Of a stretch of DNA of 64,000 bases, positions 1-64,000 are shown piece by piece. The notes under the pieces are model-generated. The model ran no database searches. It had not been told where the DNA came from and worked only from the letters and a program-made list of their open reading frames with translations. This DNA comes from Halodesulfovibrio sp. MK-HDV (GTDB lineage: Bacteria > Desulfobacterota > Desulfovibrionia > Desulfovibrionales > Desulfovibrionaceae). The stretch lies in NCBI RefSeq assembly GCF_009914765.1, contig NZ_WYDS01000009.1:1-64000 (forward strand). The letters are read 5' to 3'. Position 1 is the first letter of the stretch; each line of letters starts with the position of its first letter. A program made the translations under genes and the position numbers.

Positions 1-256
1 CAACGTAAAGAAGCAAAGTTGTTTTCTTTTTCTGGAGGGCAATTCCAATATGAAATGTAGCCAGAGTGCAAATAAGTAAGACCAAAAGATGTTGGGGCTC
101 ACCCCAAGCATAAAACAACAAACTACAAATAAATAAAAATGCATTCAATACAATGGTATGGCTATATTTTTTCTGTAAATGACAAAAAAGCCATGTATGA
201 ATAAATAGTACAAGTGGAAGAAAGATAAAGACGAAGACTAACGAGCTAAAAACCAT
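1..256 (-). CDS. MBOAT family O-acyltransferase (AlgI-like), N-terminal part, cut by window edge
   Basis: Reading leftward from an ATG at 256-254, the frame stays open to the window edge (85 codons). The translation begins MVFSSLVFVFIFLPL and continues with SLLFYAWGEPQHLLVLL. This is the characteristic start of membrane-bound O-acyltransferases of the AlgI/PatA type: a first hydrophobic helix, then a YAWGEP-like loop. Family members carry acetyl groups across the inner membrane for polysaccharide O-acetylation. The start overlaps the stop of the AlgX-like gene by 11 bp, so the two are co-translated and probably act together. The catalytic His lies beyond the window. The family call rests on the N-terminus only. 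Confidence 0.8.
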   Translation of the reverse strand, partial: MVFSSLVFVFIFLPLVLFIHTWLFCHLQKKYSHTIVLNAFLFICSLLFYAWGEPQHLLVLLICTLATFHIGIALQKKKTTLLLYV

Positions 257-1862
257 TTGCAATTTCCTCTTGGAACATCTCTTGCGGTGAGAGCAAGGAA
301 AGAATGCGATATGTCCCCTTCACTGCGCCTGGATCAAATCGAAGCTTTATTCTCTGGCTAGGCCTTGCATATATTGGGAGGTACACATAGTTAACTCCTT
401 TATGGATACCAACCTTCAAAGAACGCTTTTCGCAGAACTGCTCCTCCTTACCTTGTGCATAGTATACTTGTGAATATGTGTCTTCAGATGAAGACAGTCT
501 TGCTATAATTACCAACCGGCCATCCTTGTTTGGCATTTTTGCTCGCATAAACACTCTAGGATCCCTCGATGTGGCATCAAGTTGGATGTAATTTTTTTTC
601 TTCAAAACATTAACATTGCGAAATGTTAATTTTGTTAATGGAGATATCTCTAGAATAGGATCTGCTAGAATTCTATCACCAGCAATTAATAATCTGGGAT
701 CATTTTCTTTATATATTTCGGTATATAGCCTGAAATCATTTTCTTTGTATATTTCTGTGGATAGTCTAGGATCGTTTTCTTTTTTTTGAGTAAGAACTTT
801 CGCCTGCCTTTCAGCAAAAACTTCAAAGACCATGTCTGGTTTTTCATTAGAAACAATTTTCTGAATAAGAGATAATGACTCATTTGTCCTAATATGAATT
901 AGTTTTTGCACATTATGTATCAAAGGAAAAACAAATTCGTTTTTACTGTTAGGAAAAGGGGTTTGATGGGTAGTTTTAAGATATGAATCTGTTATAAATA
1001 AAAGAGACTTTTCCCCTTTTGGGTTGATTGAAATGGTTGGTTTCCAGTGAGGTCGTCTTTCGTTCACAGACATGTCTTTGTAATCTTTTGCAGGTAGTAA
1101 CTTAATACCACTCTGGTTAAGCGTTAGCCACGGGACTCTCTCCTCGCCGTAAGCGGCGATTACTTTTTTATTATCTATCGAATAAGGTTTAATTGCTGAA
1201 GAAGGCAACTTAAGTTTTTCTACTATTATCTTGTATGCAATATCTAGTGCATTTGCGTTCCAATGTTCTATGTCATATGTCTTGTCAAAAAATAGAAGCT
1301 GATTATGATTATTTAAAATTTCTGTGAAATCCAAAAAGTGAAGAGGAGATTCTTTCAATAGAGAAATTAGAGGATCTCTCCAGTTTTGTTTTTTCTTAAC
1401 CCAGCTTGGAAGAAATTCAGGATATAACGTTGATTTGTTTGGTGCTAGCGCCACAAAATAAGGTATCCCTTTTGTCTTCCAATATTCTTGATTTCCCAGT
1501 AACAACGATCTTAGTTCATATCTTTCTTCCATTTTCAAAGGGTGCAATCCTAAATAATTCTCAACTATTTCTTTAGAGTAAAGATGTCCCTCCGTCCCAT
1601 TAACAGCTTTTCGTGCTGGTGCAGATAAGCCAATCTCCCATAAATTTACGTACAGAGAAATAAAATTAGTACGTAGTGGCATGTGGTCAGAAAGATAATC
1701 ATTGAGTAGCGAAAATGAAAAGTCATCTAGCTTAGGCGACTTAGTAAGAGCTCGGTTTTCAAAGATTCTCACTTTGGGAACAGAAAGATCACTCAGTTGA
1801 ATTAGCATTGGGGTAGACGAGATCAATAAGAAGCAGAAGACAAATATTTTTTTAAAGTGCAT
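246..1862 (-). CDS. AlgX/AlgJ-like SGNH-hydrolase-fold O-acetyltransferase, membrane-anchored
   Basis: This 538-residue protein has an N-terminal signal anchor (residues 5-22) and a periplasmic body. It carries the AlgX/AlgJ catalytic signatures: D-I-E-H-W at 197-201, matching the DxHW motif of that family, and T-D-S-Y at 291-294 holding the candidate nucleophilic Ser. Such proteins transfer acetyl groups delivered by an MBOAT partner onto exported polysaccharide, and an MBOAT gene follows directly with an 11-bp overlap. A C-terminal beta-rich stretch after about residue 420 could be a carbohydrate-binding module. An odd 12-residue tandem repeat (KENDxRLxTEIY) separates the two parts. The glycan acted on is unknown; the neighbouring glycan operon is the obvious candidate. 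Confidence 0.75.
   Translation of the reverse strand: MHFKKIFVFCFLLISSTPMLIQLSDLSVPKVRIFENRALTKSPKLDDFSFSLLNDYLSDHMPLRTNFISLYVNLWEIGLSAPARKAVNGTEGHLYSKEIVENYLGLHPLKMEERYELRSLLLGNQEYWKTKGIPYFVALAPNKSTLYPEFLPSWVKKKQNWRDPLISLLKESPLHFLDFTEILNNHNQLLFFDKTYDIEHWNANALDIAYKIIVEKLKLPSSAIKPYSIDNKKVIAAYGEERVPWLTLNQSGIKLLPAKDYKDMSVNERRPHWKPTISINPKGEKSLLFITDSYLKTTHQTPFPNSKNEFVFPLIHNVQKLIHIRTNESLSLIQKIVSNEKPDMVFEVFAERQAKVLTQKKENDPRLSTEIYKENDFRLYTEIYKENDPRLLIAGDRILADPILEISPLTKLTFRNVNVLKKKNYIQLDATSRDPRVFMRAKMPNKDGRLVIIARLSSSEDTYSQVYYAQGKEEQFCEKRSLKVGIHKGVNYVYLPIYARPSQRIKLRFDPGAVKGTYRILSLLSPQEMFQEEIANGF
695..782 (-). repeat. 36-bp tandem repeat, about 2.4 copies, inside the AlgX-like gene
   Basis: Near-identical 36-bp units begin at 695, 731 and 767 (core TCATTTTCTTT on the plus strand). 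They encode a 12-residue repeat KENDxRLxTEIY. The period is a multiple of three, so copy-number change would keep the frame and only lengthen the linker between the SGNH domain and the C-terminal domain. Confidence 0.8.
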
Positions 1863-2296
1863 TGTTCGAGCCGAATATTTTAGAATTACGATATGATTAT
1901 AAATAGTTGCTGTATTGACAATCTACAATCCTCTCCAGCAAGTCAAATAAATGGGGGTGGCCAAACAGTGTTTCCAAAAATAATGACCGTCACTTTCGAT
2001 TGTTAATATGAAAGATAAATATAACAATAGCGGTTAGTGGAGATGAATTCTCTCTTGCTTTCATCTCATACAATTCGTTCAAAACTATCGAATGGCATGA
2101 AAAGATTCAGTTGAATGCAGAAACAATGTGATCAAATCAAAGACGATAGGACCACCACATGCCTCCAGCCCTATTAAGCAAGTTCAAGATTATGTCACTC
2201 TTGTTTATTACTTTACAACAAGCCCCTTACGTATCACCTACTCAAAAAAACAACTTGACTGCCATATTATTAGGATTAGTAAAAATCACATTATGG
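1863..2296. other. Intergenic stretch without recognised gene
   Basis: About 430 bp between the AlgX-like gene and the terminator beyond the oxidoreductase gene. The region is AT-rich with short spurious reading frames. A TATAAT-like hexamer on the minus strand (1896-1901) is the only promoter-like element, and it has no well-spaced -35. This is presumably the promoter region of the O-acetylation genes. Nothing else was recognised. Confidence 0.4.
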
Positions 2297-2341
2297 AAAA
2301 AATTGACGCCCAAAAGATACCTTTTGGACGTCAATTTTTAT
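2297..2341. terminator. Bidirectional rho-independent terminator
   Basis: The arms AAATTGACG-c-CCAAAAG (2300-2316) and CTTTTGG-a-CGTCAATTT (2321-2337) flank a 4-nt ATAC loop, with A-tracts on the left and T-tracts on the right. It lies 38 bp past the stop of the oxidoreductase gene and probably ends the long minus-strand glycan operon. Confidence 0.85.
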
Positions 2342-2378
2342 AAAAAAATAGGGAGAACTATCCGTCCCCTTAAATATC

Positions 2379-3443
2379 CTATTTGCCTCCAAGCCTACAA
2401 AGCTTAGGCACAAAACGAAGTTTAATTTCTTGTCCGGTCTCGATGGACTCATAAATTGCCGAAATCAATTCCAAACTTTTCCGACCTTCAAGACCATCAA
2501 CAAGCTGGCGTGATTTACCCTTGATACAAGATACAACATGATTATAGTATTCTTGATGACCAAAGCCGTAAACATTCGGTGGGTTAACTGAATATTTAGT
2601 CAACACATCTTCATCTTCAGGACGAGACGTTTCAAAATTCCACGTTACCATCTGGTTTACAGCAAAACCACCAATAACAACCGTTCCCTTTTCGCCTAGC
2701 ACAGAAATGCTGCCCTCAAGATCAACAGGACGTGTGGCTGTTGTAGCCTCAATAATTCCAAGCGCCCCATTTTTGAACTTCAGCATAACTACTGCCGTGT
2801 CTTCCGCTTCAATATCAACTAGCGCAGTTCTACTCTTTGCAAAAACACTCTCGACATCTCCCATCATCCACTCAAGCAAATCAACATGATGGCTTGCTTG
2901 GTTCGTCAACACCCCGCCGTCATACTGCCATGTTCCACGCCAGTCATCCTGATCATAATAGCGCTGTGGTCTGCACCAGCGAACACGTACAGTCCCCATC
3001 ACCAATTTACCAAAGCGGTCTTCTTCTAGAGCCTCTCGTAATTTTACAACCGGAACATTAAACCTATTTTGCTTAATCACAAAAAGCTTAACATGGTGTT
3101 CATCACATACCTTAATCATTTCATCAGCATCTTCAACAGTGAGTGCCATCGGCTTTTCAACTATAAAATGCTTATTGTAAGGCGCCAGTTCTAAAACATT
3201 ACGGGCATGATTTCCACTTTCAGTCAAAATACTCAACGCATCAATTTCATCACCGTGCTCTTTCATCATCTCATGCATATCGGTAAACCAAGGAACTCCC
3301 CATGCTTCACCTAATGCTTTAGCGCGTTCCTCTACAATATCACAAACTGCAGAGAGCTTAGCTCCAGCAATTTGATCTCCTCCCAGTAAATCAGAATGCC
3401 TTTTAGAGATGCGACCACAACCGACTAAAGCAATACGAATCAT
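2379..3443 (-). CDS. Gfo/Idh/MocA oxidoreductase, WbpB/WlbA-like UDP-sugar 3-dehydrogenase
   Basis: This is a 354-residue NAD(P)-dependent sugar dehydrogenase. The N-terminal Rossmann fold has the nucleotide motif GCGRIS (8-13). The EKP motif (96-98) gives the catalytic Lys of the family, and NQASHHVDLL (181-190) provides the paired His residues typical of WlbA/WbpB. Family members of this type oxidise C3 of UDP-N-acetylglucosaminuronic acid. The assignment is strengthened by a WbpD-like acetyltransferase immediately upstream and a WbpE-like aminotransferase 9 kb upstream in the same operon. The start ATG is preceded by a good GAGGG ribosome site. The exact substrate is inferred. A dehydrogenase for another nucleotide sugar cannot be excluded. 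Confidence 0.75.
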   Translation of the reverse strand: MIRIALVGCGRISKRHSDLLGGDQIAGAKLSAVCDIVEERAKALGEAWGVPWFTDMHEMMKEHGDEIDALSILTESGNHARNVLELAPYNKHFIVEKPMALTVEDADEMIKVCDEHHVKLFVIKQNRFNVPVVKLREALEEDRFGKLVMGTVRVRWCRPQRYYDQDDWRGTWQYDGGVLTNQASHHVDLLEWMMGDVESVFAKSRTALVDIEAEDTAVVMLKFKNGALGIIEATTATRPVDLEGSISVLGEKGTVVIGGFAVNQMVTWNFETSRPEDEDVLTKYSVNPPNVYGFGHQEYYNHVVSCIKGKSRQLVDGLEGRKSLELISAIYESIETGQEIKLRFVPKLCRLGGK

Positions 3444-3527
3444 TATACCCTCTACTTTACTGAATATATTAACTAAAAATAACTAGTAATAGTGCAGCAC
3501 TGAACAAACACATACTTAAAAAAACAA

Positions 3528-3992
3528 TTACAAGTCACGGATCTTTCTAGCTGGACAACCGGCGTATATTCCAGAAGTTTCAATATCAGACACAACAACT
3601 GCTCCTGCCCCGATCACTACATTTGCACAAATCGTAACAGGAAGGATTGTCGCGTTAGACCCAATGCTAACATTATCATCAACTTTAGTTTTCTTCCAAA
3701 GCTGTTGGTCGCCACGCGCAGGTCCACCAGTTGCAAAGGTGTCATTTATAAACATCACACCATGCCCAATTACGCAGTCTTTCCCAATATTGACAAGCGA
3801 ACAAATGAATGAATGTGACTGAACCCTAGTTCGTTTACCAATAACGACATCAGATTGGATCTCCACGAAGGGACCAACAAATACATCATCATGAATAACG
3901 CAACCGTACAAGTTAGATGGGGTTATAACAGTAACATTTTCACCAAATATCACATTAGATGCAATACTAGCTTCTCGAAGCTTTACACTCAT
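3528..3992 (-). CDS. Left-handed beta-helix acetyltransferase, WbpD/WlbB-like
   Basis: The 154-residue protein is built almost entirely of hexapeptide repeats (for example VIGKRT, NIGKDC, VVIGAGAVV). It ends with the YAGCPARKIRDL signature usual in sugar O/N-acetyltransferases of the LbetaH fold. The segment GHGVMFINDTFATGG (about residues 76-90) resembles the acceptor-site region of WbpD/WlbB, which use acetyl-CoA to N-acetylate the 3-amino group of UDP-2-acetamido-3-amino-glucuronic acid. A strong GGGAGG site precedes the ATG. Together with its two pathway neighbours, this gives a coherent 2,3-diacetamido-uronate branch. UDP-GlcNAc 6-dehydrogenase (WbpA) and epimerase (WbpI) equivalents are not in the window. 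Confidence 0.75.
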   Translation of the reverse strand: MSVKLREASIASNVIFGENVTVITPSNLYGCVIHDDVFVGPFVEIQSDVVIGKRTRVQSHSFICSLVNIGKDCVIGHGVMFINDTFATGGPARGDQQLWKKTKVDDNVSIGSNATILPVTICANVVIGAGAVVVSDIETSGIYAGCPARKIRDL

Positions 3993-4001
3993 ATCGCCTC
4001 C

Positions 4002-5363
4002 CTACACAAAATCGCACAATGATGAGACGTCATCAGCGAGTACGCCACTATTGGCCGAATGTTGCATTAACATCGACTTAGAATTGCCTATTCTAGTCTT
4101 AATAATATCAGCATGCTCTAAGCACCATTCCACAGAGAGCAACTCTGTTCCACCCAAATGGTCATACAATATTGCGATCTCCTCTCCCGACACACAATAA
4201 GCATTTGCCTGTGTTCCATAAACAATAACAACTTGGGTCTTATCACTTAGTAGATCCAAAAGAGGGCGCCCCTTTGCTGGCAAGTGATTTAACACAAGGG
4301 AATCTAAAATAAGAAGTTCTACTGGTGCAACGATTGAATTAATTAAAAAAACAGCTATTAACGAACGTTTATGCAATCGGGACCAATCATTTTGTGATAT
4401 CGGCTCTGAAAAATCCAACCGAATCATTTTTTCGAAGTCACTTTCATGCTTTTCCCAATAACCGACATCTTTCAAAATTTTTTCTGTATACTGAGGAGTA
4501 ACATCTTTATGCAGTCTAAATGTACTTTGAAAAGATTCTCCACCAACAGGTTCAAACACGTTGCTAAAACAAGCTAATTTATCAGAAGAAAAACGTATCT
4601 CTTCTGGATTCAAGGACAACGTTTTTGCCAAAATCCAATCTAATGAATTGCTATCAAGCTCAAACGGAATCATAACTGCAATACAGCTTTGTCCTCCTAA
4701 CACACTATCTTCAAAATTTATTTGCGAGAATTCTCCTTCCCTTTTCAAACCCGTGGCCTCTTGACCACCAGCTCTTTCTAAGAAAATTGAAACTCGCTGG
4801 ATCTGTGGGAAAAATCTATTTATTGCTAGTAAAATAGAAGAGACCGTTTTTAAACTGCTCACCGAAAAACGTAACCCAAGCAAATAGGCTGTCAGCCTAT
4901 GCCATTCACCACCAGACTCCACAAGCTGAAAACCAATAAAAATAAGAATGAAAAAGAAGCCTGCCCCTAGTATTATCGAATTAATACATACAGCTAAGTC
5001 AGAACTAAGCATATAGCGACGATATGCTTCAATTTGATCATGCGTCTTTCCTTCATGTAGAAAATGATCAACAATCCTTGTTACAGACGAGTGCTTCCCA
5101 GATATCCCAAGATAATACCTCCAAGCACTCCGTTTTTCTGCACTTGCAAAAGGAGAAATTTGTTCATAACTTTGATAAGCTTTTGCAGACTCAACGTTAA
5201 CCTTTACTAAACACCAACCCCCTATAGCAGCCACGGGGAACAAAACTAACGTAGTTTCCCAATCTAAAAATAACAAAGCAGAAACAGAAAAAAGCAAAAC
5301 ACATAACGGCTCAATAAGGTGTAGCAGTTTTAAAAAAAGCGCGAGAACATAGCTTACAATCAC
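4002..5363 (-). CDS. ABC exporter, C-terminal fragment with degenerate ATPase domain (frameshifted gene, part 2)
   Basis: This is the larger part of a half-size ABC exporter; part 1 is at 5311-5814. It contains the later membrane helices (for example around VLLFSVSALLFLDWETTLVLFP and IILGAGFFFILIFIGFQLV) and then a nucleotide-binding-like domain. That domain has lost its catalytic motifs. No Walker A lysine motif follows GQSCIAVM, the LSGGQ signature is replaced by ISQNDWSRL, Walker B LLILDS has Ser for the catalytic Glu, and the H-loop reads VIVYGTQ without His. The apparent GTG start follows a stop in the same frame and has no ribosome site. Shortening the A7 tract at 5332-5338 by one joins the two parts into a continuous protein of about 600 residues, normal for the family. 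Cargo is unknown, possibly glycan-related. Confidence 0.65.
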   Translation of the reverse strand: MIVSYVLALFLKLLHLIEPLCVLLFSVSALLFLDWETTLVLFPVAAIGGWCLVKVNVESAKAYQSYEQISPFASAEKRSAWRYYLGISGKHSSVTRIVDHFLHEGKTHDQIEAYRRYMLSSDLAVCINSIILGAGFFFILIFIGFQLVESGGEWHRLTAYLLGLRFSVSSLKTVSSILLAINRFFPQIQRVSIFLERAGGQEATGLKREGEFSQINFEDSVLGGQSCIAVMIPFELDSNSLDWILAKTLSLNPEEIRFSSDKLACFSNVFEPVGGESFQSTFRLHKDVTPQYTEKILKDVGYWEKHESDFEKMIRLDFSEPISQNDWSRLHKRSLIAVFLINSIVAPVELLILDSLVLNHLPAKGRPLLDLLSDKTQVVIVYGTQANAYCVSGEEIAILYDHLGGTELLSVEWCLEHADIIKTRIGNSKSMLMQHSANSGVLADDVSSLCDFV

Positions 5364-5814
5364 TATTTATTATCCGGCTAAATACGACCTCAGGATATCG
5401 AACACACGCCATATCATTATCGACAGCAGAACCACGCACCCAAGCTTCAAATGATTTTTTAATTAAAAATCGCTCGTATACTAAAGATAATACTAAAGCT
5501 TTGCTTTTAACTTTGAACACGAGATAAGACGATATTGCAATGGAAAGTAGGATTCCGCTTGCAACTCCCACCAAGAGAAACAGAGATTCTCGCGGATAAA
5601 GCGATATGCCCCCAAAAGAAAACTCCCCTCCTTTGTCTAGCAATTTTGCGTAATAAAGAACCTGCCCGATAGCAAAAGCCTGAAATGCCAAGCCTGCAAA
5701 ACCAACAAGCACGATAAAAAGAGAACGCTTTTTAAAACGAAGTAGAGAGTCCTTTGCAAGCCATTTAATGACTTCAAAATAGGTAGGAACAGATTGAGTA
5801 AAAAATTTTCGCAT
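5311..5814 (-). CDS. ABC exporter, N-terminal membrane fragment (frameshifted gene, part 1)
   Basis: This fragment starts at an ATG (5814-5812) overlapping the TGA of the upstream glycosyltransferase, so it is translationally coupled. The fragment encodes two long hydrophobic helices (SLFIVLVGFAGLAFQAFAIG and LFLLVGVASGILLSIAISSY). The family-typical coupling region follows (VYERFLIKKSFEAW, then RYPEVVFSRIINSD). It would normally run into the next helix, but the frame terminates shortly after an A7 tract (T7 on the coding strand, 5332-5338). With six T the sequence reads RAFLKLLHLIEPLCVLL and continues in the 4002-5363 frame. The gene may be a true pseudogene, a slippage-dependent gene or a sequencing artefact. 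Confidence 0.65.
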   Translation of the reverse strand: MRKFFTQSVPTYFEVIKWLAKDSLLRFKKRSLFIVLVGFAGLAFQAFAIGQVLYYAKLLDKGGEFSFGGISLYPRESLFLLVGVASGILLSIAISSYLVFKVKSKALVLSLVYERFLIKKSFEAWVRGSAVDNDMACVRYPEVVFSRIINSDCKLCSRAFFKTATPY

Positions 5815-7142
5815 CAAACCCTACCAATAGCCCGCGTATAAACCTCACGCATTTCTTCCAAAAAATTATCGTAGGCCCATGCAGACCTTGCAGCGGCCAC
5901 TTTTACGTTCCAATCCTGTGATTCCTTCAACGACATTGCTTTTTTCAAAGATTGAACAATCACATCAGTCTCGTACGAAGGACATATGACCCCGACGTCA
6001 AACGCTGATACATGCTTTCTAAGTTCTGGAAAATCAGGCACAACTACGGGCAACCCCGAAAATATACTTTCAAAAAACTTATTTGGCAGAACATAGTAAT
6101 GACTTAAACAGTTATTGTGGAAAAAGACACCGCTCACATTGGCTGTGGAAACGTAGGAGATAACCTCGTCTTGCGGAACAGCTGGCAAAAAATGTACACG
6201 GTCACCCGTACCATTATTATTTGCTATAGACTTTAACTGTTCTACTGTGGCAATCCGCTGTGGGCCAACAACCGCTAAATGCGCATCTCCTAACTGTTTG
6301 AGGGAAGAAAGTAATATTTCAACCCCTCGGTTGTATGTTACATAACCTACATAAAGCAGCAAAGGAATCTTGTCTGAAAGCCCACAGTCTTCTCTCACGG
6401 TTCTCGCACTGTTCTTTATTCCCCAAGCTTTCCAAGGGCTGTTATATACAATAGAAACAGGGATGCCTTTTGCTTTGCCCTTCAAAACCTCCGCAATACT
6501 TTCGCAGACCGTCACAATACCATCAACAGAATTTAACAAACGAGCTTCATAACGGGTCCAAAGTTTTCTCTCAGCAATACTCCAATCAATATTCCTATGA
6601 GCCTCTAATTCATGCGAATCATAGATCACTTTGGCTTTTATTTCTTTTTTTACCTTCACCGAAGCGGAGAGCGGCCACATATCGTGACAATGAATAATGT
6701 CAGGCTGAAGCTCTTTTAGTGCCGCAGCAAAAGTCTTTTTATGAATAGCTTGCTGTAACACAGCCCTCAAACCTGTAATCTTCAAAAAAGCCCAAAAACA
6801 ACCCTCAACTATATTTAAGACAGTTGTATAAAAGTATTTCAGCGTAAACTTGTTTGCTTTAGTACTGGCTAACAATGGTTTCTGACTACTTGTTTTTTGT
6901 TGCGGAGTAGACTTACCTTTACGTAAGTGTTGTAAAGGAGAATAGGGAGTGACTCTGCATACAGAAATATCCTGATACAATTCCCTAGCGGGACTATCTC
7001 CTAGTTTTACACCAAGCAAGTAAACATCATACCCTAATTGCAACGCCAATTTTGCAGATTTAACTACACGTCCGTCTGATGTACCTGCATTATTAACAAC
7101 AAACACAATTCTCGTTCGAGATAGATTGCAGTCCTTTTCCAT
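5814..7142 (-). CDS. GT4-like glycosyltransferase
   Basis: This is a GT-B glycosyltransferase of about 442 residues. The N-terminal half has the usual VVNNAGTSDGRVVKSAKLALQLGYDVYLLG opening and an IIHCHDMWPL segment. The C-terminal half has LLYVGYVTYNRGVEILL followed by LPNKFFESIFSGLPVVVPDFPELRK, with the E-x7-E-like donor site region typical of GT4. Of the possible starts, ATG at 7142 is preferred over GTG at 7148 because of the upstream GGGGTG. It belongs to the minus-strand glycan operon, where it would transfer a sugar onto a lipid-linked oligosaccharide at the cytoplasmic membrane face. Donor and acceptor cannot be deduced. Confidence 0.8.
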   Translation of the reverse strand: MEKDCNLSRTRIVFVVNNAGTSDGRVVKSAKLALQLGYDVYLLGVKLGDSPARELYQDISVCRVTPYSPLQHLRKGKSTPQQKTSSQKPLLASTKANKFTLKYFYTTVLNIVEGCFWAFLKITGLRAVLQQAIHKKTFAAALKELQPDIIHCHDMWPLSASVKVKKEIKAKVIYDSHELEAHRNIDWSIAERKLWTRYEARLLNSVDGIVTVCESIAEVLKGKAKGIPVSIVYNSPWKAWGIKNSARTVREDCGLSDKIPLLLYVGYVTYNRGVEILLSSLKQLGDAHLAVVGPQRIATVEQLKSIANNNGTGDRVHFLPAVPQDEVISYVSTANVSGVFFHNNCLSHYYVLPNKFFESIFSGLPVVVPDFPELRKHVSAFDVGVICPSYETDVIVQSLKKAMSLKESQDWNVKVAAARSAWAYDNFLEEMREVYTRAIGRV

Positions 7143-7205
7143 TATCACCCCAAGCTGCTTATTGCAGATTAGCTACCACAAAACAAAGTCGTTCACCAAA
7201 CCGAC

Positions 7206-9623
7206 CTATTCACCAAGCAGCCTACTAACTTCATTATCAATAAGTGCAAGCTGCTCCTCTGCATCAAATCTTGCAACAGAATCTCGCATCATTGAAATCA
7301 GGCTATCAGGATCATTCTCTTCATACAACGAACGAACGATCCGTGCCCAGGATATATAATCTTCATTATTATCAACTAGATGCTTTTTAGGCACAACCTC
7401 TCCAATACCTCCACTATCAAGGGAAACAACCGGTGTTTCACAATGATATGCTTCCAACACAACCCGCCCAGTACCACAGGGAATCTCTCCAAATGGAAAA
7501 AGGAGAATACGGGAATCATCATACATCTCTGTATAATCACCAGAATGATATGGGCAAATAGTAACATTGGGAGGCATCACAATTGAAGGCTGTCCATAAG
7601 TGCGAAATGGTATATGTGGCAAACGCATCGCCAACTGTCTAAGAACCATTTCCCCTTTTGCTTTTCGTGGGTTGATCAAAGTCACATATTTCCGACAATA
7701 AAAAGGCTTAGCAGGCCTATTTTTGGGAGAACGAACAGGGACATAGGACGTCAGGCACTTCGCTCCGAAACGACGTTTCACAAGTGCTGCTGCATGCTCG
7801 GCATTGCAAATAACCGTATCAATATTTTTATACAGCTCGCCATATTCTTTTGAGTCTTTTTTATCATAACATTCTGAAATACTAGAATATGGGGGACGAG
7901 AGACTACATCCCAATACCTGACAAACAGGACAGCAGGAACTGGATACTCTTCCAACAACGGACCCACAGTTAAAGCGGATGTACCGTGCAAAAAAATAAT
8001 ATCCGGAAAATACGTGTGGTATGCATGCTGTAGCAATCCAATAGCATTCTCATGCCTACCAATAATATAGGGAATGCCATCGTACATCTCACAAAATGAT
8101 TCTAAATTTTTTCTGTTTGGTACGGCAACCAACACCTCGTATCCGAGGCGCTGCAGACGTTTCACTATCTCACAAGTCGAAAATTCTCCACCATGCGGTT
8201 CCCATCTTTGCATATGGTGATGATTTAGAAGCAAAATCCTCTTAGGTGCACGAGTCTTCTTTCCTTTAATTACAAATGCCCTCGGCCAGGTTGGGCATCC
8301 TTGTATAGCGCCTAACAAATCACTCTCTGAAATTCTATTCACGTCAATACACAAAGGAGAGAGATTATCATCGAACTGACTAATATGCTTTACCGAGTGA
8401 TCAACAATCAAAATATCTAAGCAAGACCTGTCGTTGACAAACGATTCGAGTTCATCACTATAATACACGTAAAGATCAGCAATATTAGCCACAACTCTAA
8501 ATGTCTCGGGAAGAAGTTCACCATTATTCAATAATACACCGACAGAGGGCTTGTCTTTATCTGTAAGCTGCTGACGATGCGCGGCATGTCTGCAAATTGT
8601 AGTATCTGTCAATTGATCAACTTTTGAGGCTAACTGCGGGGAATAAGACTTAGCTTCTTTTAAAGAATTTTCAGCAGCAACAAGCTTACCCTGCTCTAAC
8701 AATCCCAATCCCTGCTCAAAAAGAAATATTCCCTTCTTATTGTCATTCGCCACTTTGGTTGAAGAAAGCATGTCATGGAATAAACCCCATTTTTTGTTTC
8801 TCCTATAAAACCGAATTAGGGCTAATGCAGAAGTTGCTTCATCGGGATGCCTTAAAAAAATATCCTTAAGATACTGTTCTTCTTCACTACGACACGCCTT
8901 ACGAGCAAGCTGAACCTGATACTGTAACAGGGTCAAATCCTTTTCTTCAGCTGGCAAATCAACAACTTCCTGAACCCGCGCTAATTCACCAAGCTTCATC
9001 CAACCTGCAGCCAGATGCGAGGCAAGCATTCCATTAAAAGATTCAGCACCACCTAGTGACAATAATGAGTGCCTGCCTTCATTAGACAGTCTATCAGTTT
9101 CTCGATTAAATAGATCAATAGTTAAAACAGGAGGAGACGTATTTGTTGCAACGCCATTTGCTTTTATAACCGCGTTCTTCAATTCATCAAAGGTTCCCAA
9201 GACTTGCTCAACGCTTATATTAGTCATACAATCTGGGCGATCACAACTTTTGAACTCAGAACGCCATAGGCAAGGAGAACACTCAAGTCCCGAATGAACA
9301 ACTCTTGAAAACTCAGAAAACGGAGCATTCTTAACAACACCAGCCGGACCGAAAATTGCAATTGTCGGAATCCCCATGGCATCTGCCAATTGCATTAAAC
9401 CACCGTCGCTTGCAATAACAAAAGAGCATTCCTTAAGGTGCTCTAAAGAATTACGAAGTGGCATATTTGTATAATTCTCAGTCCCAGAAATATACTCATT
9501 CTCTACACCATAAGAACGAACCTCATACCCTTGCTTCCGTAATTGTGCTGCAAGTTCTTCAAAGTACGGCCACGCTCTTTTTTTGCCAAGCCCCCCCTTT
9601 ACCAGTACCACATAAACCAACAA
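7206..9623 (-). CDS. GT9 C-terminal half - TPR region - GT4 fusion (frameshifted gene, part 2)
   Basis: The 805-residue frame starts inside a heptosyltransferase-type GT9 domain. Residues 10-150 include LKECSFVIASDGGLMQLADAMGIPTIAIFGP and a CSPC segment, as in ADP-heptose:LPS heptosyltransferases. An alpha-helical TPR-like region follows (about 190-330). A full GT4-like domain (about 455-800) contains RILLLNHHHMQRWEPHGGEFSTCEIVKRL and GTGRVVLEAYHCETPVV. The TTG start follows an in-frame stop and is not credible. The upstream gene 9687-10460 holds the missing GT9 N-terminal half in the same frame. A 110-bp stretch between them reads correctly only in a third frame (IADSDYYQKFYSGSRYIF), implying paired indels at A7 (9703-9709) and C7 (9591-9597). 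The restored protein would be about 1080 residues. Confidence 0.65.
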   Translation of the reverse strand: MLVYVVLVKGGLGKKRAWPYFEELAAQLRKQGYEVRSYGVENEYISGTENYTNMPLRNSLEHLKECSFVIASDGGLMQLADAMGIPTIAIFGPAGVVKNAPFSEFSRVVHSGLECSPCLWRSEFKSCDRPDCMTNISVEQVLGTFDELKNAVIKANGVATNTSPPVLTIDLFNRETDRLSNEGRHSLLSLGGAESFNGMLASHLAAGWMKLGELARVQEVVDLPAEEKDLTLLQYQVQLARKACRSEEEQYLKDIFLRHPDEATSALALIRFYRRNKKWGLFHDMLSSTKVANDNKKGIFLFEQGLGLLEQGKLVAAENSLKEAKSYSPQLASKVDQLTDTTICRHAAHRQQLTDKDKPSVGVLLNNGELLPETFRVVANIADLYVYYSDELESFVNDRSCLDILIVDHSVKHISQFDDNLSPLCIDVNRISESDLLGAIQGCPTWPRAFVIKGKKTRAPKRILLLNHHHMQRWEPHGGEFSTCEIVKRLQRLGYEVLVAVPNRKNLESFCEMYDGIPYIIGRHENAIGLLQHAYHTYFPDIIFLHGTSALTVGPLLEEYPVPAVLFVRYWDVVSRPPYSSISECYDKKDSKEYGELYKNIDTVICNAEHAAALVKRRFGAKCLTSYVPVRSPKNRPAKPFYCRKYVTLINPRKAKGEMVLRQLAMRLPHIPFRTYGQPSIVMPPNVTICPYHSGDYTEMYDDSRILLFPFGEIPCGTGRVVLEAYHCETPVVSLDSGGIGEVVPKKHLVDNNEDYISWARIVRSLYEENDPDSLISMMRDSVARFDAEEQLALIDNEVSRLLGE

Positions 9624-9686
9624 TCATATTATTTGGGAAAATATATCGAGAACCACTATAAAATTTTTGATAATAGTCACTGTCAG

Positions 9687-10460
9687 CTATGTGCAACCCT
9701 TCAAAAAAAGTCTTCTGCACCTAAAAAAATTATACATCAATTCTGGCATAAAACGACACAAAGTCCAAAAAACATAATGCCTTCGTTGCACATACGTTTT
9801 TTCTGCGACAATAGGAGGAAGTAAATCTCCAAGACAAGATGTCAAAAAAACAGACTTGTACTGTTTATATGTTGCTAAATGCATCTTCCCATACGATTTC
9901 CCCACCCATTCATTTTGAGTAAACAATTGATGAGAATTAGGAACGGAAGGATTACAAACTACATCAATAACTACACCAAAATGTTTTGATAATTTTTGGA
10001 TTAACGGCATCACCTTGCACATGTTGCCAATCCCAGCTCCTACCCCTACAGCAATAGTATATTCGACCGACTTAAGCGCTTTCTTTAATGAAATATTTGG
10101 TGTCACTGAGACTTGAGTCAATGCCTCAAACTGCTGTCCCTGCTCCTCAGTACAGACAACAACACCAGCAAAAGCCAAAGCTTTTTCTAATTCACTAAGG
10201 TTTGCCTCCCATTCAGCACCTCCTCCCTCCCTAGGTAACACCCAAATGGATTTAGCCTTAGTTCGCTGAAGTTGCAGCAAATCTCTCGGATTAGAGGAAT
10301 GCACAATAACGGTAGAACAATTATTATGAGTTAAAAAATCTTTTCTCGCATTCTGAACATTGCCAATCCCCCATTCAATACCCTCAAAGTTTTGGTATCC
10401 ATTATTCAAAGCAAAAAAATTATCAGCTCTATCAAATAACAATATTCTGTTTTTCATCAC
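9687..10460 (-). CDS. N-terminal domain plus GT9 N-terminal half (frameshifted gene, part 1)
   Basis: This is a 257-residue fragment. Residues 1-130 form an unrecognised domain. From about 131 the sequence IAVGVGAGIGNMCKVMPLIQKL is the Rossmann start of a GT9 (heptosyltransferase) domain, which continues to PELMYNFF. There the frame reaches an A7 tract (T7 on the coding strand) and soon stops. The coding-strand heptamer U UUU UUG is in the phase expected for a -1 ribosomal slip, and a -1 move continues the GT9 sequence. Its start overlaps the stop of the TPR gene upstream by one base. Intact function would need the second part at 7206-9623. Confidence 0.6.
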   Translation of the reverse strand: MMKNRILLFDRADNFFALNNGYQNFEGIEWGIGNVQNARKDFLTHNNCSTVIVHSSNPRDLLQLQRTKAKSIWVLPREGGGAEWEANLSELEKALAFAGVVVCTEEQGQQFEALTQVSVTPNISLKKALKSVEYTIAVGVGAGIGNMCKVMPLIQKLSKHFGVVIDVVCNPSVPNSHQLFTQNEWVGKSYGKMHLATYKQYKSVFLTSCLGDLLPPIVAEKTYVQRRHYVFWTLCRFMPELMYNFFRCRRLFLKGCT

Positions 10461-12601
10461 TAAATCGTCATAGTTTGAAGTTTATTCATCAAAAGAGGCA
10501 GAACATCCCAAACCTTTTCTCCCTCAAAAACAGCCAAGTCTTCAGAACTAACAAAGTTTACTATCGAGATATTAGTATTAGGAATAACCTCTGTAGAATG
10601 CAGCATGCCAGTAAAAGTCGCTATAGCCTCTGGAGGGATGAATTCCTTCTCGCGGGATTCTTCAATAAGCATTACCCAATCACTAGAATATGTTGACGGC
10701 ACCAATGTATTTCCCCCAAACAACAAAACAGCCCCAACCTCTTCATTACTTTCTAGGCCATGTAACAAAATTGTATCAGCTAACTTTTTACCTGGCGCAT
10801 AGTCTGGACGCTGTTCTGAAATTTCATCCAATATCTTAAGCGCTTGAACAACATGCCCACATTCATAAGTCAGGGCTGCTTGCACTCGTTTTCTATCAAT
10901 GGCAATCTTTCCTAGCTCAGAAGCCTTTTCTAATAATTTAAGCGCATCATGAGGCTGCCCTTTTGCAAGCATTACATCAAAAAGGAAAAGCAACATTGCC
11001 AAGCTATTTTTTGCAGAATTTAGATGTTTACTTACTGCGCCATACGCCTCATCAATTTTATGCATAGCAAGATAACAGCGGCCAAGCTGAATAGCCACGC
11101 CGAGCGGCATCGGCTCAGGAATGCGCGACTTACTCAAAGCAGCCAATCCAAGTTCCGGTAAGCCTCGTTTTATCAACACACGAGCCAAAGCCATCCCAAT
11201 TTGGTAGTCAAATTTGGCACCAGCCCAAGCGCTTATCAAATACTCCGTTGCCTTTGCTTTACAAGCAGTTGCAGGATAAGAACCTTTTCCTGCTGCCACT
11301 TCCGCATTAAGGATCAACTCAGCTTGGGTGCGAGCTTCAACCCCCAACGAAGAAAGCCCCGTTAAAGATAGCTTTGAAATTGCATCAAAATATTTAAGAG
11401 ACTCAGCATAACGATTAGCAACTTGAAGTTCTTTTGCTTTAGCCTGCAAAAGCAATTCAAAAAACTGCCCTAATCTCAACGCGTATGATTTTGTAAATGG
11501 ACACCGATAAGTCCAGTTAAGCAATCCCAAAATTCGTGTCCGTCCCTCGACAACTCCAATAGCCAATGAAGCCAAATAAGCAACCACCATCGGACGATAC
11601 TTGGGAAATAAAAAAGAAAGGCCTTCTTCAGAGGTCAATAACACTAACTCAAACTCTCTATTCTCTTTCTCAAGAGCATGTTGCAATCGGCACCTATATC
11701 GAGGATTATCTGGCCTCAATTTAAGAAGCTTTTTATAATATGTTATAGCTGTCACAGCATCAGAACATTTAAAGCATGCATCTGCATAAGCACTTTGTGC
11801 TTTTTCGCTATTAGGCCTTTCTTCTAAAGCTTGACAAAAAAGTTCTCGTGCTTCCGCGTATTGAAGATTATGAACACAAGCAAATCCCCAAAGTCTTAAC
11901 AACTCGTAACTTGATCCACTTGTTTCAATTCCATCTTGTGCGAATGCTGCCGCCTCACCGAAATGTCCCTGCCTAATCATCTCCCAGCCTAATCGGGTGG
12001 AGTCCATATCGTCGTTAAAATGAATTCCATGTATTTTACGAAACTCATCCGTAACCTTCACCACAGAGTTATTGGTAAAAACCTTTCTAGTATACCTTAC
12101 CAACTTCGACTGAAAAGACTTTGGGTCAAGTGTCTTTTTAAAAAACGTGCGTGCCTGTTTAATTATAAACAAACACATATCTGGAGGTAAAAACGCAAGC
12201 TTTCTCATCAACGGATTTAAAAAAATATCGGTTTGATCAGAACTCTTGTCTGCAGCCTTTCGATATACTTTTGCAAGTCTTGAATGAAAAGCTATTCCGC
12301 ACTGCTCCATAAAAACAAGAACTTCAGAATATCTTTTAAGCTCCATCAATGTATTGGCTAGTGCCAACTTCGCCGCGGCATCATTCGGCCGCAAAGTATG
12401 GGCGTCTCCAAAGCAAAGCAAAGCACTTTCATAATCACCACTCCGACAATGTGCAAAACCCATAATCCTATATAATTCGTAACACCCGCCATTTTTCTCA
12501 ATTTGCTTTTCAATATCCAAAATGGCCGAGTTCAATTCATTATTCTTAATTTTGTCCCATAATGATGATGAGTTTTTAAACTTACCCTTCTTTCTGAACA
12601 T
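10460..12601 (-). CDS. TPR-repeat protein of the glycan operon
   Basis: This large soluble protein (about 713 residues from ATG 12601) consists largely of tetratricopeptide-like helical pairs. Examples are YELYRIMGFAHCRSGDYESALLCFGDAHTLRPND near the N-terminus and a similar unit, YELLRLWGFACVHNLQYAEARELFCQALEERPNS, around residue 240. No catalytic motif, signal peptide or membrane helix is seen. The ATG at 12601 has a GAGGGA ribosome site, whereas the upstream TTG (12628) has none. The start lies within the 3' end of the aminotransferase gene, so the two are coupled. TPR proteins in such loci are often scaffolds for glycosyltransferases, and the next gene fuses TPR to GT domains. The specific role is unknown. 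Confidence 0.65.
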   Translation of the reverse strand: MFRKKGKFKNSSSLWDKIKNNELNSAILDIEKQIEKNGGCYELYRIMGFAHCRSGDYESALLCFGDAHTLRPNDAAAKLALANTLMELKRYSEVLVFMEQCGIAFHSRLAKVYRKAADKSSDQTDIFLNPLMRKLAFLPPDMCLFIIKQARTFFKKTLDPKSFQSKLVRYTRKVFTNNSVVKVTDEFRKIHGIHFNDDMDSTRLGWEMIRQGHFGEAAAFAQDGIETSGSSYELLRLWGFACVHNLQYAEARELFCQALEERPNSEKAQSAYADACFKCSDAVTAITYYKKLLKLRPDNPRYRCRLQHALEKENREFELVLLTSEEGLSFLFPKYRPMVVAYLASLAIGVVEGRTRILGLLNWTYRCPFTKSYALRLGQFFELLLQAKAKELQVANRYAESLKYFDAISKLSLTGLSSLGVEARTQAELILNAEVAAGKGSYPATACKAKATEYLISAWAGAKFDYQIGMALARVLIKRGLPELGLAALSKSRIPEPMPLGVAIQLGRCYLAMHKIDEAYGAVSKHLNSAKNSLAMLLFLFDVMLAKGQPHDALKLLEKASELGKIAIDRKRVQAALTYECGHVVQALKILDEISEQRPDYAPGKKLADTILLHGLESNEEVGAVLLFGGNTLVPSTYSSDWVMLIEESREKEFIPPEAIATFTGMLHSTEVIPNTNISIVNFVSSEDLAVFEGEKVWDVLPLLMNKLQTMTI

Positions 12602-13715
12602 CCTTTTTTCCCTCAAAAAACTTAACAACCTGAGAAACTACATAAGCAACCTCATCATGAGCCAGCTCTGGACACATAGGGAGCGAAACGCATTCTTTTG
12701 CTAATCGTTCGGAATTTGGAAAATCACCTGATTTATGCCCCAGATTCTGATACGCTTCCAGTAAATGCAAAGGATATGGATAATGAATACCCGCTTGTAC
12801 ACCATTTTCTTGCAAATAATCTAAAAGCTGATCTCTGCAGTTAGTACGAATCACAAACAAATGGTATACATGCCCATCACATTCAGCAGGCAACTGGATC
12901 TCTTTATTCTCCACAAGGGTACTGAGCCCTGCACGATAAAGTCGCGCAACCTCTCTCCGAGCCTCAGTCCACTCTCGGAGAAATTCAAGTTTGATCGAAA
13001 GAACCGCTCCCTGCACTCCATCCATGCGAGAGTTGTGTCCTTCAAAGCTGTGGCTATACTTAGCATCTCTGCCGTGGTTCGCATTCATCCTCACGTGCTT
13101 TAGCAATACATCGCTATTTGATACCACTGCACCAGCATCACCGTAGGCACCCAAATTTTTCCCAGGATAAAAAGAAAAAGTTGCTATATCTCCAACTGTA
13201 CCAACCTGCTTCCCATCAAGAGTCGCTCCATGGGCTTGTGCACAATCTTCGAGAAGCCAAAGTCCTTTTTCCCTTGCAACATCTTGTAATTTAAACAATT
13301 CCGCTGGATGCCCATATAGATGAACGGCGATAATACCTTTTGTCTTCTGCGAGATCGCTTTTATCACACTTTCAACAGAAATACAGTTCGTGATCGGATC
13401 TATATCGGCCAATACAATATTGGCACCAGCCTTAGTAATCGCTTCACTCGTTGCTATAAAAGTACTTGCTGGAACGATTACTTCATCTCCAGGCTTCACC
13501 CCTAAAGCTTCTAGAGCGAGAACAATTGCATCTGTACCGTTCGCAACACCTACACAACCAGATGCATCCAAATACGAGGCAAACGCCTGTTCAAAACGAG
13601 AAACAAAAGGCCCTCTAATAAAAGCAGTTTCCTCAAAAACATTCTCAACTGCAGGAATGATCTGATCCTTAAGTTTTGAGTACTGTCTTTTCAAATTCAT
13701 AAGTGGAATATTCAC
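12582..13715 (-). CDS. DegT/DnrJ/EryC1/StrS aminotransferase, WbpE-like
   Basis: This is a PLP-dependent sugar aminotransferase of 377 residues. It has the opening MNIPLMNLKRQY, the cofactor region GTDAIVLAL (60-68), the ring-stacking LLEDCAQAHGA (about 154-164) and the Schiff-base Lys186 in SFYPGKNLGAYGDAG. The sequence style (FIRGPFVSRFE, YPYPLHL) matches UDP-2-acetamido-2-deoxy-3-oxo-glucuronate transaminases such as WbpE/WlbC, which aminate C3 using glutamate. With the WbpB-like and WbpD-like genes downstream in the same operon, it forms the C3 amination and acetylation branch. Another 3- or 4-keto nucleotide sugar is possible. The ATG is preceded by AAAAAGGATC. Confidence 0.8.
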   Translation of the reverse strand: MNIPLMNLKRQYSKLKDQIIPAVENVFEETAFIRGPFVSRFEQAFASYLDASGCVGVANGTDAIVLALEALGVKPGDEVIVPASTFIATSEAITKAGANIVLADIDPITNCISVESVIKAISQKTKGIIAVHLYGHPAELFKLQDVAREKGLWLLEDCAQAHGATLDGKQVGTVGDIATFSFYPGKNLGAYGDAGAVVSNSDVLLKHVRMNANHGRDAKYSHSFEGHNSRMDGVQGAVLSIKLEFLREWTEARREVARLYRAGLSTLVENKEIQLPAECDGHVYHLFVIRTNCRDQLLDYLQENGVQAGIHYPYPLHLLEAYQNLGHKSGDFPNSERLAKECVSLPMCPELAHDEVAYVVSQVVKFFEGKKDVQKEG

Positions 13716-13728
13716 ATCAAGATCCTTT

Positions 13729-14868
13729 TTACTTAAGCCTTTTGTCTAGCCACTGTTGCATTTTTAAATATTCATTCTCAGCACAATTTTCTTCTGCACA
13801 GCGAGAAGAATTTCGTTTCATCATATTTATATCTTCTACTGTAAGCGCATTTAGTTGAGCAGCTAATTCCTCAAGCGAAAACCTCGAAGACACGATACCA
13901 TTTTGGTAATGCTTGACTATTTTTTTCATTTCAGGAATTGGCCAAATTGCAACTCCAAGCCTAGCCTGAATAAATTCAAAAAACTTATTCGGCAGTCCAT
14001 TTAGGTAATTAAAACTTTTAGGAGACTGAGGGTACACCCCAATATCATAACTATTCAGAGTGATACATATTTGGTTTTGAGCAACAGGAGAGAGGAAATT
14101 TATTCTATCGTCAGCAGCACTTTTATTAACTAGGTGAGAATAATATAATTCATCTTCAGGAATTAATATAAAATCCAAGGTGAAACGGGAATCAAGCATC
14201 TTCATCAGATCAATAATTCCAGAAAGCCCTCGATGCCTATTGCATATTCCAATATGAACAAGTTTTACAGTAACTCCAGAAGTCCTACTTGGAACCATGT
14301 TTACGTACGGAAGCACGTTTCTCAATACTGTACTATCAACATTAAATTTTTTTTTATATTCTTTCGCGATACGATTTGTAACAGTTGACATTGAATCAGC
14401 TTGAGAAAGATAGGTCTTTGCAATATGAGTATTTAATCTCTGAAAAAATACTTTAAAGTATAAAGAATTATCAAACTGACGCGGAGCGTATTCGTGAGCA
14501 TCTATATGCAAAGCAGCATTATGAAAATCAGCCAACTTACAGGCCAAAGGAAGCATGTTCAAATCATTTGCGAACACTACATCAACAGGAAATTCACAAA
14601 GTGAATCAAAAGCTTTATTTATATAATCCAATGACCAATAATATCTCTCATTGAGACCTACAAAAAGCTTTGCAGCTCGTATTGCTTTGTCAAATAGAGT
14701 TGAATTATCAGCAACAAGCTGGAAAAAAGGCACATCCATTGGTGGAGGCGCAAGACCAGCTACAGATACATCATAATGCTCACCAAGAAATTTAATATGC
14801 CTACAAACTCTAGAATCTGTCTTTAAATTGCTGTAGGATAAAATCAGCATTTTTGCAGAACTTACCAT
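13729..14868 (-). CDS. GT4-like glycosyltransferase
   Basis: This is a 379-residue GT-B enzyme. The N-terminal segment MLILSYSNLKTDSRVCRHIKFL is followed by a DVVFANDLNMLPLACKLA motif. A C-terminal donor-site region, IGVYPQSPKSFNYLNGLPNKFFEFIQARLGVAIWP, matches the same position as in the 5814-7142 enzyme, and the two are probably distant paralogues. The ATG at 14868 overlaps the 3' end of the upstream gene, consistent with one operon. The sugar specificity is not visible. It is likely cytoplasmic and membrane-associated, adding a residue to the lipid-linked glycan built by this locus. Confidence 0.7.
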   Translation of the reverse strand: MVSSAKMLILSYSNLKTDSRVCRHIKFLGEHYDVSVAGLAPPPMDVPFFQLVADNSTLFDKAIRAAKLFVGLNERYYWSLDYINKAFDSLCEFPVDVVFANDLNMLPLACKLADFHNAALHIDAHEYAPRQFDNSLYFKVFFQRLNTHIAKTYLSQADSMSTVTNRIAKEYKKKFNVDSTVLRNVLPYVNMVPSRTSGVTVKLVHIGICNRHRGLSGIIDLMKMLDSRFTLDFILIPEDELYYSHLVNKSAADDRINFLSPVAQNQICITLNSYDIGVYPQSPKSFNYLNGLPNKFFEFIQARLGVAIWPIPEMKKIVKHYQNGIVSSRFSLEELAAQLNALTVEDINMMKRNSSRCAEENCAENEYLKMQQWLDKRLK

Positions 14869-15953
14869 AATTTTTTCACCATATTATCAACAATAACAGA
14901 CCATGCCATTTCGTGTCCGACAAAACTTTTTTTAGTACAGACTGATGCACATTCTATCGCTTCTGCAAACTCTTCAGCGGTTTGACCATAACAAGGATAA
15001 TCTCGCATCCCTTGCTTAAATCCAGTTAAATTACTCGCCGCTATTCCAAGTCCAACTGCAGCAAATTCATAGGCTTTAAGCGGACACTCTAAGTAATGTT
15101 GAATTCCAACCGCGTCCTTATAGGGCAACAACCCGACAGCATGCTGAGCCAAAATTGTTGGTACAGCATCATGGCATGCCAAACCACGATAGAAAACATT
15201 TGGAGCAGTCCCAATCCAAGGGGTATCCAGCGGACCATAAAAATTAAACTCCCATTCAGGTAGTAATACTGCCGCTTCGTTTACCAACTCAAAATCTACC
15301 CACTTACCGATCGCTCCCACAAAGACTGCCTTTCGACTTTCCCGAGAGGCTACCTTTTTAAAAAACTCCCCTCCCACACCATTTTGAAAAAGCGTTACCT
15401 TTGATGAATATTTTTTCGCCCAATCATATAGTGCAGACGAAACCGTCCAAACTTCATCGGCAGATTTTATCACCTCATACGTCTTTTTCAATAACCATTG
15501 AGGAAGATCACGCTCAAAACGTGATGGCAAATCGTTAATACGAATAATCTTTTTACTCGCTTTAACCTCATCAAACCAAGCAATATTTGGCCCCACATCA
15601 AAAAGAGCACTATCAAATTCTTTCCTCAACAACTCCTCTGGATAAAAGTGCATAGAAAGATTATGTATAAATGACGACCAACAAGTATATTTTGTCATAG
15701 GCACCAGAGCTTTAATTTCATATTCCAGCACATTACTTGACACCTCCCATCCCTCAACGCTACCACCAAACCAGACTCGTTTAAGCCTTTTTCGACGCTC
15801 TGCGCCAATGAAATCAAGCGGTGAAGAAGGAACAGGCAAATAGGAGACTCGAAGACCTTTTTGACCAAGCCAGTAAGCAATATGCTGAATTCCTGTAACC
15901 CGATGGGGAGAATTGTATGAGTGAACTCCTACAACCAATATCTCTTTAGACAC
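14862..15953 (-). CDS. GT-B glycosyltransferase, possibly GumK-like
   Basis: This 363-residue protein opens MSKEILVVGVHSYNSPHRVTGIQHIAYWLGQKG and contains DEVWTVSSALYDWAKKY and NVFYRGLACHDAVPTILAQHAVGLLPY. The layout resembles GumK-type (GT70) glucuronosyltransferases and other GT-B enzymes, including the PLKAYEFAAVGLGIAASNLTG donor-site segment. The start is GTG at 15953; no better start is visible and the ribosome site is poor. It is the first gene of the long minus-strand glycan operon. A uronic acid donor would suit the WbpB/D/E-like genes downstream, but that is inference. Confidence 0.6.
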   Translation of the reverse strand: MSKEILVVGVHSYNSPHRVTGIQHIAYWLGQKGLRVSYLPVPSSPLDFIGAERRKRLKRVWFGGSVEGWEVSSNVLEYEIKALVPMTKYTCWSSFIHNLSMHFYPEELLRKEFDSALFDVGPNIAWFDEVKASKKIIRINDLPSRFERDLPQWLLKKTYEVIKSADEVWTVSSALYDWAKKYSSKVTLFQNGVGGEFFKKVASRESRKAVFVGAIGKWVDFELVNEAAVLLPEWEFNFYGPLDTPWIGTAPNVFYRGLACHDAVPTILAQHAVGLLPYKDAVGIQHYLECPLKAYEFAAVGLGIAASNLTGFKQGMRDYPCYGQTAEEFAEAIECASVCTKKSFVGHEMAWSVIVDNMVKKLW

Positions 15954-16288
15954 AATTCAAACCCACATAGTCCCGCAAGGAACGTTAAAATTTGGTTATC
16001 ATTTACTTTTAATCGCATTTATCAGGCCGCTGAGACATTACTGCTAACATTTTTTATTTTCAACCCCAAAAACAATCTCAACTTTAAATTATAATGTTAA
16101 GCTTTACACTTAACAAACAATGACCCAATGCAAATTCTACAATACAGAAAAGTAGCTGCCAGCTGCATACAATGGTTCAAATAGCTCAACCAAAGTGTCA
16201 TTCTGAAAAAACTCTTGCACTTGCATGGAAAAAGAATCTATATGCGTAATGCAATGTACTGCTAACATTATAGAAATAAGAGAAAGTA
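15954..16288. other. Divergent regulatory region between the glycan operon and gmhA
   Basis: About 335 AT-rich bases separate two divergent starts, so promoters in both directions are expected. A weak candidate for gmhA is TTGCAC (16215-16220) with TATATG 18 bp downstream. Nothing else could be assigned. A leftward open frame here (16137-16325) shows no coding character. Confidence 0.35.
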
Positions 16289-16864
16289 ATGAACGAATAT
16301 TCTCTACAATCCCTTCTTGCCTCACACATTTCCGTTGCTCAACAGCTTTACCAGCATGTTGACGAGTTAGATGCTATTCAACAGGCCATCACCAACACTC
16401 TTAAAAAAAAAGGGAAAATACTTCTAGCTGGCAATGGAGGAAGTGCCGGAGATGCACAACATATTGCAGCAGAGTTTATAGGAAGATTTAAGACAGAAAG
16501 GCGGGCTCTTCCAGCCATAGCCTTAACGACAGACACGTCTATCCTTACAGCTGTAGGTAATGACTATGGTTATGAAGAAATTTTTTCCCGACAAGTGGAA
16601 GGACTGTGTCTTTCAGAGGACTGCTTCATAGGTATATCCACCTCAGGTAACAGCCCAAATATTATCAAGGCGTTTAGTAAGGCAAAAGAAATCGGAGCAC
16701 TAACCATCGGGATAACAGGAGGGACTGGGGGAAAGATGAAAAAAATAAAAGAGTTATGCGATCACATATTTATCGTCCCATCAAACGATACCGCTCGGAT
16801 TCAAGAAATGCATATATTTGCGGGGCATGCCATATGTGAACTTATAGACAAGAAAACATGGTAA
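16289..16864 (+). CDS. gmhA: Phosphoheptose isomerase (sedoheptulose 7-phosphate isomerase)
   Basis: The 191-residue SIS-domain protein matches GmhA throughout. It has LLAGNGGSAGDAQHIAAEFIGRF (about 45-67), the substrate loop LTTDTSILTAVGNDYGYEEIFSRQVE, the phosphate-binding ISTSGNSPNII, and the C-terminal EMHIFAGHAICELID carrying metal-site His and Glu residues. It converts sedoheptulose 7-phosphate to D-glycero-D-manno-heptose 7-phosphate, the first step to ADP-heptose. The GT9 (heptosyltransferase-type) domain in the divergent operon is a plausible user of the product. Length is normal for the family. Confidence 0.92.
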   Translation: MNEYSLQSLLASHISVAQQLYQHVDELDAIQQAITNTLKKKGKILLAGNGGSAGDAQHIAAEFIGRFKTERRALPAIALTTDTSILTAVGNDYGYEEIFSRQVEGLCLSEDCFIGISTSGNSPNIIKAFSKAKEIGALTIGITGGTGGKMKKIKELCDHIFIVPSNDTARIQEMHIFAGHAICELIDKKTW

Positions 16865-18192
16865 ATTTTGGATCTAATCCAACCAGTGGTACCCATTGCA
16901 CAATACGTAGGCTTGAAAAACATCGTGCGTCAACTTGGTTAATTAATATGAAAAGAACAAGAAAATGATTATACTTATGTCATGCACTAATTCTAAAAAT
17001 TGATGGGAGCATACTGACCTTAAATTGGCTGAAGGCCAACGCTGTTCTTCAGAGTTTTTTTTTCTTCCTGAATGAAAAAGCCCCCCCAAGCTCATTAATG
17101 TCACTCTAAAAAATGTTGAAAGGTTAAAGCCGAAATGCAATGTAATTGACCAGTAAATTTTCTCTCTCAAACCTTGACCATTCACGAAATTTAAAAAAAT
17201 ACTTTCATAACTATTTATGGTTGAACAATGCGCTGCTAAATTTCACAAAATTTAAATTAGGCCACTCGATTTGAACATATAAAAGGTTAACGTACGCCAT
17301 CTCAGAGTTGCTGAATTAACCTCAACAGTTGAAGACAAACCTTGTGCCTCTAAAAGGTTCTACGATAGATATTTAGCTGTAACCATCTCAATATGATGCG
17401 TTAAAATCAGACATGCAAACAGTTGATGTTTGTTCATGACTCCTAGTCCCTCCCCAGCTAGCAAAGAAAAAACAAGGGCGTAAATGGAAATCTACGATCC
17501 TTGTTTCGTTTTTTAAGACGATTAATTGTACATAATCTCAATGTGAGGCAACCTATGCCTACTTTCCTGAACCTCACTGGCATCAAAATTCGCAACTTCC
17601 CCGATAAAAAAATGTGCCTTAAAACAATCCAGCGCTCACACTAACTAGGTCCCTAGTCGCCTAGAACCAGCAAGAGATATTCCAGAGGCAACGCTCACAG
17701 ATAATGCTACTCCTATCCTACTCGCCGCTATTCATGTCCAATACACAGTATGCATCTGTGTTAGAATAGTTCTAACCGTGAGTAATTTTTGAATTTAACT
17801 TTCTTAACCCCAACATAAGTTATGACCATACAACGATCTGACAACGAATATTTCGATCAACACACCATAAACCATCAGACCAACCCAGAACTGTGTAAGG
17901 CTAATAGCCATGGCAAAAATATATCTAAAAATCAAAACAAATTAGACTACTACAAAAAAACAATCACTAGGCTGACATCAATACTGTAAAGCCATCTCTC
18001 ACTAAAACCTGATTCTAAAAATTTATAAAAGTAACAAATCCCGACACGTAAATGACGTCAAAAGTAATTTCAGCTTGAAATAATTTGTTTTTTAATAGAG
18101 GAGTATTCCAAGAATTCGCGTTACTAACTCTACTTATTGTAATTCTGCATTAACAGTTCGTTCACCCTACTGTCGGGTCAATTTCAATAACT
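16865..18192. other. 1.3-kb stretch without recognised genes
   Basis: No open frame here looks coding. The longest, 80 codons on the minus strand at 16943-17185, has no recognisable family. Short homopolymers (C7 and T9 near 17055-17090) and one clear hairpin terminator at 17470-17514 are present, so some plus-strand transcript likely ends there. The last 100 bp should hold the promoter of the gspL operon, but no well-spaced -35/-10 pair was found. The region may be decayed DNA or hold an unrecognised small RNA. Confidence 0.5.
17470..17514 (+). terminator. Rho-independent terminator-like hairpin in gene-poor region
   Basis: The arms AAACAAGG plus CGTA (17470-17482) pair with TACG plus CCTTGTTT (17493-17506), with a small internal bulge. 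A T6 run follows at 17509-17514. No protein-coding gene precedes it within 600 bp, so it may end a gmhA read-through transcript or an undescribed short RNA. Confidence 0.65.
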
Positions 18193-19758
18193 ATGCTCAA
18201 AAAAATTCTTTGTATTGCCTGCTCAGAGGAACGGATAGCACTTTGTCAGTTCACTACGAACTGGCGGGGCTCTCAACTGCTGGATCACCAGATTATTCCA
18301 ATAAGTAATTTGGATGACCCTCAAAGCTTGGCTAAAGACCTAGCTGCCGCTATTGATCGCCATAACCTTTGGTCAAATCAATACAGGCTCTCTCTCCCTG
18401 CACATACTGCTATTCTTCGCAATTGGGATTTTCCATTCAGCACTCCGAAACAACTAGCTCAAGCTCTTGAATTTGAGCTTGAGCAGGAAATTCCTTTCAC
18501 CTCAGAAGAAGTAATTACAGACCTACAATTTGGTGCGAAAACACCACAGGGGCGCAAAGCTGTATCCGCAACAGTTCATAAAGAATTCCTTTCAGCAATA
18601 GTGCAAGAATTACAAACCTGTGGCATTGACCCTCAGCACATAACCATTGATGCATTTTCACTTGCTAAGATAGCAGGAGATATTTGCACAAAGGCACCAA
18701 CGCTTCTTATAAACATTGATGCTCAAAGCACGCAGTTGGTGTGCCTTGAAAACAATGTTCCATGTGCTGTTTCTCAGATTCCTTACGGCATACAAAACAT
18801 TAAACAGGCCCTGCAGCTCCAGCTTAGTGCAACCCCAGATGCCATAGAAAGACTCTTATTCTTTTCTGACATATCAACGCTAGACGAAACGGTTCCACTA
18901 GACGAACAGACATTTAAAGAAGCGTTAACCTCGCAACTACGACGTCTTGCTAAACAAATTTTATTATGTGCAAATGCAGATATGCCTTCCGCAGATTTCT
19001 TATTGATTTGTGGAGATCTTGCACGATTACAAGGGATAGAAAAATTCTTCACAGAAGAGCTTGGTCTTCCAACCACAGCAATTCACAAGCACCCAAATGC
19101 TTCCAAATTATTTTCGATCGAAGATAAAACGGATTGGCTTGAGTGTCTGCCAGCGCTTGCCTTGGCACCTGCAAAAAATACAAATTTCCAGCAGCAAAAG
19201 ACCGTCAACTTCCGAAAAGATGAATTTTCATTTTCAAAAAAACGTGACCCATTAGTCTACATAACTACTTATGCGACTGTCCTTGCATGTATCCTTATGG
19301 CTACGTTATCTCTTTCTCTTTTTGCTCAGGGACATCAGAATGACTTACGTGCCGCAGATCTCAACGCTAACCTTAAGAAGACGTTGCAAAAAACGTTACC
19401 TAAGGTAAACAAATCGTTCGGCACCATCCAGTACACGAGCATTCTAAAATCACGCCTTGCTCAGCTACATGGCAAATCAAATGCGAACGGCAACAAGACA
19501 GAAATTGATTCATTAGATCTGTTATTAGCCTTACATAAAAACACACCGAAATCGCTTGACATTTCCATGGAAGCCATCAGAATTACAGAAAAAAATATCG
19601 GACTAGTCGGGACCACTAACAGTTACAACACGCTTGAAAAGTTACGCTCTCATTTAGCAAAGAACTCATATTTTAAAGCTGTAACTATTCGCGGCGCCAC
19701 AAACCAAAAAAAACAAAAACGCATTCGTTTCGAGTTAGAAATAGAAAAGGCAGGCTAG
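18193..19758 (+). CDS. gspL: Type II secretion protein GspL
   Basis: This 521-residue protein has the GspL layout. A cytoplasmic actin-like/PilM-like part (about 1-350, with NWDFPFSTPKQLAQALEFELEQEIPF) precedes a single membrane helix (PLVYITTYATVLACILMATL, about 355-378) and a periplasmic ferredoxin-like part. GspL anchors the GspE ATPase to the inner-membrane platform. It is followed after one base by gspM and then other gsp genes. The N-terminal portion looks closest to PilM-like GspL variants of deltaproteobacteria. No strong ribosome site is seen upstream of the ATG. Confidence 0.8.
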   Translation: MLKKILCIACSEERIALCQFTTNWRGSQLLDHQIIPISNLDDPQSLAKDLAAAIDRHNLWSNQYRLSLPAHTAILRNWDFPFSTPKQLAQALEFELEQEIPFTSEEVITDLQFGAKTPQGRKAVSATVHKEFLSAIVQELQTCGIDPQHITIDAFSLAKIAGDICTKAPTLLINIDAQSTQLVCLENNVPCAVSQIPYGIQNIKQALQLQLSATPDAIERLLFFSDISTLDETVPLDEQTFKEALTSQLRRLAKQILLCANADMPSADFLLICGDLARLQGIEKFFTEELGLPTTAIHKHPNASKLFSIEDKTDWLECLPALALAPAKNTNFQQQKTVNFRKDEFSFSKKRDPLVYITTYATVLACILMATLSLSLFAQGHQNDLRAADLNANLKKTLQKTLPKVNKSFGTIQYTSILKSRLAQLHGKSNANGNKTEIDSLDLLLALHKNTPKSLDISMEAIRITEKNIGLVGTTNSYNTLEKLRSHLAKNSYFKAVTIRGATNQKKQKRIRFELEIEKAG

Positions 19759-19759
19759 C

Positions 19760-20263
19760 ATGAGACAGAATCATCGCACACTTATTCTTGGCATCTGCGG
19801 TGTTCTTTTGTTGAGCATTCTCCAGTTCATTCTACTACCAGCCATGGACTATAAAGAAGACATGGAGCGACAAGTTATCCGGAACACCAAAGCGATAGGA
19901 AAACTTGAGACTCTTACAAAAGAATATTCCCAACAGCTGCAAAAACGCAAAGCACTGTCCAAGGGCTTAGACAAAAACAAAGGGACACTTTTTGCAATTG
20001 TTGAAAAAGTTGCCCGTGATTTGCGCATAAACCGCAATATTGATGCAGTGCGCCCCAAAAAGCATGACCTTAAAAACAACCTAATAGAAGAAGAAGTTAC
20101 GCTTCGATTCAAAGGGTTGTACCAAAGACACCTCGTGAGTTTTCTATATAAAATAGAAAAAAATCTTCAGGGCATCACTGTCAAAAACCTGAACATAAAA
20201 CAAACAAAAGCAAAGATGCTGGATGTTGACATTGCACTTACTATGGTCACTTCAGTAAAATAG
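19760..20263 (+). CDS. gspM: Type II secretion protein GspM (PilO-like)
   Basis: This small bitopic inner-membrane protein has 167 residues. It has a short cytoplasmic head, one membrane helix (LILGICGVLLLSILQFILL, 8-26), a coiled-coil stretch (about 35-75) and a C-terminal ferredoxin-like domain ending in VDIALTMVTSV. This is the GspM/PilO architecture, and the gene sits directly behind gspL, its usual partner. The sequence is divergent, so the identification rests mainly on topology and position. Confidence 0.75.
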   Translation: MRQNHRTLILGICGVLLLSILQFILLPAMDYKEDMERQVIRNTKAIGKLETLTKEYSQQLQKRKALSKGLDKNKGTLFAIVEKVARDLRINRNIDAVRPKKHDLKNNLIEEEVTLRFKGLYQRHLVSFLYKIEKNLQGITVKNLNIKQTKAKMLDVDIALTMVTSVK

Positions 20264-20274
20264 TAGGCCACGCC

Positions 20275-21825
20275 ATGCAGGTATCTCCACAGGAAACGGC
20301 ACAAGTAAACCCATTTGGGGAACAATTCCGTGCGTTCCAATTTTACCCGTCCGAAAGTCACAAAAAAGTAGTCCACAGAATTACTCGAGGACTTGAATGT
20401 AACTGTGGACTTATTTTGCTCACCGGAGAAATTGGCATCGGCAAGACTTCAGTCTGCAGACATATTATGCAGTCCTTCGGGGATAAATATATTTTTGCAG
20501 AAAGCGGGAACCCTTTCTTCAAGCCCTCAGAACAGCTCTACAACTTCTGCAAGCAATACGGCATTGATACCACAAGCCGGAACTCCATTAGTGACCTTAC
20601 TGAGGGGTTGCATGACTTTTTTATGCAGCAGGCTGAAGTAGGTAGAAAGCCTGTTATCATTATTGATGAGAGCCATCTGCTGGGCGAAGAGCATTTTTCT
20701 TTACTTTTGGTCTTATACAACATGCGACTTGGCGCCATTCCACTTGTCCAGATCATTCTCATCGGCCAAGTCGAGATTATGGACAGGCTAAAACAGCCGG
20801 GATTAGAAGCGCTAAATCAACGAATAGGGGTACGTTGCGAACTGTTTCCAATGAACATGGAAGAAACAGAAAACTATGTGCAATTCAAGCTTGTTAATGC
20901 AGATTTTTCAGATATTGCAATCTTCGACAAAAAAGCACTTACCCGAATTTGGAATGTAACAGGTGGACTCCCCCGTCTTATCAACCACATATCGTCTCAT
21001 GCATTAGACACGATAACGTTTTCCGGAACCTCAAAAATTTCTTCTGCGTTGATAGATAAGGTTGCATCTGACCCTATGTATCAAGGCCTATTTACAATCC
21101 GCACAAAAAAACACCATCGTAAGTATGGAATGTTCATTACACTGGCTCTTGTAAGTGCGCTGCTTGGATGGTCGGCATATCAATTAAATGTTTCTGCACT
21201 TCTAAAAACGTACGCAAAGCAAACGCTTTTTCAGAAAGAAATTACACAAAGCGAAATAAGCGTTCGTCCAGAAACAAGCTCCAAGACAGCGGCTCCATCA
21301 TCAGCAGCGCTTTTACCCAAAATTGAAACTAACATTCTGGCAATACTCCCACCACTACCTGAGGCACCGGAGCTTACAGAGCCAGATTCTAATTTCACTA
21401 AAGACACTACGGTTGAAAGACAACTGACCATACCAACGAAGAACAGCGCTGTTTCCGTAACTGTCTATGACACCCCCAAAGAAAAAGCTTTTTCTGAAGC
21501 GCCTGAAGAGACAAGAACACAACAAGAAGACAACGCTATTATTTCGCAAGCACTAAAAAGCATACAAGTTGAAGCCACATCTAAAGACAATTCTATGCAA
21601 CTTTCCAATGAGATACTGGACGAACCATCCCATCCTGCACTAGAAGCTTTACAGATTGACGCACTTGCATGGTCAAAAGATCCTTCCACCCGAATGGTGG
21701 TTATCGGTAATCAAGTTTTGCATGAAGGAGATCAGGTTGGAAATTTTGTGCTCAAAACTATCGGGCGTGACCACCTCGTCTTCTCATTAAACGGAATAGA
21801 CTTTAAGAAAAATGGTAGATCGTAA
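20275..21825 (+). CDS. GspA-GspB fusion: ExeA-type AAA ATPase with C-terminal T2SSB domain
   Basis: The 516-residue protein begins with an ExeA/GspA-type ATPase. It has Walker A GEIGIGKT (51-58), Walker B VIIIDES (127-133) and a sensor region TGGLPRLINHI. A membrane helix follows (FITLALVSALLGWSAYQL, about 284-301), then a long Pro/Thr/Ser/Glu-rich periplasmic linker. The C-terminal domain (about 450-516: ALAWSKDPSTRMVVIGNQVLHEGDQV, then LKTIGRDHLVFSLNG) matches the GspB/T2SSB fold. In Aeromonas, ExeA and ExeB are separate proteins that help place the secretin through the cell wall. Here they are one polypeptide. Confidence 0.85.
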   Translation: MQVSPQETAQVNPFGEQFRAFQFYPSESHKKVVHRITRGLECNCGLILLTGEIGIGKTSVCRHIMQSFGDKYIFAESGNPFFKPSEQLYNFCKQYGIDTTSRNSISDLTEGLHDFFMQQAEVGRKPVIIIDESHLLGEEHFSLLLVLYNMRLGAIPLVQIILIGQVEIMDRLKQPGLEALNQRIGVRCELFPMNMEETENYVQFKLVNADFSDIAIFDKKALTRIWNVTGGLPRLINHISSHALDTITFSGTSKISSALIDKVASDPMYQGLFTIRTKKHHRKYGMFITLALVSALLGWSAYQLNVSALLKTYAKQTLFQKEITQSEISVRPETSSKTAAPSSAALLPKIETNILAILPPLPEAPELTEPDSNFTKDTTVERQLTIPTKNSAVSVTVYDTPKEKAFSEAPEETRTQQEDNAIISQALKSIQVEATSKDNSMQLSNEILDEPSHPALEALQIDALAWSKDPSTRMVVIGNQVLHEGDQVGNFVLKTIGRDHLVFSLNGIDFKKNGRS

Positions 21826-21835
21826 GGGGTACATA

Positions 21836-22294
21836 ATGACTCAGAGTAAAGAAATGAAACAAAAAAAACAGTCAAAAGAAGCAGGCTTCACCTTAATGGA
21901 GCTAATGGTAGTTATTGTTATTCTTGGTATCCTTGCTTCTATCGTTGTTCCAAGATTTCTTGATGAGCCGCACAAAGCACGTGTCGTAAAAGTAAAAATG
22001 CAAATTCAAGGTTTTTCCACAGCTGCCAAACGCTTCTACCTTGATAACGGCTACTACCCTAGTACCGAACAGGGACTGCAAGCACTTGTAAATAAGCCAA
22101 CTACAGGACGTGTTCCTAAACAGTTCCCAAAAAATGGCTACATTGGAAAAATACCAAAAGATCCTTGGGATAATGACTATGTTTACATTTCCCCAGGTTC
22201 TCACGAATCCTTTGATATTATCTCCTTTGGGGCAGACGGCGAAGAAGGTGGCATAGATGATGGTTCTGACATCCAAAGCTGGAATCTTGAATAA
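21836..22294 (+). CDS. gspG: Major pseudopilin GspG
   Basis: This is a type II secretion major pseudopilin of 152 residues. It has a prepilin leader with cleavage G|FTLMELMVVIVILGILASIVVPRF and the conserved Glu at +5. The GspG-specific body is complete: NGYYPSTEQGLQAL, PKDPWDNDYVYISPG, and FDIISFGADGEEGG, which includes calcium-site residues. The ATG at 21836 is preferred over an upstream in-frame start at 21812 because a TAAGGGG ribosome site precedes it and the leader then has usual length. It overlaps gspH by 38 bp. The prepilin peptidase that must process it is not in the window. Confidence 0.93.
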   Translation: MTQSKEMKQKKQSKEAGFTLMELMVVIVILGILASIVVPRFLDEPHKARVVKVKMQIQGFSTAAKRFYLDNGYYPSTEQGLQALVNKPTTGRVPKQFPKNGYIGKIPKDPWDNDYVYISPGSHESFDIISFGADGEEGGIDDGSDIQSWNLE

Positions 22295-22721
22295 GACTCA
22301 CGAATCAGGCTTTACCCTATTCGAATTAATTGTAGTTGTTGCCATTCTTGGAATAGTACTTGGACTTACTATTCCAAGCATCAACTTCTCAGATCCTGAA
22401 CGTGACATGGACACTGTAGTGAGACGGTTAGCTGGGGCAGTTTCAGAAGCTCGTTCACGCGCGCTGCTTAAACGAGAGCCACTCGAATTACACCTTGAGC
22501 CTAAACACATATTTCTTGTTCAGCGCAATGGAATGCAACAGCTGGGAAAATCAGCCCTTCCAACTACGGTAACTATTTCCAGTGTAATTGTAGACGAAAA
22601 AAATCAGCGCACGCTGTTATTTACCCCAAAGGGTGTAACGCAACCTGCTACAGTTGAGATTAAGTCACAATCAGGAATTCGCACGTTATTCATCAAACCC
22701 ATTCAAGGCGTTTCGTATTAG
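22257..22721 (+). CDS. gspH: Minor pseudopilin GspH
   Basis: The 154-residue protein has a type IV prepilin leader (S-G|FTLFELIVVVAILGIVLGLTIPSI) and a GspH-type beta-rich body (VRRLAGAVSEARSRALLKREPLELHL, then LLFTPKGVTQPATVEIKSQSGIRTLFI). It is expected in the tip or body of the T2SS pseudopilus. Its ATG lies inside the end of gspG and is preceded by AAGGTGG, pointing to coupled translation. Length and order fit other T2SS operons. Confidence 0.88.
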   Translation: MMVLTSKAGILNKTHESGFTLFELIVVVAILGIVLGLTIPSINFSDPERDMDTVVRRLAGAVSEARSRALLKREPLELHLEPKHIFLVQRNGMQQLGKSALPTTVTISSVIVDEKNQRTLLFTPKGVTQPATVEIKSQSGIRTLFIKPIQGVSY

Positions 22722-22789
22722 AAATTGCTTCAATAGGTTTGGTTGTTTTGTAACCATTTCTAATCAGCCAATGATTGAGTGAGCCACTT

Positions 22790-23737
22790 ATGATTCGTAA
22801 TACCTTATACACAATACTCATCAGCTTTGTACTACTGACCGGTTGTGCAAAGAAGAATACAGCTACACAGGAAGTGCCAGAGCTTAAGGAAGCAACTACA
22901 AAGGCTATAACGTTACAAAAAGAAGGTAGCCTTCAAGAAAGCCTCGTTTGGTACGCTCAAGCTTTGAAGATTAAAGAAACTCCTCAATTACGTAACGGTG
23001 CAGGTGCAGCATTACTTTCTTCTGGCGCCACCGAAGCAGCACTAAAAGAATTTGATCGTGCACTTACCTTTACTCCATCCTCACCGGACCTTCTCGCCAA
23101 CAGAGGTACCGCGTTATACCTTCTTAAAGAATACGATGATGCTCATTCTTCTTTTGACAAAGCGCTTTCATATAATCCATCACACGCCGAAGCTCTTAAC
23201 GGCAAAGCCCTCGTGCAACTTTACCAGAAGAATTACGAATCAGCACTAGTACTTTTTCTTCAAGCTAGAAAAGCTGCTCCTAAAAACGCCTACATTATAT
23301 ACAACACTGCCATCGCCTTTGAAGCAACAGGACTGTTAGAAGATGCAGAAAAAATATTTACACAGTACATCAAAATGGCTCCTAAAGATGCCAAGGCTTT
23401 TAACGGGCGCGGAGTAACGAGATTAAAGTTGGAAAAATATGCTGCATCCGCTCAAGACTTCAACAAAGCAATTGCACTAGACCCAACGGCTGGGAAGTTT
23501 TACTATAACAGGGGATTGTTGTGGCAAAAGCAACTAAAGTATCCTGATGCAGTAAAGGATTACACCCGAGCTATTGCATACACTCCTGACAATAGTGCCA
23601 GCTATGTAAACAGAGGGGACACCTACTTTTTACTTGATGAAAAAGAAAAAGGATGCAGAGATCTTAAAAAAGCATGCAACATGGGTCTCTGTGAAAAACT
23701 TGAGGCCTATAAAAATATAAATACATGTACAGATTAA
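22790..23737 (+). CDS. TPR-repeat lipoprotein at the end of the gspL-gspH operon
   Basis: This lipoprotein of about 315 residues has a clear signal peptide and lipobox (LLTGCAKK). At least six TPR units follow (for example GAALLSSGATEAALKEFDRAL and NRGLLWQKQLKYPDAVKDYTRAI). The ATG at 22790 with GAGTGAG upstream is preferred over a TTG at 22775. Its position behind gspH and before a strong terminator places it in the secretion operon. TPR lipoproteins of the PilF/PilW type act as pilotins for secretins, so a pilotin-like role is possible but unproven. It ends in a Cys-containing segment (CRDLKKACNMGLC). Confidence 0.75.
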   Translation: MIRNTLYTILISFVLLTGCAKKNTATQEVPELKEATTKAITLQKEGSLQESLVWYAQALKIKETPQLRNGAGAALLSSGATEAALKEFDRALTFTPSSPDLLANRGTALYLLKEYDDAHSSFDKALSYNPSHAEALNGKALVQLYQKNYESALVLFLQARKAAPKNAYIIYNTAIAFEATGLLEDAEKIFTQYIKMAPKDAKAFNGRGVTRLKLEKYAASAQDFNKAIALDPTAGKFYYNRGLLWQKQLKYPDAVKDYTRAIAYTPDNSASYVNRGDTYFLLDEKEKGCRDLKKACNMGLCEKLEAYKNINTCTD

Positions 23738-23747
23738 TATAAACAAA

Positions 23748-23783
23748 AGTAAAGCCGGCTAATGTCGGCTTTACTTTTTTTTT
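23748..23783 (+). terminator. Rho-independent terminator of the gspL-gspH-TPR operon
   Basis: Perfect 10-bp arms AGTAAAGCCG (23748-23757) and CGGCTTTACT (23766-23775) are followed by a T8 run. It lies 11 bp after the TPR lipoprotein stop. Confidence 0.92.
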
Positions 23784-23912
23784 CAGGACGTTACCAATGT
23801 AAGCGCACACTAACACAGCGTTCCTATTACAACGCCCTCTTTGCCAAACTATACAATGCCAAAAAAATGACAACTAACATGCTGTCAAAATAGACTTTTT
23901 TCCATTATGCCA

Positions 23913-23941
23913 TTGACGAAAAAGCTATCTCAAACTATAAG
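23913..23941 (+). promoter_or_regulatory. Sigma-70-type promoter of the Ser-rich lipoprotein gene
   Basis: TTGACG (23913-23918) and TATAAG (23936-23941) are separated by exactly 17 bp and lie 41 bp before the GTG start. With a terminator on each side of the gene, this makes it an independent transcription unit. It is the best-matching housekeeping-type promoter I noticed in the window. Confidence 0.7.
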
Positions 23942-23981
23942 AACGAGTATTAATTAATGTTACCCGTTAACGGAGGTAGTT

Positions 23982-26012
23982 GTGAAGTCTAGATTATTAG
24001 GAATTCTTTCCTTATTGGTTCTCGTTCTCGCGTTGACCGCGTGTGATGGTTCAAGTGGTAGCAGCAGTAGCAGCAGTAGTGGTGCTAAAGGCGCTGTTGC
24101 TGCGGCACCAATGCAATTGGCAAAAGTGTTTGGCCTTTCCGCTGAAGGTGCCGAAGTACTTATTGGCACAACAAACAATCGTGGTGCTTTTACTGCAAAC
24201 AGCAACACTTCAAAACTGCAGTTCCCAGCAGTTGTTTGGTCTGTTGGTGGTTGGAACGTCAATGACGATCCAACTGACGCAAGCAAAGAATTTAAAGGTA
24301 CACTTAAAGGCGTAATGGCATCTGCTGACAGTGCTGTTTACCTTACACCTGCAAACTCCCTTGTTGCTGCTTTCTTTGAAAAGTCAGGCAACCTTGCTGA
24401 AGCACAGCAACAGGTTGAAAGCTTACTTAAAAATGAAATGGGTCTCAAGATGACAGATCCATTGGGTAACCCTCTTACCGACCTTAACGAATCTGAAATC
24501 GTTGCTAAATCCTTGATGCACCTCATTGGCGCTGGTGATGAAAACAACGCCGCATCTATGGAAAAGTTTTCCAAAACAATCAGCGACGTAGCTGAAGCGA
24601 TGAACACAGGAATGACTTTTACTGAAGTTTTAAAAGTTATGCCAGAAAGTCCGTTCTTCGGTCACACTGACACTCTTTGCAATTGTGTTGAAGATGAAAT
24701 GGACGCTATCGTTGCAGAAGCCAAAGCTTCTCTTGGTGACTTGGGTGACCTTACTGAACTTGAAGACAATGCTAAAATAACAGATACTTCAACGTACCCT
24801 ATTGCTTTAGAGTTTGATGGCCTTAGCAGCACTGAAAAAGCATCTGGAACTCAAGGTGCTGTTGTCATTAAAACATTTAAAGCAGTAGTCACCAAAGCTG
24901 ACGGCAATGCTGTGGTTACCCAGACACTTCATTTAACATCCATCGCTAATGGTGTGTTAAATGATGGTACAGCTGATATGGTAGTTGGCGTAGATTCAGA
25001 TGTACCAGCAGCTCAGGATGTTACCTTTACAGTTGCTATTCCAGCAGACGCAACCTTCCCGTACACAGCGTCATTCACACTGGAAACTGTTGAAAGCGAC
25101 GACACTCTGCCAACATTTAGCCGCACATACACTATCACCTTTATTGGTGCAGACGAATTCGCGGTCAAAGAAGTTGCGTACAATGGTGATAAGTTATTTG
25201 CTTTTGCTACTCCTAGCACTGATGATGGAAAAATTGCTGAAGGTGCTACCGCATCTATTGCTGCAGATTCTTTTAAGGCAGATGTAGAGCTCGTTAACTC
25301 TATTGATGAGTCTTTAGTTGATGGCAATATGGATGTTCGTTTCATCGCGCCAGCAGGTCTTGCTTTCAACGACTCATCTGAAAACTCAGATATCGTAACC
25401 GTTGAATCCTTTACCAAATCTGGTACGACCTACACAGCAACTCCTGATGCTGCATACAGCTTCATCGCTAAAGATGATGTGGATGCCGGCTTCAAAACAG
25501 TTCGCATTCAGGTTCTTGATCAGGACGGTGAGACAATCGCTCAGACAGCTAAAGACATTGTCTTTGTTCCAGAAGATCAGAAAAAGAACCTTACTCGTGC
25601 AAACTTGACCGAAAAAACTATCTCAAATGCAATACCTGCAGTTGGAAAGCTCCCAATTACAGGCATCTCTCTTGATGGTTCCTACAGAACTTGGGAAAAA
25701 GAAGCAGATCCAGCAAAAACAACTGGCGGACTCACTTCAATTCCAGCAGATAGCAAAGTAATTCTCATGAGCAAAACTGGTGATAAAGTATTCGTCAATG
25801 CAATGAATGAACTCGTTGACCGCATTGATATCACCGTTACTATGAAAGATGACTTTACATTTGAGTCATCGGCCCCATTCGCTTTTGACTACTACTACAA
25901 CAACGCTAACGATGATATCAAAATGGTATTCATGTTGGATCCGTTAAATGATCCTAACAACAATATCGAATCATCCAACGTTCTCAAGCTTCGTTTTGAT
26001 CCAGCACCTTAG
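23982..26012 (+). CDS. Large Ser-rich lipoprotein, function unknown
   Basis: The 676-residue protein has a signal peptide and lipobox LALTAC (Cys21), then a poly-Ser linker and an acidic, Ala/Thr/Asp-rich body. Later parts look like repeated beta-sandwich (Ig-like) modules (for example FTVAIPADATFPYTASFTLETV). The start is GTG at 23982, with an ideal GGAGGT 4 bp upstream. A CNC motif sits near residue 230. N-linked glycosylation sequons are present, including one full D-x-N-x-S site at N169 (DLNES) and NLT twice near residues 536-541. It lies between the T2SS genes and the oligosaccharyltransferase gene, so it could be a secreted and glycosylated substrate. The family was not recognised. Confidence 0.75.
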   Translation: MKSRLLGILSLLVLVLALTACDGSSGSSSSSSSGAKGAVAAAPMQLAKVFGLSAEGAEVLIGTTNNRGAFTANSNTSKLQFPAVVWSVGGWNVNDDPTDASKEFKGTLKGVMASADSAVYLTPANSLVAAFFEKSGNLAEAQQQVESLLKNEMGLKMTDPLGNPLTDLNESEIVAKSLMHLIGAGDENNAASMEKFSKTISDVAEAMNTGMTFTEVLKVMPESPFFGHTDTLCNCVEDEMDAIVAEAKASLGDLGDLTELEDNAKITDTSTYPIALEFDGLSSTEKASGTQGAVVIKTFKAVVTKADGNAVVTQTLHLTSIANGVLNDGTADMVVGVDSDVPAAQDVTFTVAIPADATFPYTASFTLETVESDDTLPTFSRTYTITFIGADEFAVKEVAYNGDKLFAFATPSTDDGKIAEGATASIAADSFKADVELVNSIDESLVDGNMDVRFIAPAGLAFNDSSENSDIVTVESFTKSGTTYTATPDAAYSFIAKDDVDAGFKTVRIQVLDQDGETIAQTAKDIVFVPEDQKKNLTRANLTEKTISNAIPAVGKLPITGISLDGSYRTWEKEADPAKTTGGLTSIPADSKVILMSKTGDKVFVNAMNELVDRIDITVTMKDDFTFESSAPFAFDYYYNNANDDIKMVFMLDPLNDPNNNIESSNVLKLRFDPAP

Positions 26013-26036
26013 TCTCTTATAGACTAAAATGCATTC

Positions 26037-26069
26037 AAGGGCTGTGCCTTACGGCACAGCCCTTTTTTT
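26037..26069 (+). terminator. Rho-independent terminator after the Ser-rich lipoprotein
   Basis: Twelve-bp arms AAGGGCTGTGCC (26037-26048) and GGCACAGCCCTT (26053-26064) close a 4-nt TTAC loop. A T7 run follows (26063-26069). Confidence 0.93.
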
Positions 26070-26104
26070 ATTGACCATTCTTACTCATTATAATTAACTA
26101 TCGC

Positions 26105-28153
26105 ATGCAAGCTCAATCATCACTCTCGTATTTTCCAACTTCTTTTCGCAATATTGCCATTGCGATTTGCCTTGTATTGGCTTTCCAAACGTACCTACAT
26201 ATTGCAAACAGTACAGCATATACTAAATCCAGTTTAAATACGTATGCAGGAGAGCCGTTACTCACAACTCCTGATGGGTATTTTTTCATGCGGTACGCTC
26301 GGGAATGGCAACAAGGAAAATACGAAAGTACCCCTGAATTACGGCTTGCACCACGTCCAGCGCATGTTCCGCCATTGTCACTTATTGCTGGAGCAATATC
26401 TTCAGCAAGCACCATTTCGCTTGAAAAGGTTGCATTCTACCTCACACCCGTACTCGCATGCACCATTTTTATCATTACAATATGGTCAGGACTTGCCCTT
26501 AACTGTGGTGTTCTGCCTGCTGTTGCATGCTCCGCATTCACAGCCGTTTCTCCAGTTTGGTTCGCACGCACGAGGCTTGGGTATTTTGACACAGATAGTC
26601 TCAACCTCAGTATTTTTTGGTTAATTGCTCTATGCCTATACAAAGCAGATACTTCCTCAAAAAAAGCATACCCTCTTTGGATGGGGGCAGCAGCACTAAG
26701 CACACTACTGCTCCACTACTGGTGGCCACAAGCAGGCTTACCGTTCGCCGGAGTGTGGTGGGGAATCTACGCCGCCAGTATCTGCATTCCGTCTAATAAA
26801 CGAGCACGAATTTTTAAACTTGTTCTTCTTGCCTGTGGCGCTTTGTTTGTTGGCTGGACTCTCTTTGGAGCGCTTGACCTAATTCCATCCCCATTAAAAG
26901 AAATCATGTCCAGCCTGCGCTCACATCTAGCTTTAAGCGCAAAAAAACAAAGCTCAATGTTTACAGGGACTGGCAGCACTATTGCTGAACTTACTCCGCT
27001 GACATTTAGCAAGCTGCCATTAAAGCTTGCAGGGCATTGGATCATTCTCTGCGCTATCCCCTTTGGTATAGTCGCAGCATGGCGAAAGAACGCATTATTA
27101 GCGTTCTATTTTACTTTACCGTTTCTCTTCTTCATTTTTGCTTCTGTGGCTATAGGGAACAGATTTTTGATGTTTGCCGTACCAGCATTCGGCTTTTTCT
27201 ATGCAGCATTCCTCGTCGGACTCATAGAATTCGACATTTCAACTAAAATTAATAAATCACCAGCTGTTACAACTAAAATTATTGCCGCTTTATTTCTCTG
27301 CCTGCTCATCATTCCGGCAAGTGCTGATGTTAACAGGAAACTTAATCCAACATACAACCATAACGATGCTCTCCTCGCTCAATTAATTGACAAAAATGCA
27401 TCTACTGATGCTAAAGTTTGGAACTGGTGGAGCCCGGGGTATTTTTTACAATATTACGCACAGCGCCCCACACAAATTGACGGCGGCCTTCAGGCTCCAG
27501 AGCGAACATTTATTTCTGCATTACCGTTTGCAACAAGCAGCCCAGTGCTGGCCAGGAACTGGATTAAACTATTTTCTGACAAGCCGTATGCATTACGTAA
27601 AATTACAAACTATTTGCATTCAACGCCCAAAGCTGTTGATTTCTTAAAACAGGCTCTCAGTAATCCACAAAGTGTTCCTGAATTAGTACTGCGGTATAAA
27701 TTGCCAGATACTATTAACTGGCAAAGCTGGTTGTTCCCAAATCCAGAAGTCTACCTTTCGCTCTACAGCGATATGCTTGTAAAAAACACATGGCTTCCAA
27801 TTGGATTATGGAATCCAAAAACACAACGCTCCCCAAGTGCGCCGATTATTTCAATCCCGCTTCAAAGTGTTCAAGTCGACCAGAAGCAAGGGGTTGTCGC
27901 TTTTTCAGCTAAAAAGTATCTCCCCTGCTCTCGAATGTATTACGTGACTCCTTCTTCACTCAGTCATGACAGATTCAAGCACAAAGGATTCGTGAGTATA
28001 TTTGTGCAGAACAGTGCAGAAGGTTTCGCAATTCAAGAAAAATATTTTAATGCGACAGCATTTAAATTACTTTTTGTTTATCCGTCTAAAACTCCGGGCT
28101 TTACGCTTGTAAAGTACAACCCGTTTATTGGAGGAGTATGGCGTGTCAATTAA
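26105..28153 (+). CDS. STT3/PglB-family oligosaccharyltransferase with variant WWSPG motif
   Basis: This 682-residue polytopic membrane enzyme transfers lipid-linked oligosaccharide to Asn in proteins. Family landmarks are present in order: the external-loop acidic site TPDGYFFMRYAREW (Asp57), the metal-binding D-x-D in GYFDTD (Asp162, Asp164), a TIxE motif STIAELTP (Glu295) and the conserved Arg353 in GNRFLMF. The catalytic WWDxG signature is WWSPGY (441-446), with Ser replacing the Asp that contacts the +2 Ser/Thr of the acceptor. About 13 hydrophobic helices precede a periplasmic C-terminal domain. Desulfovibrio PglB homologues are known to be active. The altered motif leaves acceptor specificity open. 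The gene is followed by DPM-like and DUF2304 genes. Confidence 0.85.
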   Translation: MQAQSSLSYFPTSFRNIAIAICLVLAFQTYLHIANSTAYTKSSLNTYAGEPLLTTPDGYFFMRYAREWQQGKYESTPELRLAPRPAHVPPLSLIAGAISSASTISLEKVAFYLTPVLACTIFIITIWSGLALNCGVLPAVACSAFTAVSPVWFARTRLGYFDTDSLNLSIFWLIALCLYKADTSSKKAYPLWMGAAALSTLLLHYWWPQAGLPFAGVWWGIYAASICIPSNKRARIFKLVLLACGALFVGWTLFGALDLIPSPLKEIMSSLRSHLALSAKKQSSMFTGTGSTIAELTPLTFSKLPLKLAGHWIILCAIPFGIVAAWRKNALLAFYFTLPFLFFIFASVAIGNRFLMFAVPAFGFFYAAFLVGLIEFDISTKINKSPAVTTKIIAALFLCLLIIPASADVNRKLNPTYNHNDALLAQLIDKNASTDAKVWNWWSPGYFLQYYAQRPTQIDGGLQAPERTFISALPFATSSPVLARNWIKLFSDKPYALRKITNYLHSTPKAVDFLKQALSNPQSVPELVLRYKLPDTINWQSWLFPNPEVYLSLYSDMLVKNTWLPIGLWNPKTQRSPSAPIISIPLQSVQVDQKQGVVAFSAKKYLPCSRMYYVTPSSLSHDRFKHKGFVSIFVQNSAEGFAIQEKYFNATAFKLLFVYPSKTPGFTLVKYNPFIGGVWRVN

Positions 28154-28856
28154 CACAATGAATGACAACAAGATTGCAATCATAATCCCTGCTCACAATG
28201 AAGCCACAACAATTACAAATGTTATTTGTACGGTTAAAAAACATACAAATGCTATTGTGATTGTGGTTAATGACGCCAGTACCGATGAAACAAGAATTTT
28301 AGCAGAACATGCTGGCGCTACTGTTATTGACCTTCCAGTTCAACTCGGAGCCTGGGGAGCTATGCAAGCCGGAATGCGGTATGCTCAGCAAGAAGAGATA
28401 GACATAGTTGTTACCTTTGATGCAGACAACCAACATCCTGCAGAAAGTATCTGCTCATTAGTGAACTGCATTAACGATAACTGTGATGTAGCAATTGGCT
28501 CTTGTGTAGGGCGAGGAACAGCTTTACGTCATTTTGCATGGACATTATTTCGCAAATTATCTGGCCTTGAAATTAAAGATCTTACATCTGGATTTCGCGC
28601 ATATAATCGTAAAAGCTATGCTATACTTACAAGTTCAAAAGCAAGTTTAATTGACTATCAAGACCTCGGCATATTGCTTCTTTTACATAATGCAGGCATG
28701 AAGATGTCTGAAATTTCAGTTACTATAAACGAACGGCTGAATGACAAATCCAGAATCTTCAATTCGTGGAACAAGGTTGCAGAATACATGGTGCTTACAA
28801 CCATTTTAGTACTCTGCCATAAGAGAATAACTCTACCCAAGATACCTACCCAATGA
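28143..28856 (+). CDS. GT2 glycosyltransferase, dolichyl/polyprenyl-phosphate mannosyltransferase-like
   Basis: This is a GT-A enzyme of about 237 residues. It contains IAIIIPAHNEATTITNVI, NDASTDETRILAEHAGATVI, the metal-binding DADNQHPAE and DLTSGFRAYNRKSY, all typical of the DPM1-like GT2 branch. The start is taken as GTG at 28143 because GGAGGAG lies 6 bp upstream; the alternative ATG at 28161 has no site. It overlaps the oligosaccharyltransferase gene by 11 bp. Such enzymes load a single sugar on polyprenyl phosphate for use on the periplasmic side. No membrane helix is seen; the DUF2304 partner may supply the anchor. Confidence 0.82.
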   Translation: MSINTMNDNKIAIIIPAHNEATTITNVICTVKKHTNAIVIVVNDASTDETRILAEHAGATVIDLPVQLGAWGAMQAGMRYAQQEEIDIVVTFDADNQHPAESICSLVNCINDNCDVAIGSCVGRGTALRHFAWTLFRKLSGLEIKDLTSGFRAYNRKSYAILTSSKASLIDYQDLGILLLLHNAGMKMSEISVTINERLNDKSRIFNSWNKVAEYMVLTTILVLCHKRITLPKIPTQ

Positions 28857-29218
28857 TCACCTACAAATTTACGACTCTTGTTCTCGGCCTCGTTACTGCT
28901 GGAAGCATATTTTTACTTATTAGAAAGAATATGCTTTATATCCGTTATGCGCTCTGGTGGGTATGCCTTGCTATCATTATATTTACTCTTGGAGCATTCC
29001 CTGAATCATCTGACATTTTAGCCAAATACGTAGGTGTAAACTACCCTCCGACACTTATTCTCACGGGCGCAGTCGCTCTCCTCTTTGTAAAAGTGCTTCT
29101 TATGGATATTGACCGTTCCCGTCAGGAATCTCGTTTTAGACGTCTTATCCAACGTAACGCCATTCTCGAGACCCAATTAGAAAAAACAAAAGAAAAGCAA
29201 GCTGCGCAAGATAGCTAG
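28853..29218 (+). CDS. DUF2304-like small membrane protein
   Basis: The 121-residue protein has three hydrophobic helices (FTTLVLGLVTAGSIFLLI, ALWWVCLAIIIFTLGAF and PPTLILTGAVALLFVKVLL). A charged cytoplasmic coiled-coil tail follows (SRQESRFRRLIQRNAILETQLEKTKEK). This is the DUF2304 layout, and DUF2304 genes are commonly found next to DPM-like GT2 genes, as here. It overlaps the GT2 stop by 4 bp. It probably anchors or partners the GT2 enzyme. No enzymatic motif is visible. Confidence 0.75.
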   Translation: MITYKFTTLVLGLVTAGSIFLLIRKNMLYIRYALWWVCLAIIIFTLGAFPESSDILAKYVGVNYPPTLILTGAVALLFVKVLLMDIDRSRQESRFRRLIQRNAILETQLEKTKEKQAAQDS

Positions 29219-29249
29219 GCTCATTTCAGAATGAAAAGGACAGCCAGCA

Positions 29250-30488
29250 ATGCCTTCATTTAAATATAAAGCCGTCAACACCTCCGGTCGTAATACGAAA
29301 GGTGTTATCGAGGCGGACAACGACACTCACGCCGCGAGAAAACTTCGTAACAAGGGGCTGTATCCTCTCGAAGTGAAGTCTCTTGGAAAACGTAGCCCAA
29401 AGAACAAGAAACAAAACTCTTCTTTCAATCTTGATTTTTCACGTTTTTTTCAGCGTATCCCAAAAAGCACTGTTGCCAGTACAATTCGACAACTTGCGAC
29501 ACTTTTGAATGCAGGGCTTCCTCTTGAAGTTTGCTTGAACACCATGATTGAGCAAGGTGGTAAATCTCCAATACGAAGTGTTCTTTCACAAGTTAGAGAC
29601 AAAATCCGTGAAGGTTCCGGCCTTGCCACTGCGTTTTCCGAATTTCCCCATATATTCACACCTACATTTATCACGATGATCAAGGCTGCCGAGTCTTCTG
29701 GCACGCTTGAAATTGTTATGGAACGACTTGCAGAGCATGCGGAGCAGCAAATTGCTCTTAACCGTAAGGTGCAAGGAACATTAGCATACCCTACACTCAT
29801 GCTTATTGTGGGGCTTGGAGTTGTTGTCTTCTTGCTGACCTTTGTTATTCCTAAAGTTACACAAATTTTTCTAGATCTTGATCGCGCCTTGCCAACACCA
29901 ACACAAATATTACTCACGATAAGTCATACTCTTCGCTATAACTGGATGTATATTGCAGGAGGTATCGGGCTGTTCGTCACGTCATACAAGCGTTTCATTA
30001 ACACACCTAAAGGCAAAAAAATCCACCATGCTCAAATCTTGCGGGTACCCATTCTTGGGAGTTTACTTCGTATGATGGTTGTTGGCCGAGTATGCAGAAC
30101 TCTTGGTATGTTGCTGAAAAACGGCGTAACACTTGTAGAGTCTCTCAAAATCGTCCGAAATGTTGCGGGCAATGTCATTCTTGAACAGAACATCGTAGAT
30201 ATGAACAAGGGTGTACAGGAAGGCAAGAGCCTTGCAGAATTTATGGGACACTCAGAGGTATTTCCAACCACTGCTGTGCAGATGGTAGCAGCAGGTGAAA
30301 AAAGTGGGCAACTCGCACACATGTTACTTGTAGTCGCGGATGATTGTGACAATCAGGTAAACGCCAAACTCCAGATGCTAACTTCCCTCATGGAACCAGT
30401 CATGATTCTTATTCTGGGCGGCCTTGTTGGGTTTGTTGTTATGGCAATTATTCTGCCTATCTTTGAAATGAGTAGCCTTGTCGGGTAA
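29250..30488 (+). CDS. gspF: Type II secretion inner-membrane platform protein GspF
   Basis: This 412-residue polytopic protein has two repeated GspF/PilC domains. It begins MPSFKYKAVNTSGRNTKGVIEADN, continues STVASTIRQLATLLNAGLPLEVCLNTM, and has the repeated membrane blocks GLGVVVFLLTFVIPKVTQIFLD and LGGLVGFVVMAIILPIFEM. The conserved MIKAAESSGTLEIVMERLAEH and MVAAGEKSGQLAHML pair is complete. It forms the central platform that GspE rotates or drives. It sits after the glycosylation genes rather than beside gspE. An AAAGGA site precedes the ATG. Confidence 0.92.
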   Translation: MPSFKYKAVNTSGRNTKGVIEADNDTHAARKLRNKGLYPLEVKSLGKRSPKNKKQNSSFNLDFSRFFQRIPKSTVASTIRQLATLLNAGLPLEVCLNTMIEQGGKSPIRSVLSQVRDKIREGSGLATAFSEFPHIFTPTFITMIKAAESSGTLEIVMERLAEHAEQQIALNRKVQGTLAYPTLMLIVGLGVVVFLLTFVIPKVTQIFLDLDRALPTPTQILLTISHTLRYNWMYIAGGIGLFVTSYKRFINTPKGKKIHHAQILRVPILGSLLRMMVVGRVCRTLGMLLKNGVTLVESLKIVRNVAGNVILEQNIVDMNKGVQEGKSLAEFMGHSEVFPTTAVQMVAAGEKSGQLAHMLLVVADDCDNQVNAKLQMLTSLMEPVMILILGGLVGFVVMAIILPIFEMSSLVG

Positions 30489-30496
30489 ACAACTTT

Positions 30497-31657
30497 ATGC
30501 GAGTCCTTCACATCGGTAAATATTTTCCACCCGCACCGGGTGGTATGGAAAGCTATCTTGGCGAACTCGTATCAGCACTAGAAAAAGAAGGAGTCACATC
30601 CTACGTTCTTGCCCACAGATGGGACTCTTCAGAACCGGCGGTGACGCAAATATCAGCCAACGTCACGGTGGAACGAGTACCAACCTACGGACAAGTTTGT
30701 TACGTTCCGGTTGCTCCAGCCTTCGTGTTTTACTTGATACGTGCAATTCGGAAATTCAAGCCGGATTGTATTCATATTCATATGCCCAATGCATCTGGAT
30801 TATGGAACATCCTCACCTCATTCTCACTCCCTATAGTCATACATTGGCACGCAGACACAACCTTCCCGCCAGAAAAGAAGCTCCATAATACTCTGTATGC
30901 ATTTTATCGTCCCTTCGAGAATATGCTCCTGCGCAAAGCACGGAGCATAATAGCGACCTCAGAAAAATATGCGCAATATAGCCAGTCGCTTTCTGCCTAC
31001 CAGCATAAATGTCATATTATTCCTTTAGGAATTAATCCGAACATGCTTCCAACACCTTCCAACACGGAAATTGAAAGCTTACGCAAAACGTATTGTAATA
31101 ACGATGAAACACTGATCATAAGCGTTGGACGTTTTTCTTATTACAAAGGGTTTCATAACCTTGTGGAAGCCATGAAACAGGTACAGAGCGGGCGCCTCGT
31201 TATAGTTGGGGACGGAGAAGAATTTAATAACATATCGCAGCAAATAGAGGCGTGCCGTCTTGAAAGTAACGTAACACTGGCTGGCCGCCTAAGCACACAG
31301 GAACTTCATACTCTTTTCGCTGCTGCAGATATTTTTTGTCTACCATCAATCGAACGAACTGAAGCATTCGGCATGGTCTTACTTGAGGCGATGCACCACT
31401 CTACTCCATGCATCAGCACAGATTTAAAAGGCTCTGCAACAGGCTGGGTCAACGAACATATGAATAGTGGCCTTGTGGTTCCACCTAACAATGTTTCAGA
31501 GCTTACAAACGCCATAAACAGCCTTATACACGACACTACACTCAGGGCAGAGCTCGGGGAAAACGCTAACAAGCGCCTTCTCGCCAATTTTCAGATAAGC
31601 ACAACTGCAAAACAGATTGCAGAGCTGTACAAGAATTCACTTCTCCCCCCTTCATAA
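30497..31657 (+). CDS. GT4 glycosyltransferase
   Basis: This is a 386-residue GT4 enzyme with the classical opening MRVLHIGKYFPPAPGGMESYLGELVSAL and the segment PDCIHIHMPNASGLWN. The C-terminal nucleotide-sugar domain includes IISVGRFSYYKGFHNLVEAM, LVIVGDGEE and the E-x7-E motif in ERTEAFGMVLLEAMHHSTPCISTD. It follows gspF by 8 bp in the same transcript. It probably contributes to the glycan transferred by the oligosaccharyltransferase upstream, since no other acceptor system is in this operon. The sugar cannot be predicted. Confidence 0.88.
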   Translation: MRVLHIGKYFPPAPGGMESYLGELVSALEKEGVTSYVLAHRWDSSEPAVTQISANVTVERVPTYGQVCYVPVAPAFVFYLIRAIRKFKPDCIHIHMPNASGLWNILTSFSLPIVIHWHADTTFPPEKKLHNTLYAFYRPFENMLLRKARSIIATSEKYAQYSQSLSAYQHKCHIIPLGINPNMLPTPSNTEIESLRKTYCNNDETLIISVGRFSYYKGFHNLVEAMKQVQSGRLVIVGDGEEFNNISQQIEACRLESNVTLAGRLSTQELHTLFAAADIFCLPSIERTEAFGMVLLEAMHHSTPCISTDLKGSATGWVNEHMNSGLVVPPNNVSELTNAINSLIHDTTLRAELGENANKRLLANFQISTTAKQIAELYKNSLLPPS

Positions 31658-31667
31658 CTGCGAATAT

Positions 31668-31704
31668 AAAAAAGCTGCGCAACTATATGCTGCGCAGCTT
31701 CATA
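31668..31704 (-). terminator. Rho-independent terminator between convergent GT4 and gspN
   Basis: The arms AAGCTGCGCA (31672-31681) and TGCGCAGCTT (31691-31700) are perfect. The A6 run on the left gives a U-tract for minus-strand transcripts from gspC-D-E-N. The plus-strand tail is weaker. Confidence 0.85.
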
Positions 31705-31725
31705 AATATCTTCTCTGTAGTATTT

Positions 31726-32667
31726 CTACTTCAATGCAAAACGTGGATTCGTTAATGGCCCGTTTATAGCAATTTTCACACGTTTGCCCGCCTTCAATTT
31801 CTTCAATGACTTTTTATCAACGAGTGTTTGCACCAATTTGTCAGGCTGTACATAAAGGCTGGTACGAAGTGCAACATTTGAACGGAAGAGATTCTTCAAA
31901 TTCAGCTTTGCTGTTCCCTGCAATTCACCATTTACGGGCTTTCCTGCTACCTTTACAGATTTAATATTCAGGTTACCGTTGTTGTAGGTCAAGGTACTCG
32001 TGAGATCTATTTTATCAAAAACTGAAATTTTTACTAACGGCACAGGATTAGTTACTCGAAGATTTTTCCCAGTAACTTTAAGCGTTCCCCGTCCTTGCTC
32101 TATCTTCTGTGGAGAGCCGGAGTATACTAGAAGAACATCGCCAGTTCCTCCAACACGGGGATCAAGCGCTGCGACAAAAGGAATACGCTCTAACGATTGC
32201 TGCATTATTTTCAAATCAACATCAATTGTTTCGAAATCAAAAAAAGAGCCTGAAGAAACACCAAGCCTCACTCCCCCACCATACGAAGCAGAGGTAAGAC
32301 TCAATTCAGCTGTTCCTGTCAGTAACGCAGAAAGCTTTGGTGTAATAACTACTCGTTGCATCTCATACAAAAGATTCTTGCTTTTAGCGTCGCTTATGAG
32401 CAACGTTTCCAGCTTCATGCGCGGCGGAAGAAGTGACAGAGAGACGCCTTCTGTCTCTATCTTAACAGCCTTTATACTGCGTACGCCTTCATGAAAAGAT
32501 GTTTCAAGTACATCTTCAGCAACATGCATACCTAAAAACAGGCTAAAAGTAAGGCAACCAAATAAAACATAGCAAATCACTTTGGTAATACCGCTACGTT
32601 CCAATCCTGATCGAATTGAATCAAGCCCCAATGAAAAAAAAGCACTCATGCCGGATAAAAAACGCAT
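31726..32667 (-). CDS. gspN: Type II secretion protein GspN
   Basis: The 313-residue protein has one N-terminal membrane helix (about 29-48) and a periplasmic, beta-rich domain. That domain has the GspN/AsmA-like pattern (LSLLPPRMKLETLLI, GTAELSLTSASYGGGVRL, ending INGPLTNPRFALK). It is the last gene of the gspC-gspD-gspE-gspN operon, a place where delta-proteobacterial GspN is often found. The molecular role of GspN is poorly defined. The assignment is by pattern and position. Confidence 0.78.
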   Translation of the reverse strand: MRFLSGMSAFFSLGLDSIRSGLERSGITKVICYVLFGCLTFSLFLGMHVAEDVLETSFHEGVRSIKAVKIETEGVSLSLLPPRMKLETLLISDAKSKNLLYEMQRVVITPKLSALLTGTAELSLTSASYGGGVRLGVSSGSFFDFETIDVDLKIMQQSLERIPFVAALDPRVGGTGDVLLVYSGSPQKIEQGRGTLKVTGKNLRVTNPVPLVKISVFDKIDLTSTLTYNNGNLNIKSVKVAGKPVNGELQGTAKLNLKNLFRSNVALRTSLYVQPDKLVQTLVDKKSLKKLKAGKRVKIAINGPLTNPRFALK

Positions 32668-32683
32668 ACAGTCTCAACAGTTT

Positions 32684-34372
32684 TTATAAATTGGAAACTC
32701 GCAGCACTTCCGCTACAGAAGTGACTCCGCTCAACACTTTCAAGCAACCATCACCTTTCAGCGTGCGCATACCATCTACAATTGATTCACGACGAATTTG
32801 ATTTGAATCTGCGTTCTTTAAAATCATACTTTTTATTGGATCACTAATCTGCATAATTTCATATACAGCCTGTCGTCCCTTATACCCAGTATCCATGCAG
32901 TGTGGACAGCCAGCAGCTCGGTGCAAAGTCTGATTTTCCATTTTACTCGCCATTTCACCACACTCTGCAACAACCTCGGCTGCAGCTGTATATGCCTCTT
33001 TACAATGCGGACAAAGAATACGCACAAGACGCTGGGCTACCACCGCTCGCAATACGGATGAAAGCAAAAATGGCTCCACGCCCATATCAATAAGACGTGT
33101 CACAGCACTGGCAGCATCGTTTGTATGTAATGTTGAAAAAACCAAATGGCCGGTCAGTGCCGACTGAATAGCAATATCCGCAGTTTCTTTATCGCGGATC
33201 TCACCAATAAGAATAACATCAGGATCCTGTCGCACAATAGAGCGCAACCCTGCAGCAAAGGTAAGCCCTGTCTTTTGGTTCACCTGTATCTGGCCGACCC
33301 CTTCAAGCTGATATTCAACTGGATCTTCAATGGTCATAATATTCTTATCAGGTGAATTAATGTCACTCAGTGCTGCATAAAGAGAAGTAGTTTTACCACT
33401 ACCTGTAGGACCAGTTACAAGAATAATACCGTGGGCAATGCGTGTAACTTTTTTCATAATTTCAAGATCAGCAGAACCGAGCCCAAGCTCCGTCAGGTTC
33501 AACACACGTGATGTCTTTTCCAACAGACGCATTACCACTCGTTCTCCATGAGATGTCGGTAACGTTGACACACGCAGATCGACCTCACGGCCGCCAAGGA
33601 TTAGAGCAATACGGCCATCCTGTGGCAGTCTTTTCTCTGCGATATTCAACTTTGCGAGAATCTTAATGCGAGAAACAATTGCTGCACTGAACCGCTTATC
33701 AAAACTATGTTTGTTATACAGAACACCATCCAGACGAAAGCGGACACGCAAAAAATCCTTAAAAGGTTCAATATGCACATCACTTGCCCCGGCACGGACT
33801 GCTTGCGTTAATACCATGTTAACGAGCTTAATTAATGGTGCATCACTCGTATCATCAAGCAAGTCGTTCAGTGTATCTTCATCAATTTCATCCAACCCAA
33901 GGTCATTCGCATCATTCAACACATCACTAACATTGGCATCTTCCTGAAAGTCACCAAAAGCACGGTTGATTAAACCGGTGATCACATTGCGAGGCAAAAG
34001 AACAGGTGAAGGAGTTCCGCCACCTAGTAGCAGAGAAAAATCGTTAAGAACCTTCAATGAATACGGATCGGCCATTCCTACAACAACACCCTCTGCCCCT
34101 CTAAGCGGAACAATCTGATGTTTTTTTAAATAAGTAATGGTAAAACGGCAAATAAGTTCCGTATCGACCATTTCCTCTGAAACAGCTGCAAGCATTTCCA
34201 GCCCATAAAACTCGGCCTGTGCACTTTTAAATTGAATCTCTGTGAGCAATTCATTTTCTAGTACAACTTCTTCAAAAGTTTTTCCTTGCTCAGAAGCTTC
34301 TTGATCCAGCCATACAATATCGTCTGCTGTAATAAGGTGCTTTGCTACAAGAGCATGTTCTAGCGTTCTCAT
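32684..34372 (-). CDS. gspE: Type II secretion ATPase GspE
   Basis: This 562-residue secretion ATPase has an N-terminal N1E/MshEN-like domain (1-150), the RFRLDG and DLRVSTLPTSHGERVVMRLL Asp/Arg regions, and Walker A GPTGSGKTT (321-329). It also has the Asp box and Walker B DPDVILIGEIRD, the His box LVFSTLHTNDA, and a zinc tetra-Cys module (CPHC in LCPHCKEAY and again in GCPHCMDTGY). All catalytic elements look intact. It overlaps no neighbour and lies 8 bp from gspD. It powers pseudopilus assembly through GspL and GspF. Confidence 0.95.
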   Translation of the reverse strand: MRTLEHALVAKHLITADDIVWLDQEASEQGKTFEEVVLENELLTEIQFKSAQAEFYGLEMLAAVSEEMVDTELICRFTITYLKKHQIVPLRGAEGVVVGMADPYSLKVLNDFSLLLGGGTPSPVLLPRNVITGLINRAFGDFQEDANVSDVLNDANDLGLDEIDEDTLNDLLDDTSDAPLIKLVNMVLTQAVRAGASDVHIEPFKDFLRVRFRLDGVLYNKHSFDKRFSAAIVSRIKILAKLNIAEKRLPQDGRIALILGGREVDLRVSTLPTSHGERVVMRLLEKTSRVLNLTELGLGSADLEIMKKVTRIAHGIILVTGPTGSGKTTSLYAALSDINSPDKNIMTIEDPVEYQLEGVGQIQVNQKTGLTFAAGLRSIVRQDPDVILIGEIRDKETADIAIQSALTGHLVFSTLHTNDAASAVTRLIDMGVEPFLLSSVLRAVVAQRLVRILCPHCKEAYTAAAEVVAECGEMASKMENQTLHRAAGCPHCMDTGYKGRQAVYEIMQISDPIKSMILKNADSNQIRRESIVDGMRTLKGDGCLKVLSGVTSVAEVLRVSNL

Positions 34373-34380
34373 AAGCAGCC

Positions 34381-36339
34381 CTACTGAAGGATAATAGGCG
34401 GTAACAGACTTGGATCACTCATCATAGGCAGACCTAAACCATCCTTACCTACGCGGGTCGTATGCACACTCAAACGTTTGTTCTCAGCAAGTTTTTCAGC
34501 TTCATCAAAGCTGTTGATGATATGTGGCGTAATAAAAATGTATAAATTACTCTTTGCATTAGTTTTTTTCCTCTGCTTAAACAACCAGCCAAACAAAGGA
34601 ATATCACCTAACCCTGGAGTCGAACTATTGTTCTTCGTACCATCTTCGCTCAACAAACCTGCAATTACAACAGTTTGACCATCTTTCATACGGATAGTCG
34701 TCTCTACCACGCGTTTACGGGTTGTCGGTGCTACAAGGCTCTGTCCATCCCCAACAGCAACGAGCGAGTTAAGCACGCGGCTTACCTCCTGCAATACATC
34801 AAGCTGAAGAGTCTGGTTCTGTCCAATTCGCGGTGTAATTTTCAGCTTAACACCAACATCCTTGTAATCAACACTTTGAGTATTAATGGCGGTTGCAGTA
34901 GTAACTACAGTTTCTTTCACAAAAGGTATGTTATCAACAACATCTACACGCGCTTCTTCATTATCTAGAGTAAGCAGCTGTGGAGTGGCAAGAATGGTGT
35001 AATCGTTGTCACCTTTCACAGCACTCAAGATAGACTGGATACTATATTCTGTCCCGCCAATGGAAAATGCATTTTCTATAATCGCACCAATGGAACCGCC
35101 AGCTGGAAAAGCCGGAAAGCCAGTGCCACTTGACGATGGCAGAGAAACGGTACCACCACCTTGGTTAGATGAACCAAAAAGGAACACTTTCCCAGCTTTT
35201 TGCCCACCAGCCCAGTTTACACCGAAAGAAAAATTCGAATCACTGGAAGCTTCCATAAGCAAAGCTTCAATGAACACTTGTTTTCGTTCAACATCTAATT
35301 TTTCAATGGTCGACTTGAGAATCATAAAGTCATCTGGACGTGCAGTAATCACAAGGCTGTTTGTAGCTTTGTCTGCCACAATTTTTACCTCACGAGAAAG
35401 TACTTTCTCTTCCTTTGTATTCCCCTGACGTTCAACTAACGTATTAATAACCTTAGCCACATCTTCTGCTTTAGCATTTTCCAGCGAAATAAAATGAATA
35501 TCACCCTTGCCGGCCGGAGTAGGGATATCCAATGTTTTAATCATAGTTTTGATAGTCATCATGGTTTCAGGATCAGCAAGAACAAGAACCACGTTTGTTC
35601 TCTCGTCTGCTTGCACAAGTGCCATGGCTTTTTTGCCAAATTTTTCCTGCTCTTTAACTTGTGTAGTCAAAATTTTACTCAAGTTCGCTGCCACACTTTT
35701 TGAGTCACCAAATTTTAATGGGAACTGCCTAAACTGTGGTGCGTATTGTGATTTATCTATCTCATTAATGACTTTTTGAGCTTCTTGAATACGTGCAAAC
35801 GGTGCAGTAATAATAAGTGAGTTTGTAGGAGGATACACGGTCACAAGCCCGTTTTTACCTATAAGCTTTGGAATAACCTTTCCAAGCTCTGATGCACTGG
35901 AATGCTTCAAAGAGATGAGCAGTGTAACAAGTTCGTCACCTGTAGGTTTGTGCTGTCTTAAAGAAGAGTCTGAGGTAAGGGTAGGAACCCCTTCACTACG
36001 CCCAACGGCAAGTGGCATAATCTTATACACTTTTCCACTTGGAACAATCGTGAAGTTGTTTACCTGTAAAACAGATTCAAACACACGATACGCTTCTTCC
36101 ACGCTTACCTTTGAAGGAGAATAAATAGTTACCCTTCCTCCAACGCGGTTATCGACAATAAAATTTTTTCCGGTCAATTCGCTAATAAATTTAATCAGTA
36201 CATGAATTTCAACTTTCTTAAAATCCATGCTGATATATGCATGTTGTGATGCACTGCCAGAACAGACTGCGGTACCAGAAAGCATGCAGACAACCAAAAC
36301 TACGCCAAGTATACGCATCATTTTATTCGCTATCATCAT
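34381..36339 (-). CDS. gspD: Type II secretion outer-membrane secretin GspD
   Basis: This 652-residue secretin has a signal peptide (about 1-27). N0 (AYISMDFKKVEIHVLIKFISELTGKNFIVD) and several N1-N3 modules follow (LKHSSASELGKVIPKLIGKNG, FISLENAKAEDVAKVINTLVE). The beta-barrel domain contains the VDNIPFV and ETTIRMKDGQTVVIAGLLSED signatures and ends near LYIFITPHII. The Ala/Gly-rich insert FPAFPAGGSIGAII lies at the gate region. It forms the outer-membrane exit channel. It sits between gspC and gspE, the canonical order. No long C-terminal S domain is evident, so a different pilotin mode is likely. Confidence 0.95.
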   Translation of the reverse strand: MMIANKMMRILGVVLVVCMLSGTAVCSGSASQHAYISMDFKKVEIHVLIKFISELTGKNFIVDNRVGGRVTIYSPSKVSVEEAYRVFESVLQVNNFTIVPSGKVYKIMPLAVGRSEGVPTLTSDSSLRQHKPTGDELVTLLISLKHSSASELGKVIPKLIGKNGLVTVYPPTNSLIITAPFARIQEAQKVINEIDKSQYAPQFRQFPLKFGDSKSVAANLSKILTTQVKEQEKFGKKAMALVQADERTNVVLVLADPETMMTIKTMIKTLDIPTPAGKGDIHFISLENAKAEDVAKVINTLVERQGNTKEEKVLSREVKIVADKATNSLVITARPDDFMILKSTIEKLDVERKQVFIEALLMEASSDSNFSFGVNWAGGQKAGKVFLFGSSNQGGGTVSLPSSSGTGFPAFPAGGSIGAIIENAFSIGGTEYSIQSILSAVKGDNDYTILATPQLLTLDNEEARVDVVDNIPFVKETVVTTATAINTQSVDYKDVGVKLKITPRIGQNQTLQLDVLQEVSRVLNSLVAVGDGQSLVAPTTRKRVVETTIRMKDGQTVVIAGLLSEDGTKNNSSTPGLGDIPLFGWLFKQRKKTNAKSNLYIFITPHIINSFDEAEKLAENKRLSVHTTRVGKDGLGLPMMSDPSLLPPIILQ

Positions 36340-36341
36340 TT

Positions 36342-37172
36342 TTACTTCAGCCTGAACGTCAAGGTTTGGCTTTTTCCTTTCCGAATAATATTTAAGGAAA
36401 TATTATTCTTATCTAACATGGACATTAAAGAAGCCGCATCACCAAAGGATGTTAAAGACTTGCCATTTGCCTTTACAAGCAAATCGCCTTTACGCAATCC
36501 CATATTATATAAGAAACTTCCAGACTGTAGCGCCTGCACATGCAGCCCTTTCCTTCCCCCTTTAGTCTGAGGAACGATTTTAATACTGCTCGCGACCTTA
36601 CTTAAATCTTTCAATTGATTTTTGATATAACTTCTTGCAACAACACGCCCCCCAGAGCTTCCGCGAGAAGCTGTTGCTTTTTTCCCGTCTATCAGAAGAC
36701 GTTCTTTTGCCCTTCCCCGTTGTAAAATGATCTCACGTCTCTTTATCTCTACAACTTTCCAACCACTGATTTTTGAGCCATTCCTATATAGTGATTGTTT
36801 GTTTTTATACAAAACAATCGCCCAACTTTCAGATGGCTTTTCAGCAAATATTGTCCCGAGCAGATGAAACCCACGCTTACTAATGGAAAGAGCCTGGGAT
36901 GTAGTTTTTTTCTTAGGCTTTCTTTTCTTTGGAACTGGGGGAGCATTTTTTACTTTGAGAAGATTTCGTTGCTCAATAATTTTAAAAGAACTTAATGCAA
37001 CCTGCTTCTCTAAGATTTTTTTAGTAGTAACATTACGTGTCACATACTTGGGAGCTATGTCCTGTTCTACAAAAAAGAGAGCATAACAAGCATCGGCCAT
37101 AAAATATGAAATTGCTGTAACTACCAGCAATTCAATAAAAATTTTCACTTTATCCGTCAAAATGCCTGTCAT
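36342..37172 (-). CDS. gspC: Type II secretion protein GspC with PDZ domain
   Basis: This is a 276-residue bitopic protein. It has an N-terminal helix (FIELLVVTAISYFMADACYALFF, 11-33), a Lys-rich linker and an HR domain (FHLLGTIFAEKPSESWAIVLYKNKQSLYRNG, about 101-131). The C-terminal PDZ domain is SGSFLYNMGLRKGDLLVKANGKSLTSFGDA, followed by VLIRKG-like strands. GspC links the inner-membrane platform to the GspD N-domains and selects substrates. It is the first gene of the minus-strand gspCDEN operon, 2 bp before gspD. Confidence 0.88.
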   Translation of the reverse strand: MTGILTDKVKIFIELLVVTAISYFMADACYALFFVEQDIAPKYVTRNVTTKKILEKQVALSSFKIIEQRNLLKVKNAPPVPKKRKPKKKTTSQALSISKRGFHLLGTIFAEKPSESWAIVLYKNKQSLYRNGSKISGWKVVEIKRREIILQRGRAKERLLIDGKKATASRGSSGGRVVARSYIKNQLKDLSKVASSIKIVPQTKGGRKGLHVQALQSGSFLYNMGLRKGDLLVKANGKSLTSFGDAASLMSMLDKNNISLNIIRKGKSQTLTFRLK

Positions 37173-37344
37173 CTAGCTCTCGTCAATTGAAAATTGTAAA
37201 GATTTCAAGTAATAACCAAAAGATTCTGTATTACATCGCTTGCAAACGGCTATAAAACAGCTGCGATTACAAGGCAAGACTTGAATGATATAAACGAACT
37301 AAAGCAAATACAGCCTTTTTAAACACAATTCAATATAACTCTCC

Positions 37345-38452
37345 ATGTACACACCAAAAAAAAAATGCCCAACTCGCCATACTTCATGACTACATTGAAC
37401 ATACAGACGGGGGCAGCAGGCTCTGCACAATTCTCGGTAGACAACTTGGCGCAGACTTGTATTACGGTTTCCGTCGCGCTGAACACCCTTTTTTTACGCC
37501 TCCTTACGGACCTGGAGCAGAACAAGCACTAATGCACGCAATTAACATTCCTTTACTGCGCCAATTTATTCTTACACGCACTTTCAGCAAGCGCACTCAA
37601 TTTGTACGTAAATATCCCACCACTATTTTTAGCGGATTTTATGCTCCCCTCGCGGCACCATACCTAGAGGGACAGCAAGGAATTTACTATTGTCACACTC
37701 CACCCCGTTTTGTGTACGGCGAACGTGACTTTTTTCTTTCTACAGTTCCTGCTGTTGCAAGACCTCTTCTTAACAGTTTTATAAACTGGTATGCCCCACA
37801 GTTCAAAAAAACGCTGCCACATATTCAAACATTTGTGGCGAATTCAAAGAACGTCCAAGAACGCATCAAAAATTTTCTGCACAGAGATTCGACGATTGTA
37901 TATCCGCCTTGTGATACCGAACAATATCATAACGCAGAATCACAAGGGTACTACCTCTCCATGGGGAGACTAGACCCTCTTAAACGGATCGATGTCATCA
38001 TTAATGCATTTAAAGAAATGCCAACGAAAAATTTGGTGATCACCTCTTCTGGGCCTTCTGAAGAACAACTGAAAAAACTTGCAACAGACTGCGATAATAT
38101 CAAATTTGTTGGGCAGCTATCCGAAAAACAACTGCAAAAAGCTATTGCGGAATCGATTGCAACTATCTACATTCCAAAGCAAGAAGATTTCGGCATGTGC
38201 GCTATCGAATCAATGGCGGCTGGCAAACCGGTAATTGTGGCTGCTGAGGGTGGACTTCTCGAAACTGTTACCGATGGTGAGACAGGCATTTTCACCCCTG
38301 CAAATCCTCAGGGCAAAGACATTATCGAAGCCGTAAACTCGCTCTCAGCCAGCAAGGCAACATGCATGAAAACAGCATGTCTTGACCGGGCAACACAATT
38401 CGATACTTCGGTATTCGTTAATGCCATGAAGCGTCTTATCTTGGAACGCTAA
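37345..38452 (+). CDS. GT4 glycosyltransferase, start region interrupted by A10 tract
   Basis: The GT-B coding frame is clear from about 37364 onward (NAQLAILHDYIEHTDGGSRL, then GRQLGADLYYGFRR). This is the expected N-terminus of a GT4 enzyme and ends with EDFGMCAIESMAAGKPVIVAAEGG. In that frame no ATG or GTG exists upstream. ATG 37345 is out of frame by one base because of an A10 run (37356-37365); with nine A it would read MYTPKKNAQLAILHDY. A TTG at 37457 would delete the conserved first strand and is unlikely to be the true start. The enzyme probably works with the N-glycosylation genes. A10 is long enough for polymerase or replication slippage. Confidence 0.75.
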
Positions 38453-38500
38453 CTGCACACTTCGATCACGTTCTCAGCACCATTTGAAAAAGAGAATTAC

Positions 38501-38902
38501 ATGCCCTGCATCCAGCCTGACAAAGCTCACTCCATCTCCAAACAACCCTCCGGCAATGAAGGTTTCACCATCGTTGAAGTTCTGGTTGCCTTAGTGCTGT
38601 TAGGGGTAGCAGTCATGATGACAGTTACTCTGACCACACAAAATCAGGACAACCTTGCCCAGACCCGCTTGCAGGATACTGCAATTGTTCTTGCGCGAGA
38701 AAAGCTCTTCGAACTGGAAAACGACGGATTTTCGGCAAGTACAGGAAAGTCTGGCGATTTTCGTCCGGACCATCCTGGGTTTACGTGGAAGGCTTCAGCG
38801 CATGCTACAAACACAGCGGCTATCTATAGATTACTCTTGACTGTTTCATGGGGAGATGAGGAAGACAGAGATGTTACCATTGAAAAACTATTCAAAGAAT
38901 AG
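38501..38902 (+). CDS. gspI: Minor pseudopilin GspI
   Basis: The 133-residue protein has a prepilin leader with site G|FTIVEVLVALVLLGVAVMMTVTL and Glu at +5. A short GspI-type body follows (ARTRL-like QTRLQDTAIVLAREKLFELE, then FTWKASAHATNTAAIYRLLLTVSW). It belongs to the tip complex GspI-J-K-H. It overlaps gspJ or abuts it depending on the gspJ start. The leader before the cleavage site is long (about 21 residues). Confidence 0.9.
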   Translation: MPCIQPDKAHSISKQPSGNEGFTIVEVLVALVLLGVAVMMTVTLTTQNQDNLAQTRLQDTAIVLAREKLFELENDGFSASTGKSGDFRPDHPGFTWKASAHATNTAAIYRLLLTVSWGDEEDRDVTIEKLFKE

Positions 38903-38903
38903 A

Positions 38904-39551
38904 ATGCCTACTCAGATTACCCCTCCGAACGGGCAAGCAGGTTTTACTTTATTTGAAGTACTCATCGCCATGACGCTAATGGCGACCATTATCACAACTC
39001 TTTTTGCACTGTTCGGCAATGTAATTGACGCATCGCAACATGCTCGGAAGCGTATGGCATACGATCAAGCCGGCAGAACAATTTTAAGCATTGTTGAAGA
39101 TGATTTTCGCTATATGCTTCCAGATATGAAGACTAGTGGACTGAAGTTTGATGCAACGATGGATAGCGATACATTTGAAGAACAAGACCTGCTTGGATTT
39201 GCCAGCACATCCTCCCTCGCTTTTCGTACTCATGAACATGTCCGCTCACTACAATATGTTACCTACTCCCTTAAAGAACAAGACAACGATCTCTTCACAC
39301 TTATCAGAACAGAACGTCCAAACCCCACAGTTACAGGGGACTTTAAGGAACTGAAATATCCTCTTATTGAGGACGTCTCTGAATGTGTATTTGAGTACTA
39401 CAATGGTGAATATAATGAATTTCAAAAAGATTGGGGCGTAGAAAAATCGCAGCTTCCGACAGCCATACGCATGACCCTTACTCTGGGTACAAAAGACGAA
39501 CCATACCAATATCAGCTTGTAATTCCATTACCGCAGGAGGATGAATTATAA
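38904..39551 (+). CDS. gspJ: Minor pseudopilin GspJ
   Basis: This is a 215-residue pseudopilin from ATG 38904, with leader MPTQITPPNGQAG and mature FTLFEVLIAMTLMATIITTLFALFG. The body has the GspJ pattern RTILSIVEDDFRYML, LAFRTHEHVRSLQYVTYSLKEQ and AIRMTLTLGTKDEPYQYQLVIPLP. In-frame upstream starts (38856, 38871) lie inside gspI and would give an unusually long leader, so 38904, one base after the gspI stop, is preferred. It partners GspI and GspK at the pseudopilus tip. Confidence 0.9.
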   Translation: MPTQITPPNGQAGFTLFEVLIAMTLMATIITTLFALFGNVIDASQHARKRMAYDQAGRTILSIVEDDFRYMLPDMKTSGLKFDATMDSDTFEEQDLLGFASTSSLAFRTHEHVRSLQYVTYSLKEQDNDLFTLIRTERPNPTVTGDFKELKYPLIEDVSECVFEYYNGEYNEFQKDWGVEKSQLPTAIRMTLTLGTKDEPYQYQLVIPLPQEDEL

Positions 39552-40582
39552 TGCGACTACCTGCGCCATCCATTGAACGTAATAACGAGCAAGGCACCAT
39601 TATCATCATCGTCTTGCTTGTACTTGTAGTGTTATCCTTTCTTGCCATGGAATTATCCAAGGAAACACTTATTGATCACACAAGCTCCGTCTATGTAAAA
39701 TCATCCATCACTGGAAATATTCTATGTGATTCCGGAAGGATGCTTGCGAAAGAAATACTGGTTACTGACTTAGAAGAAAGCAAAGGTGACTACAATTTTG
39801 AAACATGGGGCCTGTTTAATACAGAACTCGAGGATATTTCTGAGGAGTTAACAAGCGGTACTCTTTCTGGAGAAATAACAGACGAGAACTCACTTTTCCC
39901 TATTAATAAGCTTGCGCTACTTGATAAAAATACAAAAAAAATTACTGAACAATATCAGGGTGTCTTTTTGCGCATGCTGAAAACGCTTTGTAGCGATTTA
40001 AATTTGACCTCAGGAACAGCGGAAGATCTCCTCATTTCAATACGCATTTGGCAGGGTGAACAGCTCTCTAGAGCCTCAGAGGACGACACTTGGTACGCGG
40101 CTCAAAAGATACCGTACACTCGAACCAAAAAAACATTCCGTTCACCAGACGAAATGCTCCTCCTCTACTGGCCCAAAGCCAAAGAAAGCGATATTAAAAA
40201 GCTTTATTATGGCACGGATTCAGTAAGCGGCTTACGCGACCTCATAACGATATGGGGAGAAGGGCCTATTAACATGAACACTGCAAATGAAACTCTGACT
40301 ACTGCCATTCCTATTGCGAACAATAATAAAGAAGACTTTCTGAATAGGATGGCGCTTTACCGCAACGATCCTACCAGTAACTTCGAAACAACATGGTATC
40401 TTAACGCAGCTAAGTTTAGTGGAATTGAAGAAAAGAATATTCCTAAAGATATCTTGGATTTTAAATCCAACACATTTCGCGTCACTCTCACCGCTGATAT
40501 TGGCAGTGGCAGTAAGAAAGAAATAATTTTTCTGCGCCGAACAGATAAAAAAGTCGTCCTTCTGGGAAGCCATGGAGAATAA
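39551..40582 (+). CDS. gspK: Minor pseudopilin GspK
   Basis: The 343-residue protein is the largest minor pseudopilin. It has a short leader and hydrophobic helix (QGTIIIIVLLVLVVLSFLAMEL). The usual +5 Glu is absent, which is typical of GspK. It carries the alpha-helical domain that caps the pseudopilus (DENSLFPINKL, then PINMNTANETL, a GspK hallmark). Its ATG overlaps the gspJ stop (TAATG) behind an AGGAGGA site. It completes the gspIJK group, transcribed apart from gspGH. Confidence 0.9.
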   Translation: MRLPAPSIERNNEQGTIIIIVLLVLVVLSFLAMELSKETLIDHTSSVYVKSSITGNILCDSGRMLAKEILVTDLEESKGDYNFETWGLFNTELEDISEELTSGTLSGEITDENSLFPINKLALLDKNTKKITEQYQGVFLRMLKTLCSDLNLTSGTAEDLLISIRIWQGEQLSRASEDDTWYAAQKIPYTRTKKTFRSPDEMLLLYWPKAKESDIKKLYYGTDSVSGLRDLITIWGEGPINMNTANETLTTAIPIANNNKEDFLNRMALYRNDPTSNFETTWYLNAAKFSGIEEKNIPKDILDFKSNTFRVTLTADIGSGSKKEIIFLRRTDKKVVLLGSHGE

Positions 40583-40614
40583 CTTCCCAGACAAGGAGTT
40601 ATGATCTTAAATTG

Positions 40615-40956
40615 TTACTTACCCAAAACGCTCGTTGGTGACTCAATATATGCATCTTTGTTTATAAATACATATTCTTCCTGAGGGTAAAGAATACCGT
40701 ATATATAATTTTGTTCTTCCGTTGGAATAATTGTAGGTTCAAAAGCCCTAGCTGCGACTAACATACATCGGCCTTCACATAGCATTCTGTTCAACGAGAT
40801 GACATCATGTTGGTTAAGAAACCTGAAGCACATATTAAAATCACACATTGTATACGCAGCAATTATCTTAGGAGCAGGAATAGGCTTGTCCGGCAAAGCA
40901 TCCCAACGACTACATGCGCAAACAAAAAGCAACAGACAAATCATTATATACCGCAT
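40615..40956 (-). CDS. Small putative lipoprotein, unknown function
   Basis: The 113-residue protein has a signal peptide and probable lipobox (MICLLLFVCACSRW, modified Cys at about 15). The mature part has several further Cys (CDFNMCF, CEGRC). AAGGAG precedes the ATG. No family was recognised. It lies antisense-oriented behind gspK and is probably monocistronic. Coding status is supported by the good ribosome site and signal peptide only. Confidence 0.6.
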   Translation of the reverse strand: MRYIMICLLLFVCACSRWDALPDKPIPAPKIIAAYTMCDFNMCFRFLNQHDVISLNRMLCEGRCMLVAARAFEPTIIPTEEQNYIYGILYPQEEYVFINKDAYIESPTSVLGK

Positions 40957-41090
40957 AACAACTCCTTAGATCTTTCTTACTGTAAGATTAGAGGTAAGAC
41001 CTTGTTAGCTCAAGCATATGTCTTTAGTCGTTTTTATAATCATCCCAATTTTCATACGGAAATTTTTCACTCGCTACTAAAACGAAGACT

Positions 41091-41122
41091 AGATCATAGA
41101 TAAAAATCTATGATCTTTTTTT
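41091..41122 (+). terminator. Rho-independent terminator
   Basis: The arms AGATCATAGAT (41091-41101) and ATCTATGATCT (41106-41116) close a short A-rich loop, and a T7 run follows. It could end plus-strand read-through from gspIJK. No closer plus-strand gene is visible. Confidence 0.85.
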
Positions 41123-41183
41123 GCTCTCAATGACTTCTTTCCACGCCCATTCCACTTAGCCCCACCCCAAACACATTCATAAT

Positions 41184-41219
41184 AAAAAAACGGACAGCCA
41201 TCATGACTGTCCGTTTTTT
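41184..41219. terminator. Bidirectional terminator after the HAD phosphatase gene
   Basis: AAAAACGGACAG pairs with CTGTCCGTTTTT around a 9-nt loop (41198-41206), with A and T runs on both sides. It lies 12 bp past the minus-strand stop at 41231. Confidence 0.9.
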
Positions 41220-41230
41220 ATTATTTACGA

Positions 41231-41893
41231 TTAAAGCAACGATTCCAAATCAACCGGAGCTTCAAGAACGACTTTAGCACCTGCTGCTGTAAGTTCTTCA
41301 CCCCCTCTAAAGCCCCATGATGCCCCCACGGGAACCATGCCTGCATTTTGAGCCGTTTGCATATCCACATCTGAATCGCCTACGAAGATTATTTGTTCTG
41401 GCTCCAACTTCATCTTTGCAGCAATTCCTATTGCACTATCTCCAGCCGGCTTAAGGGGAACATCTGGAAGCCCGCCCTGAACGACAACAAAGTCAACTGT
41501 TGGGAAAAATTTCTTAACAGCCGCTTTTGTTAGCTCATCCGGCTTATTTGACAGTACAGCCAACTGCTTACCTGCCGCAGCAAATGTAATCAGCACATCC
41601 TGCACGCCATCATACGGGCGAGCAATGGTGTTCAACGAACGAGCATATTCTTCACCAAGAACAGCGTACAAAGCTTCACATTCTTCCTGACATTGCTTCT
41701 CCTTAGGGAGCACTCTCCAAGCCAGTTTTTTCGCACCGCTACCTACAAATTGGCGATACGCGTCAACAGAATGCTCAGGATACCCAACACGAGCAAGAGC
41801 CGCGTTGGTTGCCGCTGCAATTTCTTCCAGAGTATATAACAAGGTACCATCAAGATCGAAAATGACAGCAGAAAAATTCAGTGAACTACTCAT
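41231..41893 (-). CDS. HAD-superfamily hydrolase, phosphoglycolate phosphatase-like
   Basis: This 220-residue HAD phosphatase has motif I VIFDLDGTLLYTLEEI (10-25, nucleophile Asp13), motif II VLSNKPDE, motif III Lys in PLKPAGDSA and motif IV FVGDSDVDMQTAQNAG. The C1 cap fits the Gph/PGP group, which dephosphorylates 2-phosphoglycolate and similar small phosphoesters. A ribosome site AAGGTAAT precedes the ATG. It is monocistronic between terminators. Substrate assignment in this superfamily is uncertain from sequence alone. Confidence 0.82.
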   Translation of the reverse strand: MSSSLNFSAVIFDLDGTLLYTLEEIAAATNAALARVGYPEHSVDAYRQFVGSGAKKLAWRVLPKEKQCQEECEALYAVLGEEYARSLNTIARPYDGVQDVLITFAAAGKQLAVLSNKPDELTKAAVKKFFPTVDFVVVQGGLPDVPLKPAGDSAIGIAAKMKLEPEQIIFVGDSDVDMQTAQNAGMVPVGASWGFRGGEELTAAGAKVVLEAPVDLESLL

Positions 41894-42058
41894 AGATATT
41901 ACCTTTATAAAATCACAGTCTCAGCTGTGGCGTATTTTCTTCAACATACTGCCAACCCCATCGATTAACGCAGTAAAATACACTGTAAAAATCACCATGA
42001 ATAATTGCAACCACCAAATATGTTGAAGGCTAAGGAAAGGCTGTACTAATCTGAAAAT

Positions 42059-42096
42059 ATAAAAGCCCTGTAGAAATTCTTCTACAGGGCTTTTCG
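42059..42096. terminator. Terminator of the first molybdenum hydroxylase operon
   Basis: The 15-bp arms AAAAGCCCTGTAGAA (42061-42075) and TTCTACAGGGCTTTT (42080-42094) are perfect. It is downstream of the minus-strand large-subunit stop at 42192. Confidence 0.93.
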
Positions 42097-42191
42097 TGTA
42101 TTGCTATTTTATTCGACTAGCTCAGTACGGCGTGCTGCAATACAGCACAACAATGTATAGCAACCTAATATAGTTATCTGTCGCGCAGAGA

Positions 42192-44531
42192 TTAGTCTTC
42201 CGGATGCAATCGAGCAAATATGCGCTCAGGTGTCATCGGTAACTCTGTAAAGCGCACTCCTGTTGCATTCGCAATAGCGTTACCAATTGCAGATGCAGGA
42301 CACACGAGGCTGCACTCACCAGCGCCCTTAGCTCCGAAAGGCCCAGTCGGATCATGAGATTCAACAATAATAGATTCCATCGGTGGAATATCTTCAGCAG
42401 TCGGCAACATGTAGCTATGCATATTGCTATGGGTCTGAACACCTTTATCGTTGTATCTAATCTCTTCAGTTAAAGCATACCCTAAGCCCTGAACCACTCC
42501 ACCTTCAATTTGCCCTTCGACAATCATCGGGTTCACTGCGGTGCCTACATCATGTGCTGCCGTGAGTTTTAAGACTTCAACCTTACCAGTCTCAGTATCC
42601 ACTTCAACATCTGCAAAACACACATGCCATGGCGGTGCATTCTTAGGAACAATTTTACCGACACTGATAAACTGCTTGTTTCTCACATGAGCGTGATATG
42701 CAATATTCTCTAAAGTCACCTTTCCAGTTGGATGCTCTTTGGCGTCGTCCAACGTCACACAAGGTGCTTCGTCGATTGCTGTAACTGAGGACATAAAAAT
42801 ATGGCCATATTGTAACGTAAGGGCATCAGGAGAAGTATCGAAGTATGGCGCAGCATATTCCAACATTTGCTGCTTAGCATCCTCCGCTGCCGCTTTAATC
42901 GCCAACCCGGCGGCATAACAGGAACGACTCGCATGCCCACCAATATCAAATGGAGAAGTTAAGGTATCACCAAATGACAATGAAATATTTTCCATGTCAG
43001 TACCGAACGCTTCTGCTGCAATCTGTACGAGAGAAGTACAAATACCTGTGCCCATTTCCGGCACGCCAGAAGACACCTGCACAGTTCCGTCAGACTGAAC
43101 TGTAAAGTAGGCATTGTCGTAGTCTACACAGAAAGGCCAAGCGTTACTTACGTGCGTACCTACCGCCATACCCATGCCACGAACTTTGTTCGGCGCAGAC
43201 GACTTAAGCGACGCACGATCCTTCCAACCGATACTCTCCGAGCCTTGTTTCATGCACTCAGCCAGTTCAGAACTCAAACATGGGAATGGCAGACACCAAG
43301 GGTCATTCACCTTCATAATGTTTTTCATACGCAAGTCGTACGAATTCATTCCCAGCTCGTCCGCCATCATGTCTACCACTTGTTCCAGCGCAAAGTTACC
43401 CTGCGGGTTACCGAAACCACGCATGGCTCCAGAACTGGTGTGGTTGGTGTAAACGCTATGTCCAAAGTATCGCTGATTCGGAATACGGTAGATTGCCAGC
43501 GTCATGGCTCCACATACTCCGGGGAGTTCTGTGCCGAAGCCACAATATGCGCCAGTGTTAAAGATAGCCTTCAGATCGAGTGCGTTGAATGTACCGTCTT
43601 TCTTAGCACCCAGTTTTACCGTTATGGTTGCCGGATGCCGAGTATCTGAGGCAATAAAATCTTCTTTTCGTGAATAGACAAGCTTAACGGGACGTTTTGC
43701 CAGTAATGCCAAGCCCATTGCAATTGGCTCAGCAAGGCCGCTTAACCCGATACGTACGCCAAACCCACCACCTACGTATGGGGGAGCCAACACACGAATC
43801 TTACTGGCGGGAACATCAAATATTTTCCCGAGAATTGCGCGTGATGGATGCGGAGTCTGTGTTGTAGACCATACGGTTACTTCGCCACTACCGTTTACCT
43901 GAGCAACAGCGCTCTGCGTTTCCATCTGCACTTGTTTTACAATTGGAAGCTTAAAGGACTTTTCGATGACAACATCAGATTCTTCGAGACCTTTTGCTAC
44001 GTCACCGTAAGGAATCTTAATGATCTCACCAGGGATGTTTTTCCCCTCAGGGGTACATCCCTTCTCACCATGCAATACAGGCGAATCCGCCCCCATTGCT
44101 TCTTCAGGATCAAACACAGCGGGCAGTAATTCGTACTCTACCTTAATCAGCGTTAACGCTTGCTCAGCTATGGCTTCAGTTGTAGCAGCTACCGCCGCAA
44201 CTTCATCACCAACATACCGTACAATTTCATCAAATAAATATTGATCCAACACTCGTTCCAAATTGGAAACTGTGAGGAACATCGGAGCGGCTGCGTTGAA
44301 TAAATTTTTAGGACCATTCTCATGCGTCATTACAGCATGTACGCCGTGCAGTTCTTCTGCCTCAGACGTATCAATACTTACAATCCGAGCATGAGCATGG
44401 GGGCTGCGCAACACTTTAGCATGCAGCATACCCGGCAAAGCCATATCACTAGTGAAAAGAGCACGGCCTGTTGTTTTATCAACACCATCGCGCCGATCAA
44501 CATTCTTACCTACTACGTGTAATTTAGTCAT
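42192..44531 (-). CDS. Molybdenum hydroxylase large (Mo-pterin) subunit, xanthine dehydrogenase family
   Basis: The 779-residue catalytic subunit has the N-terminal hammerhead domain (GKNVDRRDGVDKTTGRALFTSDM) and the Moco-binding segments PPYVGGGFGVRIG, SGAMRGFGNPQG and GVPEMGTGICTSLVQIAAE. The catalytic GAKGAGE lies near residues 733-739, with the base Glu739. The order FAD-Fe-S-Mo with separate genes matches CoxMSL/XdhBCA-type enzymes. Those hydroxylate purines, other N-heterocycles or aldehydes, with electrons passing to FAD via two [2Fe-2S] clusters. The start overlaps the small subunit by 8 bp behind GGAGGGAG. The substrate is not deducible. Nearby yqeB/yqeC suggest a selenium-containing cofactor form. 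Confidence 0.9.
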   Translation of the reverse strand: MTKLHVVGKNVDRRDGVDKTTGRALFTSDMALPGMLHAKVLRSPHAHARIVSIDTSEAEELHGVHAVMTHENGPKNLFNAAAPMFLTVSNLERVLDQYLFDEIVRYVGDEVAAVAATTEAIAEQALTLIKVEYELLPAVFDPEEAMGADSPVLHGEKGCTPEGKNIPGEIIKIPYGDVAKGLEESDVVIEKSFKLPIVKQVQMETQSAVAQVNGSGEVTVWSTTQTPHPSRAILGKIFDVPASKIRVLAPPYVGGGFGVRIGLSGLAEPIAMGLALLAKRPVKLVYSRKEDFIASDTRHPATITVKLGAKKDGTFNALDLKAIFNTGAYCGFGTELPGVCGAMTLAIYRIPNQRYFGHSVYTNHTSSGAMRGFGNPQGNFALEQVVDMMADELGMNSYDLRMKNIMKVNDPWCLPFPCLSSELAECMKQGSESIGWKDRASLKSSAPNKVRGMGMAVGTHVSNAWPFCVDYDNAYFTVQSDGTVQVSSGVPEMGTGICTSLVQIAAEAFGTDMENISLSFGDTLTSPFDIGGHASRSCYAAGLAIKAAAEDAKQQMLEYAAPYFDTSPDALTLQYGHIFMSSVTAIDEAPCVTLDDAKEHPTGKVTLENIAYHAHVRNKQFISVGKIVPKNAPPWHVCFADVEVDTETGKVEVLKLTAAHDVGTAVNPMIVEGQIEGGVVQGLGYALTEEIRYNDKGVQTHSNMHSYMLPTAEDIPPMESIIVESHDPTGPFGAKGAGECSLVCPASAIGNAIANATGVRFTELPMTPERIFARLHPED

Positions 44532-45024
44532 GGCTCCCTCCTTTCACCGCATCCTTGCGCAACGTACGGGCTGCATCCTCAATTGCGTCTTCAATTTTCA
44601 CATATCCTGTGCAACGGCATATGTTTCCTGAAACAGCTTCGAGAATTTGTTCTTTAGAAGGTGACTTGTTTTTATCCAAAAGCGCCTTCGCAGACATAAT
44701 CATACCGGGGGTACAAAAACCACACTGCACAGCGCCCTTCTCGATAAAGCTGGTCTGAAGCGGATGTAGTTCTCCGTTCTCTTCCACCCCTTCAATTGTC
44801 TCTACAGAAGTTCCATCAACCCGCATTGCCGGCAAAAGACAAGAGTTTACAGCTGCACCGTCAACAAGAACTGTACAGGAACCGCAGCCACCTTCGCCGC
44901 AACCTTTCTTTGTACCTGTTAAGTAGAGCTTATCGCGCAAGACATCCACAAACAGTTCAAACGGATCAACACGAACAGAAACAGGTTCACCATTCAAAAC
45001 AAACGAAACGAGCTTAGTATACAT
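44524..45024 (-). CDS. Molybdenum hydroxylase [2Fe-2S] small subunit
   Basis: This 166-residue protein has a plant-type [2Fe-2S] domain with GCGEGGCGSCTVLVDG, followed by the C-terminal helical [2Fe-2S] domain with CGFCTPGMIMS and SGNICRCTGYVKIEDAI. All eight cluster cysteines appear present. It passes electrons from the Mo site to the FAD subunit. It is encoded between the FAD and Mo subunits, with GGGAGAA before the ATG. Confidence 0.93.
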   Translation of the reverse strand: MYTKLVSFVLNGEPVSVRVDPFELFVDVLRDKLYLTGTKKGCGEGGCGSCTVLVDGAAVNSCLLPAMRVDGTSVETIEGVEENGELHPLQTSFIEKGAVQCGFCTPGMIMSAKALLDKNKSPSKEQILEAVSGNICRCTGYVKIEDAIEDAARTLRKDAVKGGSHD

Positions 45025-45038
45025 ACAGATTCTCCCAT

Positions 45039-45908
45039 CTAACCTTGCTGTGCATCAGCTATTGCAGCTTGCAGCACTCGTTCAACACATACAGGAAGAA
45101 CTCCTATGCGGTATTCCTTGGAACCACGAACAGCACTACTTCTGAAGGTAGCCTGCTCTCTTGCCAGCACGCCTGCTTGTTTTATGTTTTCTTCTGTAAT
45201 CTCTGCTCCCTGCAAAAACTCTTCTGCTGCTACTGCATGTTGAGGACCGGCACCGACAGGTGCCATCAGCAACTGTACCCCATCAAACTTCGCATCAGTA
45301 ACACGAACCTTTGCAGAAACATTCAGCATAGGGAGCGATAACGCTTTACGCTGTTCCATACGGATATAGGCAGAGCCTTCTCCATCATTTTTTTTGGGGA
45401 ACGAAATATTAGTCACAACCTGACTACTGCTGTTAATGCAGGAAATACATATTCCAGCATATAACTCACTAAATGGAATACTTCTGGAGCCCTGCTCATC
45501 AACAACCGTTGCGGTTGCATCAAGACAGGCCAAAGCAACAGCTGCATCAGCAGCTGGGTTGCCATTCACAACGTTTCCAACAACAGTTGCAACGTTACGA
45601 ATCTGTAGCGAACCAACCTTTCGGCAAGCATCTACTAAACCCGGTGCATGATGCCTAAGAAGAGATGATTTTACGACTTGAGCATGAGTGACGTTGGCTC
45701 CAATTGATATGGAGTCATTTTCCTCTGTTATGCGTTGCATTCCATCAATTGCACGTAAATCAATTAGTGTGTCGACAGAAATTTTACCATCACGCATGTC
45801 GAGAACAAGGTCTGTGCCACCTGCAATAATTCTAGCCCGTCCCTTAGACTGGCCTAACATAGATACTGCCTGTGCAACTGTTCCCGGAAAAACATAATCC
45901 TGAGCCAT
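45039..45908 (-). CDS. Molybdenum hydroxylase FAD subunit
   Basis: The 289-residue flavoprotein has the PCMH-type FAD fold: RIIAGGTDLVLDMR (25-38), SLQIRNVATVVGNVVNGNPAADAA and a CO-dehydrogenase-flavoprotein C-terminal domain. It has no Cys insertion, unlike the FAD subunit at 51980. It is the first gene of the minus-strand operon, with GGAGG upstream of the ATG. The divergent sigma-54 activator gene starts 404 bp away. Confidence 0.9.
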   Translation of the reverse strand: MAQDYVFPGTVAQAVSMLGQSKGRARIIAGGTDLVLDMRDGKISVDTLIDLRAIDGMQRITEENDSISIGANVTHAQVVKSSLLRHHAPGLVDACRKVGSLQIRNVATVVGNVVNGNPAADAAVALACLDATATVVDEQGSRSIPFSELYAGICISCINSSSQVVTNISFPKKNDGEGSAYIRMEQRKALSLPMLNVSAKVRVTDAKFDGVQLLMAPVGAGPQHAVAAEEFLQGAEITEENIKQAGVLAREQATFRSSAVRGSKEYRIGVLPVCVERVLQAAIADAQQG

Positions 45909-46312
45909 ACAGTGCCTCCAAAGATCTGGTAAGAAAAACTAGCAGCGATAAAAAGAAGACTCCTTTACCTGCTACATAACTTTGCTTGGAAAGACCAAAC
46001 CGTCCTTATATATTTATTTAAATATAGGATCGTTATAATGATTCTGTATAGCTATTTGATTATAACCCCACCGAAAAAGCTGTGTTTAATTTAACACAGC
46101 CACTCTAACACCACCCTCCCCAAGCCCCGAATAGAGCGGTTTCAAACTGAATCTAAGTCGAAGAGACTGTACAAAATTCGATTGACGAGTAAGTATGCAC
46201 TTGCATCAACAGTAACCACAACAATCTCAGTGCAGTAGGAAAACAATTCGTACTCACAGATTGCCACTCATCTATATGAAACTGTTTTTGACTACCAAAA
46301 CGAGATTACACA
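45909..46312. other. Divergent regulatory region between hydroxylase operon 1 and sigma-54 activator
   Basis: This gene-free stretch of 404 bp contains a perfect palindrome (46079-46100) and a TATAAT hexamer at 46034-46039 without a good -35. No sigma-54 consensus in the minus orientation was found; the nearest match (rc of about 45979-45997) has its GG and GC one base too close. Confidence 0.5.
46079..46100. promoter_or_regulatory. Perfect 8-bp inverted repeat, candidate operator
   Basis: GCTGTGTT and AACACAGC flank a TAATTT spacer, midway between the divergent hydroxylase operon and activator gene. There is no T-tract, so it is not a good terminator. A regulator-binding role is inferred from position only. 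Confidence 0.35.
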
Positions 46313-47680
46313 ATGAGCAAAACAAACCACTTTGGCTTAGACTTCGAAACCTTTGCCACACTTATTGACAACCTGCATGATGAAATAATTATTTATGACA
46401 ACAACTACCGCATGCTTTACGTCAACAAAGCATGCGAACGTCATTATGGTTTCACCCAGCAAGAGCTCATAGACATGCCGTTCTGGGACGTTGTACGAAA
46501 GCATAAAGCATGGGATCGCCCAATGCTTCCGCTTATCTACGAGAAAAAATGTCCAGCAAAGCAAATGCAACAGACATATCTCGGATTACAAGTACTCACC
46601 ATTGCTACACCTTTTTTTGATGATAAACAGGACGTTCAATACGTCATGCTTAATATTCGTGATAACTATCATGACAAAATGATTCCAAGGGCTGAAGACC
46701 TAGTGACTGAAGAGCCACAATCTTCAAAAGCGCATCCTGAGTATCTTATCTACCGTAGTGCAGGAATGGAGAAAGCTATTTCTGATGCACAGAAAGTAGC
46801 TAATGTAAACGCACCTTGCCTGCTGCTTGGGGAATCCGGTTGCGGCAAAAGTCTGCTCGCTAAATACGTTCATGCAAATAGTAATCGCGTCGACAAACCA
46901 TTTGTTACGGTAAACTGTGCAGCCATTCCGCACGAACTTTTTGAGTCAGAACTTTTTGGACATGTTGAAGGCGCTTTTTCAGGAGCAACTAAAACTCGCG
47001 GCGGGCTTTTTGCCAAAGCAAAAGGCGGCACGCTGTTCCTTGATGAAATTTCTGAACTCCCTCTCCCGATGCAGGCAAAACTTCTTTATGCTGTGCAGGA
47101 GTTGGAATACCGCCCTGTTGGAAGCTCCGAAACCGTCAAAGCTGATGTGCGCATTTTAGCGGCATCAAACCGTAACCTGAACCTTATGGTTGAAAGCGGT
47201 GCATTCCGTCAGGATCTTTATTTCCGCCTGAATGTTTTTGACATTACCATCCCTCCACTCAGAGAACGCCCTGAAGATCTTGTCCCCCTTATCCATCTAT
47301 TCTTTAATAGATACGGAAAATTGCATGGCAAAGGAAAACGGCTCGCATCTGGCGTACGTAAACTTCTCAGCCAATACACATGGCCGGGTAACGTCCGTGA
47401 ACTTGCTCACCTTATAGAGCGCCTTGTTGTAACTGTTGAAGACGAGATTATTTCAGTCGATCATCTTCCAGCCTCTATTTACGAAACACAGGGAAACCCT
47501 GCCGCACTTGTTATGGCTTCGGATAACCTTGATGAAGCACTTGAAGCAGTTGAACGCCAACTCATTATTGATTCTTTCAAGGCTTACGGAACCAGCAGAA
47601 AAGTTGCTACAGCGCTCAACATTAGCCAATCACGCGCATCACGCCTCATCCGAAAATATGTTCCGGCAACAAAATTGTAA
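46313..47680 (+). CDS. PAS-domain sigma-54-dependent transcriptional activator
   Basis: This 455-residue enhancer-binding protein has an N-terminal PAS domain (about 10-125, DEIIIYDNNYRMLYVNKACERHYGFT) and an AAA+ domain with Walker A GESGCGKS (173-180). It carries the sigma-54 loop GAFSGA (220-225, Ser in place of the common Thr), Walker B GGTLFLDEI and the sensor RQDLYFRLNVF. A C-terminal Fis-type helix-turn-helix follows (about 415-450). It lies between two molybdenum hydroxylase operons. A consensus sigma-54 promoter is 189 bp downstream, so that promoter is its likely target. The PAS domain may sense the hydroxylase substrate or redox state. Confidence 0.9.
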   Translation: MSKTNHFGLDFETFATLIDNLHDEIIIYDNNYRMLYVNKACERHYGFTQQELIDMPFWDVVRKHKAWDRPMLPLIYEKKCPAKQMQQTYLGLQVLTIATPFFDDKQDVQYVMLNIRDNYHDKMIPRAEDLVTEEPQSSKAHPEYLIYRSAGMEKAISDAQKVANVNAPCLLLGESGCGKSLLAKYVHANSNRVDKPFVTVNCAAIPHELFESELFGHVEGAFSGATKTRGGLFAKAKGGTLFLDEISELPLPMQAKLLYAVQELEYRPVGSSETVKADVRILAASNRNLNLMVESGAFRQDLYFRLNVFDITIPPLRERPEDLVPLIHLFFNRYGKLHGKGKRLASGVRKLLSQYTWPGNVRELAHLIERLVVTVEDEIISVDHLPASIYETQGNPAALVMASDNLDEALEAVERQLIIDSFKAYGTSRKVATALNISQSRASRLIRKYVPATKL

Positions 47681-47757
47681 CTTCATGAGTCACCTCCGAC
47701 TCTAAGACCCGCTTTTGATTCAAAGAGAGTCCCTGCAAAGCCATAATTCTCTTTATT

Positions 47758-47777
47758 TTGAGTCTTCAACGACTCAA
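47758..47777. promoter_or_regulatory. Candidate upstream activating sequence (dyad)
   Basis: A perfect 7-bp inverted repeat TTGAGTC-N6-GACTCAA is centred about 103 bp before the sigma-54 -24 element. That distance is usual for enhancer-binding-protein sites. Binding by the adjacent PAS activator is an inference. Confidence 0.5.
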
Positions 47778-47868
47778 GTAGCCTTAAAGATTGAGTGTTT
47801 AAACAGCTTATTATTGCTATAACTATTTGAAATTTAAACGATTTTTAACATCGCCTTTTGTGTCAATA

Positions 47869-47885
47869 TTGGCACATCCCTTGCT
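47869..47885 (+). promoter_or_regulatory. Sigma-54 (RpoN) promoter
   Basis: TTGGCAC-ATCCC-TTGCT matches the RpoN consensus, with GG (47871-47872) and GC (47883-47884) at the correct 10-bp separation. It is 170 bp before the EamA start and directly downstream of a sigma-54 activator gene. It probably drives the EamA gene and may read on into hydroxylase operon 2. Confidence 0.88.
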
Positions 47886-48056
47886 CTATAACTACCACAA
47901 ATGATGGTGCATACTTTTAAGAACAATCGTCACAGTATCTTTAAAACGTAACGATACATTGCTCTGTTTTTATCCGTGCATCATCCCCCGAGAGAGGATG
48001 CTGTTACATCAACAGCACACTAACGAGGTGAAACTATTTAGAAGGGAGATGTTTTA

Positions 48057-48986
48057 ATGTTTAAGAACAAGACATATTTCGGAATTGCCTGCGCATTACT
48101 TGCCACAATGCTCTGGGCTGGTGCTTTCGTTGTTGCACGCCTTGCTGTAGGTCAAATTTCCCCTATGACACTTGGCGCTACACGCTGGTTTGTAGCTCTG
48201 CTCATTCTCTGTACGTTCACTCTTCCAAAAGTAAAAAAAGAGTGGCCGATTGCTAAAAAATTCCTGCCACAAATTCTTGCCGCTGCCTTAACAGGTGTTG
48301 CCGCTTACTCTCCGCTCAGCTATTTCGCTGCTCAGACAACATCAGCAATCAACTTGTCACTCATTTCTGTTACTACACCGATCTTTATTGTTATTATCTC
48401 ATCAATGATGGGACAGAAACAAACTACCAACACATGGCTCGGTTGTACTGTCGCACTTATTGGTTCCTTCTATCTCGTCTGTAATGGCGAAATGTCCCGA
48501 CTCCTCGGTCTCCAGTTTGCAGCAGGCGACTTCCTTATGCTTCTGGCTGCTGTCGGGTTTGCTGTATACAGCCTTATCCTGCGTAAAATCCCAGAAGGGC
48601 TCTCACAACTTACTATTCTGTCCCTCATGTCATTCTTTGCTGTGCTGATGCTTCTCCCATGCGTTATCTGGGAATCTACACAGCCATCAATGGTCTTTAA
48701 CATGAACGGCATCGTTTTCTTCAGTATCGTTTTCTCAGCAGTATGCTCATCCATCATTGCATGGTTCACATGGAACCTCGGTCTCCAATATGCCGGACCG
48801 GCAACATCCGGCATGATCTACTACAGTCTCCCGTTATGGGGTGGATTATTCGCCTTTGTATTCCTCGGTGAAACAATGGGCACAGTTCATCTCATCAGTG
48901 GAGCGCTCATTATTGGCGGTATTGTGTGGGCAAGCCGCACTCCAAAATCAGTTGAAAAAACTGAGACCGTTCTTAACGAGGCGTAG
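48057..48986 (+). CDS. EamA/DMT-family transporter
   Basis: This 309-residue membrane protein has ten predicted helices in two EamA repeats. The first is LLATMLWAGAFVVARLAVGQISPMTLGATRWFVALL, and the second includes GDFLMLLAAVGFAVYSLILRKIP and SSIIAWFTWNLGLQYAGPATSGMIYYSLPLWGGLFAFVFLGE. Family members exchange small metabolites, amino acids or nucleobases. Its sigma-54 promoter and position before a molybdenum hydroxylase suggest movement of the substrate or product of that enzyme. AAGGGAG precedes the ATG. Confidence 0.88.
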   Translation: MFKNKTYFGIACALLATMLWAGAFVVARLAVGQISPMTLGATRWFVALLILCTFTLPKVKKEWPIAKKFLPQILAAALTGVAAYSPLSYFAAQTTSAINLSLISVTTPIFIVIISSMMGQKQTTNTWLGCTVALIGSFYLVCNGEMSRLLGLQFAAGDFLMLLAAVGFAVYSLILRKIPEGLSQLTILSLMSFFAVLMLLPCVIWESTQPSMVFNMNGIVFFSIVFSAVCSSIIAWFTWNLGLQYAGPATSGMIYYSLPLWGGLFAFVFLGETMGTVHLISGALIIGGIVWASRTPKSVEKTETVLNEA

Positions 48987-49002
48987 TCGATAGCTCCTTT
49001 TC

Positions 49003-49034
49003 ACGGGTGGAGAAATTCTCCACCCGTACTTTTC
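49003..49034 (+). terminator. Hairpin between EamA gene and hydroxylase operon 2
   Basis: The arms ACGGGTGGAGAA (49003-49014) and TTCTCCACCCGT (49016-49027) form a very stable stem. The T-tract is short (ACTTTTC), so it may be a partial terminator or attenuator rather than a full stop. Confidence 0.65.
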
Positions 49035-49117
49035 ATCCCTGCCAAGCGCCCATCGGTGCGCCCCTGTGCGACCTACCTTTACGCCGCACATAATGAACAA
49101 TGTAAGGATTTGTCATT

Positions 49118-49618
49118 ATGCAAAAGACCAAACAGCAAAAACTCATACACCTCAATATCAACGACAAAACACATTCGCTGTATGTTGAGCCGCACTGGAC
49201 TCTTTCTAAAGTTCTTCGAAACGACTGTGGTCACACAGGAACTAAAGAAGCATGTGGAGAAGGTGCCTGTGGTGCATGTACTGTCCTCATCGACTCAATA
49301 GCAGTCCCTGCCTGTATGATTCTCGCCATTGAGCAAGAGAATAAACACATCGAGACCATTGAAGGTCTGTCAGCAAACGGTGAACTTCATCCTATTCAAG
49401 AAGCATGGCTTGAAGAATACGGCGCACAATGCGGCTTTTGTTCACCGGGCATGATCTTGTCTACCAAAGCATTACTTCTTAAAAATCCATTGCCAAGCGA
49501 TGAAGAAATCAAAGAAGCGCTCGGTGGCAACATATGTATTTGCAACAATTATGAACACATTCTTAACGCAGTACGCAGTGCAGCAAAAAAAATGTCCGGA
49601 GAGCAAGCACATGATTAA
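49118..49618 (+). CDS. Molybdenum hydroxylase 2, [2Fe-2S] small subunit
   Basis: This 166-residue small subunit has both cluster domains: ACGEGACGACTVLIDS, then CGFCSPGMILSTKALL and GGNICICNNYEHILNAV. The last motif keeps C-x-C but replaces the usual RCTGY with ICNNY. It overlaps the Mo subunit gene by 8 bp. It is the first gene of operon 2, with TAAGGA upstream of the ATG. Confidence 0.92.
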   Translation: MQKTKQQKLIHLNINDKTHSLYVEPHWTLSKVLRNDCGHTGTKEACGEGACGACTVLIDSIAVPACMILAIEQENKHIETIEGLSANGELHPIQEAWLEEYGAQCGFCSPGMILSTKALLLKNPLPSDEEIKEALGGNICICNNYEHILNAVRSAAKKMSGEQAHD

Positions 49619-51980
49619 AGCCAATTCCATCGGCACCTCTGTGCGCCAGAAAGACGGTGCTGCACGTGTTACCGGCGCTGCAAAATATTATGCTGACTTC
49701 ATCTTCCCCGGTATGTCGCAAACCCGTATTTTACGTAGCCCATATCCCGCAGCTACGATCCTCACGATAGACACCGAAAAGGCAGAAGCACTTGAAGGTG
49801 TCCACCTCGTAATGACGTACGAAAACTACCCAAAAGCGTTTCGTAATACCTTATATTATGTAGGTGATCTGGTTGCTGCTGTTATCGCAGATGACGAAAC
49901 CATTGCAGAAGAAGCTTTAGAGCTGATTGATGTTACATACGAAAAGAAAAAATTCGTTGTCAGCCTTGAAGACGCAATGAAGCCGGATGCACCACAAGTT
50001 TTTGATGGAATTCCAAACTGCAATGATTGGGAATTCCACGCCCTGCTTAGCGACCGCGATCCAGAGACGCGCTTGTTCAAGACGAAAACTCCTGCCGAAT
50101 ACAACGGCTTTGGAGATATTGAAAAAGGCTTTGCAGAAGCAGATGTGATTGTTGAGCAAAAGAACCTCAAATATGCGTACTGCAAGTCTCCGGCAATGGA
50201 GCCACGCGGCTGTACAGCTAACTTTGATGGTCGCAAATTGCATGTCCACACACACTCCCAAGGCATGCATGATGAAAAGTTGTGTCTGGCGCAAGCACTC
50301 GGCATCAGCTCAACTATGCTCAACTATGTATCACCGTTCACCGGCTCAAGCTTCGGCGGAAAAAACGCATTCCCACTCGATCGCAACATAGCCTCCCATT
50401 ATCTGCTTATTGCCAGCCTTGCCTGCCTTGATCTTAAAAAGCCAGTTCATTGCGCCTACTCGCGAGAAGAAGAAATGGTTTCCGGCTGGTCTCGAGGCAG
50501 CATAACCGATGTCAAAATCGGCTTTAAAAAAGACGGTACATTAACCACCATGGATCTGGCACACTGGCAGGAAACTGGCTCCGGCGGAGACAAGTACCCT
50601 GCTAAAAACGCCATGCTCGCAACCGGTTCTGTGCTCTATGCACATAACTGCAAGCACCAGCGAGGCAAAATCCATTACGTGCATACAAACCGTTTTCCAG
50701 CTGCCGGTTGGCAGGGATACGGAGCACCTGAAGGTGTGTTTGCTGTAGAAACCACCATGGACATTGCCGCAGAGCAAATGGGAATGGACCCTGTTGAAAT
50801 TCGCAAAAAAAACTGCATGCGCACAGGCGACATTGATTCCGGCTGGGACCCGCTTGTTTACAAGTCTGCATACATTTCTTCTTCCGGCATCAGAGACTGC
50901 CTTGATGCAGGTGCAGAATATTTAGACTGGAAAAACAAATGGGTTCATCCAAGCAAAAAGACAGGTCGAATCCGCCACGGACTCGGAGTTGCTATTTTTG
51001 CAATGGGCGCAGGTCGCCCGGGCCCGGGTAACTCCAGTGAAGCAATGGTCAAAATTTATCCGGACGGTTCCGCAGCTCTCGTATGCGCGGTTGCTGATAT
51101 CGGACAAGGACAGCACACAGTTCAGTGCCAGATTGTTGCAGACGTACTTGGCCTTCCATACAAAAAGGTCGGTTTGGTTTGTGAGGATACTGATTCAACA
51201 CCGTTTGCGACACTTGTTGCAAACAGTTGTGGCACATGGATTCAGGGCTGGGCAACGTATGAAGCCGCTATGGATGCAAAACGACAGGTTCTTGAGCTTG
51301 CCGCGACTAAACTGGGTGTTCCTGCTCTGGCATTAAGCATTAATGAAAAAGGTATCTTCATTACGGCTGAACCAGACAAAGGGCTCTCTTTTGCTGAAGC
51401 ATTCGGTGCGCGTGGACACTACGGTGGCATCCATGAAGTCACTGGCTATTACGTCAACAACTCACCGCATCCTAACGGCTTAAAAGACGGTAAAGAAGAC
51501 CAAGTATACATTCCGAAAGAAAAAGGTGCTCAGTTTATCTCTTTAGATATTGATACTGAAACAGGCATGATTTCGAATGTAAATGTAGTCATGGCGCAAA
51601 ACGTCGGTAAAGCACTCAACCCGAAAATTGTTGCAGGCCAGCTTTCCACATCCCGCCACGGCGTCGATAACGCCATGCTTGCGAACGACTGCATTGCAGA
51701 CAAGCGTAACGGCTGGCTTATGACTCCTAACTGGATTGATTACCGCCACTGCACCACCATGGATTGCGACGTAACACCGATTGTAATCGAAAAACCGGGT
51801 GATCCGACCCATCCGTTCGGCGCAACAGCCTGTGGTGAAGGTGCGGCTTGTCCATCCCTTGCAGCGTTCTCTAACGCAATTTTCAACGCGACTGGTGTGC
51901 GAATTATTGAGACCCCGTTCACCCCAGATAAAATCCTTACGGGTCTTGGTAAGATTCAGCCTTCCCGGAGGAAAAAGTAA
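49611..51980 (+). CDS. Molybdenum hydroxylase 2, large (Mo-pterin) subunit
   Basis: The 789-residue subunit starts at ATG 49611 (MIKANSIGTSVRQKDGAARVTG). The frame is open further upstream, but that part lies inside the small-subunit gene. Moco-site segments are SPFTGSSFGGKNAF, AAGWQGYGAPEG, VADIGQGQHTVQCQIVADVLG and a variant C-terminal motif FGATACGEGA with Glu near 743 in place of the usual GAKGxGE. It is clearly in the xanthine dehydrogenase/4-hydroxybenzoyl-CoA reductase superfamily but divergent from the subunit at 42192. The GATACGEG motif and unusual FAD subunit point to a different substrate class. It is part of an operon with mocA, yqeB and yqeC. Confidence 0.88.
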   Translation: MIKANSIGTSVRQKDGAARVTGAAKYYADFIFPGMSQTRILRSPYPAATILTIDTEKAEALEGVHLVMTYENYPKAFRNTLYYVGDLVAAVIADDETIAEEALELIDVTYEKKKFVVSLEDAMKPDAPQVFDGIPNCNDWEFHALLSDRDPETRLFKTKTPAEYNGFGDIEKGFAEADVIVEQKNLKYAYCKSPAMEPRGCTANFDGRKLHVHTHSQGMHDEKLCLAQALGISSTMLNYVSPFTGSSFGGKNAFPLDRNIASHYLLIASLACLDLKKPVHCAYSREEEMVSGWSRGSITDVKIGFKKDGTLTTMDLAHWQETGSGGDKYPAKNAMLATGSVLYAHNCKHQRGKIHYVHTNRFPAAGWQGYGAPEGVFAVETTMDIAAEQMGMDPVEIRKKNCMRTGDIDSGWDPLVYKSAYISSSGIRDCLDAGAEYLDWKNKWVHPSKKTGRIRHGLGVAIFAMGAGRPGPGNSSEAMVKIYPDGSAALVCAVADIGQGQHTVQCQIVADVLGLPYKKVGLVCEDTDSTPFATLVANSCGTWIQGWATYEAAMDAKRQVLELAATKLGVPALALSINEKGIFITAEPDKGLSFAEAFGARGHYGGIHEVTGYYVNNSPHPNGLKDGKEDQVYIPKEKGAQFISLDIDTETGMISNVNVVMAQNVGKALNPKIVAGQLSTSRHGVDNAMLANDCIADKRNGWLMTPNWIDYRHCTTMDCDVTPIVIEKPGDPTHPFGATACGEGAACPSLAAFSNAIFNATGVRIIETPFTPDKILTGLGKIQPSRRKK

Positions 51981-52663
51981 TGAAACGCTTCAAGCATTTT
52001 GACGCTTCAACAATTGAAGAAGCTGTAAAATTATTAGACACATACGAAAATTCATCCTACGTAATCGCTGGCGGCAGTGATCTAATGGGTTGCCTCAAAG
52101 ATAACCTCTGGATGGAATTCCCAGAAGCCATCATCAATATCAAAACCATTCCCGCGTTGAACACCATTACGGTTGAAAAAGATGGTTTACATATTGGTGC
52201 GCTTGTTACGCTTACCGAGATTGCAGAATGCGAATCTGTTAAGAAAACATGGGCGGGACTCGCTGAAGCGGCTCGTCGAACTGCTTCTCCTATTCTCCGT
52301 AACATGGGAACCATCGCAGGCAACATTTGTCAGGAAAACCGATGCTGGTACTACAGGTACCCGGACAAAATTGGTGGCAGTATTGATTGTGTACGTAAAG
52401 GCGGAAAACGATGTTTAGCTGTTCCGGGCGATCATCGTTTCCACTCAATTTTCGGCGCAGTCTGCAAATGCATTGCAGTTAACCCGAGCGATACAGCTCC
52501 GGCTCTTGTTGCACTTAATGCTGTTGTAACAACCACCAAACGGCAAATTCCGATTGATGAATTTTTCAGCGCAGAAAACGGTGCAGGTTCAACAATTCTT
52601 GATCGCAATGAGATTGTGACAAAAATTTTCGTGCCAACACCTGTCGAAAACGCAAAAAAGTAG
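51980..52663 (+). CDS. Molybdenum hydroxylase 2 FAD subunit with Cys-rich insertion (frameshifted gene, part 1)
   Basis: The FAD-binding half (AGGSDLMG, 30-37; RNMGTIAGNICQENRCWYY) is followed by a Cys insertion (Cys117, 122, 137, 145, 162, 164). That insertion resembles the [4Fe-4S] loop of the 4-hydroxybenzoyl-CoA reductase beta subunit. Reading then ends at a TAG directly after an A6 tract (52654-52659). With five A the sequence runs VENAKSSFIKIAYRKSVDFALV into the C-terminal domain of the family (part 2). The corrected protein would be 327 residues, normal length. Its ATG overlaps the large-subunit TAA by one base. Confidence 0.8.
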   Translation: MKRFKHFDASTIEEAVKLLDTYENSSYVIAGGSDLMGCLKDNLWMEFPEAIINIKTIPALNTITVEKDGLHIGALVTLTEIAECESVKKTWAGLAEAARRTASPILRNMGTIAGNICQENRCWYYRYPDKIGGSIDCVRKGGKRCLAVPGDHRFHSIFGAVCKCIAVNPSDTAPALVALNAVVTTTKRQIPIDEFFSAENGAGSTILDRNEIVTKIFVPTPVENAKK

Positions 52664-52964
52664 CTTTATAAAAATAGCATACAGAAAATCCGTCGATTTC
52701 GCGTTAGTAAACTGCTCAGCTTCACTGTCGTATTCCGACGGCAAGGTGACAGAAGCCCGTATTTGCTTGAATGGAGTGCATAATAACCCTCGCAGATGCC
52801 AAGACGCTGAAGCGCTACTTATAGGGAAAGAGCTCACAGAAGAGACAGCACAACTTGCCGCTGAAGCTGCTGTTGCAGACGCTAAACCGCTCTTCCAAAA
52901 CCTGTATAAAGTGCAGTTAGCAAAAACCAGTGTCCTCGATGCACTCATTGGATGCGCAAAATAG
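52659..52964 (+). CDS. Molybdenum hydroxylase 2 FAD subunit, C-terminal fragment (part 2)
   Basis: This 102-codon frame encodes SSFIKIAYRKSVDFALVNC, then SYSDGKVTEARICLNGV, and ends SVLDALIGCAK. This is the CO-dehydrogenase-flavoprotein C-terminal domain that the first fragment lacks. It has no ribosome site or start codon at its beginning. It is continuous with part 1 apart from one surplus A at 52654-52659. mocA starts 10 bp later. Confidence 0.75.
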   Translation, partial: SSFIKIAYRKSVDFALVNCSASLSYSDGKVTEARICLNGVHNNPRRCQDAEALLIGKELTEETAQLAAEAAVADAKPLFQNLYKVQLAKTSVLDALIGCAK

Positions 52965-52973
52965 CGACTACAC

Positions 52974-53597
52974 ATGACTGAAAACTTACAGCAAAAAAAA
53001 GCTGCCATTACAGGCGTCATTTTAGCTGCCGGTACTTCAACCCGAATGGGCAGGGATAAGTTGTCTCTGTCTTTTCGAGGAAAACCAATCGTGCAGCATG
53101 TAATTAATGCCGCACGCGAGTCTCTTTTGGACTCTATCGTTGTTGTTCTTCCTGTCGATTCTGAACTTGAATCACAACTTGATCTTGCGAAGTGCACTGT
53201 TGTGTACAGTCCAAGAAGAACAGCCGGCCAAGCTGAATCACTGAAGGCTGCAATCCGTAGCCTTCCAGATGACACACAAGGCGCGATGGCGTTGCTCGGA
53301 GACCTACCGTTGCTTACTCCTGAGGTCATAAACCACCTTATCTGGTCGTTTTCTCAGGAACCGCACAATTGGGTCATTCCCATGCAAGAAGGGATGCGCG
53401 GTAATCCTATTACGATTCCGCAACAGTGGTTTGAAAAAGTATTGGAGCTTGAGGGCGACACTGGCGCAAGGCCATTGCTTGCAACTCCGAGACTTCCTAT
53501 CAGATTAGTTAAAATTAACGAAATCGGCCCGTTTGTTGATGTAGACACTGAGGAGCAATATGAACTGCTTCTCAAACGCTACGATACAGGACTGTAG
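52974..53597 (+). CDS. mocA: Molybdenum cofactor cytidylyltransferase (MocA-like)
   Basis: The 207-residue nucleotidyltransferase has VILAAGTSTRMGRDKLSLSFRGKPIVQHV (signature LAAGxSxRMGxxK) and ALLGDLPLLTPEVI. It ends with FVDVDTEEQYELLL, matching MocA/YgfJ-type enzymes. MocA adds CMP to molybdopterin to make MCD for the xanthine dehydrogenase family. Its place directly behind hydroxylase operon 2 and before yqeB fits that role. It overlaps no structural gene. The yqeB start follows 10 bp after its stop. Confidence 0.88.
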   Translation: MTENLQQKKAAITGVILAAGTSTRMGRDKLSLSFRGKPIVQHVINAARESLLDSIVVVLPVDSELESQLDLAKCTVVYSPRRTAGQAESLKAAIRSLPDDTQGAMALLGDLPLLTPEVINHLIWSFSQEPHNWVIPMQEGMRGNPITIPQQWFEKVLELEGDTGARPLLATPRLPIRLVKINEIGPFVDVDTEEQYELLLKRYDTGL

Positions 53598-53607
53598 AGA
53601 GACTTTT

Positions 53608-54417
53608 ATGAAAACATTGATACCTACAATCGCAATCCGTGGTGCTGGCGATCTCGCCACTGGCGTAGCACTCCGACTTTACCGAGCCGGAATGCGAAAC
53701 ATTGTCATGCTTGAAACAGAAAAGCCGCTGGCTGTTCGCCGCAAAGTTGTGTTTTCAGAAGCGATCTACCATCAGGAAGTAATGGTCGAAGAAATTACAG
53801 CCAAACACTGCACTCAGTGCTCTGAGATATCAGAAGTATGGGCTAAAGGTATGGTTCCAGTTATTTGTGACCCTAAGGCTACATGTCTGGAAACTGTCAA
53901 ACCCGATGTGCTTATTGATGCGATTATTGCCAAGAAAAATATCGGCACCAAAATTTCAATGGCACCGCTCGTCATTGGCCTTGGACCTGGCTTTACTGCG
54001 GGAGAAGATGTTCATGCTTCTGTAGAAACCAAGCGTGGGCATTACTTAAGCAGAGTCATTACAGAAGGTTCAGCAATTCCCAACACGGGCGTTCCAGGTT
54101 CTGTAAAAGGCTTTACAACAGAGCGTGTTCACTGGGCTGATGAAGCTGGAGTATTCACAACTCAAAGCGATATCGGCGCAATGCTCAAAAAAGGCGATCT
54201 TATCGGGTACGTAAATACTCAGCCGATTGCAGCAACCATTGACGGTGTTCTCCGTGGTCTTCTTCCAAACGGAACACCGGTACAAAAGGGCACTAAAATA
54301 GCTGATGTAGACCCTCGTAACGATCCGGCCTACTGCGGTGAAGTTTCCGATAAAGCTTTATCCATTGGTGGCGGCGTGCTTGAAGCAATTTGCGCACACC
54401 TTTTCGCAAAGAAGTAG
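53608..54417 (+). CDS. yqeB: Selenium-dependent molybdenum hydroxylase accessory protein YqeB
   Basis: This protein is about 269 residues from ATG 53608, with opening IPTIAIRGAGDLATGVALRLYRAGMRNIVMLETEKPLAVRRKVVFSEA. The YqeB family pattern continues with DVLIDAIIAKKNIGTKISMAPLVIGLGPGF and ends near LSIGGGVLEAICAH. Comparative genomics links yqeB and yqeC to enzymes with a labile selenium atom at the Mo cofactor. An earlier in-frame ATG (53560) is inside mocA and adds unrelated residues, so it is rejected. Confidence 0.9.
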   Translation: MKTLIPTIAIRGAGDLATGVALRLYRAGMRNIVMLETEKPLAVRRKVVFSEAIYHQEVMVEEITAKHCTQCSEISEVWAKGMVPVICDPKATCLETVKPDVLIDAIIAKKNIGTKISMAPLVIGLGPGFTAGEDVHASVETKRGHYLSRVITEGSAIPNTGVPGSVKGFTTERVHWADEAGVFTTQSDIGAMLKKGDLIGYVNTQPIAATIDGVLRGLLPNGTPVQKGTKIADVDPRNDPAYCGEVSDKALSIGGGVLEAICAHLFAKK

Positions 54418-54420
54418 CCC

Positions 54421-55215
54421 ATGTCCAGCCAAGCTATCCCAAAACATACAGTACTTTTCCCCACCCTACCTCAGCTTATAACGCTGACAGGTGCCGGTGG
54501 TAAGACATCTATTATGTTCTGGATTGCTTCGGCAATTAAAGGAATGGAAAAACGCGTCATCACCACGACAACGACAAAGATGTTTTTTCCAGAATCAGGA
54601 GAAGTAATTCTTCAGGCAGATGCATCCGACTTTTTAGCCGAGATTGCATCTGCTCTGGAAATTCATTCTACAGTGACCGTGGCGTCCCGTTATGATGCTC
54701 AGTTACAAAAACTTATTGGAATATCGCCAGAAGATATCTCAATGCTTCTACATTCAAAACTTGCTGATTGTATTCTAGTGGAAGGCGACGGTGCGGCTCG
54801 CAAACCACTAAAAGCACCGAACCAGCATGAGCCAGTTATCCCCGTTGAAACAGAGGTCTGCATCGGTGTTATGGGACTGGACGCTCTCAATACTCCACTT
54901 TCAAATAACACGGTGCATCGACATGAACTGTTCACCGAACTTACGGGACGCGGCTACGGGGAAACTATTACCCCAGCCGACCTAATCACATTGGCGACAT
55001 CGCCCAAAGGCTTGTTTCAGCACTGCCCTGCAACAAGCCAGAAATATGTTTTTTTAAACAAGATGGACATCCCGAACACACTTGAGGCTGTTGAAACCAT
55101 TCACTCAAAACAGAGCCAACACCCAACTGACATCATATGGCTTGCGTGCTCTGCTCAGCACAGAAAAATTTTCAACATCTCTGACACACAAACCGAAGTG
55201 GTTATCACATCATAG
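54421..55215 (+). CDS. yqeC: Selenium-dependent hydroxylase accessory protein YqeC
   Basis: The 264-residue protein has a P-loop-like GAGGKTS near residue 26, TTTTTKMFFPESGE, ILVEGDGAARKPLKAPNQHEPVIP and GVMGLDALNTPL. These together define the YqeC family (putative selenium-dependent hydroxylase accessory protein). It follows yqeB by 3 bp. The exact chemistry of the family is not established; a role in cofactor selenation is the usual view. Its presence makes it likely that at least one hydroxylase here carries selenium. Confidence 0.9.
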   Translation: MSSQAIPKHTVLFPTLPQLITLTGAGGKTSIMFWIASAIKGMEKRVITTTTTKMFFPESGEVILQADASDFLAEIASALEIHSTVTVASRYDAQLQKLIGISPEDISMLLHSKLADCILVEGDGAARKPLKAPNQHEPVIPVETEVCIGVMGLDALNTPLSNNTVHRHELFTELTGRGYGETITPADLITLATSPKGLFQHCPATSQKYVFLNKMDIPNTLEAVETIHSKQSQHPTDIIWLACSAQHRKIFNISDTQTEVVITS

Positions 55216-55256
55216 CCATTCCATAACTTCAGTATCATGCTGCAAGGGGGCACTAC

Positions 55257-56825
55257 ATGGATTCTCAAAAAAGCACTGAAGCTTTGCTTGCCTCTTCACA
55301 AATTTCGAATCGTACCATTTGCCAAATATGCTTTTTCGGTGCGTTCTCTCTCATTATTGCGAGCTGTTTCCCGCTACTTGTTTTCCCTAAAAAGGGAGAA
55401 CTCATTATCAATAATCTGTTCGATTTTGTTACGGTTGAAATGGGCTGGCTTTATATGCTGGCTGCTCTTGGAGCCTTTGGAATTATTCTCTGGTTTGCCT
55501 TTGGCCCACTGAGCCAAAAGCGACTGGGTGATACCATTGAATATTCCACCTTTTCATGGATAGGTATGCTGTTCTGCGCTGGTGTCGGAGCTGGCATCAT
55601 GTTCGGCGGTTCTATTGACTGGGCATACTACATGGCATTTCCAATGCACGGTGAACCTGCCGGAACATGGAAAGCTGCAGAGTGGGGATGCGCCTATGGA
55701 ATGTTCCACTGGGGGCCTATCTGCTGGTCTATTTATGCAATATTAGCCGTCCCGATTGGCTATAGCTATTACGTAAAGAATGTCCCAATCCTCAACATAT
55801 CTCAAACCTGCAAAGGCATCCTTGGTAAACGCGTTTACAGCTGGCCTGGTAAAGTTATCGACATACTCTTTATGGCCGGACTCATTGCAGGATCAGCAAC
55901 AGCTCTCGGTCTTGGTATTCCTATTGTCGCCGCCGGTGTTGTGTCGGTCACAGGAATCAAACATTCCTTTGGGCTTGAGGTAGCTATTCTTGTTGTCATT
56001 ACACTAATATTCTCCACCACATCCTGCCTTGGACTTAAAAAAGGGCTCAGCAGGCTTTCCGACTTCAACGTCTATATTGCACTCGGACTCATGCTGTTTG
56101 TTTTCATTGCAGGCCCCACAGTCTTTTTGACTGACATGGCAATTTCTTCTGTCGGTCTTCTCGTTTCAGAATTCTTCCGCATGGCAACATGGATGGACCC
56201 TGTAGGACATAAAGGATTCACGCAGGCTTGGACAATTTTCTACTACGCGTGGTTTGTCGCATATGCGCCGTTTATGAGCCTGTTCATTGCTAAAATTTCT
56301 CGCGGGCGCACTGTACGTCAAGTTGTACTAGGCCCTGTGATCGCGGCATCTTCCGGCTGCGCCATGTTTTACCTCATCTTTGGTAACTTTGGATTACACC
56401 TGCAACTGACAGGACAGCTTGACGCCATCAGCATGGTACAAGAAATGAAAGGTGCAACAGTCATCATGGCTATTGCAGACTTCCTTCCGTTTGCTTCATT
56501 CTACAAAACCATGTTTGCGCTTGTAACGGCTATTTCAATGGCTACTACCTTTGATGCTGTTTCCTTTGCCCTTGCAGCCACAACAACAACCATGCTGAAA
56601 CCAGATCAGGAGCCTGCCCGTTGGAACAGACTTTTCTGGGCTGTTTCACTCAGTATCCTGCCTATAGGCATCATGCTTATTGATGGTCCATTGTCAGTGC
56701 TTCAAACAGCATCAATTGTTGTGGGACTTCCAGTTCTTGGCATTGTTGCCCTTGGACTGGCTTCTTTCTTTAAAGAATACTGTGCGGAAGGTTGGACACC
56801 GAGCCGATCATCATCCCGCTACTAA
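55257..56825 (+). CDS. BCCT-family (betaine/carnitine/choline) transporter
   Basis: This 522-residue carrier has about 12 helices and the BCCT core. It includes SWIGMLFCAGVGAGIMFGGSIDWAYYMAFP (first-half Gly-rich motif), WGCAYGMFHWGPICWSIYAILAVP with the aromatic Trp box, and WTIFYYAWFVAYAPFMSLFIAKISRGRTVRQVV. Family substrates are quaternary ammonium compounds, choline-type molecules or related sulfonium ions. No long regulatory C-terminal tail is seen, which is more like CaiT-type nutrient carriers than osmoregulated BetP. Its location between yqeC and a Moco-binding gene suggests it imports the substrate of hydroxylase 2. Confidence 0.9.
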   Translation: MDSQKSTEALLASSQISNRTICQICFFGAFSLIIASCFPLLVFPKKGELIINNLFDFVTVEMGWLYMLAALGAFGIILWFAFGPLSQKRLGDTIEYSTFSWIGMLFCAGVGAGIMFGGSIDWAYYMAFPMHGEPAGTWKAAEWGCAYGMFHWGPICWSIYAILAVPIGYSYYVKNVPILNISQTCKGILGKRVYSWPGKVIDILFMAGLIAGSATALGLGIPIVAAGVVSVTGIKHSFGLEVAILVVITLIFSTTSCLGLKKGLSRLSDFNVYIALGLMLFVFIAGPTVFLTDMAISSVGLLVSEFFRMATWMDPVGHKGFTQAWTIFYYAWFVAYAPFMSLFIAKISRGRTVRQVVLGPVIAASSGCAMFYLIFGNFGLHLQLTGQLDAISMVQEMKGATVIMAIADFLPFASFYKTMFALVTAISMATTFDAVSFALAATTTTMLKPDQEPARWNRLFWAVSLSILPIGIMLIDGPLSVLQTASIVVGLPVLGIVALGLASFFKEYCAEGWTPSRSSSRY

Positions 56826-56844
56826 CCTACTTTTCAGGTGAACT

Positions 56845-57864
56845 ATGAAGACTATACATGTACAAGACGCCATTGGAACAATGCTCTGTCATGACATTAC
56901 ACGCATTGTTCCCAACGGAGAAAAAGGGCCTGCATTTCACAAAGGGCACATTGTCACTCAAGAGGACATTTCAACTCTCTTAGATATTGGCAAAGAGCAC
57001 CTCTATGTTTTCGACCCAAAAGATGGATATGTGCACGAAAATGATGCGGCAGAGCGCATCGCATCCGCTGCAATGGGACAAGGGCTGAAAGATAGCGCTC
57101 CTTCTGAAGGAAAAGTAAACATTACCGCTGCCCATACTGGCTTGTTGGATATTAATGTTGAAGCGCTCACAAAGCTCAATTCTGTGCAGGATGTCATTTT
57201 TGGAACTATCCATACTATGCAGCTTGTTAAGAAAGGACGAGGTCTTGCTGGAACACGGGTAATCCCGTTGGTTGTTACAGAAGACATTGTAACTGAAGCT
57301 GAAGAAATTCTTCGCGACAATGCCCCGCTCATCCAAGTACGCCCTCTCAAGAAATGTAAGGTCGGCGTCATCATAACTGGCAGCGAAATATACAAAGGCC
57401 GCATAGAAGATAAGTTTGGACCAGTTATCCATACAAAATTTTCTTCATACGGAAGCACTATACTAGGTCAGAAGCTCGTGTCAGATTCACAAGAGCTTAC
57501 CGTTAACGCTATCAATGAATTCGTTGAACAAGGTGCCGACTTTATTGTGCTGACAGGCGGTATGTCTGTTGATCCAGATGACCAGACTCCGGCATCAATT
57601 CGAGCATCAGGGGCTGATGTAATCACATATGGCGCTCCAATGTTCCCAGGTGCTATGTTTATGTACGCACAGCTCGGAGATATTCCGATACTCGGCTTGC
57701 CGGGGTGTGTCATGTACTACAAGGCCAGTGTCTTCGATGTTATCGTCCCTCGGATTCTTGCAGGTGTTTCAGTACCCGCTGAAGATATTGTAGCTCTTGG
57801 ACACGGTGGATACTGTGAAGGCTGTGCTGAATGCCGCTACCCTGTCTGCGGCTTCGGAAAATAA
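56845..57864 (+). CDS. MoeA/MoaB-like molybdopterin-binding protein with C-terminal Cys cluster
   Basis: The 339-residue protein starts with MKTIHVQDAIGTMLCHDITRIVPNGEKGPAFHKGH, as in the molybdopterin-binding MoeA-like group. It contains the MoCF/MoaB-type domain (VGVIITGSEIYKGRIEDKFGP, about 172-193; VLTGGMSVDPDDQTPASIR; PGAMFMYAQLGDIPILGLPGCVMY). The C-terminus has CX2CX2CX4C (Cys324, 327, 330, 335), a possible Fe-S or Zn site. It probably handles Moco or substrate-linked maturation for the nearby hydroxylases. It is the last gene before a strong terminator. Confidence 0.82.
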   Translation: MKTIHVQDAIGTMLCHDITRIVPNGEKGPAFHKGHIVTQEDISTLLDIGKEHLYVFDPKDGYVHENDAAERIASAAMGQGLKDSAPSEGKVNITAAHTGLLDINVEALTKLNSVQDVIFGTIHTMQLVKKGRGLAGTRVIPLVVTEDIVTEAEEILRDNAPLIQVRPLKKCKVGVIITGSEIYKGRIEDKFGPVIHTKFSSYGSTILGQKLVSDSQELTVNAINEFVEQGADFIVLTGGMSVDPDDQTPASIRASGADVITYGAPMFPGAMFMYAQLGDIPILGLPGCVMYYKASVFDVIVPRILAGVSVPAEDIVALGHGGYCEGCAECRYPVCGFGK

Positions 57865-57882
57865 AAATTCTTCTATAGAAAT

Positions 57883-57922
57883 AAAAAGAGTCCTGTAGAT
57901 TACGATCTACAGGACTCTTTTT
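57883..57922. terminator. Terminator of hydroxylase operon 2
   Basis: The 18-bp arms AAAAAGAGTCCTGTAGAT (57883-57900) and ATCTACAGGACTCTTTTT (57905-57922) close a TACG loop. Confidence 0.95.
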
Positions 57923-57984
57923 ATTTCTTCTTTCATAACTTCGCCGCACTATATTTTTTTGCGCAACATCCTTCCCGCAACTAT

Positions 57985-57999
57985 CCCATAAAATATGGG
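57985..57999. promoter_or_regulatory. Small inverted repeat upstream of the sensor kinase gene
   Basis: CCCATA-AAA-TATGGG has perfect 6-bp arms and lies 122 bp before the kinase start. Function is unknown. Confidence 0.25.
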
Positions 58000-58073
58000 T
58001 AACCTACTCTTTTGCCTGCTTGTTCTCGGTATCAAAAAAGCTTATTATAATCCGGCTAAGTATGAGAAAAATG

Positions 58074-58086
58074 TGTAGATTCTACA
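58074..58086. promoter_or_regulatory. Palindrome close to the sensor kinase start
   Basis: TGTAGA-T-TCTACA is embedded in AAAATG/CATTTT flanks, 35 bp before the kinase ATG. A related AAAATG-T-CATTTT palindrome lies upstream of dctP (63427-63441). This suggests a common regulator, perhaps the CitB-type protein, but only weakly. Confidence 0.3.
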
Positions 58087-58120
58087 TTTTTATGTTCACT
58101 CAACAAGTACAGGATGCAAC

Positions 58121-59725
58121 ATGCAAAAAAGATTAAGCATTAAATACCACATTGCAGGACTTACTATTTTGCTTAATCTATTTATCTTACTCTGTGTGGC
58201 GACAATCAGCGGTAACATATCTGCGCAGGTTATCGATGAAGGCATGTCCGAATATGTTATGGCTCTGGCAGACTCTACCGCCTCCATGCCCGTTGTTCAA
58301 GAAACGCTCTTCAACGGGACACCTCCTGACAACTCTATTCAAACAATTGTTGAAAAGTTACGAGCTAAAACCAACGCCAGCTATATGGTCGTTATGGATA
58401 TGAATGCAATTCGCCTCTCGCATCCTATTGCCGCCCGTATTGGCAAGGCATTTGTCGGCGGTGATGAAAAAGAAGTTTTCTCCGGTAAGCGCTACGTTTC
58501 GCGTGCCGTGGGAACTCTTGGAGCATCTCTGCGAGCATTTGTTCCTGTCTATTACCAAGATACACAGGTTGGAGCTGTAAGCGTCGGCATTCTTAACACT
58601 AAGACTTACCAAGCCAAATACCTTATCTGGTACAAAATAGTCCTTCTTTTCTTTTTGTGCCTCCCTCTCTCTATTACAGGAGCCTTTTTTCTTGCCGGAA
58701 GAATCAAAAAGAAAATGCTCAATTTCGAACCACACGAAATCGCAAAACTTCTTTCTGAAAATCAAATGGTTATTGAATCTGTTAAAGATGCGATCATCGC
58801 TGTGGATATGCATGGACGCATTACTGTTATCAACCGCGCAGCAAAGAAAATTTTGAAACTGAAGCAGAATGCTGTTGGACGACATATCTCGACAGTCCTC
58901 CCCAACTCGTACTTGGAAGATGTGCTCTCATCTGGAAAAGAAATTTTTGATACCTATCGAAAGCTTGGTGGAATCCCTTGCCTCGTAACGGTACAGCCTA
59001 TCATCATTCAAGATAAGCAAGTCGGCGCACTTGCCTGCTTCCGCGACCGAAGCGAGGCTCACAGGCTTGCAGAAGAACTCACAGGGGTTCGCAAATTTAC
59101 AGACGAATTACGCGCACAAGCTCATGAATTTTCAAACAAGCTGCATACCCTGCTCGGGCTACTTCACTTCAAAGAGTATAAGAAAGCAGAGGCTCTGATT
59201 CTTCAAGGAGCCGAATTACGTACCCAACTTATTTCACAGTTGGAGAACAATATTGAATCACCTGTGATTCGAGGATTACTCTACGGTAAGCTTGCGACGT
59301 GCGAAGAAAAAAATATTCATATTGAACTTTCGTTACCGTCCTTTATCCATAATGACATTGGAATTCCGTCGCAGGACATTACTCTGGTTCTTGGTAACTT
59401 TATCGAAAACGCCATTGAATCTGTCGAACACAGCCGTGTATCGTCTCCTGAAATCCATATTTCAATGCTGCTCGGAGATAGTGAATTGTGTCTGCAAGTG
59501 CATGACAATGGCGGAGGCATACCAGACAACATTGCGTCTACCCTCTTCTCTTCGCAACCACAAAGCAGTAAAGAAGGACACAGAGGATTAGGACTCCGGT
59601 TCGTAAAAAAAATTGCCGATTTTTACGGCGGAAACGCCAGCTTCTCATCTGATCCGGAACAGGGCACAGTGTTTACAATAACACTGCCTATTGTCTCCGC
59701 ATGTTCTATCAGCACGGCGTATTAA
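58121..59725 (+). CDS. CitA/DcuS-family sensor histidine kinase
   Basis: This is a 534-residue membrane kinase. Two helices (11-31 and about 171-193) flank a periplasmic PASp sensor domain containing TNASYMVVMDMNAIRLSHP and the RYVSRAVGTLGASLRAFVPVY binding region typical of CitA/DcuS. A cytoplasmic PAS (about 212-310) follows, then the H-box RAQAHEFSNKLHTLLGLL with His335. The ATPase has NFIENAIES (N box) and DNGGGIPDNI. Such kinases sense C4-dicarboxylates or citrate. The partner regulator follows 36 bp later and a TRAP carrier is convergent. Confidence 0.9.
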   Translation: MQKRLSIKYHIAGLTILLNLFILLCVATISGNISAQVIDEGMSEYVMALADSTASMPVVQETLFNGTPPDNSIQTIVEKLRAKTNASYMVVMDMNAIRLSHPIAARIGKAFVGGDEKEVFSGKRYVSRAVGTLGASLRAFVPVYYQDTQVGAVSVGILNTKTYQAKYLIWYKIVLLFFLCLPLSITGAFFLAGRIKKKMLNFEPHEIAKLLSENQMVIESVKDAIIAVDMHGRITVINRAAKKILKLKQNAVGRHISTVLPNSYLEDVLSSGKEIFDTYRKLGGIPCLVTVQPIIIQDKQVGALACFRDRSEAHRLAEELTGVRKFTDELRAQAHEFSNKLHTLLGLLHFKEYKKAEALILQGAELRTQLISQLENNIESPVIRGLLYGKLATCEEKNIHIELSLPSFIHNDIGIPSQDITLVLGNFIENAIESVEHSRVSSPEIHISMLLGDSELCLQVHDNGGGIPDNIASTLFSSQPQSSKEGHRGLGLRFVKKIADFYGGNASFSSDPEQGTVFTITLPIVSACSISTAY

Positions 59726-59761
59726 GTTTTTTCCTGCTCAATCCTCAACAACGGGAAACAC

Positions 59762-60436
59762 ATGAAAATATCTGTAGTAATTGTTGAAGACGACCCAATG
59801 GTGGCAGATATTCATAGTAAATACGTATCAAGCCTTGCCGGTTTCACTGTCATTACCGTGCTGGAAAATGGTCAAGATGCCATCGACTACTTGCTGGAAC
59901 ACGACGTTGATCTCGTTATTCTTGATATTTTTATGCCGATTAAGAACGGAATTGATGTGTTGAACACCATCAAAACAGAACAATTACCCGTCGATGTAAT
60001 TACCATCACAGCAGCTAAAGAGCATGATACAGTTAACACATGTCTTCGCTCCGGCGTGTTCGATTACATCTTAAAGCCGTTTGCATTCTCAAGATTAGAA
60101 CAGGCGCTACAAAACTATCAGCAAAAATTCATCGCACGGAAAAATATTGGTGAAAAATATCAGCAGCAGCAAATCGACTTAATGCTCAATTTTGCAGCAG
60201 AAGAGACCACACTGGAACTTCCCAAAGGGATTCAGGAATTCACTCTGAAAAAGATTTGCACCACGCTCAAAAGCTCGCCTGTTCCTCTTTCTGCTGCGGA
60301 AGCTGCTAGCGAATCAGGCATTTCACGCGTTACAGCACGGCGCTATCTTGAATATTTACTTGAAATCAGCAGGGTCACACTTGAACCGCAGTATGCTCCT
60401 GTGGGACGTCCGGTAAACAGATACCGGTACCGATAA
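59762..60436 (+). CDS. CitB/DcuR-family response regulator
   Basis: This 224-residue regulator has a receiver domain (VVIVEDDPM with the acidic pocket, phospho-acceptor Asp55 in LVILDIFMP, Thr in VITITAAKEH, and Lys in ILKPFAFSRL). The C-terminal CitB-type helix-turn-helix is SAAEAASESGISRVTARRYLEYLLE. It pairs with the kinase upstream. The natural target is probably the TRAP operon encoded on the opposite strand, as such systems usually control uptake of their ligand. Confidence 0.92.
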   Translation: MKISVVIVEDDPMVADIHSKYVSSLAGFTVITVLENGQDAIDYLLEHDVDLVILDIFMPIKNGIDVLNTIKTEQLPVDVITITAAKEHDTVNTCLRSGVFDYILKPFAFSRLEQALQNYQQKFIARKNIGEKYQQQQIDLMLNFAAEETTLELPKGIQEFTLKKICTTLKSSPVPLSAAEAASESGISRVTARRYLEYLLEISRVTLEPQYAPVGRPVNRYRYR

Positions 60437-60447
60437 CATTCAATAAC

Positions 60448-60486
60448 AAAAAGCTCCGCCTGAAAGATCAGACGGAGCTTTTTTAT
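60448..60486. terminator. Bidirectional terminator between citB-like and dctM genes
   Basis: AAAAGCTCCG (60449-60458) pairs with CGGAGCTTTT (60473-60482) with an inner CTGA/TCAG extension, and has A and T tails on either side. It serves both convergent transcripts. Confidence 0.9.
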
Positions 60487-60496
60487 TATTTGCAGG

Positions 60497-61771
60497 CTAG
60501 GAAAATAGCCTTGGGAGGAAGAGGATAACATCAGGGAACAAAGTCAGAAAGAGTAGTACAGCAAGCAGCGCCCCTAGATAAGGCATCGTCGCTCGCATCA
60601 CCCGCTCAATCGGAACATTGGTAATAGCACTTGCAACGAACAAATCCAGCCCGACAGGAGGAGTGATACACCCGATTGCCAAGTTAACAACCATAAGCAC
60701 ACCAAAGAAGAGTGGATCGATCCCTAAAGTAACAGCAACCGGAAGAAAAATTGGGGTAAGAATTACCACCGCAGCCGACGCGTTGATAAGTGTACCAATA
60801 ACCAACAACAACACGTTCATCATAAGCAGGAACAGGAATGGCGAATCCGTAATGGATACCATGTACGCCCCGATGTGATGCGGGATCTGCAAGTTGGTAA
60901 TCAGCCAGCCGAAGACCTTAGCAGTACCAACAATAAACATAATAATGGTGGTACCGATTACCGCATTAAAGATAATTTTCGGAACATCTTTCAGGCTCAA
61001 CTCTTTATAGATAAAGAACCCGACAAAAATACCGTACACCGCCGCAACTGCTGCCGCTTCTGTCGGAGTAAATATTCCGCCGTAAATGCCACCGATGATA
61101 ATGACAGGAGTCATCAGCGCCCAGAAGGATTCCTTGAAGGATGATAAAACATTACGAACGGAAAATTTTTGTGATGAAGTAAGGTTGTGCTTCTTAGCAT
61201 AAAACCAACTGACAAGGCACATAGCCAGTCCCATCAGCGCCCCCGGCACAAAACCACCGATGAACAAATCACCAATAGATACTCCGGCAACTACCCCATA
61301 CACTACCAGTGTAATAGATGGCGGAATAACAATACCTACAGTACCCGCAGCAGCAACAATGCCGGTAGCCTTTTCACGTTCGTACCCATTACGCTCCATT
61401 TCATCGACCATTGTTGTGCCGATTGCAGCCGTAGTTGCAGCCGATGATCCTGAAATTGCAGCGAAAAACATACCCGAAACAGTTACTACCTGGGCAAGAC
61501 CACCTGTGAATGATCCAACGAGTGACTGCGAAAACGATACAAGTCTGGAAGTTACCCCGCCTGCGGTCATAAAAGCGCCTGCAAGCATGAAGAACGGCAC
61601 TGCCATAAATGAAAAAGAATCAATGCCGGAGTACATAACCTGTGTAAGCACAACCTGTGGTGTGTTTGTAAAAAGATACAAGCACATGGACACGGAAAGT
61701 GTCAGCGAAAATGCAACCGGAACACCAACAAGTGTAAGTACTAAGAAACCACCAATAAATAAATATTCCAT
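60497..61771 (-). CDS. dctM: TRAP transporter large permease DctM
   Basis: The 424-residue membrane protein has about 12 helices. Its DctM signatures are FAAISGSSAATTAAIGTTMVDEMERNGYEREKATGIVAAAGTVGIVIPPS and GILTPTEAAAVAAVYG-like GGIFTPTEAAAVAAVYGIF. It also has the second repeat INASAAVVILTPIFLPVAVTLGIDPLFFGVLMVVNLAIGCITPPVG. It is the ion-motive permease of a tripartite carrier with DctQ and DctP upstream in the same minus-strand operon. It uses a Na+ or H+ gradient. Confidence 0.93.
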   Translation of the reverse strand: MEYLFIGGFLVLTLVGVPVAFSLTLSVSMCLYLFTNTPQVVLTQVMYSGIDSFSFMAVPFFMLAGAFMTAGGVTSRLVSFSQSLVGSFTGGLAQVVTVSGMFFAAISGSSAATTAAIGTTMVDEMERNGYEREKATGIVAAAGTVGIVIPPSITLVVYGVVAGVSIGDLFIGGFVPGALMGLAMCLVSWFYAKKHNLTSSQKFSVRNVLSSFKESFWALMTPVIIIGGIYGGIFTPTEAAAVAAVYGIFVGFFIYKELSLKDVPKIIFNAVIGTTIIMFIVGTAKVFGWLITNLQIPHHIGAYMVSITDSPFLFLLMMNVLLLVIGTLINASAAVVILTPIFLPVAVTLGIDPLFFGVLMVVNLAIGCITPPVGLDLFVASAITNVPIERVMRATMPYLGALLAVLLFLTLFPDVILFLPRLFS

Positions 61772-61780
61772 GTTGTGCCC

Positions 61781-62281
61781 CTAGCTCTCTGCTAATTCAG
61801 CAGAATTTTTGCCACGTGCTTCAGCTATAATGCGAAGTGTGTCACGCACGGTATAGAGCAGCATCAACACCGCTGAAATCGGGATAATAGCGTACACATA
61901 GCTCATAGAAAGCCCCATCCCCGGTGATGTCTGGAAGGACATGACGGAGGTCATCTTCCACCCCTGCGTAAACAGCAATCCGATAAAAATGTAACTGCAA
62001 ATGTTGATAAAGAATTGAAGAACAGTCCCTGAAGGTCGTCCTTTAATCTTGCTTACAAGCAGTGTTACTGCCAAGTGTCCGCCCTCCCCCATAATGAGCG
62101 CAGAACCTAGGAACACTACCCATACAAATAAAAATCGTGCGAGCTCTTCTGACCATTCATATGTATATCCAAACACATAGCGGGTAACTACTTGCATAAA
62201 AATTATGCACAGCATTGCACTCATGCAACCTACCGAAACCCAATATAAAACAGTACGAAGACGTTTAAGCAAAGAATCCAT
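61781..62281 (-). CDS. dctQ: TRAP transporter small permease DctQ
   Basis: This 166-residue protein has four helices and the DctQ pattern (QVVTRYVFGYTYEWSEELARFLFVWVVFLGSALIMGEGGHLAVTLL). It sits between dctP and dctM, 9 bp before dctM. The family supports the large permease and contributes to the binding-protein docking site. Confidence 0.9.
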   Translation of the reverse strand: MDSLLKRLRTVLYWVSVGCMSAMLCIIFMQVVTRYVFGYTYEWSEELARFLFVWVVFLGSALIMGEGGHLAVTLLVSKIKGRPSGTVLQFFINICSYIFIGLLFTQGWKMTSVMSFQTSPGMGLSMSYVYAIIPISAVLMLLYTVRDTLRIIAEARGKNSAELAES

Positions 62282-62356
62282 CTTTCCTCCTAAATATATT
62301 TATACCCCTGCGACGTATCGTGGTCACAGGGGTACAATGTGTAGAGGACGAGATAA

Positions 62357-63331
62357 CTACTGTAACGCTTCAATAGCGTCTAAGTTATCCTGACCGACTA
62401 ATGATGCAAATTTTGCATATACTGGCTTTGTTGCTTCTTTAAAAACGCTGCGATCAACTTCGATTACAGATATTTTTCCGGAAGCCTGAATTTTATTCCA
62501 GTATGCCTGATCTTTTTCTGCAGAAAACTTACGCTGCCAAGCGATTGCTTCTTTAGCGCTTTCAAGAATGATGTTCTGCTGGTCCTTATCAAGACGGCTC
62601 CATGCAGCCATGGAAATCAGTACTGGCTCAGGAGAATATGCGTGAGCAGTTTTAGAAGCATATTTCTGAACTTCAAAGAAACGTTTTGTCCAAATATGAG
62701 CACTCGGGTTTTCCTGACCATCAACAATTCCCTGCTGCATTGCAGAGTACAATTCACTGAAAGCCATAGGAGTTGGAGAGGCGCCGAGAGACTTCATCAT
62801 TTCGATAAAAACCTTATTGTTCATGACACGAACTTTAAGGTCTTTCATTTCTTCCGGAGTGTTAACAGGACGTACGTTGTTGGTAAGGTGACGGATACCG
62901 TTTTCCATGTAACCGAGCAGTTTAATACCTTTAGGTTCAAGCTGTTTACCAATTTTCATACCAACACTATCGAGAGATTTGTAGGCGTGGTCGCGGTTGG
63001 CAAAAAGGAAAGGAAGGTCAAAAATAGAAATTTGCGGCTGGAACTGACCAAGCACTGCGGTACCGACAAGAGCCATATCGACTGTGCCGAAAACAAGACC
63101 TTCAACCAGATCTTTCTGACTACCAAGCTGGGAGGAAGGGAAAACTTCTACTACAATTTCGCCACCGGATTTCTGAGTAACAAGTTCGGCAAACTTAGTT
63201 GCACCTTGTCCGTATGGATGAACAGGTTCCGCAATATGTCCTAATTTAAGAACAGTTTTTGCCTGAACAGAAGCAGCACCAAGCATACACACAAGCGCAA
63301 AGACCATAACTAAACAGCGTAAAATCTTCAT
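62357..63331 (-). CDS. dctP: TRAP transporter substrate-binding protein DctP
   Basis: This periplasmic binding protein is about 324 residues from ATG 63331 (MKILRCLVMVFALVCMLGAASVQA signal peptide). Family marks include LKLGHIAEPVHPYGQGATKFAELV, the ligand-carboxylate Arg in LKVRVMNNKVFIEMMKSLGASPTPM, and FSELYSAMQQGIVDGQENPSAHI. ATG 63331 is chosen over 63343 because GGAGA lies just before it. The Arg suggests a carboxylate ligand, in line with the CitA/DcuS-type sensor nearby, but TRAP proteins bind many acids. Confidence 0.92.
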   Translation of the reverse strand: MKILRCLVMVFALVCMLGAASVQAKTVLKLGHIAEPVHPYGQGATKFAELVTQKSGGEIVVEVFPSSQLGSQKDLVEGLVFGTVDMALVGTAVLGQFQPQISIFDLPFLFANRDHAYKSLDSVGMKIGKQLEPKGIKLLGYMENGIRHLTNNVRPVNTPEEMKDLKVRVMNNKVFIEMMKSLGASPTPMAFSELYSAMQQGIVDGQENPSAHIWTKRFFEVQKYASKTAHAYSPEPVLISMAAWSRLDKDQQNIILESAKEAIAWQRKFSAEKDQAYWNKIQASGKISVIEVDRSVFKEATKPVYAKFASLVGQDNLDAIEALQ

Positions 63332-63426
63332 AGTAGTCTCCATGTTTTTTATGGATATCTAGCACGCGGCAAAAATCTAACGCAATATTGTGGTCTGTTG
63401 TTGATAGTTTAGTTCATAATGTTCAC

Positions 63427-63441
63427 GAAAATGTCATTTTC
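63427..63441. promoter_or_regulatory. Palindrome upstream of the TRAP operon
   Basis: GAAAATG-T-CATTTTC has perfect 7-bp arms and lies 96 bp before the dctP start. It shares AAAATG half-sites with the palindrome before the sensor kinase gene. Confidence 0.3.
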
Positions 63442-63454
63442 TTTTTTCATAAAG

Positions 63455-63488
63455 AAATCCCTGTGCTTTTTACACCACAGGGATTTTT
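63455..63488. terminator. Terminator after the activase gene
   Basis: The 11-bp arms AAATCCCTGTG (63455-63465) and CACAGGGATTT (63476-63486) have T or A rich flanks. It lies 44 bp downstream of the minus-strand activase stop at 63532. Confidence 0.85.
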
Positions 63489-63531
63489 CATTTCAATATC
63501 AGTTTAGTATAAAATGTTTTTTAGATGCTCA

Positions 63532-64000
63532 TCAACCGTTGTAGCACTTCTCCGCCCACAGGCTCGCGCCAAAAGCACCACACATGTCCGGCTCTTCAGC
63601 AACACAGATCGTTTCTTTTTTGCCAAAGTTTTCATGCAGCAACTTTCGAATGCATCCATTATTCGCAACACCACCAGAAAAAACCAAAGGAAAAACGAGA
63701 CCGACCCGTTTCAACATTGTGCTTGTCCGCCGAACAACGGACGCATGCAATGCCAACGCAATATCCTCTGGACGAGCACCTTGCGCCATCAGTGAAGTAG
63801 CTTCCGTTTCGGCAAAGACTGTGCACATGCTGTTAATCAGCGGTGGATTACTTCCTTGCAATGCATATGCACCGAATTCTTCAATCCCCACCTGAAAAAC
63901 ATTCGCGGTATACTCTAAAAATTTACCAGTACCCGCAGCACAACGGTCATTCATCTCAAATCGGACAATACCACCCTTGGCATTTAGCGAAATAGCCTTT
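63532..64000 (-). CDS. 2-hydroxyacyl-CoA dehydratase/benzoyl-CoA reductase-type activase, C-terminal part, cut by window edge
   Basis: The frame is open from the right window edge and reads KAISLNAKGGIVRFEMNDRCAAGTGKFLE at its start. This is the BadF/BcrA/HgdC ATPase fold with the Cys of MNDRCAAGTG that ligates the shared [4Fe-4S] cluster. A second Cys appears in NSMCTVFAETEA, and VFSGGVANNG is the ATP-site motif. Such activases use ATP to inject an electron into a dehydratase or reductase. The apparent ATG at 63954 is internal, since homology continues upstream to the edge. The partner enzyme is outside the window. Confidence 0.85.
   Translation of the reverse strand, partial: KAISLNAKGGIVRFEMNDRCAAGTGKFLEYTANVFQVGIEEFGAYALQGSNPPLINSMCTVFAETEATSLMAQGARPEDIALALHASVVRRTSTMLKRVGLVFPLVFSGGVANNGCIRKLLHENFGKKETICVAEEPDMCGAFGASLWAEKCYNG

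Follow-up and report, generated by a model that had tools for sequence, protein, structure and literature searches.

In the haloarchaeal Agl pathway, the GT2 enzyme AglJ starts a dolichyl-monophosphate-linked glycan and AglB transfers it. CpaA of Acinetobacter is an O-glycosylated substrate of the type II secretion system (T2SS), modified by a PglL-type O-oligosaccharyltransferase whose gene is not known to lie in the T2SS locus. Single-subunit oligosaccharyltransferases (OSTs) include PglB of Campylobacter and those PglBs of Desulfovibrio that have been characterised. According to published work, the WWDYG motif is strictly conserved in N-OSTs (PMC3527161), the catalytic and metal acids of PglB have assigned roles (PMC7226087), the lipobox of GspN-dependent T2SS surface lipoproteins is followed by a stretch rich in Gly/Ser or Asn/Asp (PMC12802150), and GacI/GacJ load the first sugar onto polyprenyl phosphate in streptococci (PMC8327497). 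Searches of open PMC papers that combined OSTs with T2SSs gave no title on OST cassettes situated within T2SS loci.

The window analysed here is the 64,000-nucleotide stretch of Halodesulfovibrio sp. MK-HDV (contig NZ_WYDS01000009.1). Its positions 18193-40582 carry a T2SS locus (gspC-N) that contains an STT3/PglB-type OST, a GT2, a DUF2304 protein and two GT4s (Table 1). Its genes identify it as a type II secretion system, with a predicted role in export: GspC, D, E, F and G, minor pseudopilins and L/M are encoded together, the assignments of M and I being weak. GspE, GspD, GspG and GspN exceed the NCBIfam cut-offs (GspN: TIGR04411, 66.9 bits, cut-off 50), and GspF falls ten bits short (414.4 bits, cut-off 424).

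The glycosylation genes occupy three separate slots of the locus. The OST, GT2, DUF2304, gspF and GT4 genes form a tightly packed run, in which the coordinates place 4 bp between OST and GT2 (whose start is probably at 28158), an overlap of 4 bp between GT2 and DUF2304, 31 bp between DUF2304 and gspF and 8 bp between gspF and GT4a. This agrees with the earlier note, which had placed gspF in one run with the glycosylation genes, with gaps of at most 31 bp. The ORF calls and family searches bore out its ORF positions and gene families as well, except that its single lipoprotein proved to be two, a TPR-repeat lipoprotein and the larger LP676. The OST is the sole one found in the genome, and it adjoins the sole gspF (T2SSF-family gene) found there. 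Gene orders were obtained with a simple ORF caller and HMMs built from few seeds, which genes lying under longer antisense ORFs can escape.

Table 1. Features of the T2SS locus in the window.
Feature	Position	Strand	Remarks
gspL	18193..19758	+	PilM_2 / T2SSL / PilN domains
gspM	19760..20263	+	weak: E 0.0025 to NCBIfam XpsM-type GspM, without Pfam match; position, alignment to relatives
gspA-gspB fusion	20275..21825	+	AAA ATPase + T2SSB
gspG, major pseudopilin	21812..22294	+	TIGR01710 above cut-off; without N-X-S/T sequon
gspH	22257..22721	+	
TPR-repeat lipoprotein	22790..23737	+	same label in many T2SS loci across the family
terminator-like hairpin, TPR lipoprotein/LP676 gap	23745..23778	+	
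LP676, large lipoprotein	23982..26012	+	lipobox, Cys 21, then Gly/Ser tract; putative cargo of T2SS, putative glycosylation client
terminator-like hairpin, LP676/OST gap	26037..26064	+	top score of hairpin scan
STT3/PglB-type OST	26105..28153	+	D57, D162/D164, E295, R353, Y446 kept; WWSPG (441-445) for WWDYG
GT2, polyprenyl-phosphate-sugar synthase type	28158..28856	+	best NCBIfam models PpgS, AglJ-type, all below cut-offs
DUF2304, GacJ-like membrane partner of GT2	28853..29218	+	
gspF	29250..30488	+	sole T2SSF-family gene found in genome
GT4a glycosyltransferase	30497..31657	+	fourth member of recurrent cassette
terminator-like hairpin, GT4a/gspN gap	31671..31701	-	minus-strand score, i.e. 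3' of gspN
gspN	31726..32667	-	TIGR04411 above cut-off
gspE	32684..34372	-	TIGR02533 above cut-off
gspD, secretin	34381..36339	-	TIGR02517 above cut-off
gspC	36342..37172	-	
A10 tract preceding GT4b conserved N-terminus	37356-37365		
GT4b glycosyltransferase	37366..38452	+	conserved N-terminus upstream of called TTG start (37457)
gspI	38501..38902	+	N-methylation motif, position, alignment to relatives
gspJ	38856..39551	+	
gspK	39551..40582	+	

The window OST is like PglB in fold, that is, a GT-C protein with a C-terminal periplasmic domain (AF2 pLDDT 83; TM 0.78 to 5ogl PglB, with approximately 16% identity in the structural alignment), and the profile of its five-member clade matches 3rce at E 5e-43. 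The two enzymes have catalytic, metal and lipid-phosphate residues in common, with D57, D162/D164 and E295 aligning with D56, D154/D156 and E319 of C. lari PglB; these comparisons were made with Campylobacter PglB. The score against the NCBIfam PglB model is 64 bits (cut-off 1300). The window OST differs from PglB in its position in a T2SS locus and in the acceptor motif, which reads WWSPG and is without the Asp that reads the +2 Ser/Thr of the sequon. Because of this change, it is uncertain from the sequence whether "N-glycosylation" in the canonical sense applies to this enzyme.

The motif Asp is present in 36 of the 41 OSTs of the tree and missing in five, which form a single branch and are alike across the entire protein length. 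D162, D164, E295, R353 and Y446 are invariant in all five, and D57 is found in the four whose N-terminus is intact, the reading frame of the fifth (G275) being broken near its start. On the aligned sequences, this clade is one that has lost the sequon-reading Asp and retained the catalytic acids. The altered motif could signify an inactive OST: a degenerate enzyme, or one catalyzing another GT-C reaction (e.g. one with a lipid as acceptor, or one moving a single sugar), would fit both WWSPG and the broken frame of G275. In C. jejuni PglB, the inactive clones altered in WWDYG comprised 11 single and 4 double mutants, with a WD-to-AA double change also inactive (PMC3527161). The conservation of the active-site residues and the confinement of the altered motif to one branch of uniformly similar proteins argue against this explanation, which we consider very improbable. 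All five members of the Asp-less clade lie beside or near T2SS genes. A tentative and rather doubtful proposal is that this clade (WW[S/G]xG), with catalysis kept, is dedicated to T2SS-bound surface lipoproteins; the sites that it would modify there would be non-canonical, set by delivery or local context and not by N-X-S/T.

The adjacency of GT2 and the DUF2304 membrane protein reproduces the gene order of the polyprenyl-phosphate-GlcNAc synthase pair GacI/GacJ (EpaI/EpaJ; PMC8327497). Unlike that of GacI/GacJ, the product of the window pair is proposed to feed protein glycosylation. There is also a likeness to the Agl pathway, since the GT2 weakly matches the AglJ model (E 1.1e-14, below cut-off) and no phosphoglycosyltransferase was present among the families matched at 18193-40582; the window system differs in being bacterial and in including DUF2304. 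The coding frame of GT4b continues upstream of its called start (37457). The order of the cassette varies among loci (OST-GT2-DUF2304 or GT2-DUF2304-OST). In G225, an ABC-2 transporter pair lies between DUF2304 and gspF, and in G275, GDP-mannose/fucose-type enzymes follow gspF-GT4.

The earlier note had called for a comparison of gene order across the family. This revealed that the arrangement recurs, which excludes its being unique to one assembly. At the cut-offs used, OST and gspF were both found in 47 of the 288 family genomes, and in at least 9 of these 47 (G000, G001, G031, G081 with two loci, G225, G233, G260, G271 and G275) the OST lies within 5 kb of gspF, as counted by hand from the positions of the matches; G032 is also linked, though its OST scores below the cut-off. 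(L052 is the same contig as G271, and L051 the same as C14 of G031.) The number of linked genomes expected by chance is 0.33, in a Poisson calculation that uses assumed gene numbers per genome (P ~1e-10, or ~2e-5 if only five events are counted). On the OST tree (41 rows), linkage to the T2SS changes state at least five times, with G279 counted as linked; L049, L055 and L059 (which share their contigs with G537, G244 and G303), G302 and G195 (unusual ORFs that look fused) and ORFs of less than 500 aa or 250 bits were left out. In G275, only gspF adjoins the OST, and the secretin gene and gspG are located approximately 30 kb away.

The OST loci inspected away from the linked ones were gsp-free in 20 of 20 cases; 15 contain the full GT4-GT2-DUF2304-OST set, and in the other five the OST is accompanied by two partners, a single one or none. 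Together with the finding of a single OST in the genome of the window, and with the relaxed site preferences of Desulfovibrio PglBs (PMC4894442), the full sets without gsp genes speak for a general glycosylation system, which would lie in the T2SS locus for co-regulation or through the history of the cluster and would act on many proteins of the periplasm and surface, not on T2SS clients in particular. The repeated changes of linkage on the OST tree and the T2SS neighborhood of the entire Asp-less clade argue against such a system, as does the distribution of the large lipoproteins (LPs), which in G025a and G279 adjoin the OST despite a distant T2SS, while the LP label occurs in none of the 20 gsp-free loci. 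We consider it possible, at a probability well short of even. The variable cassette order, and the loss of the cassette described below, would also be compatible with a mobile glycosylation island repeatedly inserted into T2SS loci with no functional link. Such a neutral origin is very unlikely, given the excess of linked genomes over the chance expectation, the three slots occupied within one locus, and the result of a general family search, in which no transposase or integrase was among the families matched at 18193-40582.

The loss was observed in the congener G005, whose GspF and GspD are 85% and 88% identical to those of the window and in which all 13 gsp proteins still align. This genome is devoid of LP676-OST-GT2, and no OST match was obtained; the decayed 3' end of DUF2304 remains (tblastn E 2e-5). 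Weaker traces of GT4a and GT4b were seen at two other places in nucleotide alignments, with no significant protein match (best E 0.54 and 3.2). For the G000/G005 pair, the DUF2304 scar in G005 led us to reject the idea that the window cassette arose by recent insertion. Among 17 intergenic pieces searched, those of G001b and G008 gave, where LP and gspF meet, a DUF2304 match of 13 residues (E 0.002-0.003) and GT4b-like matches at 0.24-0.40, most other matches being plainly due to chance; as cassette remnants, the traces in these two loci are only suggestive. The interpretation of the earlier note is partly supported: coupling of glycosylation to the T2SS, which it raised as a possibility, finds support in the recurrence of the linkage in several lineages and in the scars that the cassette left in G005.

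LP676 (676 aa) adjoins the OST and has no Pfam or NCBIfam match. All 7 residues at its P2'-P8' positions are G, S, N or D, and the system includes GspN. In these two respects, the locus resembles the T2SSs displaying the surface lipoproteins PulA and InvL (PMC12802150), and it differs from them in including an OST cassette and in the lack of a recognised domain in LP676. The stretch after the lipobox (score of at least 5) was found in 9 of the 10 scored OST-adjacent LPs vs none of 36 control lipoproteins, a comparison whose Fisher P is too small because the LPs are partly kin; one of the four LPs of G081a, cut at the locus edge, was left out of the scoring. Large lipoproteins adjoin the OST in G000, G001a, G081a (four), G225, G233, G275, G279 and G025a. 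The HMM scores of the gene-order survey include self-hits, and the LP groups were therefore retested from separate seeds; the two groups have an N-terminal module in common (one comparison: hhalign E 1.5e-5, probability 79%). The best match of the LP profile (A2) to PDB sequences was 4peu (E 0.005, profile positions 5-79), and the LP676 structure predicted from the single sequence was unusable (pLDDT 36).

Relatives of LP676 are also encoded in the OST-less T2SS loci G001b, G008 and G009 (motif scores 3, 5 and 0; OST-linked G001a, 3), and the LP therefore does not require the OST. A second lipoprotein of this family in the genome of the window adjoins an orphan gspD (motif score 2). No LP label was assigned in G081b, G260, G271, G031 and G032, despite the presence of OST and gsp genes.

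Sequon enrichment was rejected as a pointer to the acceptor, as it is absent from LP676 (5 N-X-S/T observed, 6.0 expected) and the sequon numbers of T2SS parts show no relation to OST presence. In the LPs beside Asp-less OSTs, sequons are rarer than expected (27 vs 41.4, p 0.005). GspG is sequon-free in 9 of the 10 loci with a GspG row (11 loci tabulated), the exception being G002, which has no OST. The sums across T2SS parts are 17 in the window and 18, 33, 22, 12 and 8 in the OST-less G005, G002, G009, G001b and G008, respectively. These counts leave the suggestion of the earlier note that pseudopilins or the secretin are the targets unsupported, and congeners carry the same T2SS without an OST. 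Glycosylation of secretion-machine parts (pseudopilins, secretin, GspK) would agree with the position of the OST by gspF and has a precedent in an OST devoted to a type IV pilin (a title cited in PMC4713064). We regard it as unlikely, although sequon counts would carry little information should acceptor sites be non-canonical.

Of the options in the earlier note, glycosylation of cargo in the periplasm prior to export is the best fit, with LP676 as the likely client. Our proposal, held with about equal confidence and doubt, is a T2SS with a built-in glycosylation cassette, which would place a lipid-linked glycan onto a surface lipoprotein, likeliest LP676, before its export. LP676 would then be a glycan-bearing T2SS client, as CpaA is. 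The process may comprise the following steps: (i) by analogy with GacI/GacJ, GT2 and its DUF2304 partner would load the first sugar onto polyprenyl phosphate, (ii) GT4a, plus GT4b where expressed, would lengthen the glycan, (iii) the lipid-linked glycan would be flipped, (iv) the OST would move it in the periplasm to the exported client, perhaps at a non-canonical site, and (v) the T2SS with GspN would export the client, now glycosylated, via the secretin onto the cell surface. These steps, the co-transcription of the genes and the roles of LP676 as cargo and as acceptor are our inference.

The recurrence of the arrangement in relatives suggests that some exported proteins receive sugars just before leaving the cell. 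If this is true, glycosylation and T2SS export in bacteria would be genetically linked, and a natural family of OSTs would function despite lacking the Asp to which sequon reading is ascribed. The choice of acceptor by OSTs would become directly testable, which could broaden the sites usable by bacterial OSTs, and the T2SS surface lipoproteins of sulfate reducers would carry a sugar coat.

The earlier note's reading of this region as a type II secretion system (T2SS) locus with glycosylation genes inside it proved sound, and the gene content was confirmed (see the table below). GspE, GspD, GspG and GspN of the locus pass their NCBIfam cut-offs, GspF falls ten bits under its cut-off, and GspM and GspI are weak calls, backed by their position and by alignment to relatives. 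The genome (G000) contains one T2SSF gene (its two domains are the two matches) and a further secretin outside the locus. A search with the STT3/PglB-type oligosaccharyltransferase (OST) of the window as the query revealed no second OST in the genome.

Features of the window and gene orders in relatives (G, genomes of the family Desulfovibrionaceae; L, fetched loci; a/b, separate loci of one genome; LP676, 676-aa lipoprotein adjoining OST; LP, large lipoprotein in the comparable slot; TPRlp, TPR-repeat lipoprotein; GT4a and GT4b, the two GT4 glycosyltransferases)
Feature	Position	Strand	Gene order or remark
T2SS locus	18193-40582	both	gene families and cut-offs
First run		plus	gspL-M-AB-G-H, TPR lipoprotein, LP676, OST, GT2, DUF2304, gspF, GT4a
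Between GT4a and GT4b		minus	gspN-E-D-C
Beyond gspN-E-D-C		plus	GT4b, gspI-J-K
Terminator-like hairpin	23745-23778		before LP676
Terminator-like hairpin	26037-26064		after LP676
Terminator-like hairpin	31671-31701	minus (as scored)	after gspN
A10 tract	37356-37365		longest A/T homopolymer of the window
Glycan-type cluster	2379-16864		beside T2SS; several glycosyltransferases, DegT aminotransferase, GFO/IDH/MocA oxidoreductase, SIS-domain protein
Sigma-54 activator gene	within 42192-51980		between two molybdopterin xanthine-dehydrogenase-type proteins
G001a			gspC-D-E-I-J-K-L-M-G-H-TPRlp-LP-GT2-DUF2304-OST-gspF-GT4a, single run
G081a			four LPs-GT2-DUF2304-OST-gspF-GT4a, then gsp genes
G225			gspI-GT4a-hydrolase-J-K-L-M-AB-(G)-H-TPRlp-LP-OST-GT2-DUF2304-ABC2 membrane protein-ABC ATPase-gspF-C-D-E-N
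G233			like G225, without the ABC pair; GT4b past gspI
G275			OST-(1.3 kb)-GT2-DUF2304-gspF-GT4a, then GDP-mannose pyrophosphorylase, GDP-mannose dehydratase, an epimerase
G260/G271			GT2-DUF2304-hydrolase-like lipoprotein (by eye)-OST, then gspF and gspNEDC on opposite strand
G279			LP-OST; ~25 kb further, gspF-GT2 with gspN-E-D-C
G031, G032			gspF, OST of another branch (WWDWG), response-regulator-like gene (by eye)
L093	G081 C2:836000-855999		three OST genes, from distinct branches, close to a second gspD, E, F set
Alpha/beta hydrolases	L074:704-1612, L096:1841-2743		inside T2SS loci, N-terminal hydrophobic stretch; slots gspC-gspI (G001b), gspI-gspJ (G225)

From 26105 to 31657 the intergenic gaps do not exceed 31 bp, which upholds the claim that gspF lies within a tight run of glycosylation genes. 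The three tabulated hairpins are the top three of the scan, which gave 31 sites compared with 17.6 in shuffles, so that single weak sites mean little. Because hairpins flank LP676 and the gaps are this short, OST-GT2-DUF2304-gspF-GT4a probably constitute a single transcription unit, with LP676 in a separate one. The promoter scan (31 sites; 38.6 expected) was uninformative. Between the nearest upstream ATG and the conserved GT4b N-terminus, which are in different reading frames, lies the A10 tract; alternative explanations are slippage, phase variation and sequencing error.

Comparison of gene order within the family revealed that the arrangement is recurrent. Among 288 genomes, OST was matched in 130 (threshold 1e-9) and gspF in 105 (1e-40), with both in 47; in at least nine of these 47 (G000, G001, G031, G081, G225, G233, G260, G271 and G275; hand-read place lists) the two lie within 5 kb of each other. 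The chance expectation, with assumed gene numbers per 3.7-Mb genome, is ~0.33 (2 gspF, 1.3 OST) or 0.57 (3 gspF, 1.5 OST). By hand count, at least 7 of the 24 gspF matches at 1e-100 or better have an OST within 5 kb. On a tree of 41 OSTs, on which the position of G001a (a long branch) is uncertain, the T2SS state changes at least five times, with G279 (gspF ~25 kb off) scored as linked. In G275, gspF is the sole gsp label in the 32 kb read around OST, while gspG and a secretin are located ~30 kb from OST/gspF. No gsp label was present in any of 20 further OST loci read away from T2SS genes, 15 of which carry the full GT4a, GT2, DUF2304 and OST set.

The T2SS DNA of the congener G005 shares 73-78% identity with the window, and its 13 gsp proteins still align, with alignment breaks at three places: at the first, the alignment ends at 23737 and restarts at 29084 within DUF2304, while the second break spans GT4a (30514 to 31668) and the third GT4b (37343 to 38487). 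The 3′ part of DUF2304 is clearly present in G005 in a decayed form with a broken frame (direct alignment; E 2e-5 at the protein level). For GT4a (both ends) and GT4b (start), shorter traces were detected by nucleotide alignment alone. Because of this remnant and these traces, the cassette probably predates the G000/G005 split and was lost from G005 at three places. LP676 disappeared with the first deletion, and its loss could be passive. LP is retained without OST in G001b, G008 and G009, and G002 lacks both.

At its N-terminus LP676 has a signal peptide with a lipobox and next a Gly/Ser tract, and resembles T2SS-dependent lipoproteins of A. baumannii, which, according to PMC12802150, carry Gly/Ser- or Asn/Asp-rich residues directly after the lipidated Cys and require GspN. 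When G/S/N/D residues at P2′-P8′ were counted (maximum 7), 9 of the 10 scored OST-adjacent lipoproteins reached 6 or 7 (those of the window, G275, G225, G233, G279, G025a and three of G081a), the exception being G001a with 3. LPs of OST-less loci scored 3, 5 and 0. None of 36 other lipoproteins, identified by the same rule among 1179 ORFs of the fetched loci, scored 5 or more. The second LP676-family lipoprotein of G000 (742 aa; score 2) is placed tail-to-tail with an orphan gspD (653 aa; L154:13526-18038, G000 C3), with no other gsp gene labelled in the 36 kb read. In searches from separate seeds, the LP676 group (window, G001b, G008, G009) gave a clear match to G279 and a weak one to G225; with the G001a/G081a group the matches to G225, G025a, G275 and G233 were weak, and such weak scores may be helped by low-complexity N-termini. 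An N-terminal module is common to both groups (hhalign probability 79%).

In other, OST-less T2SS loci the slot beside gspF is filled by large amidohydrolases whose N-termini resemble signal peptides (tested in G068, G296 and G155; similar by eye in G157 and G161), and this fits use of the position for cargo. The amidohydrolase-family proteins in L098, L083 and L100 are ~950-1150 aa long; G296 has two large ORFs in tandem beside gspF, of which the one tested is of this family. We consider it fairly probable that LP676 is a cargo of the T2SS.

The AF2 model of the window OST (pLDDT 83) has the same fold as its top PDB match, 5ogl (TM 0.78), a PglB structure that includes an acceptor peptide and a lipid-linked sugar. 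Residues D57, D162, D164, E295, R353 and Y446 align to PglB residues to which PMC7226087 ascribes binding of the metal, the acceptor amide, the pyrophosphate and the sugar. The WWDYG motif of PglB, through whose Asp and Trp the +2 Thr/Ser is bound (PMC7226087) and in which changes inactivate C. jejuni PglB (PMC3527161), reads WWSPG in the window OST, WWGPG in G275, G279 and G225, and WWGEG in G233. The Asp is kept in the other 36 of 41 OSTs; the five Asp-less ones form a single branch (100/99). Each is associated with a T2SS, though not equally closely: the OSTs of G000, G225 and G233 lie within the locus, that of G275 adjoins gspF while the remaining genes are ~30 kb off, and that of G279 is ~25 kb off. 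LPs beside the Asp-less OSTs contain 27 N-X-S/T sequons vs 41.4 expected (p 0.005), compared with 24 vs 19.2 beside Asp-keeping OSTs and 18 vs 16.8 without OST, in a post hoc comparison sensitive to Ser-rich sequence. That LP676 is a glycan acceptor is suggested tentatively.

GT2 matches the PpgS, dolichyl-phosphate hexose transferase and AglJ models, in every case far under the cut-off. The GT2-DUF2304 pair is similar to GacI/GacJ, whose product is undecaprenyl-phosphate-GlcNAc (PMC8327497). A family search gave no phosphoglycosyltransferase match within 18193-40582, and because of this and the GacI/GacJ-like pair, a polyprenyl-monophosphate donor for the window OST is possible by analogy. 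Haloarchaea use a glycan donor of this type. The glycan-type cluster beside the locus could be the sugar supplier.

The individual parts are of known kinds; in the literature searched we found no description of the OST-cassette/T2SS combination or of the OST motif change. In our judgement, glycosylation is likely to be functionally coupled to the T2SS, as the earlier note had proposed for glycan transfer and export.
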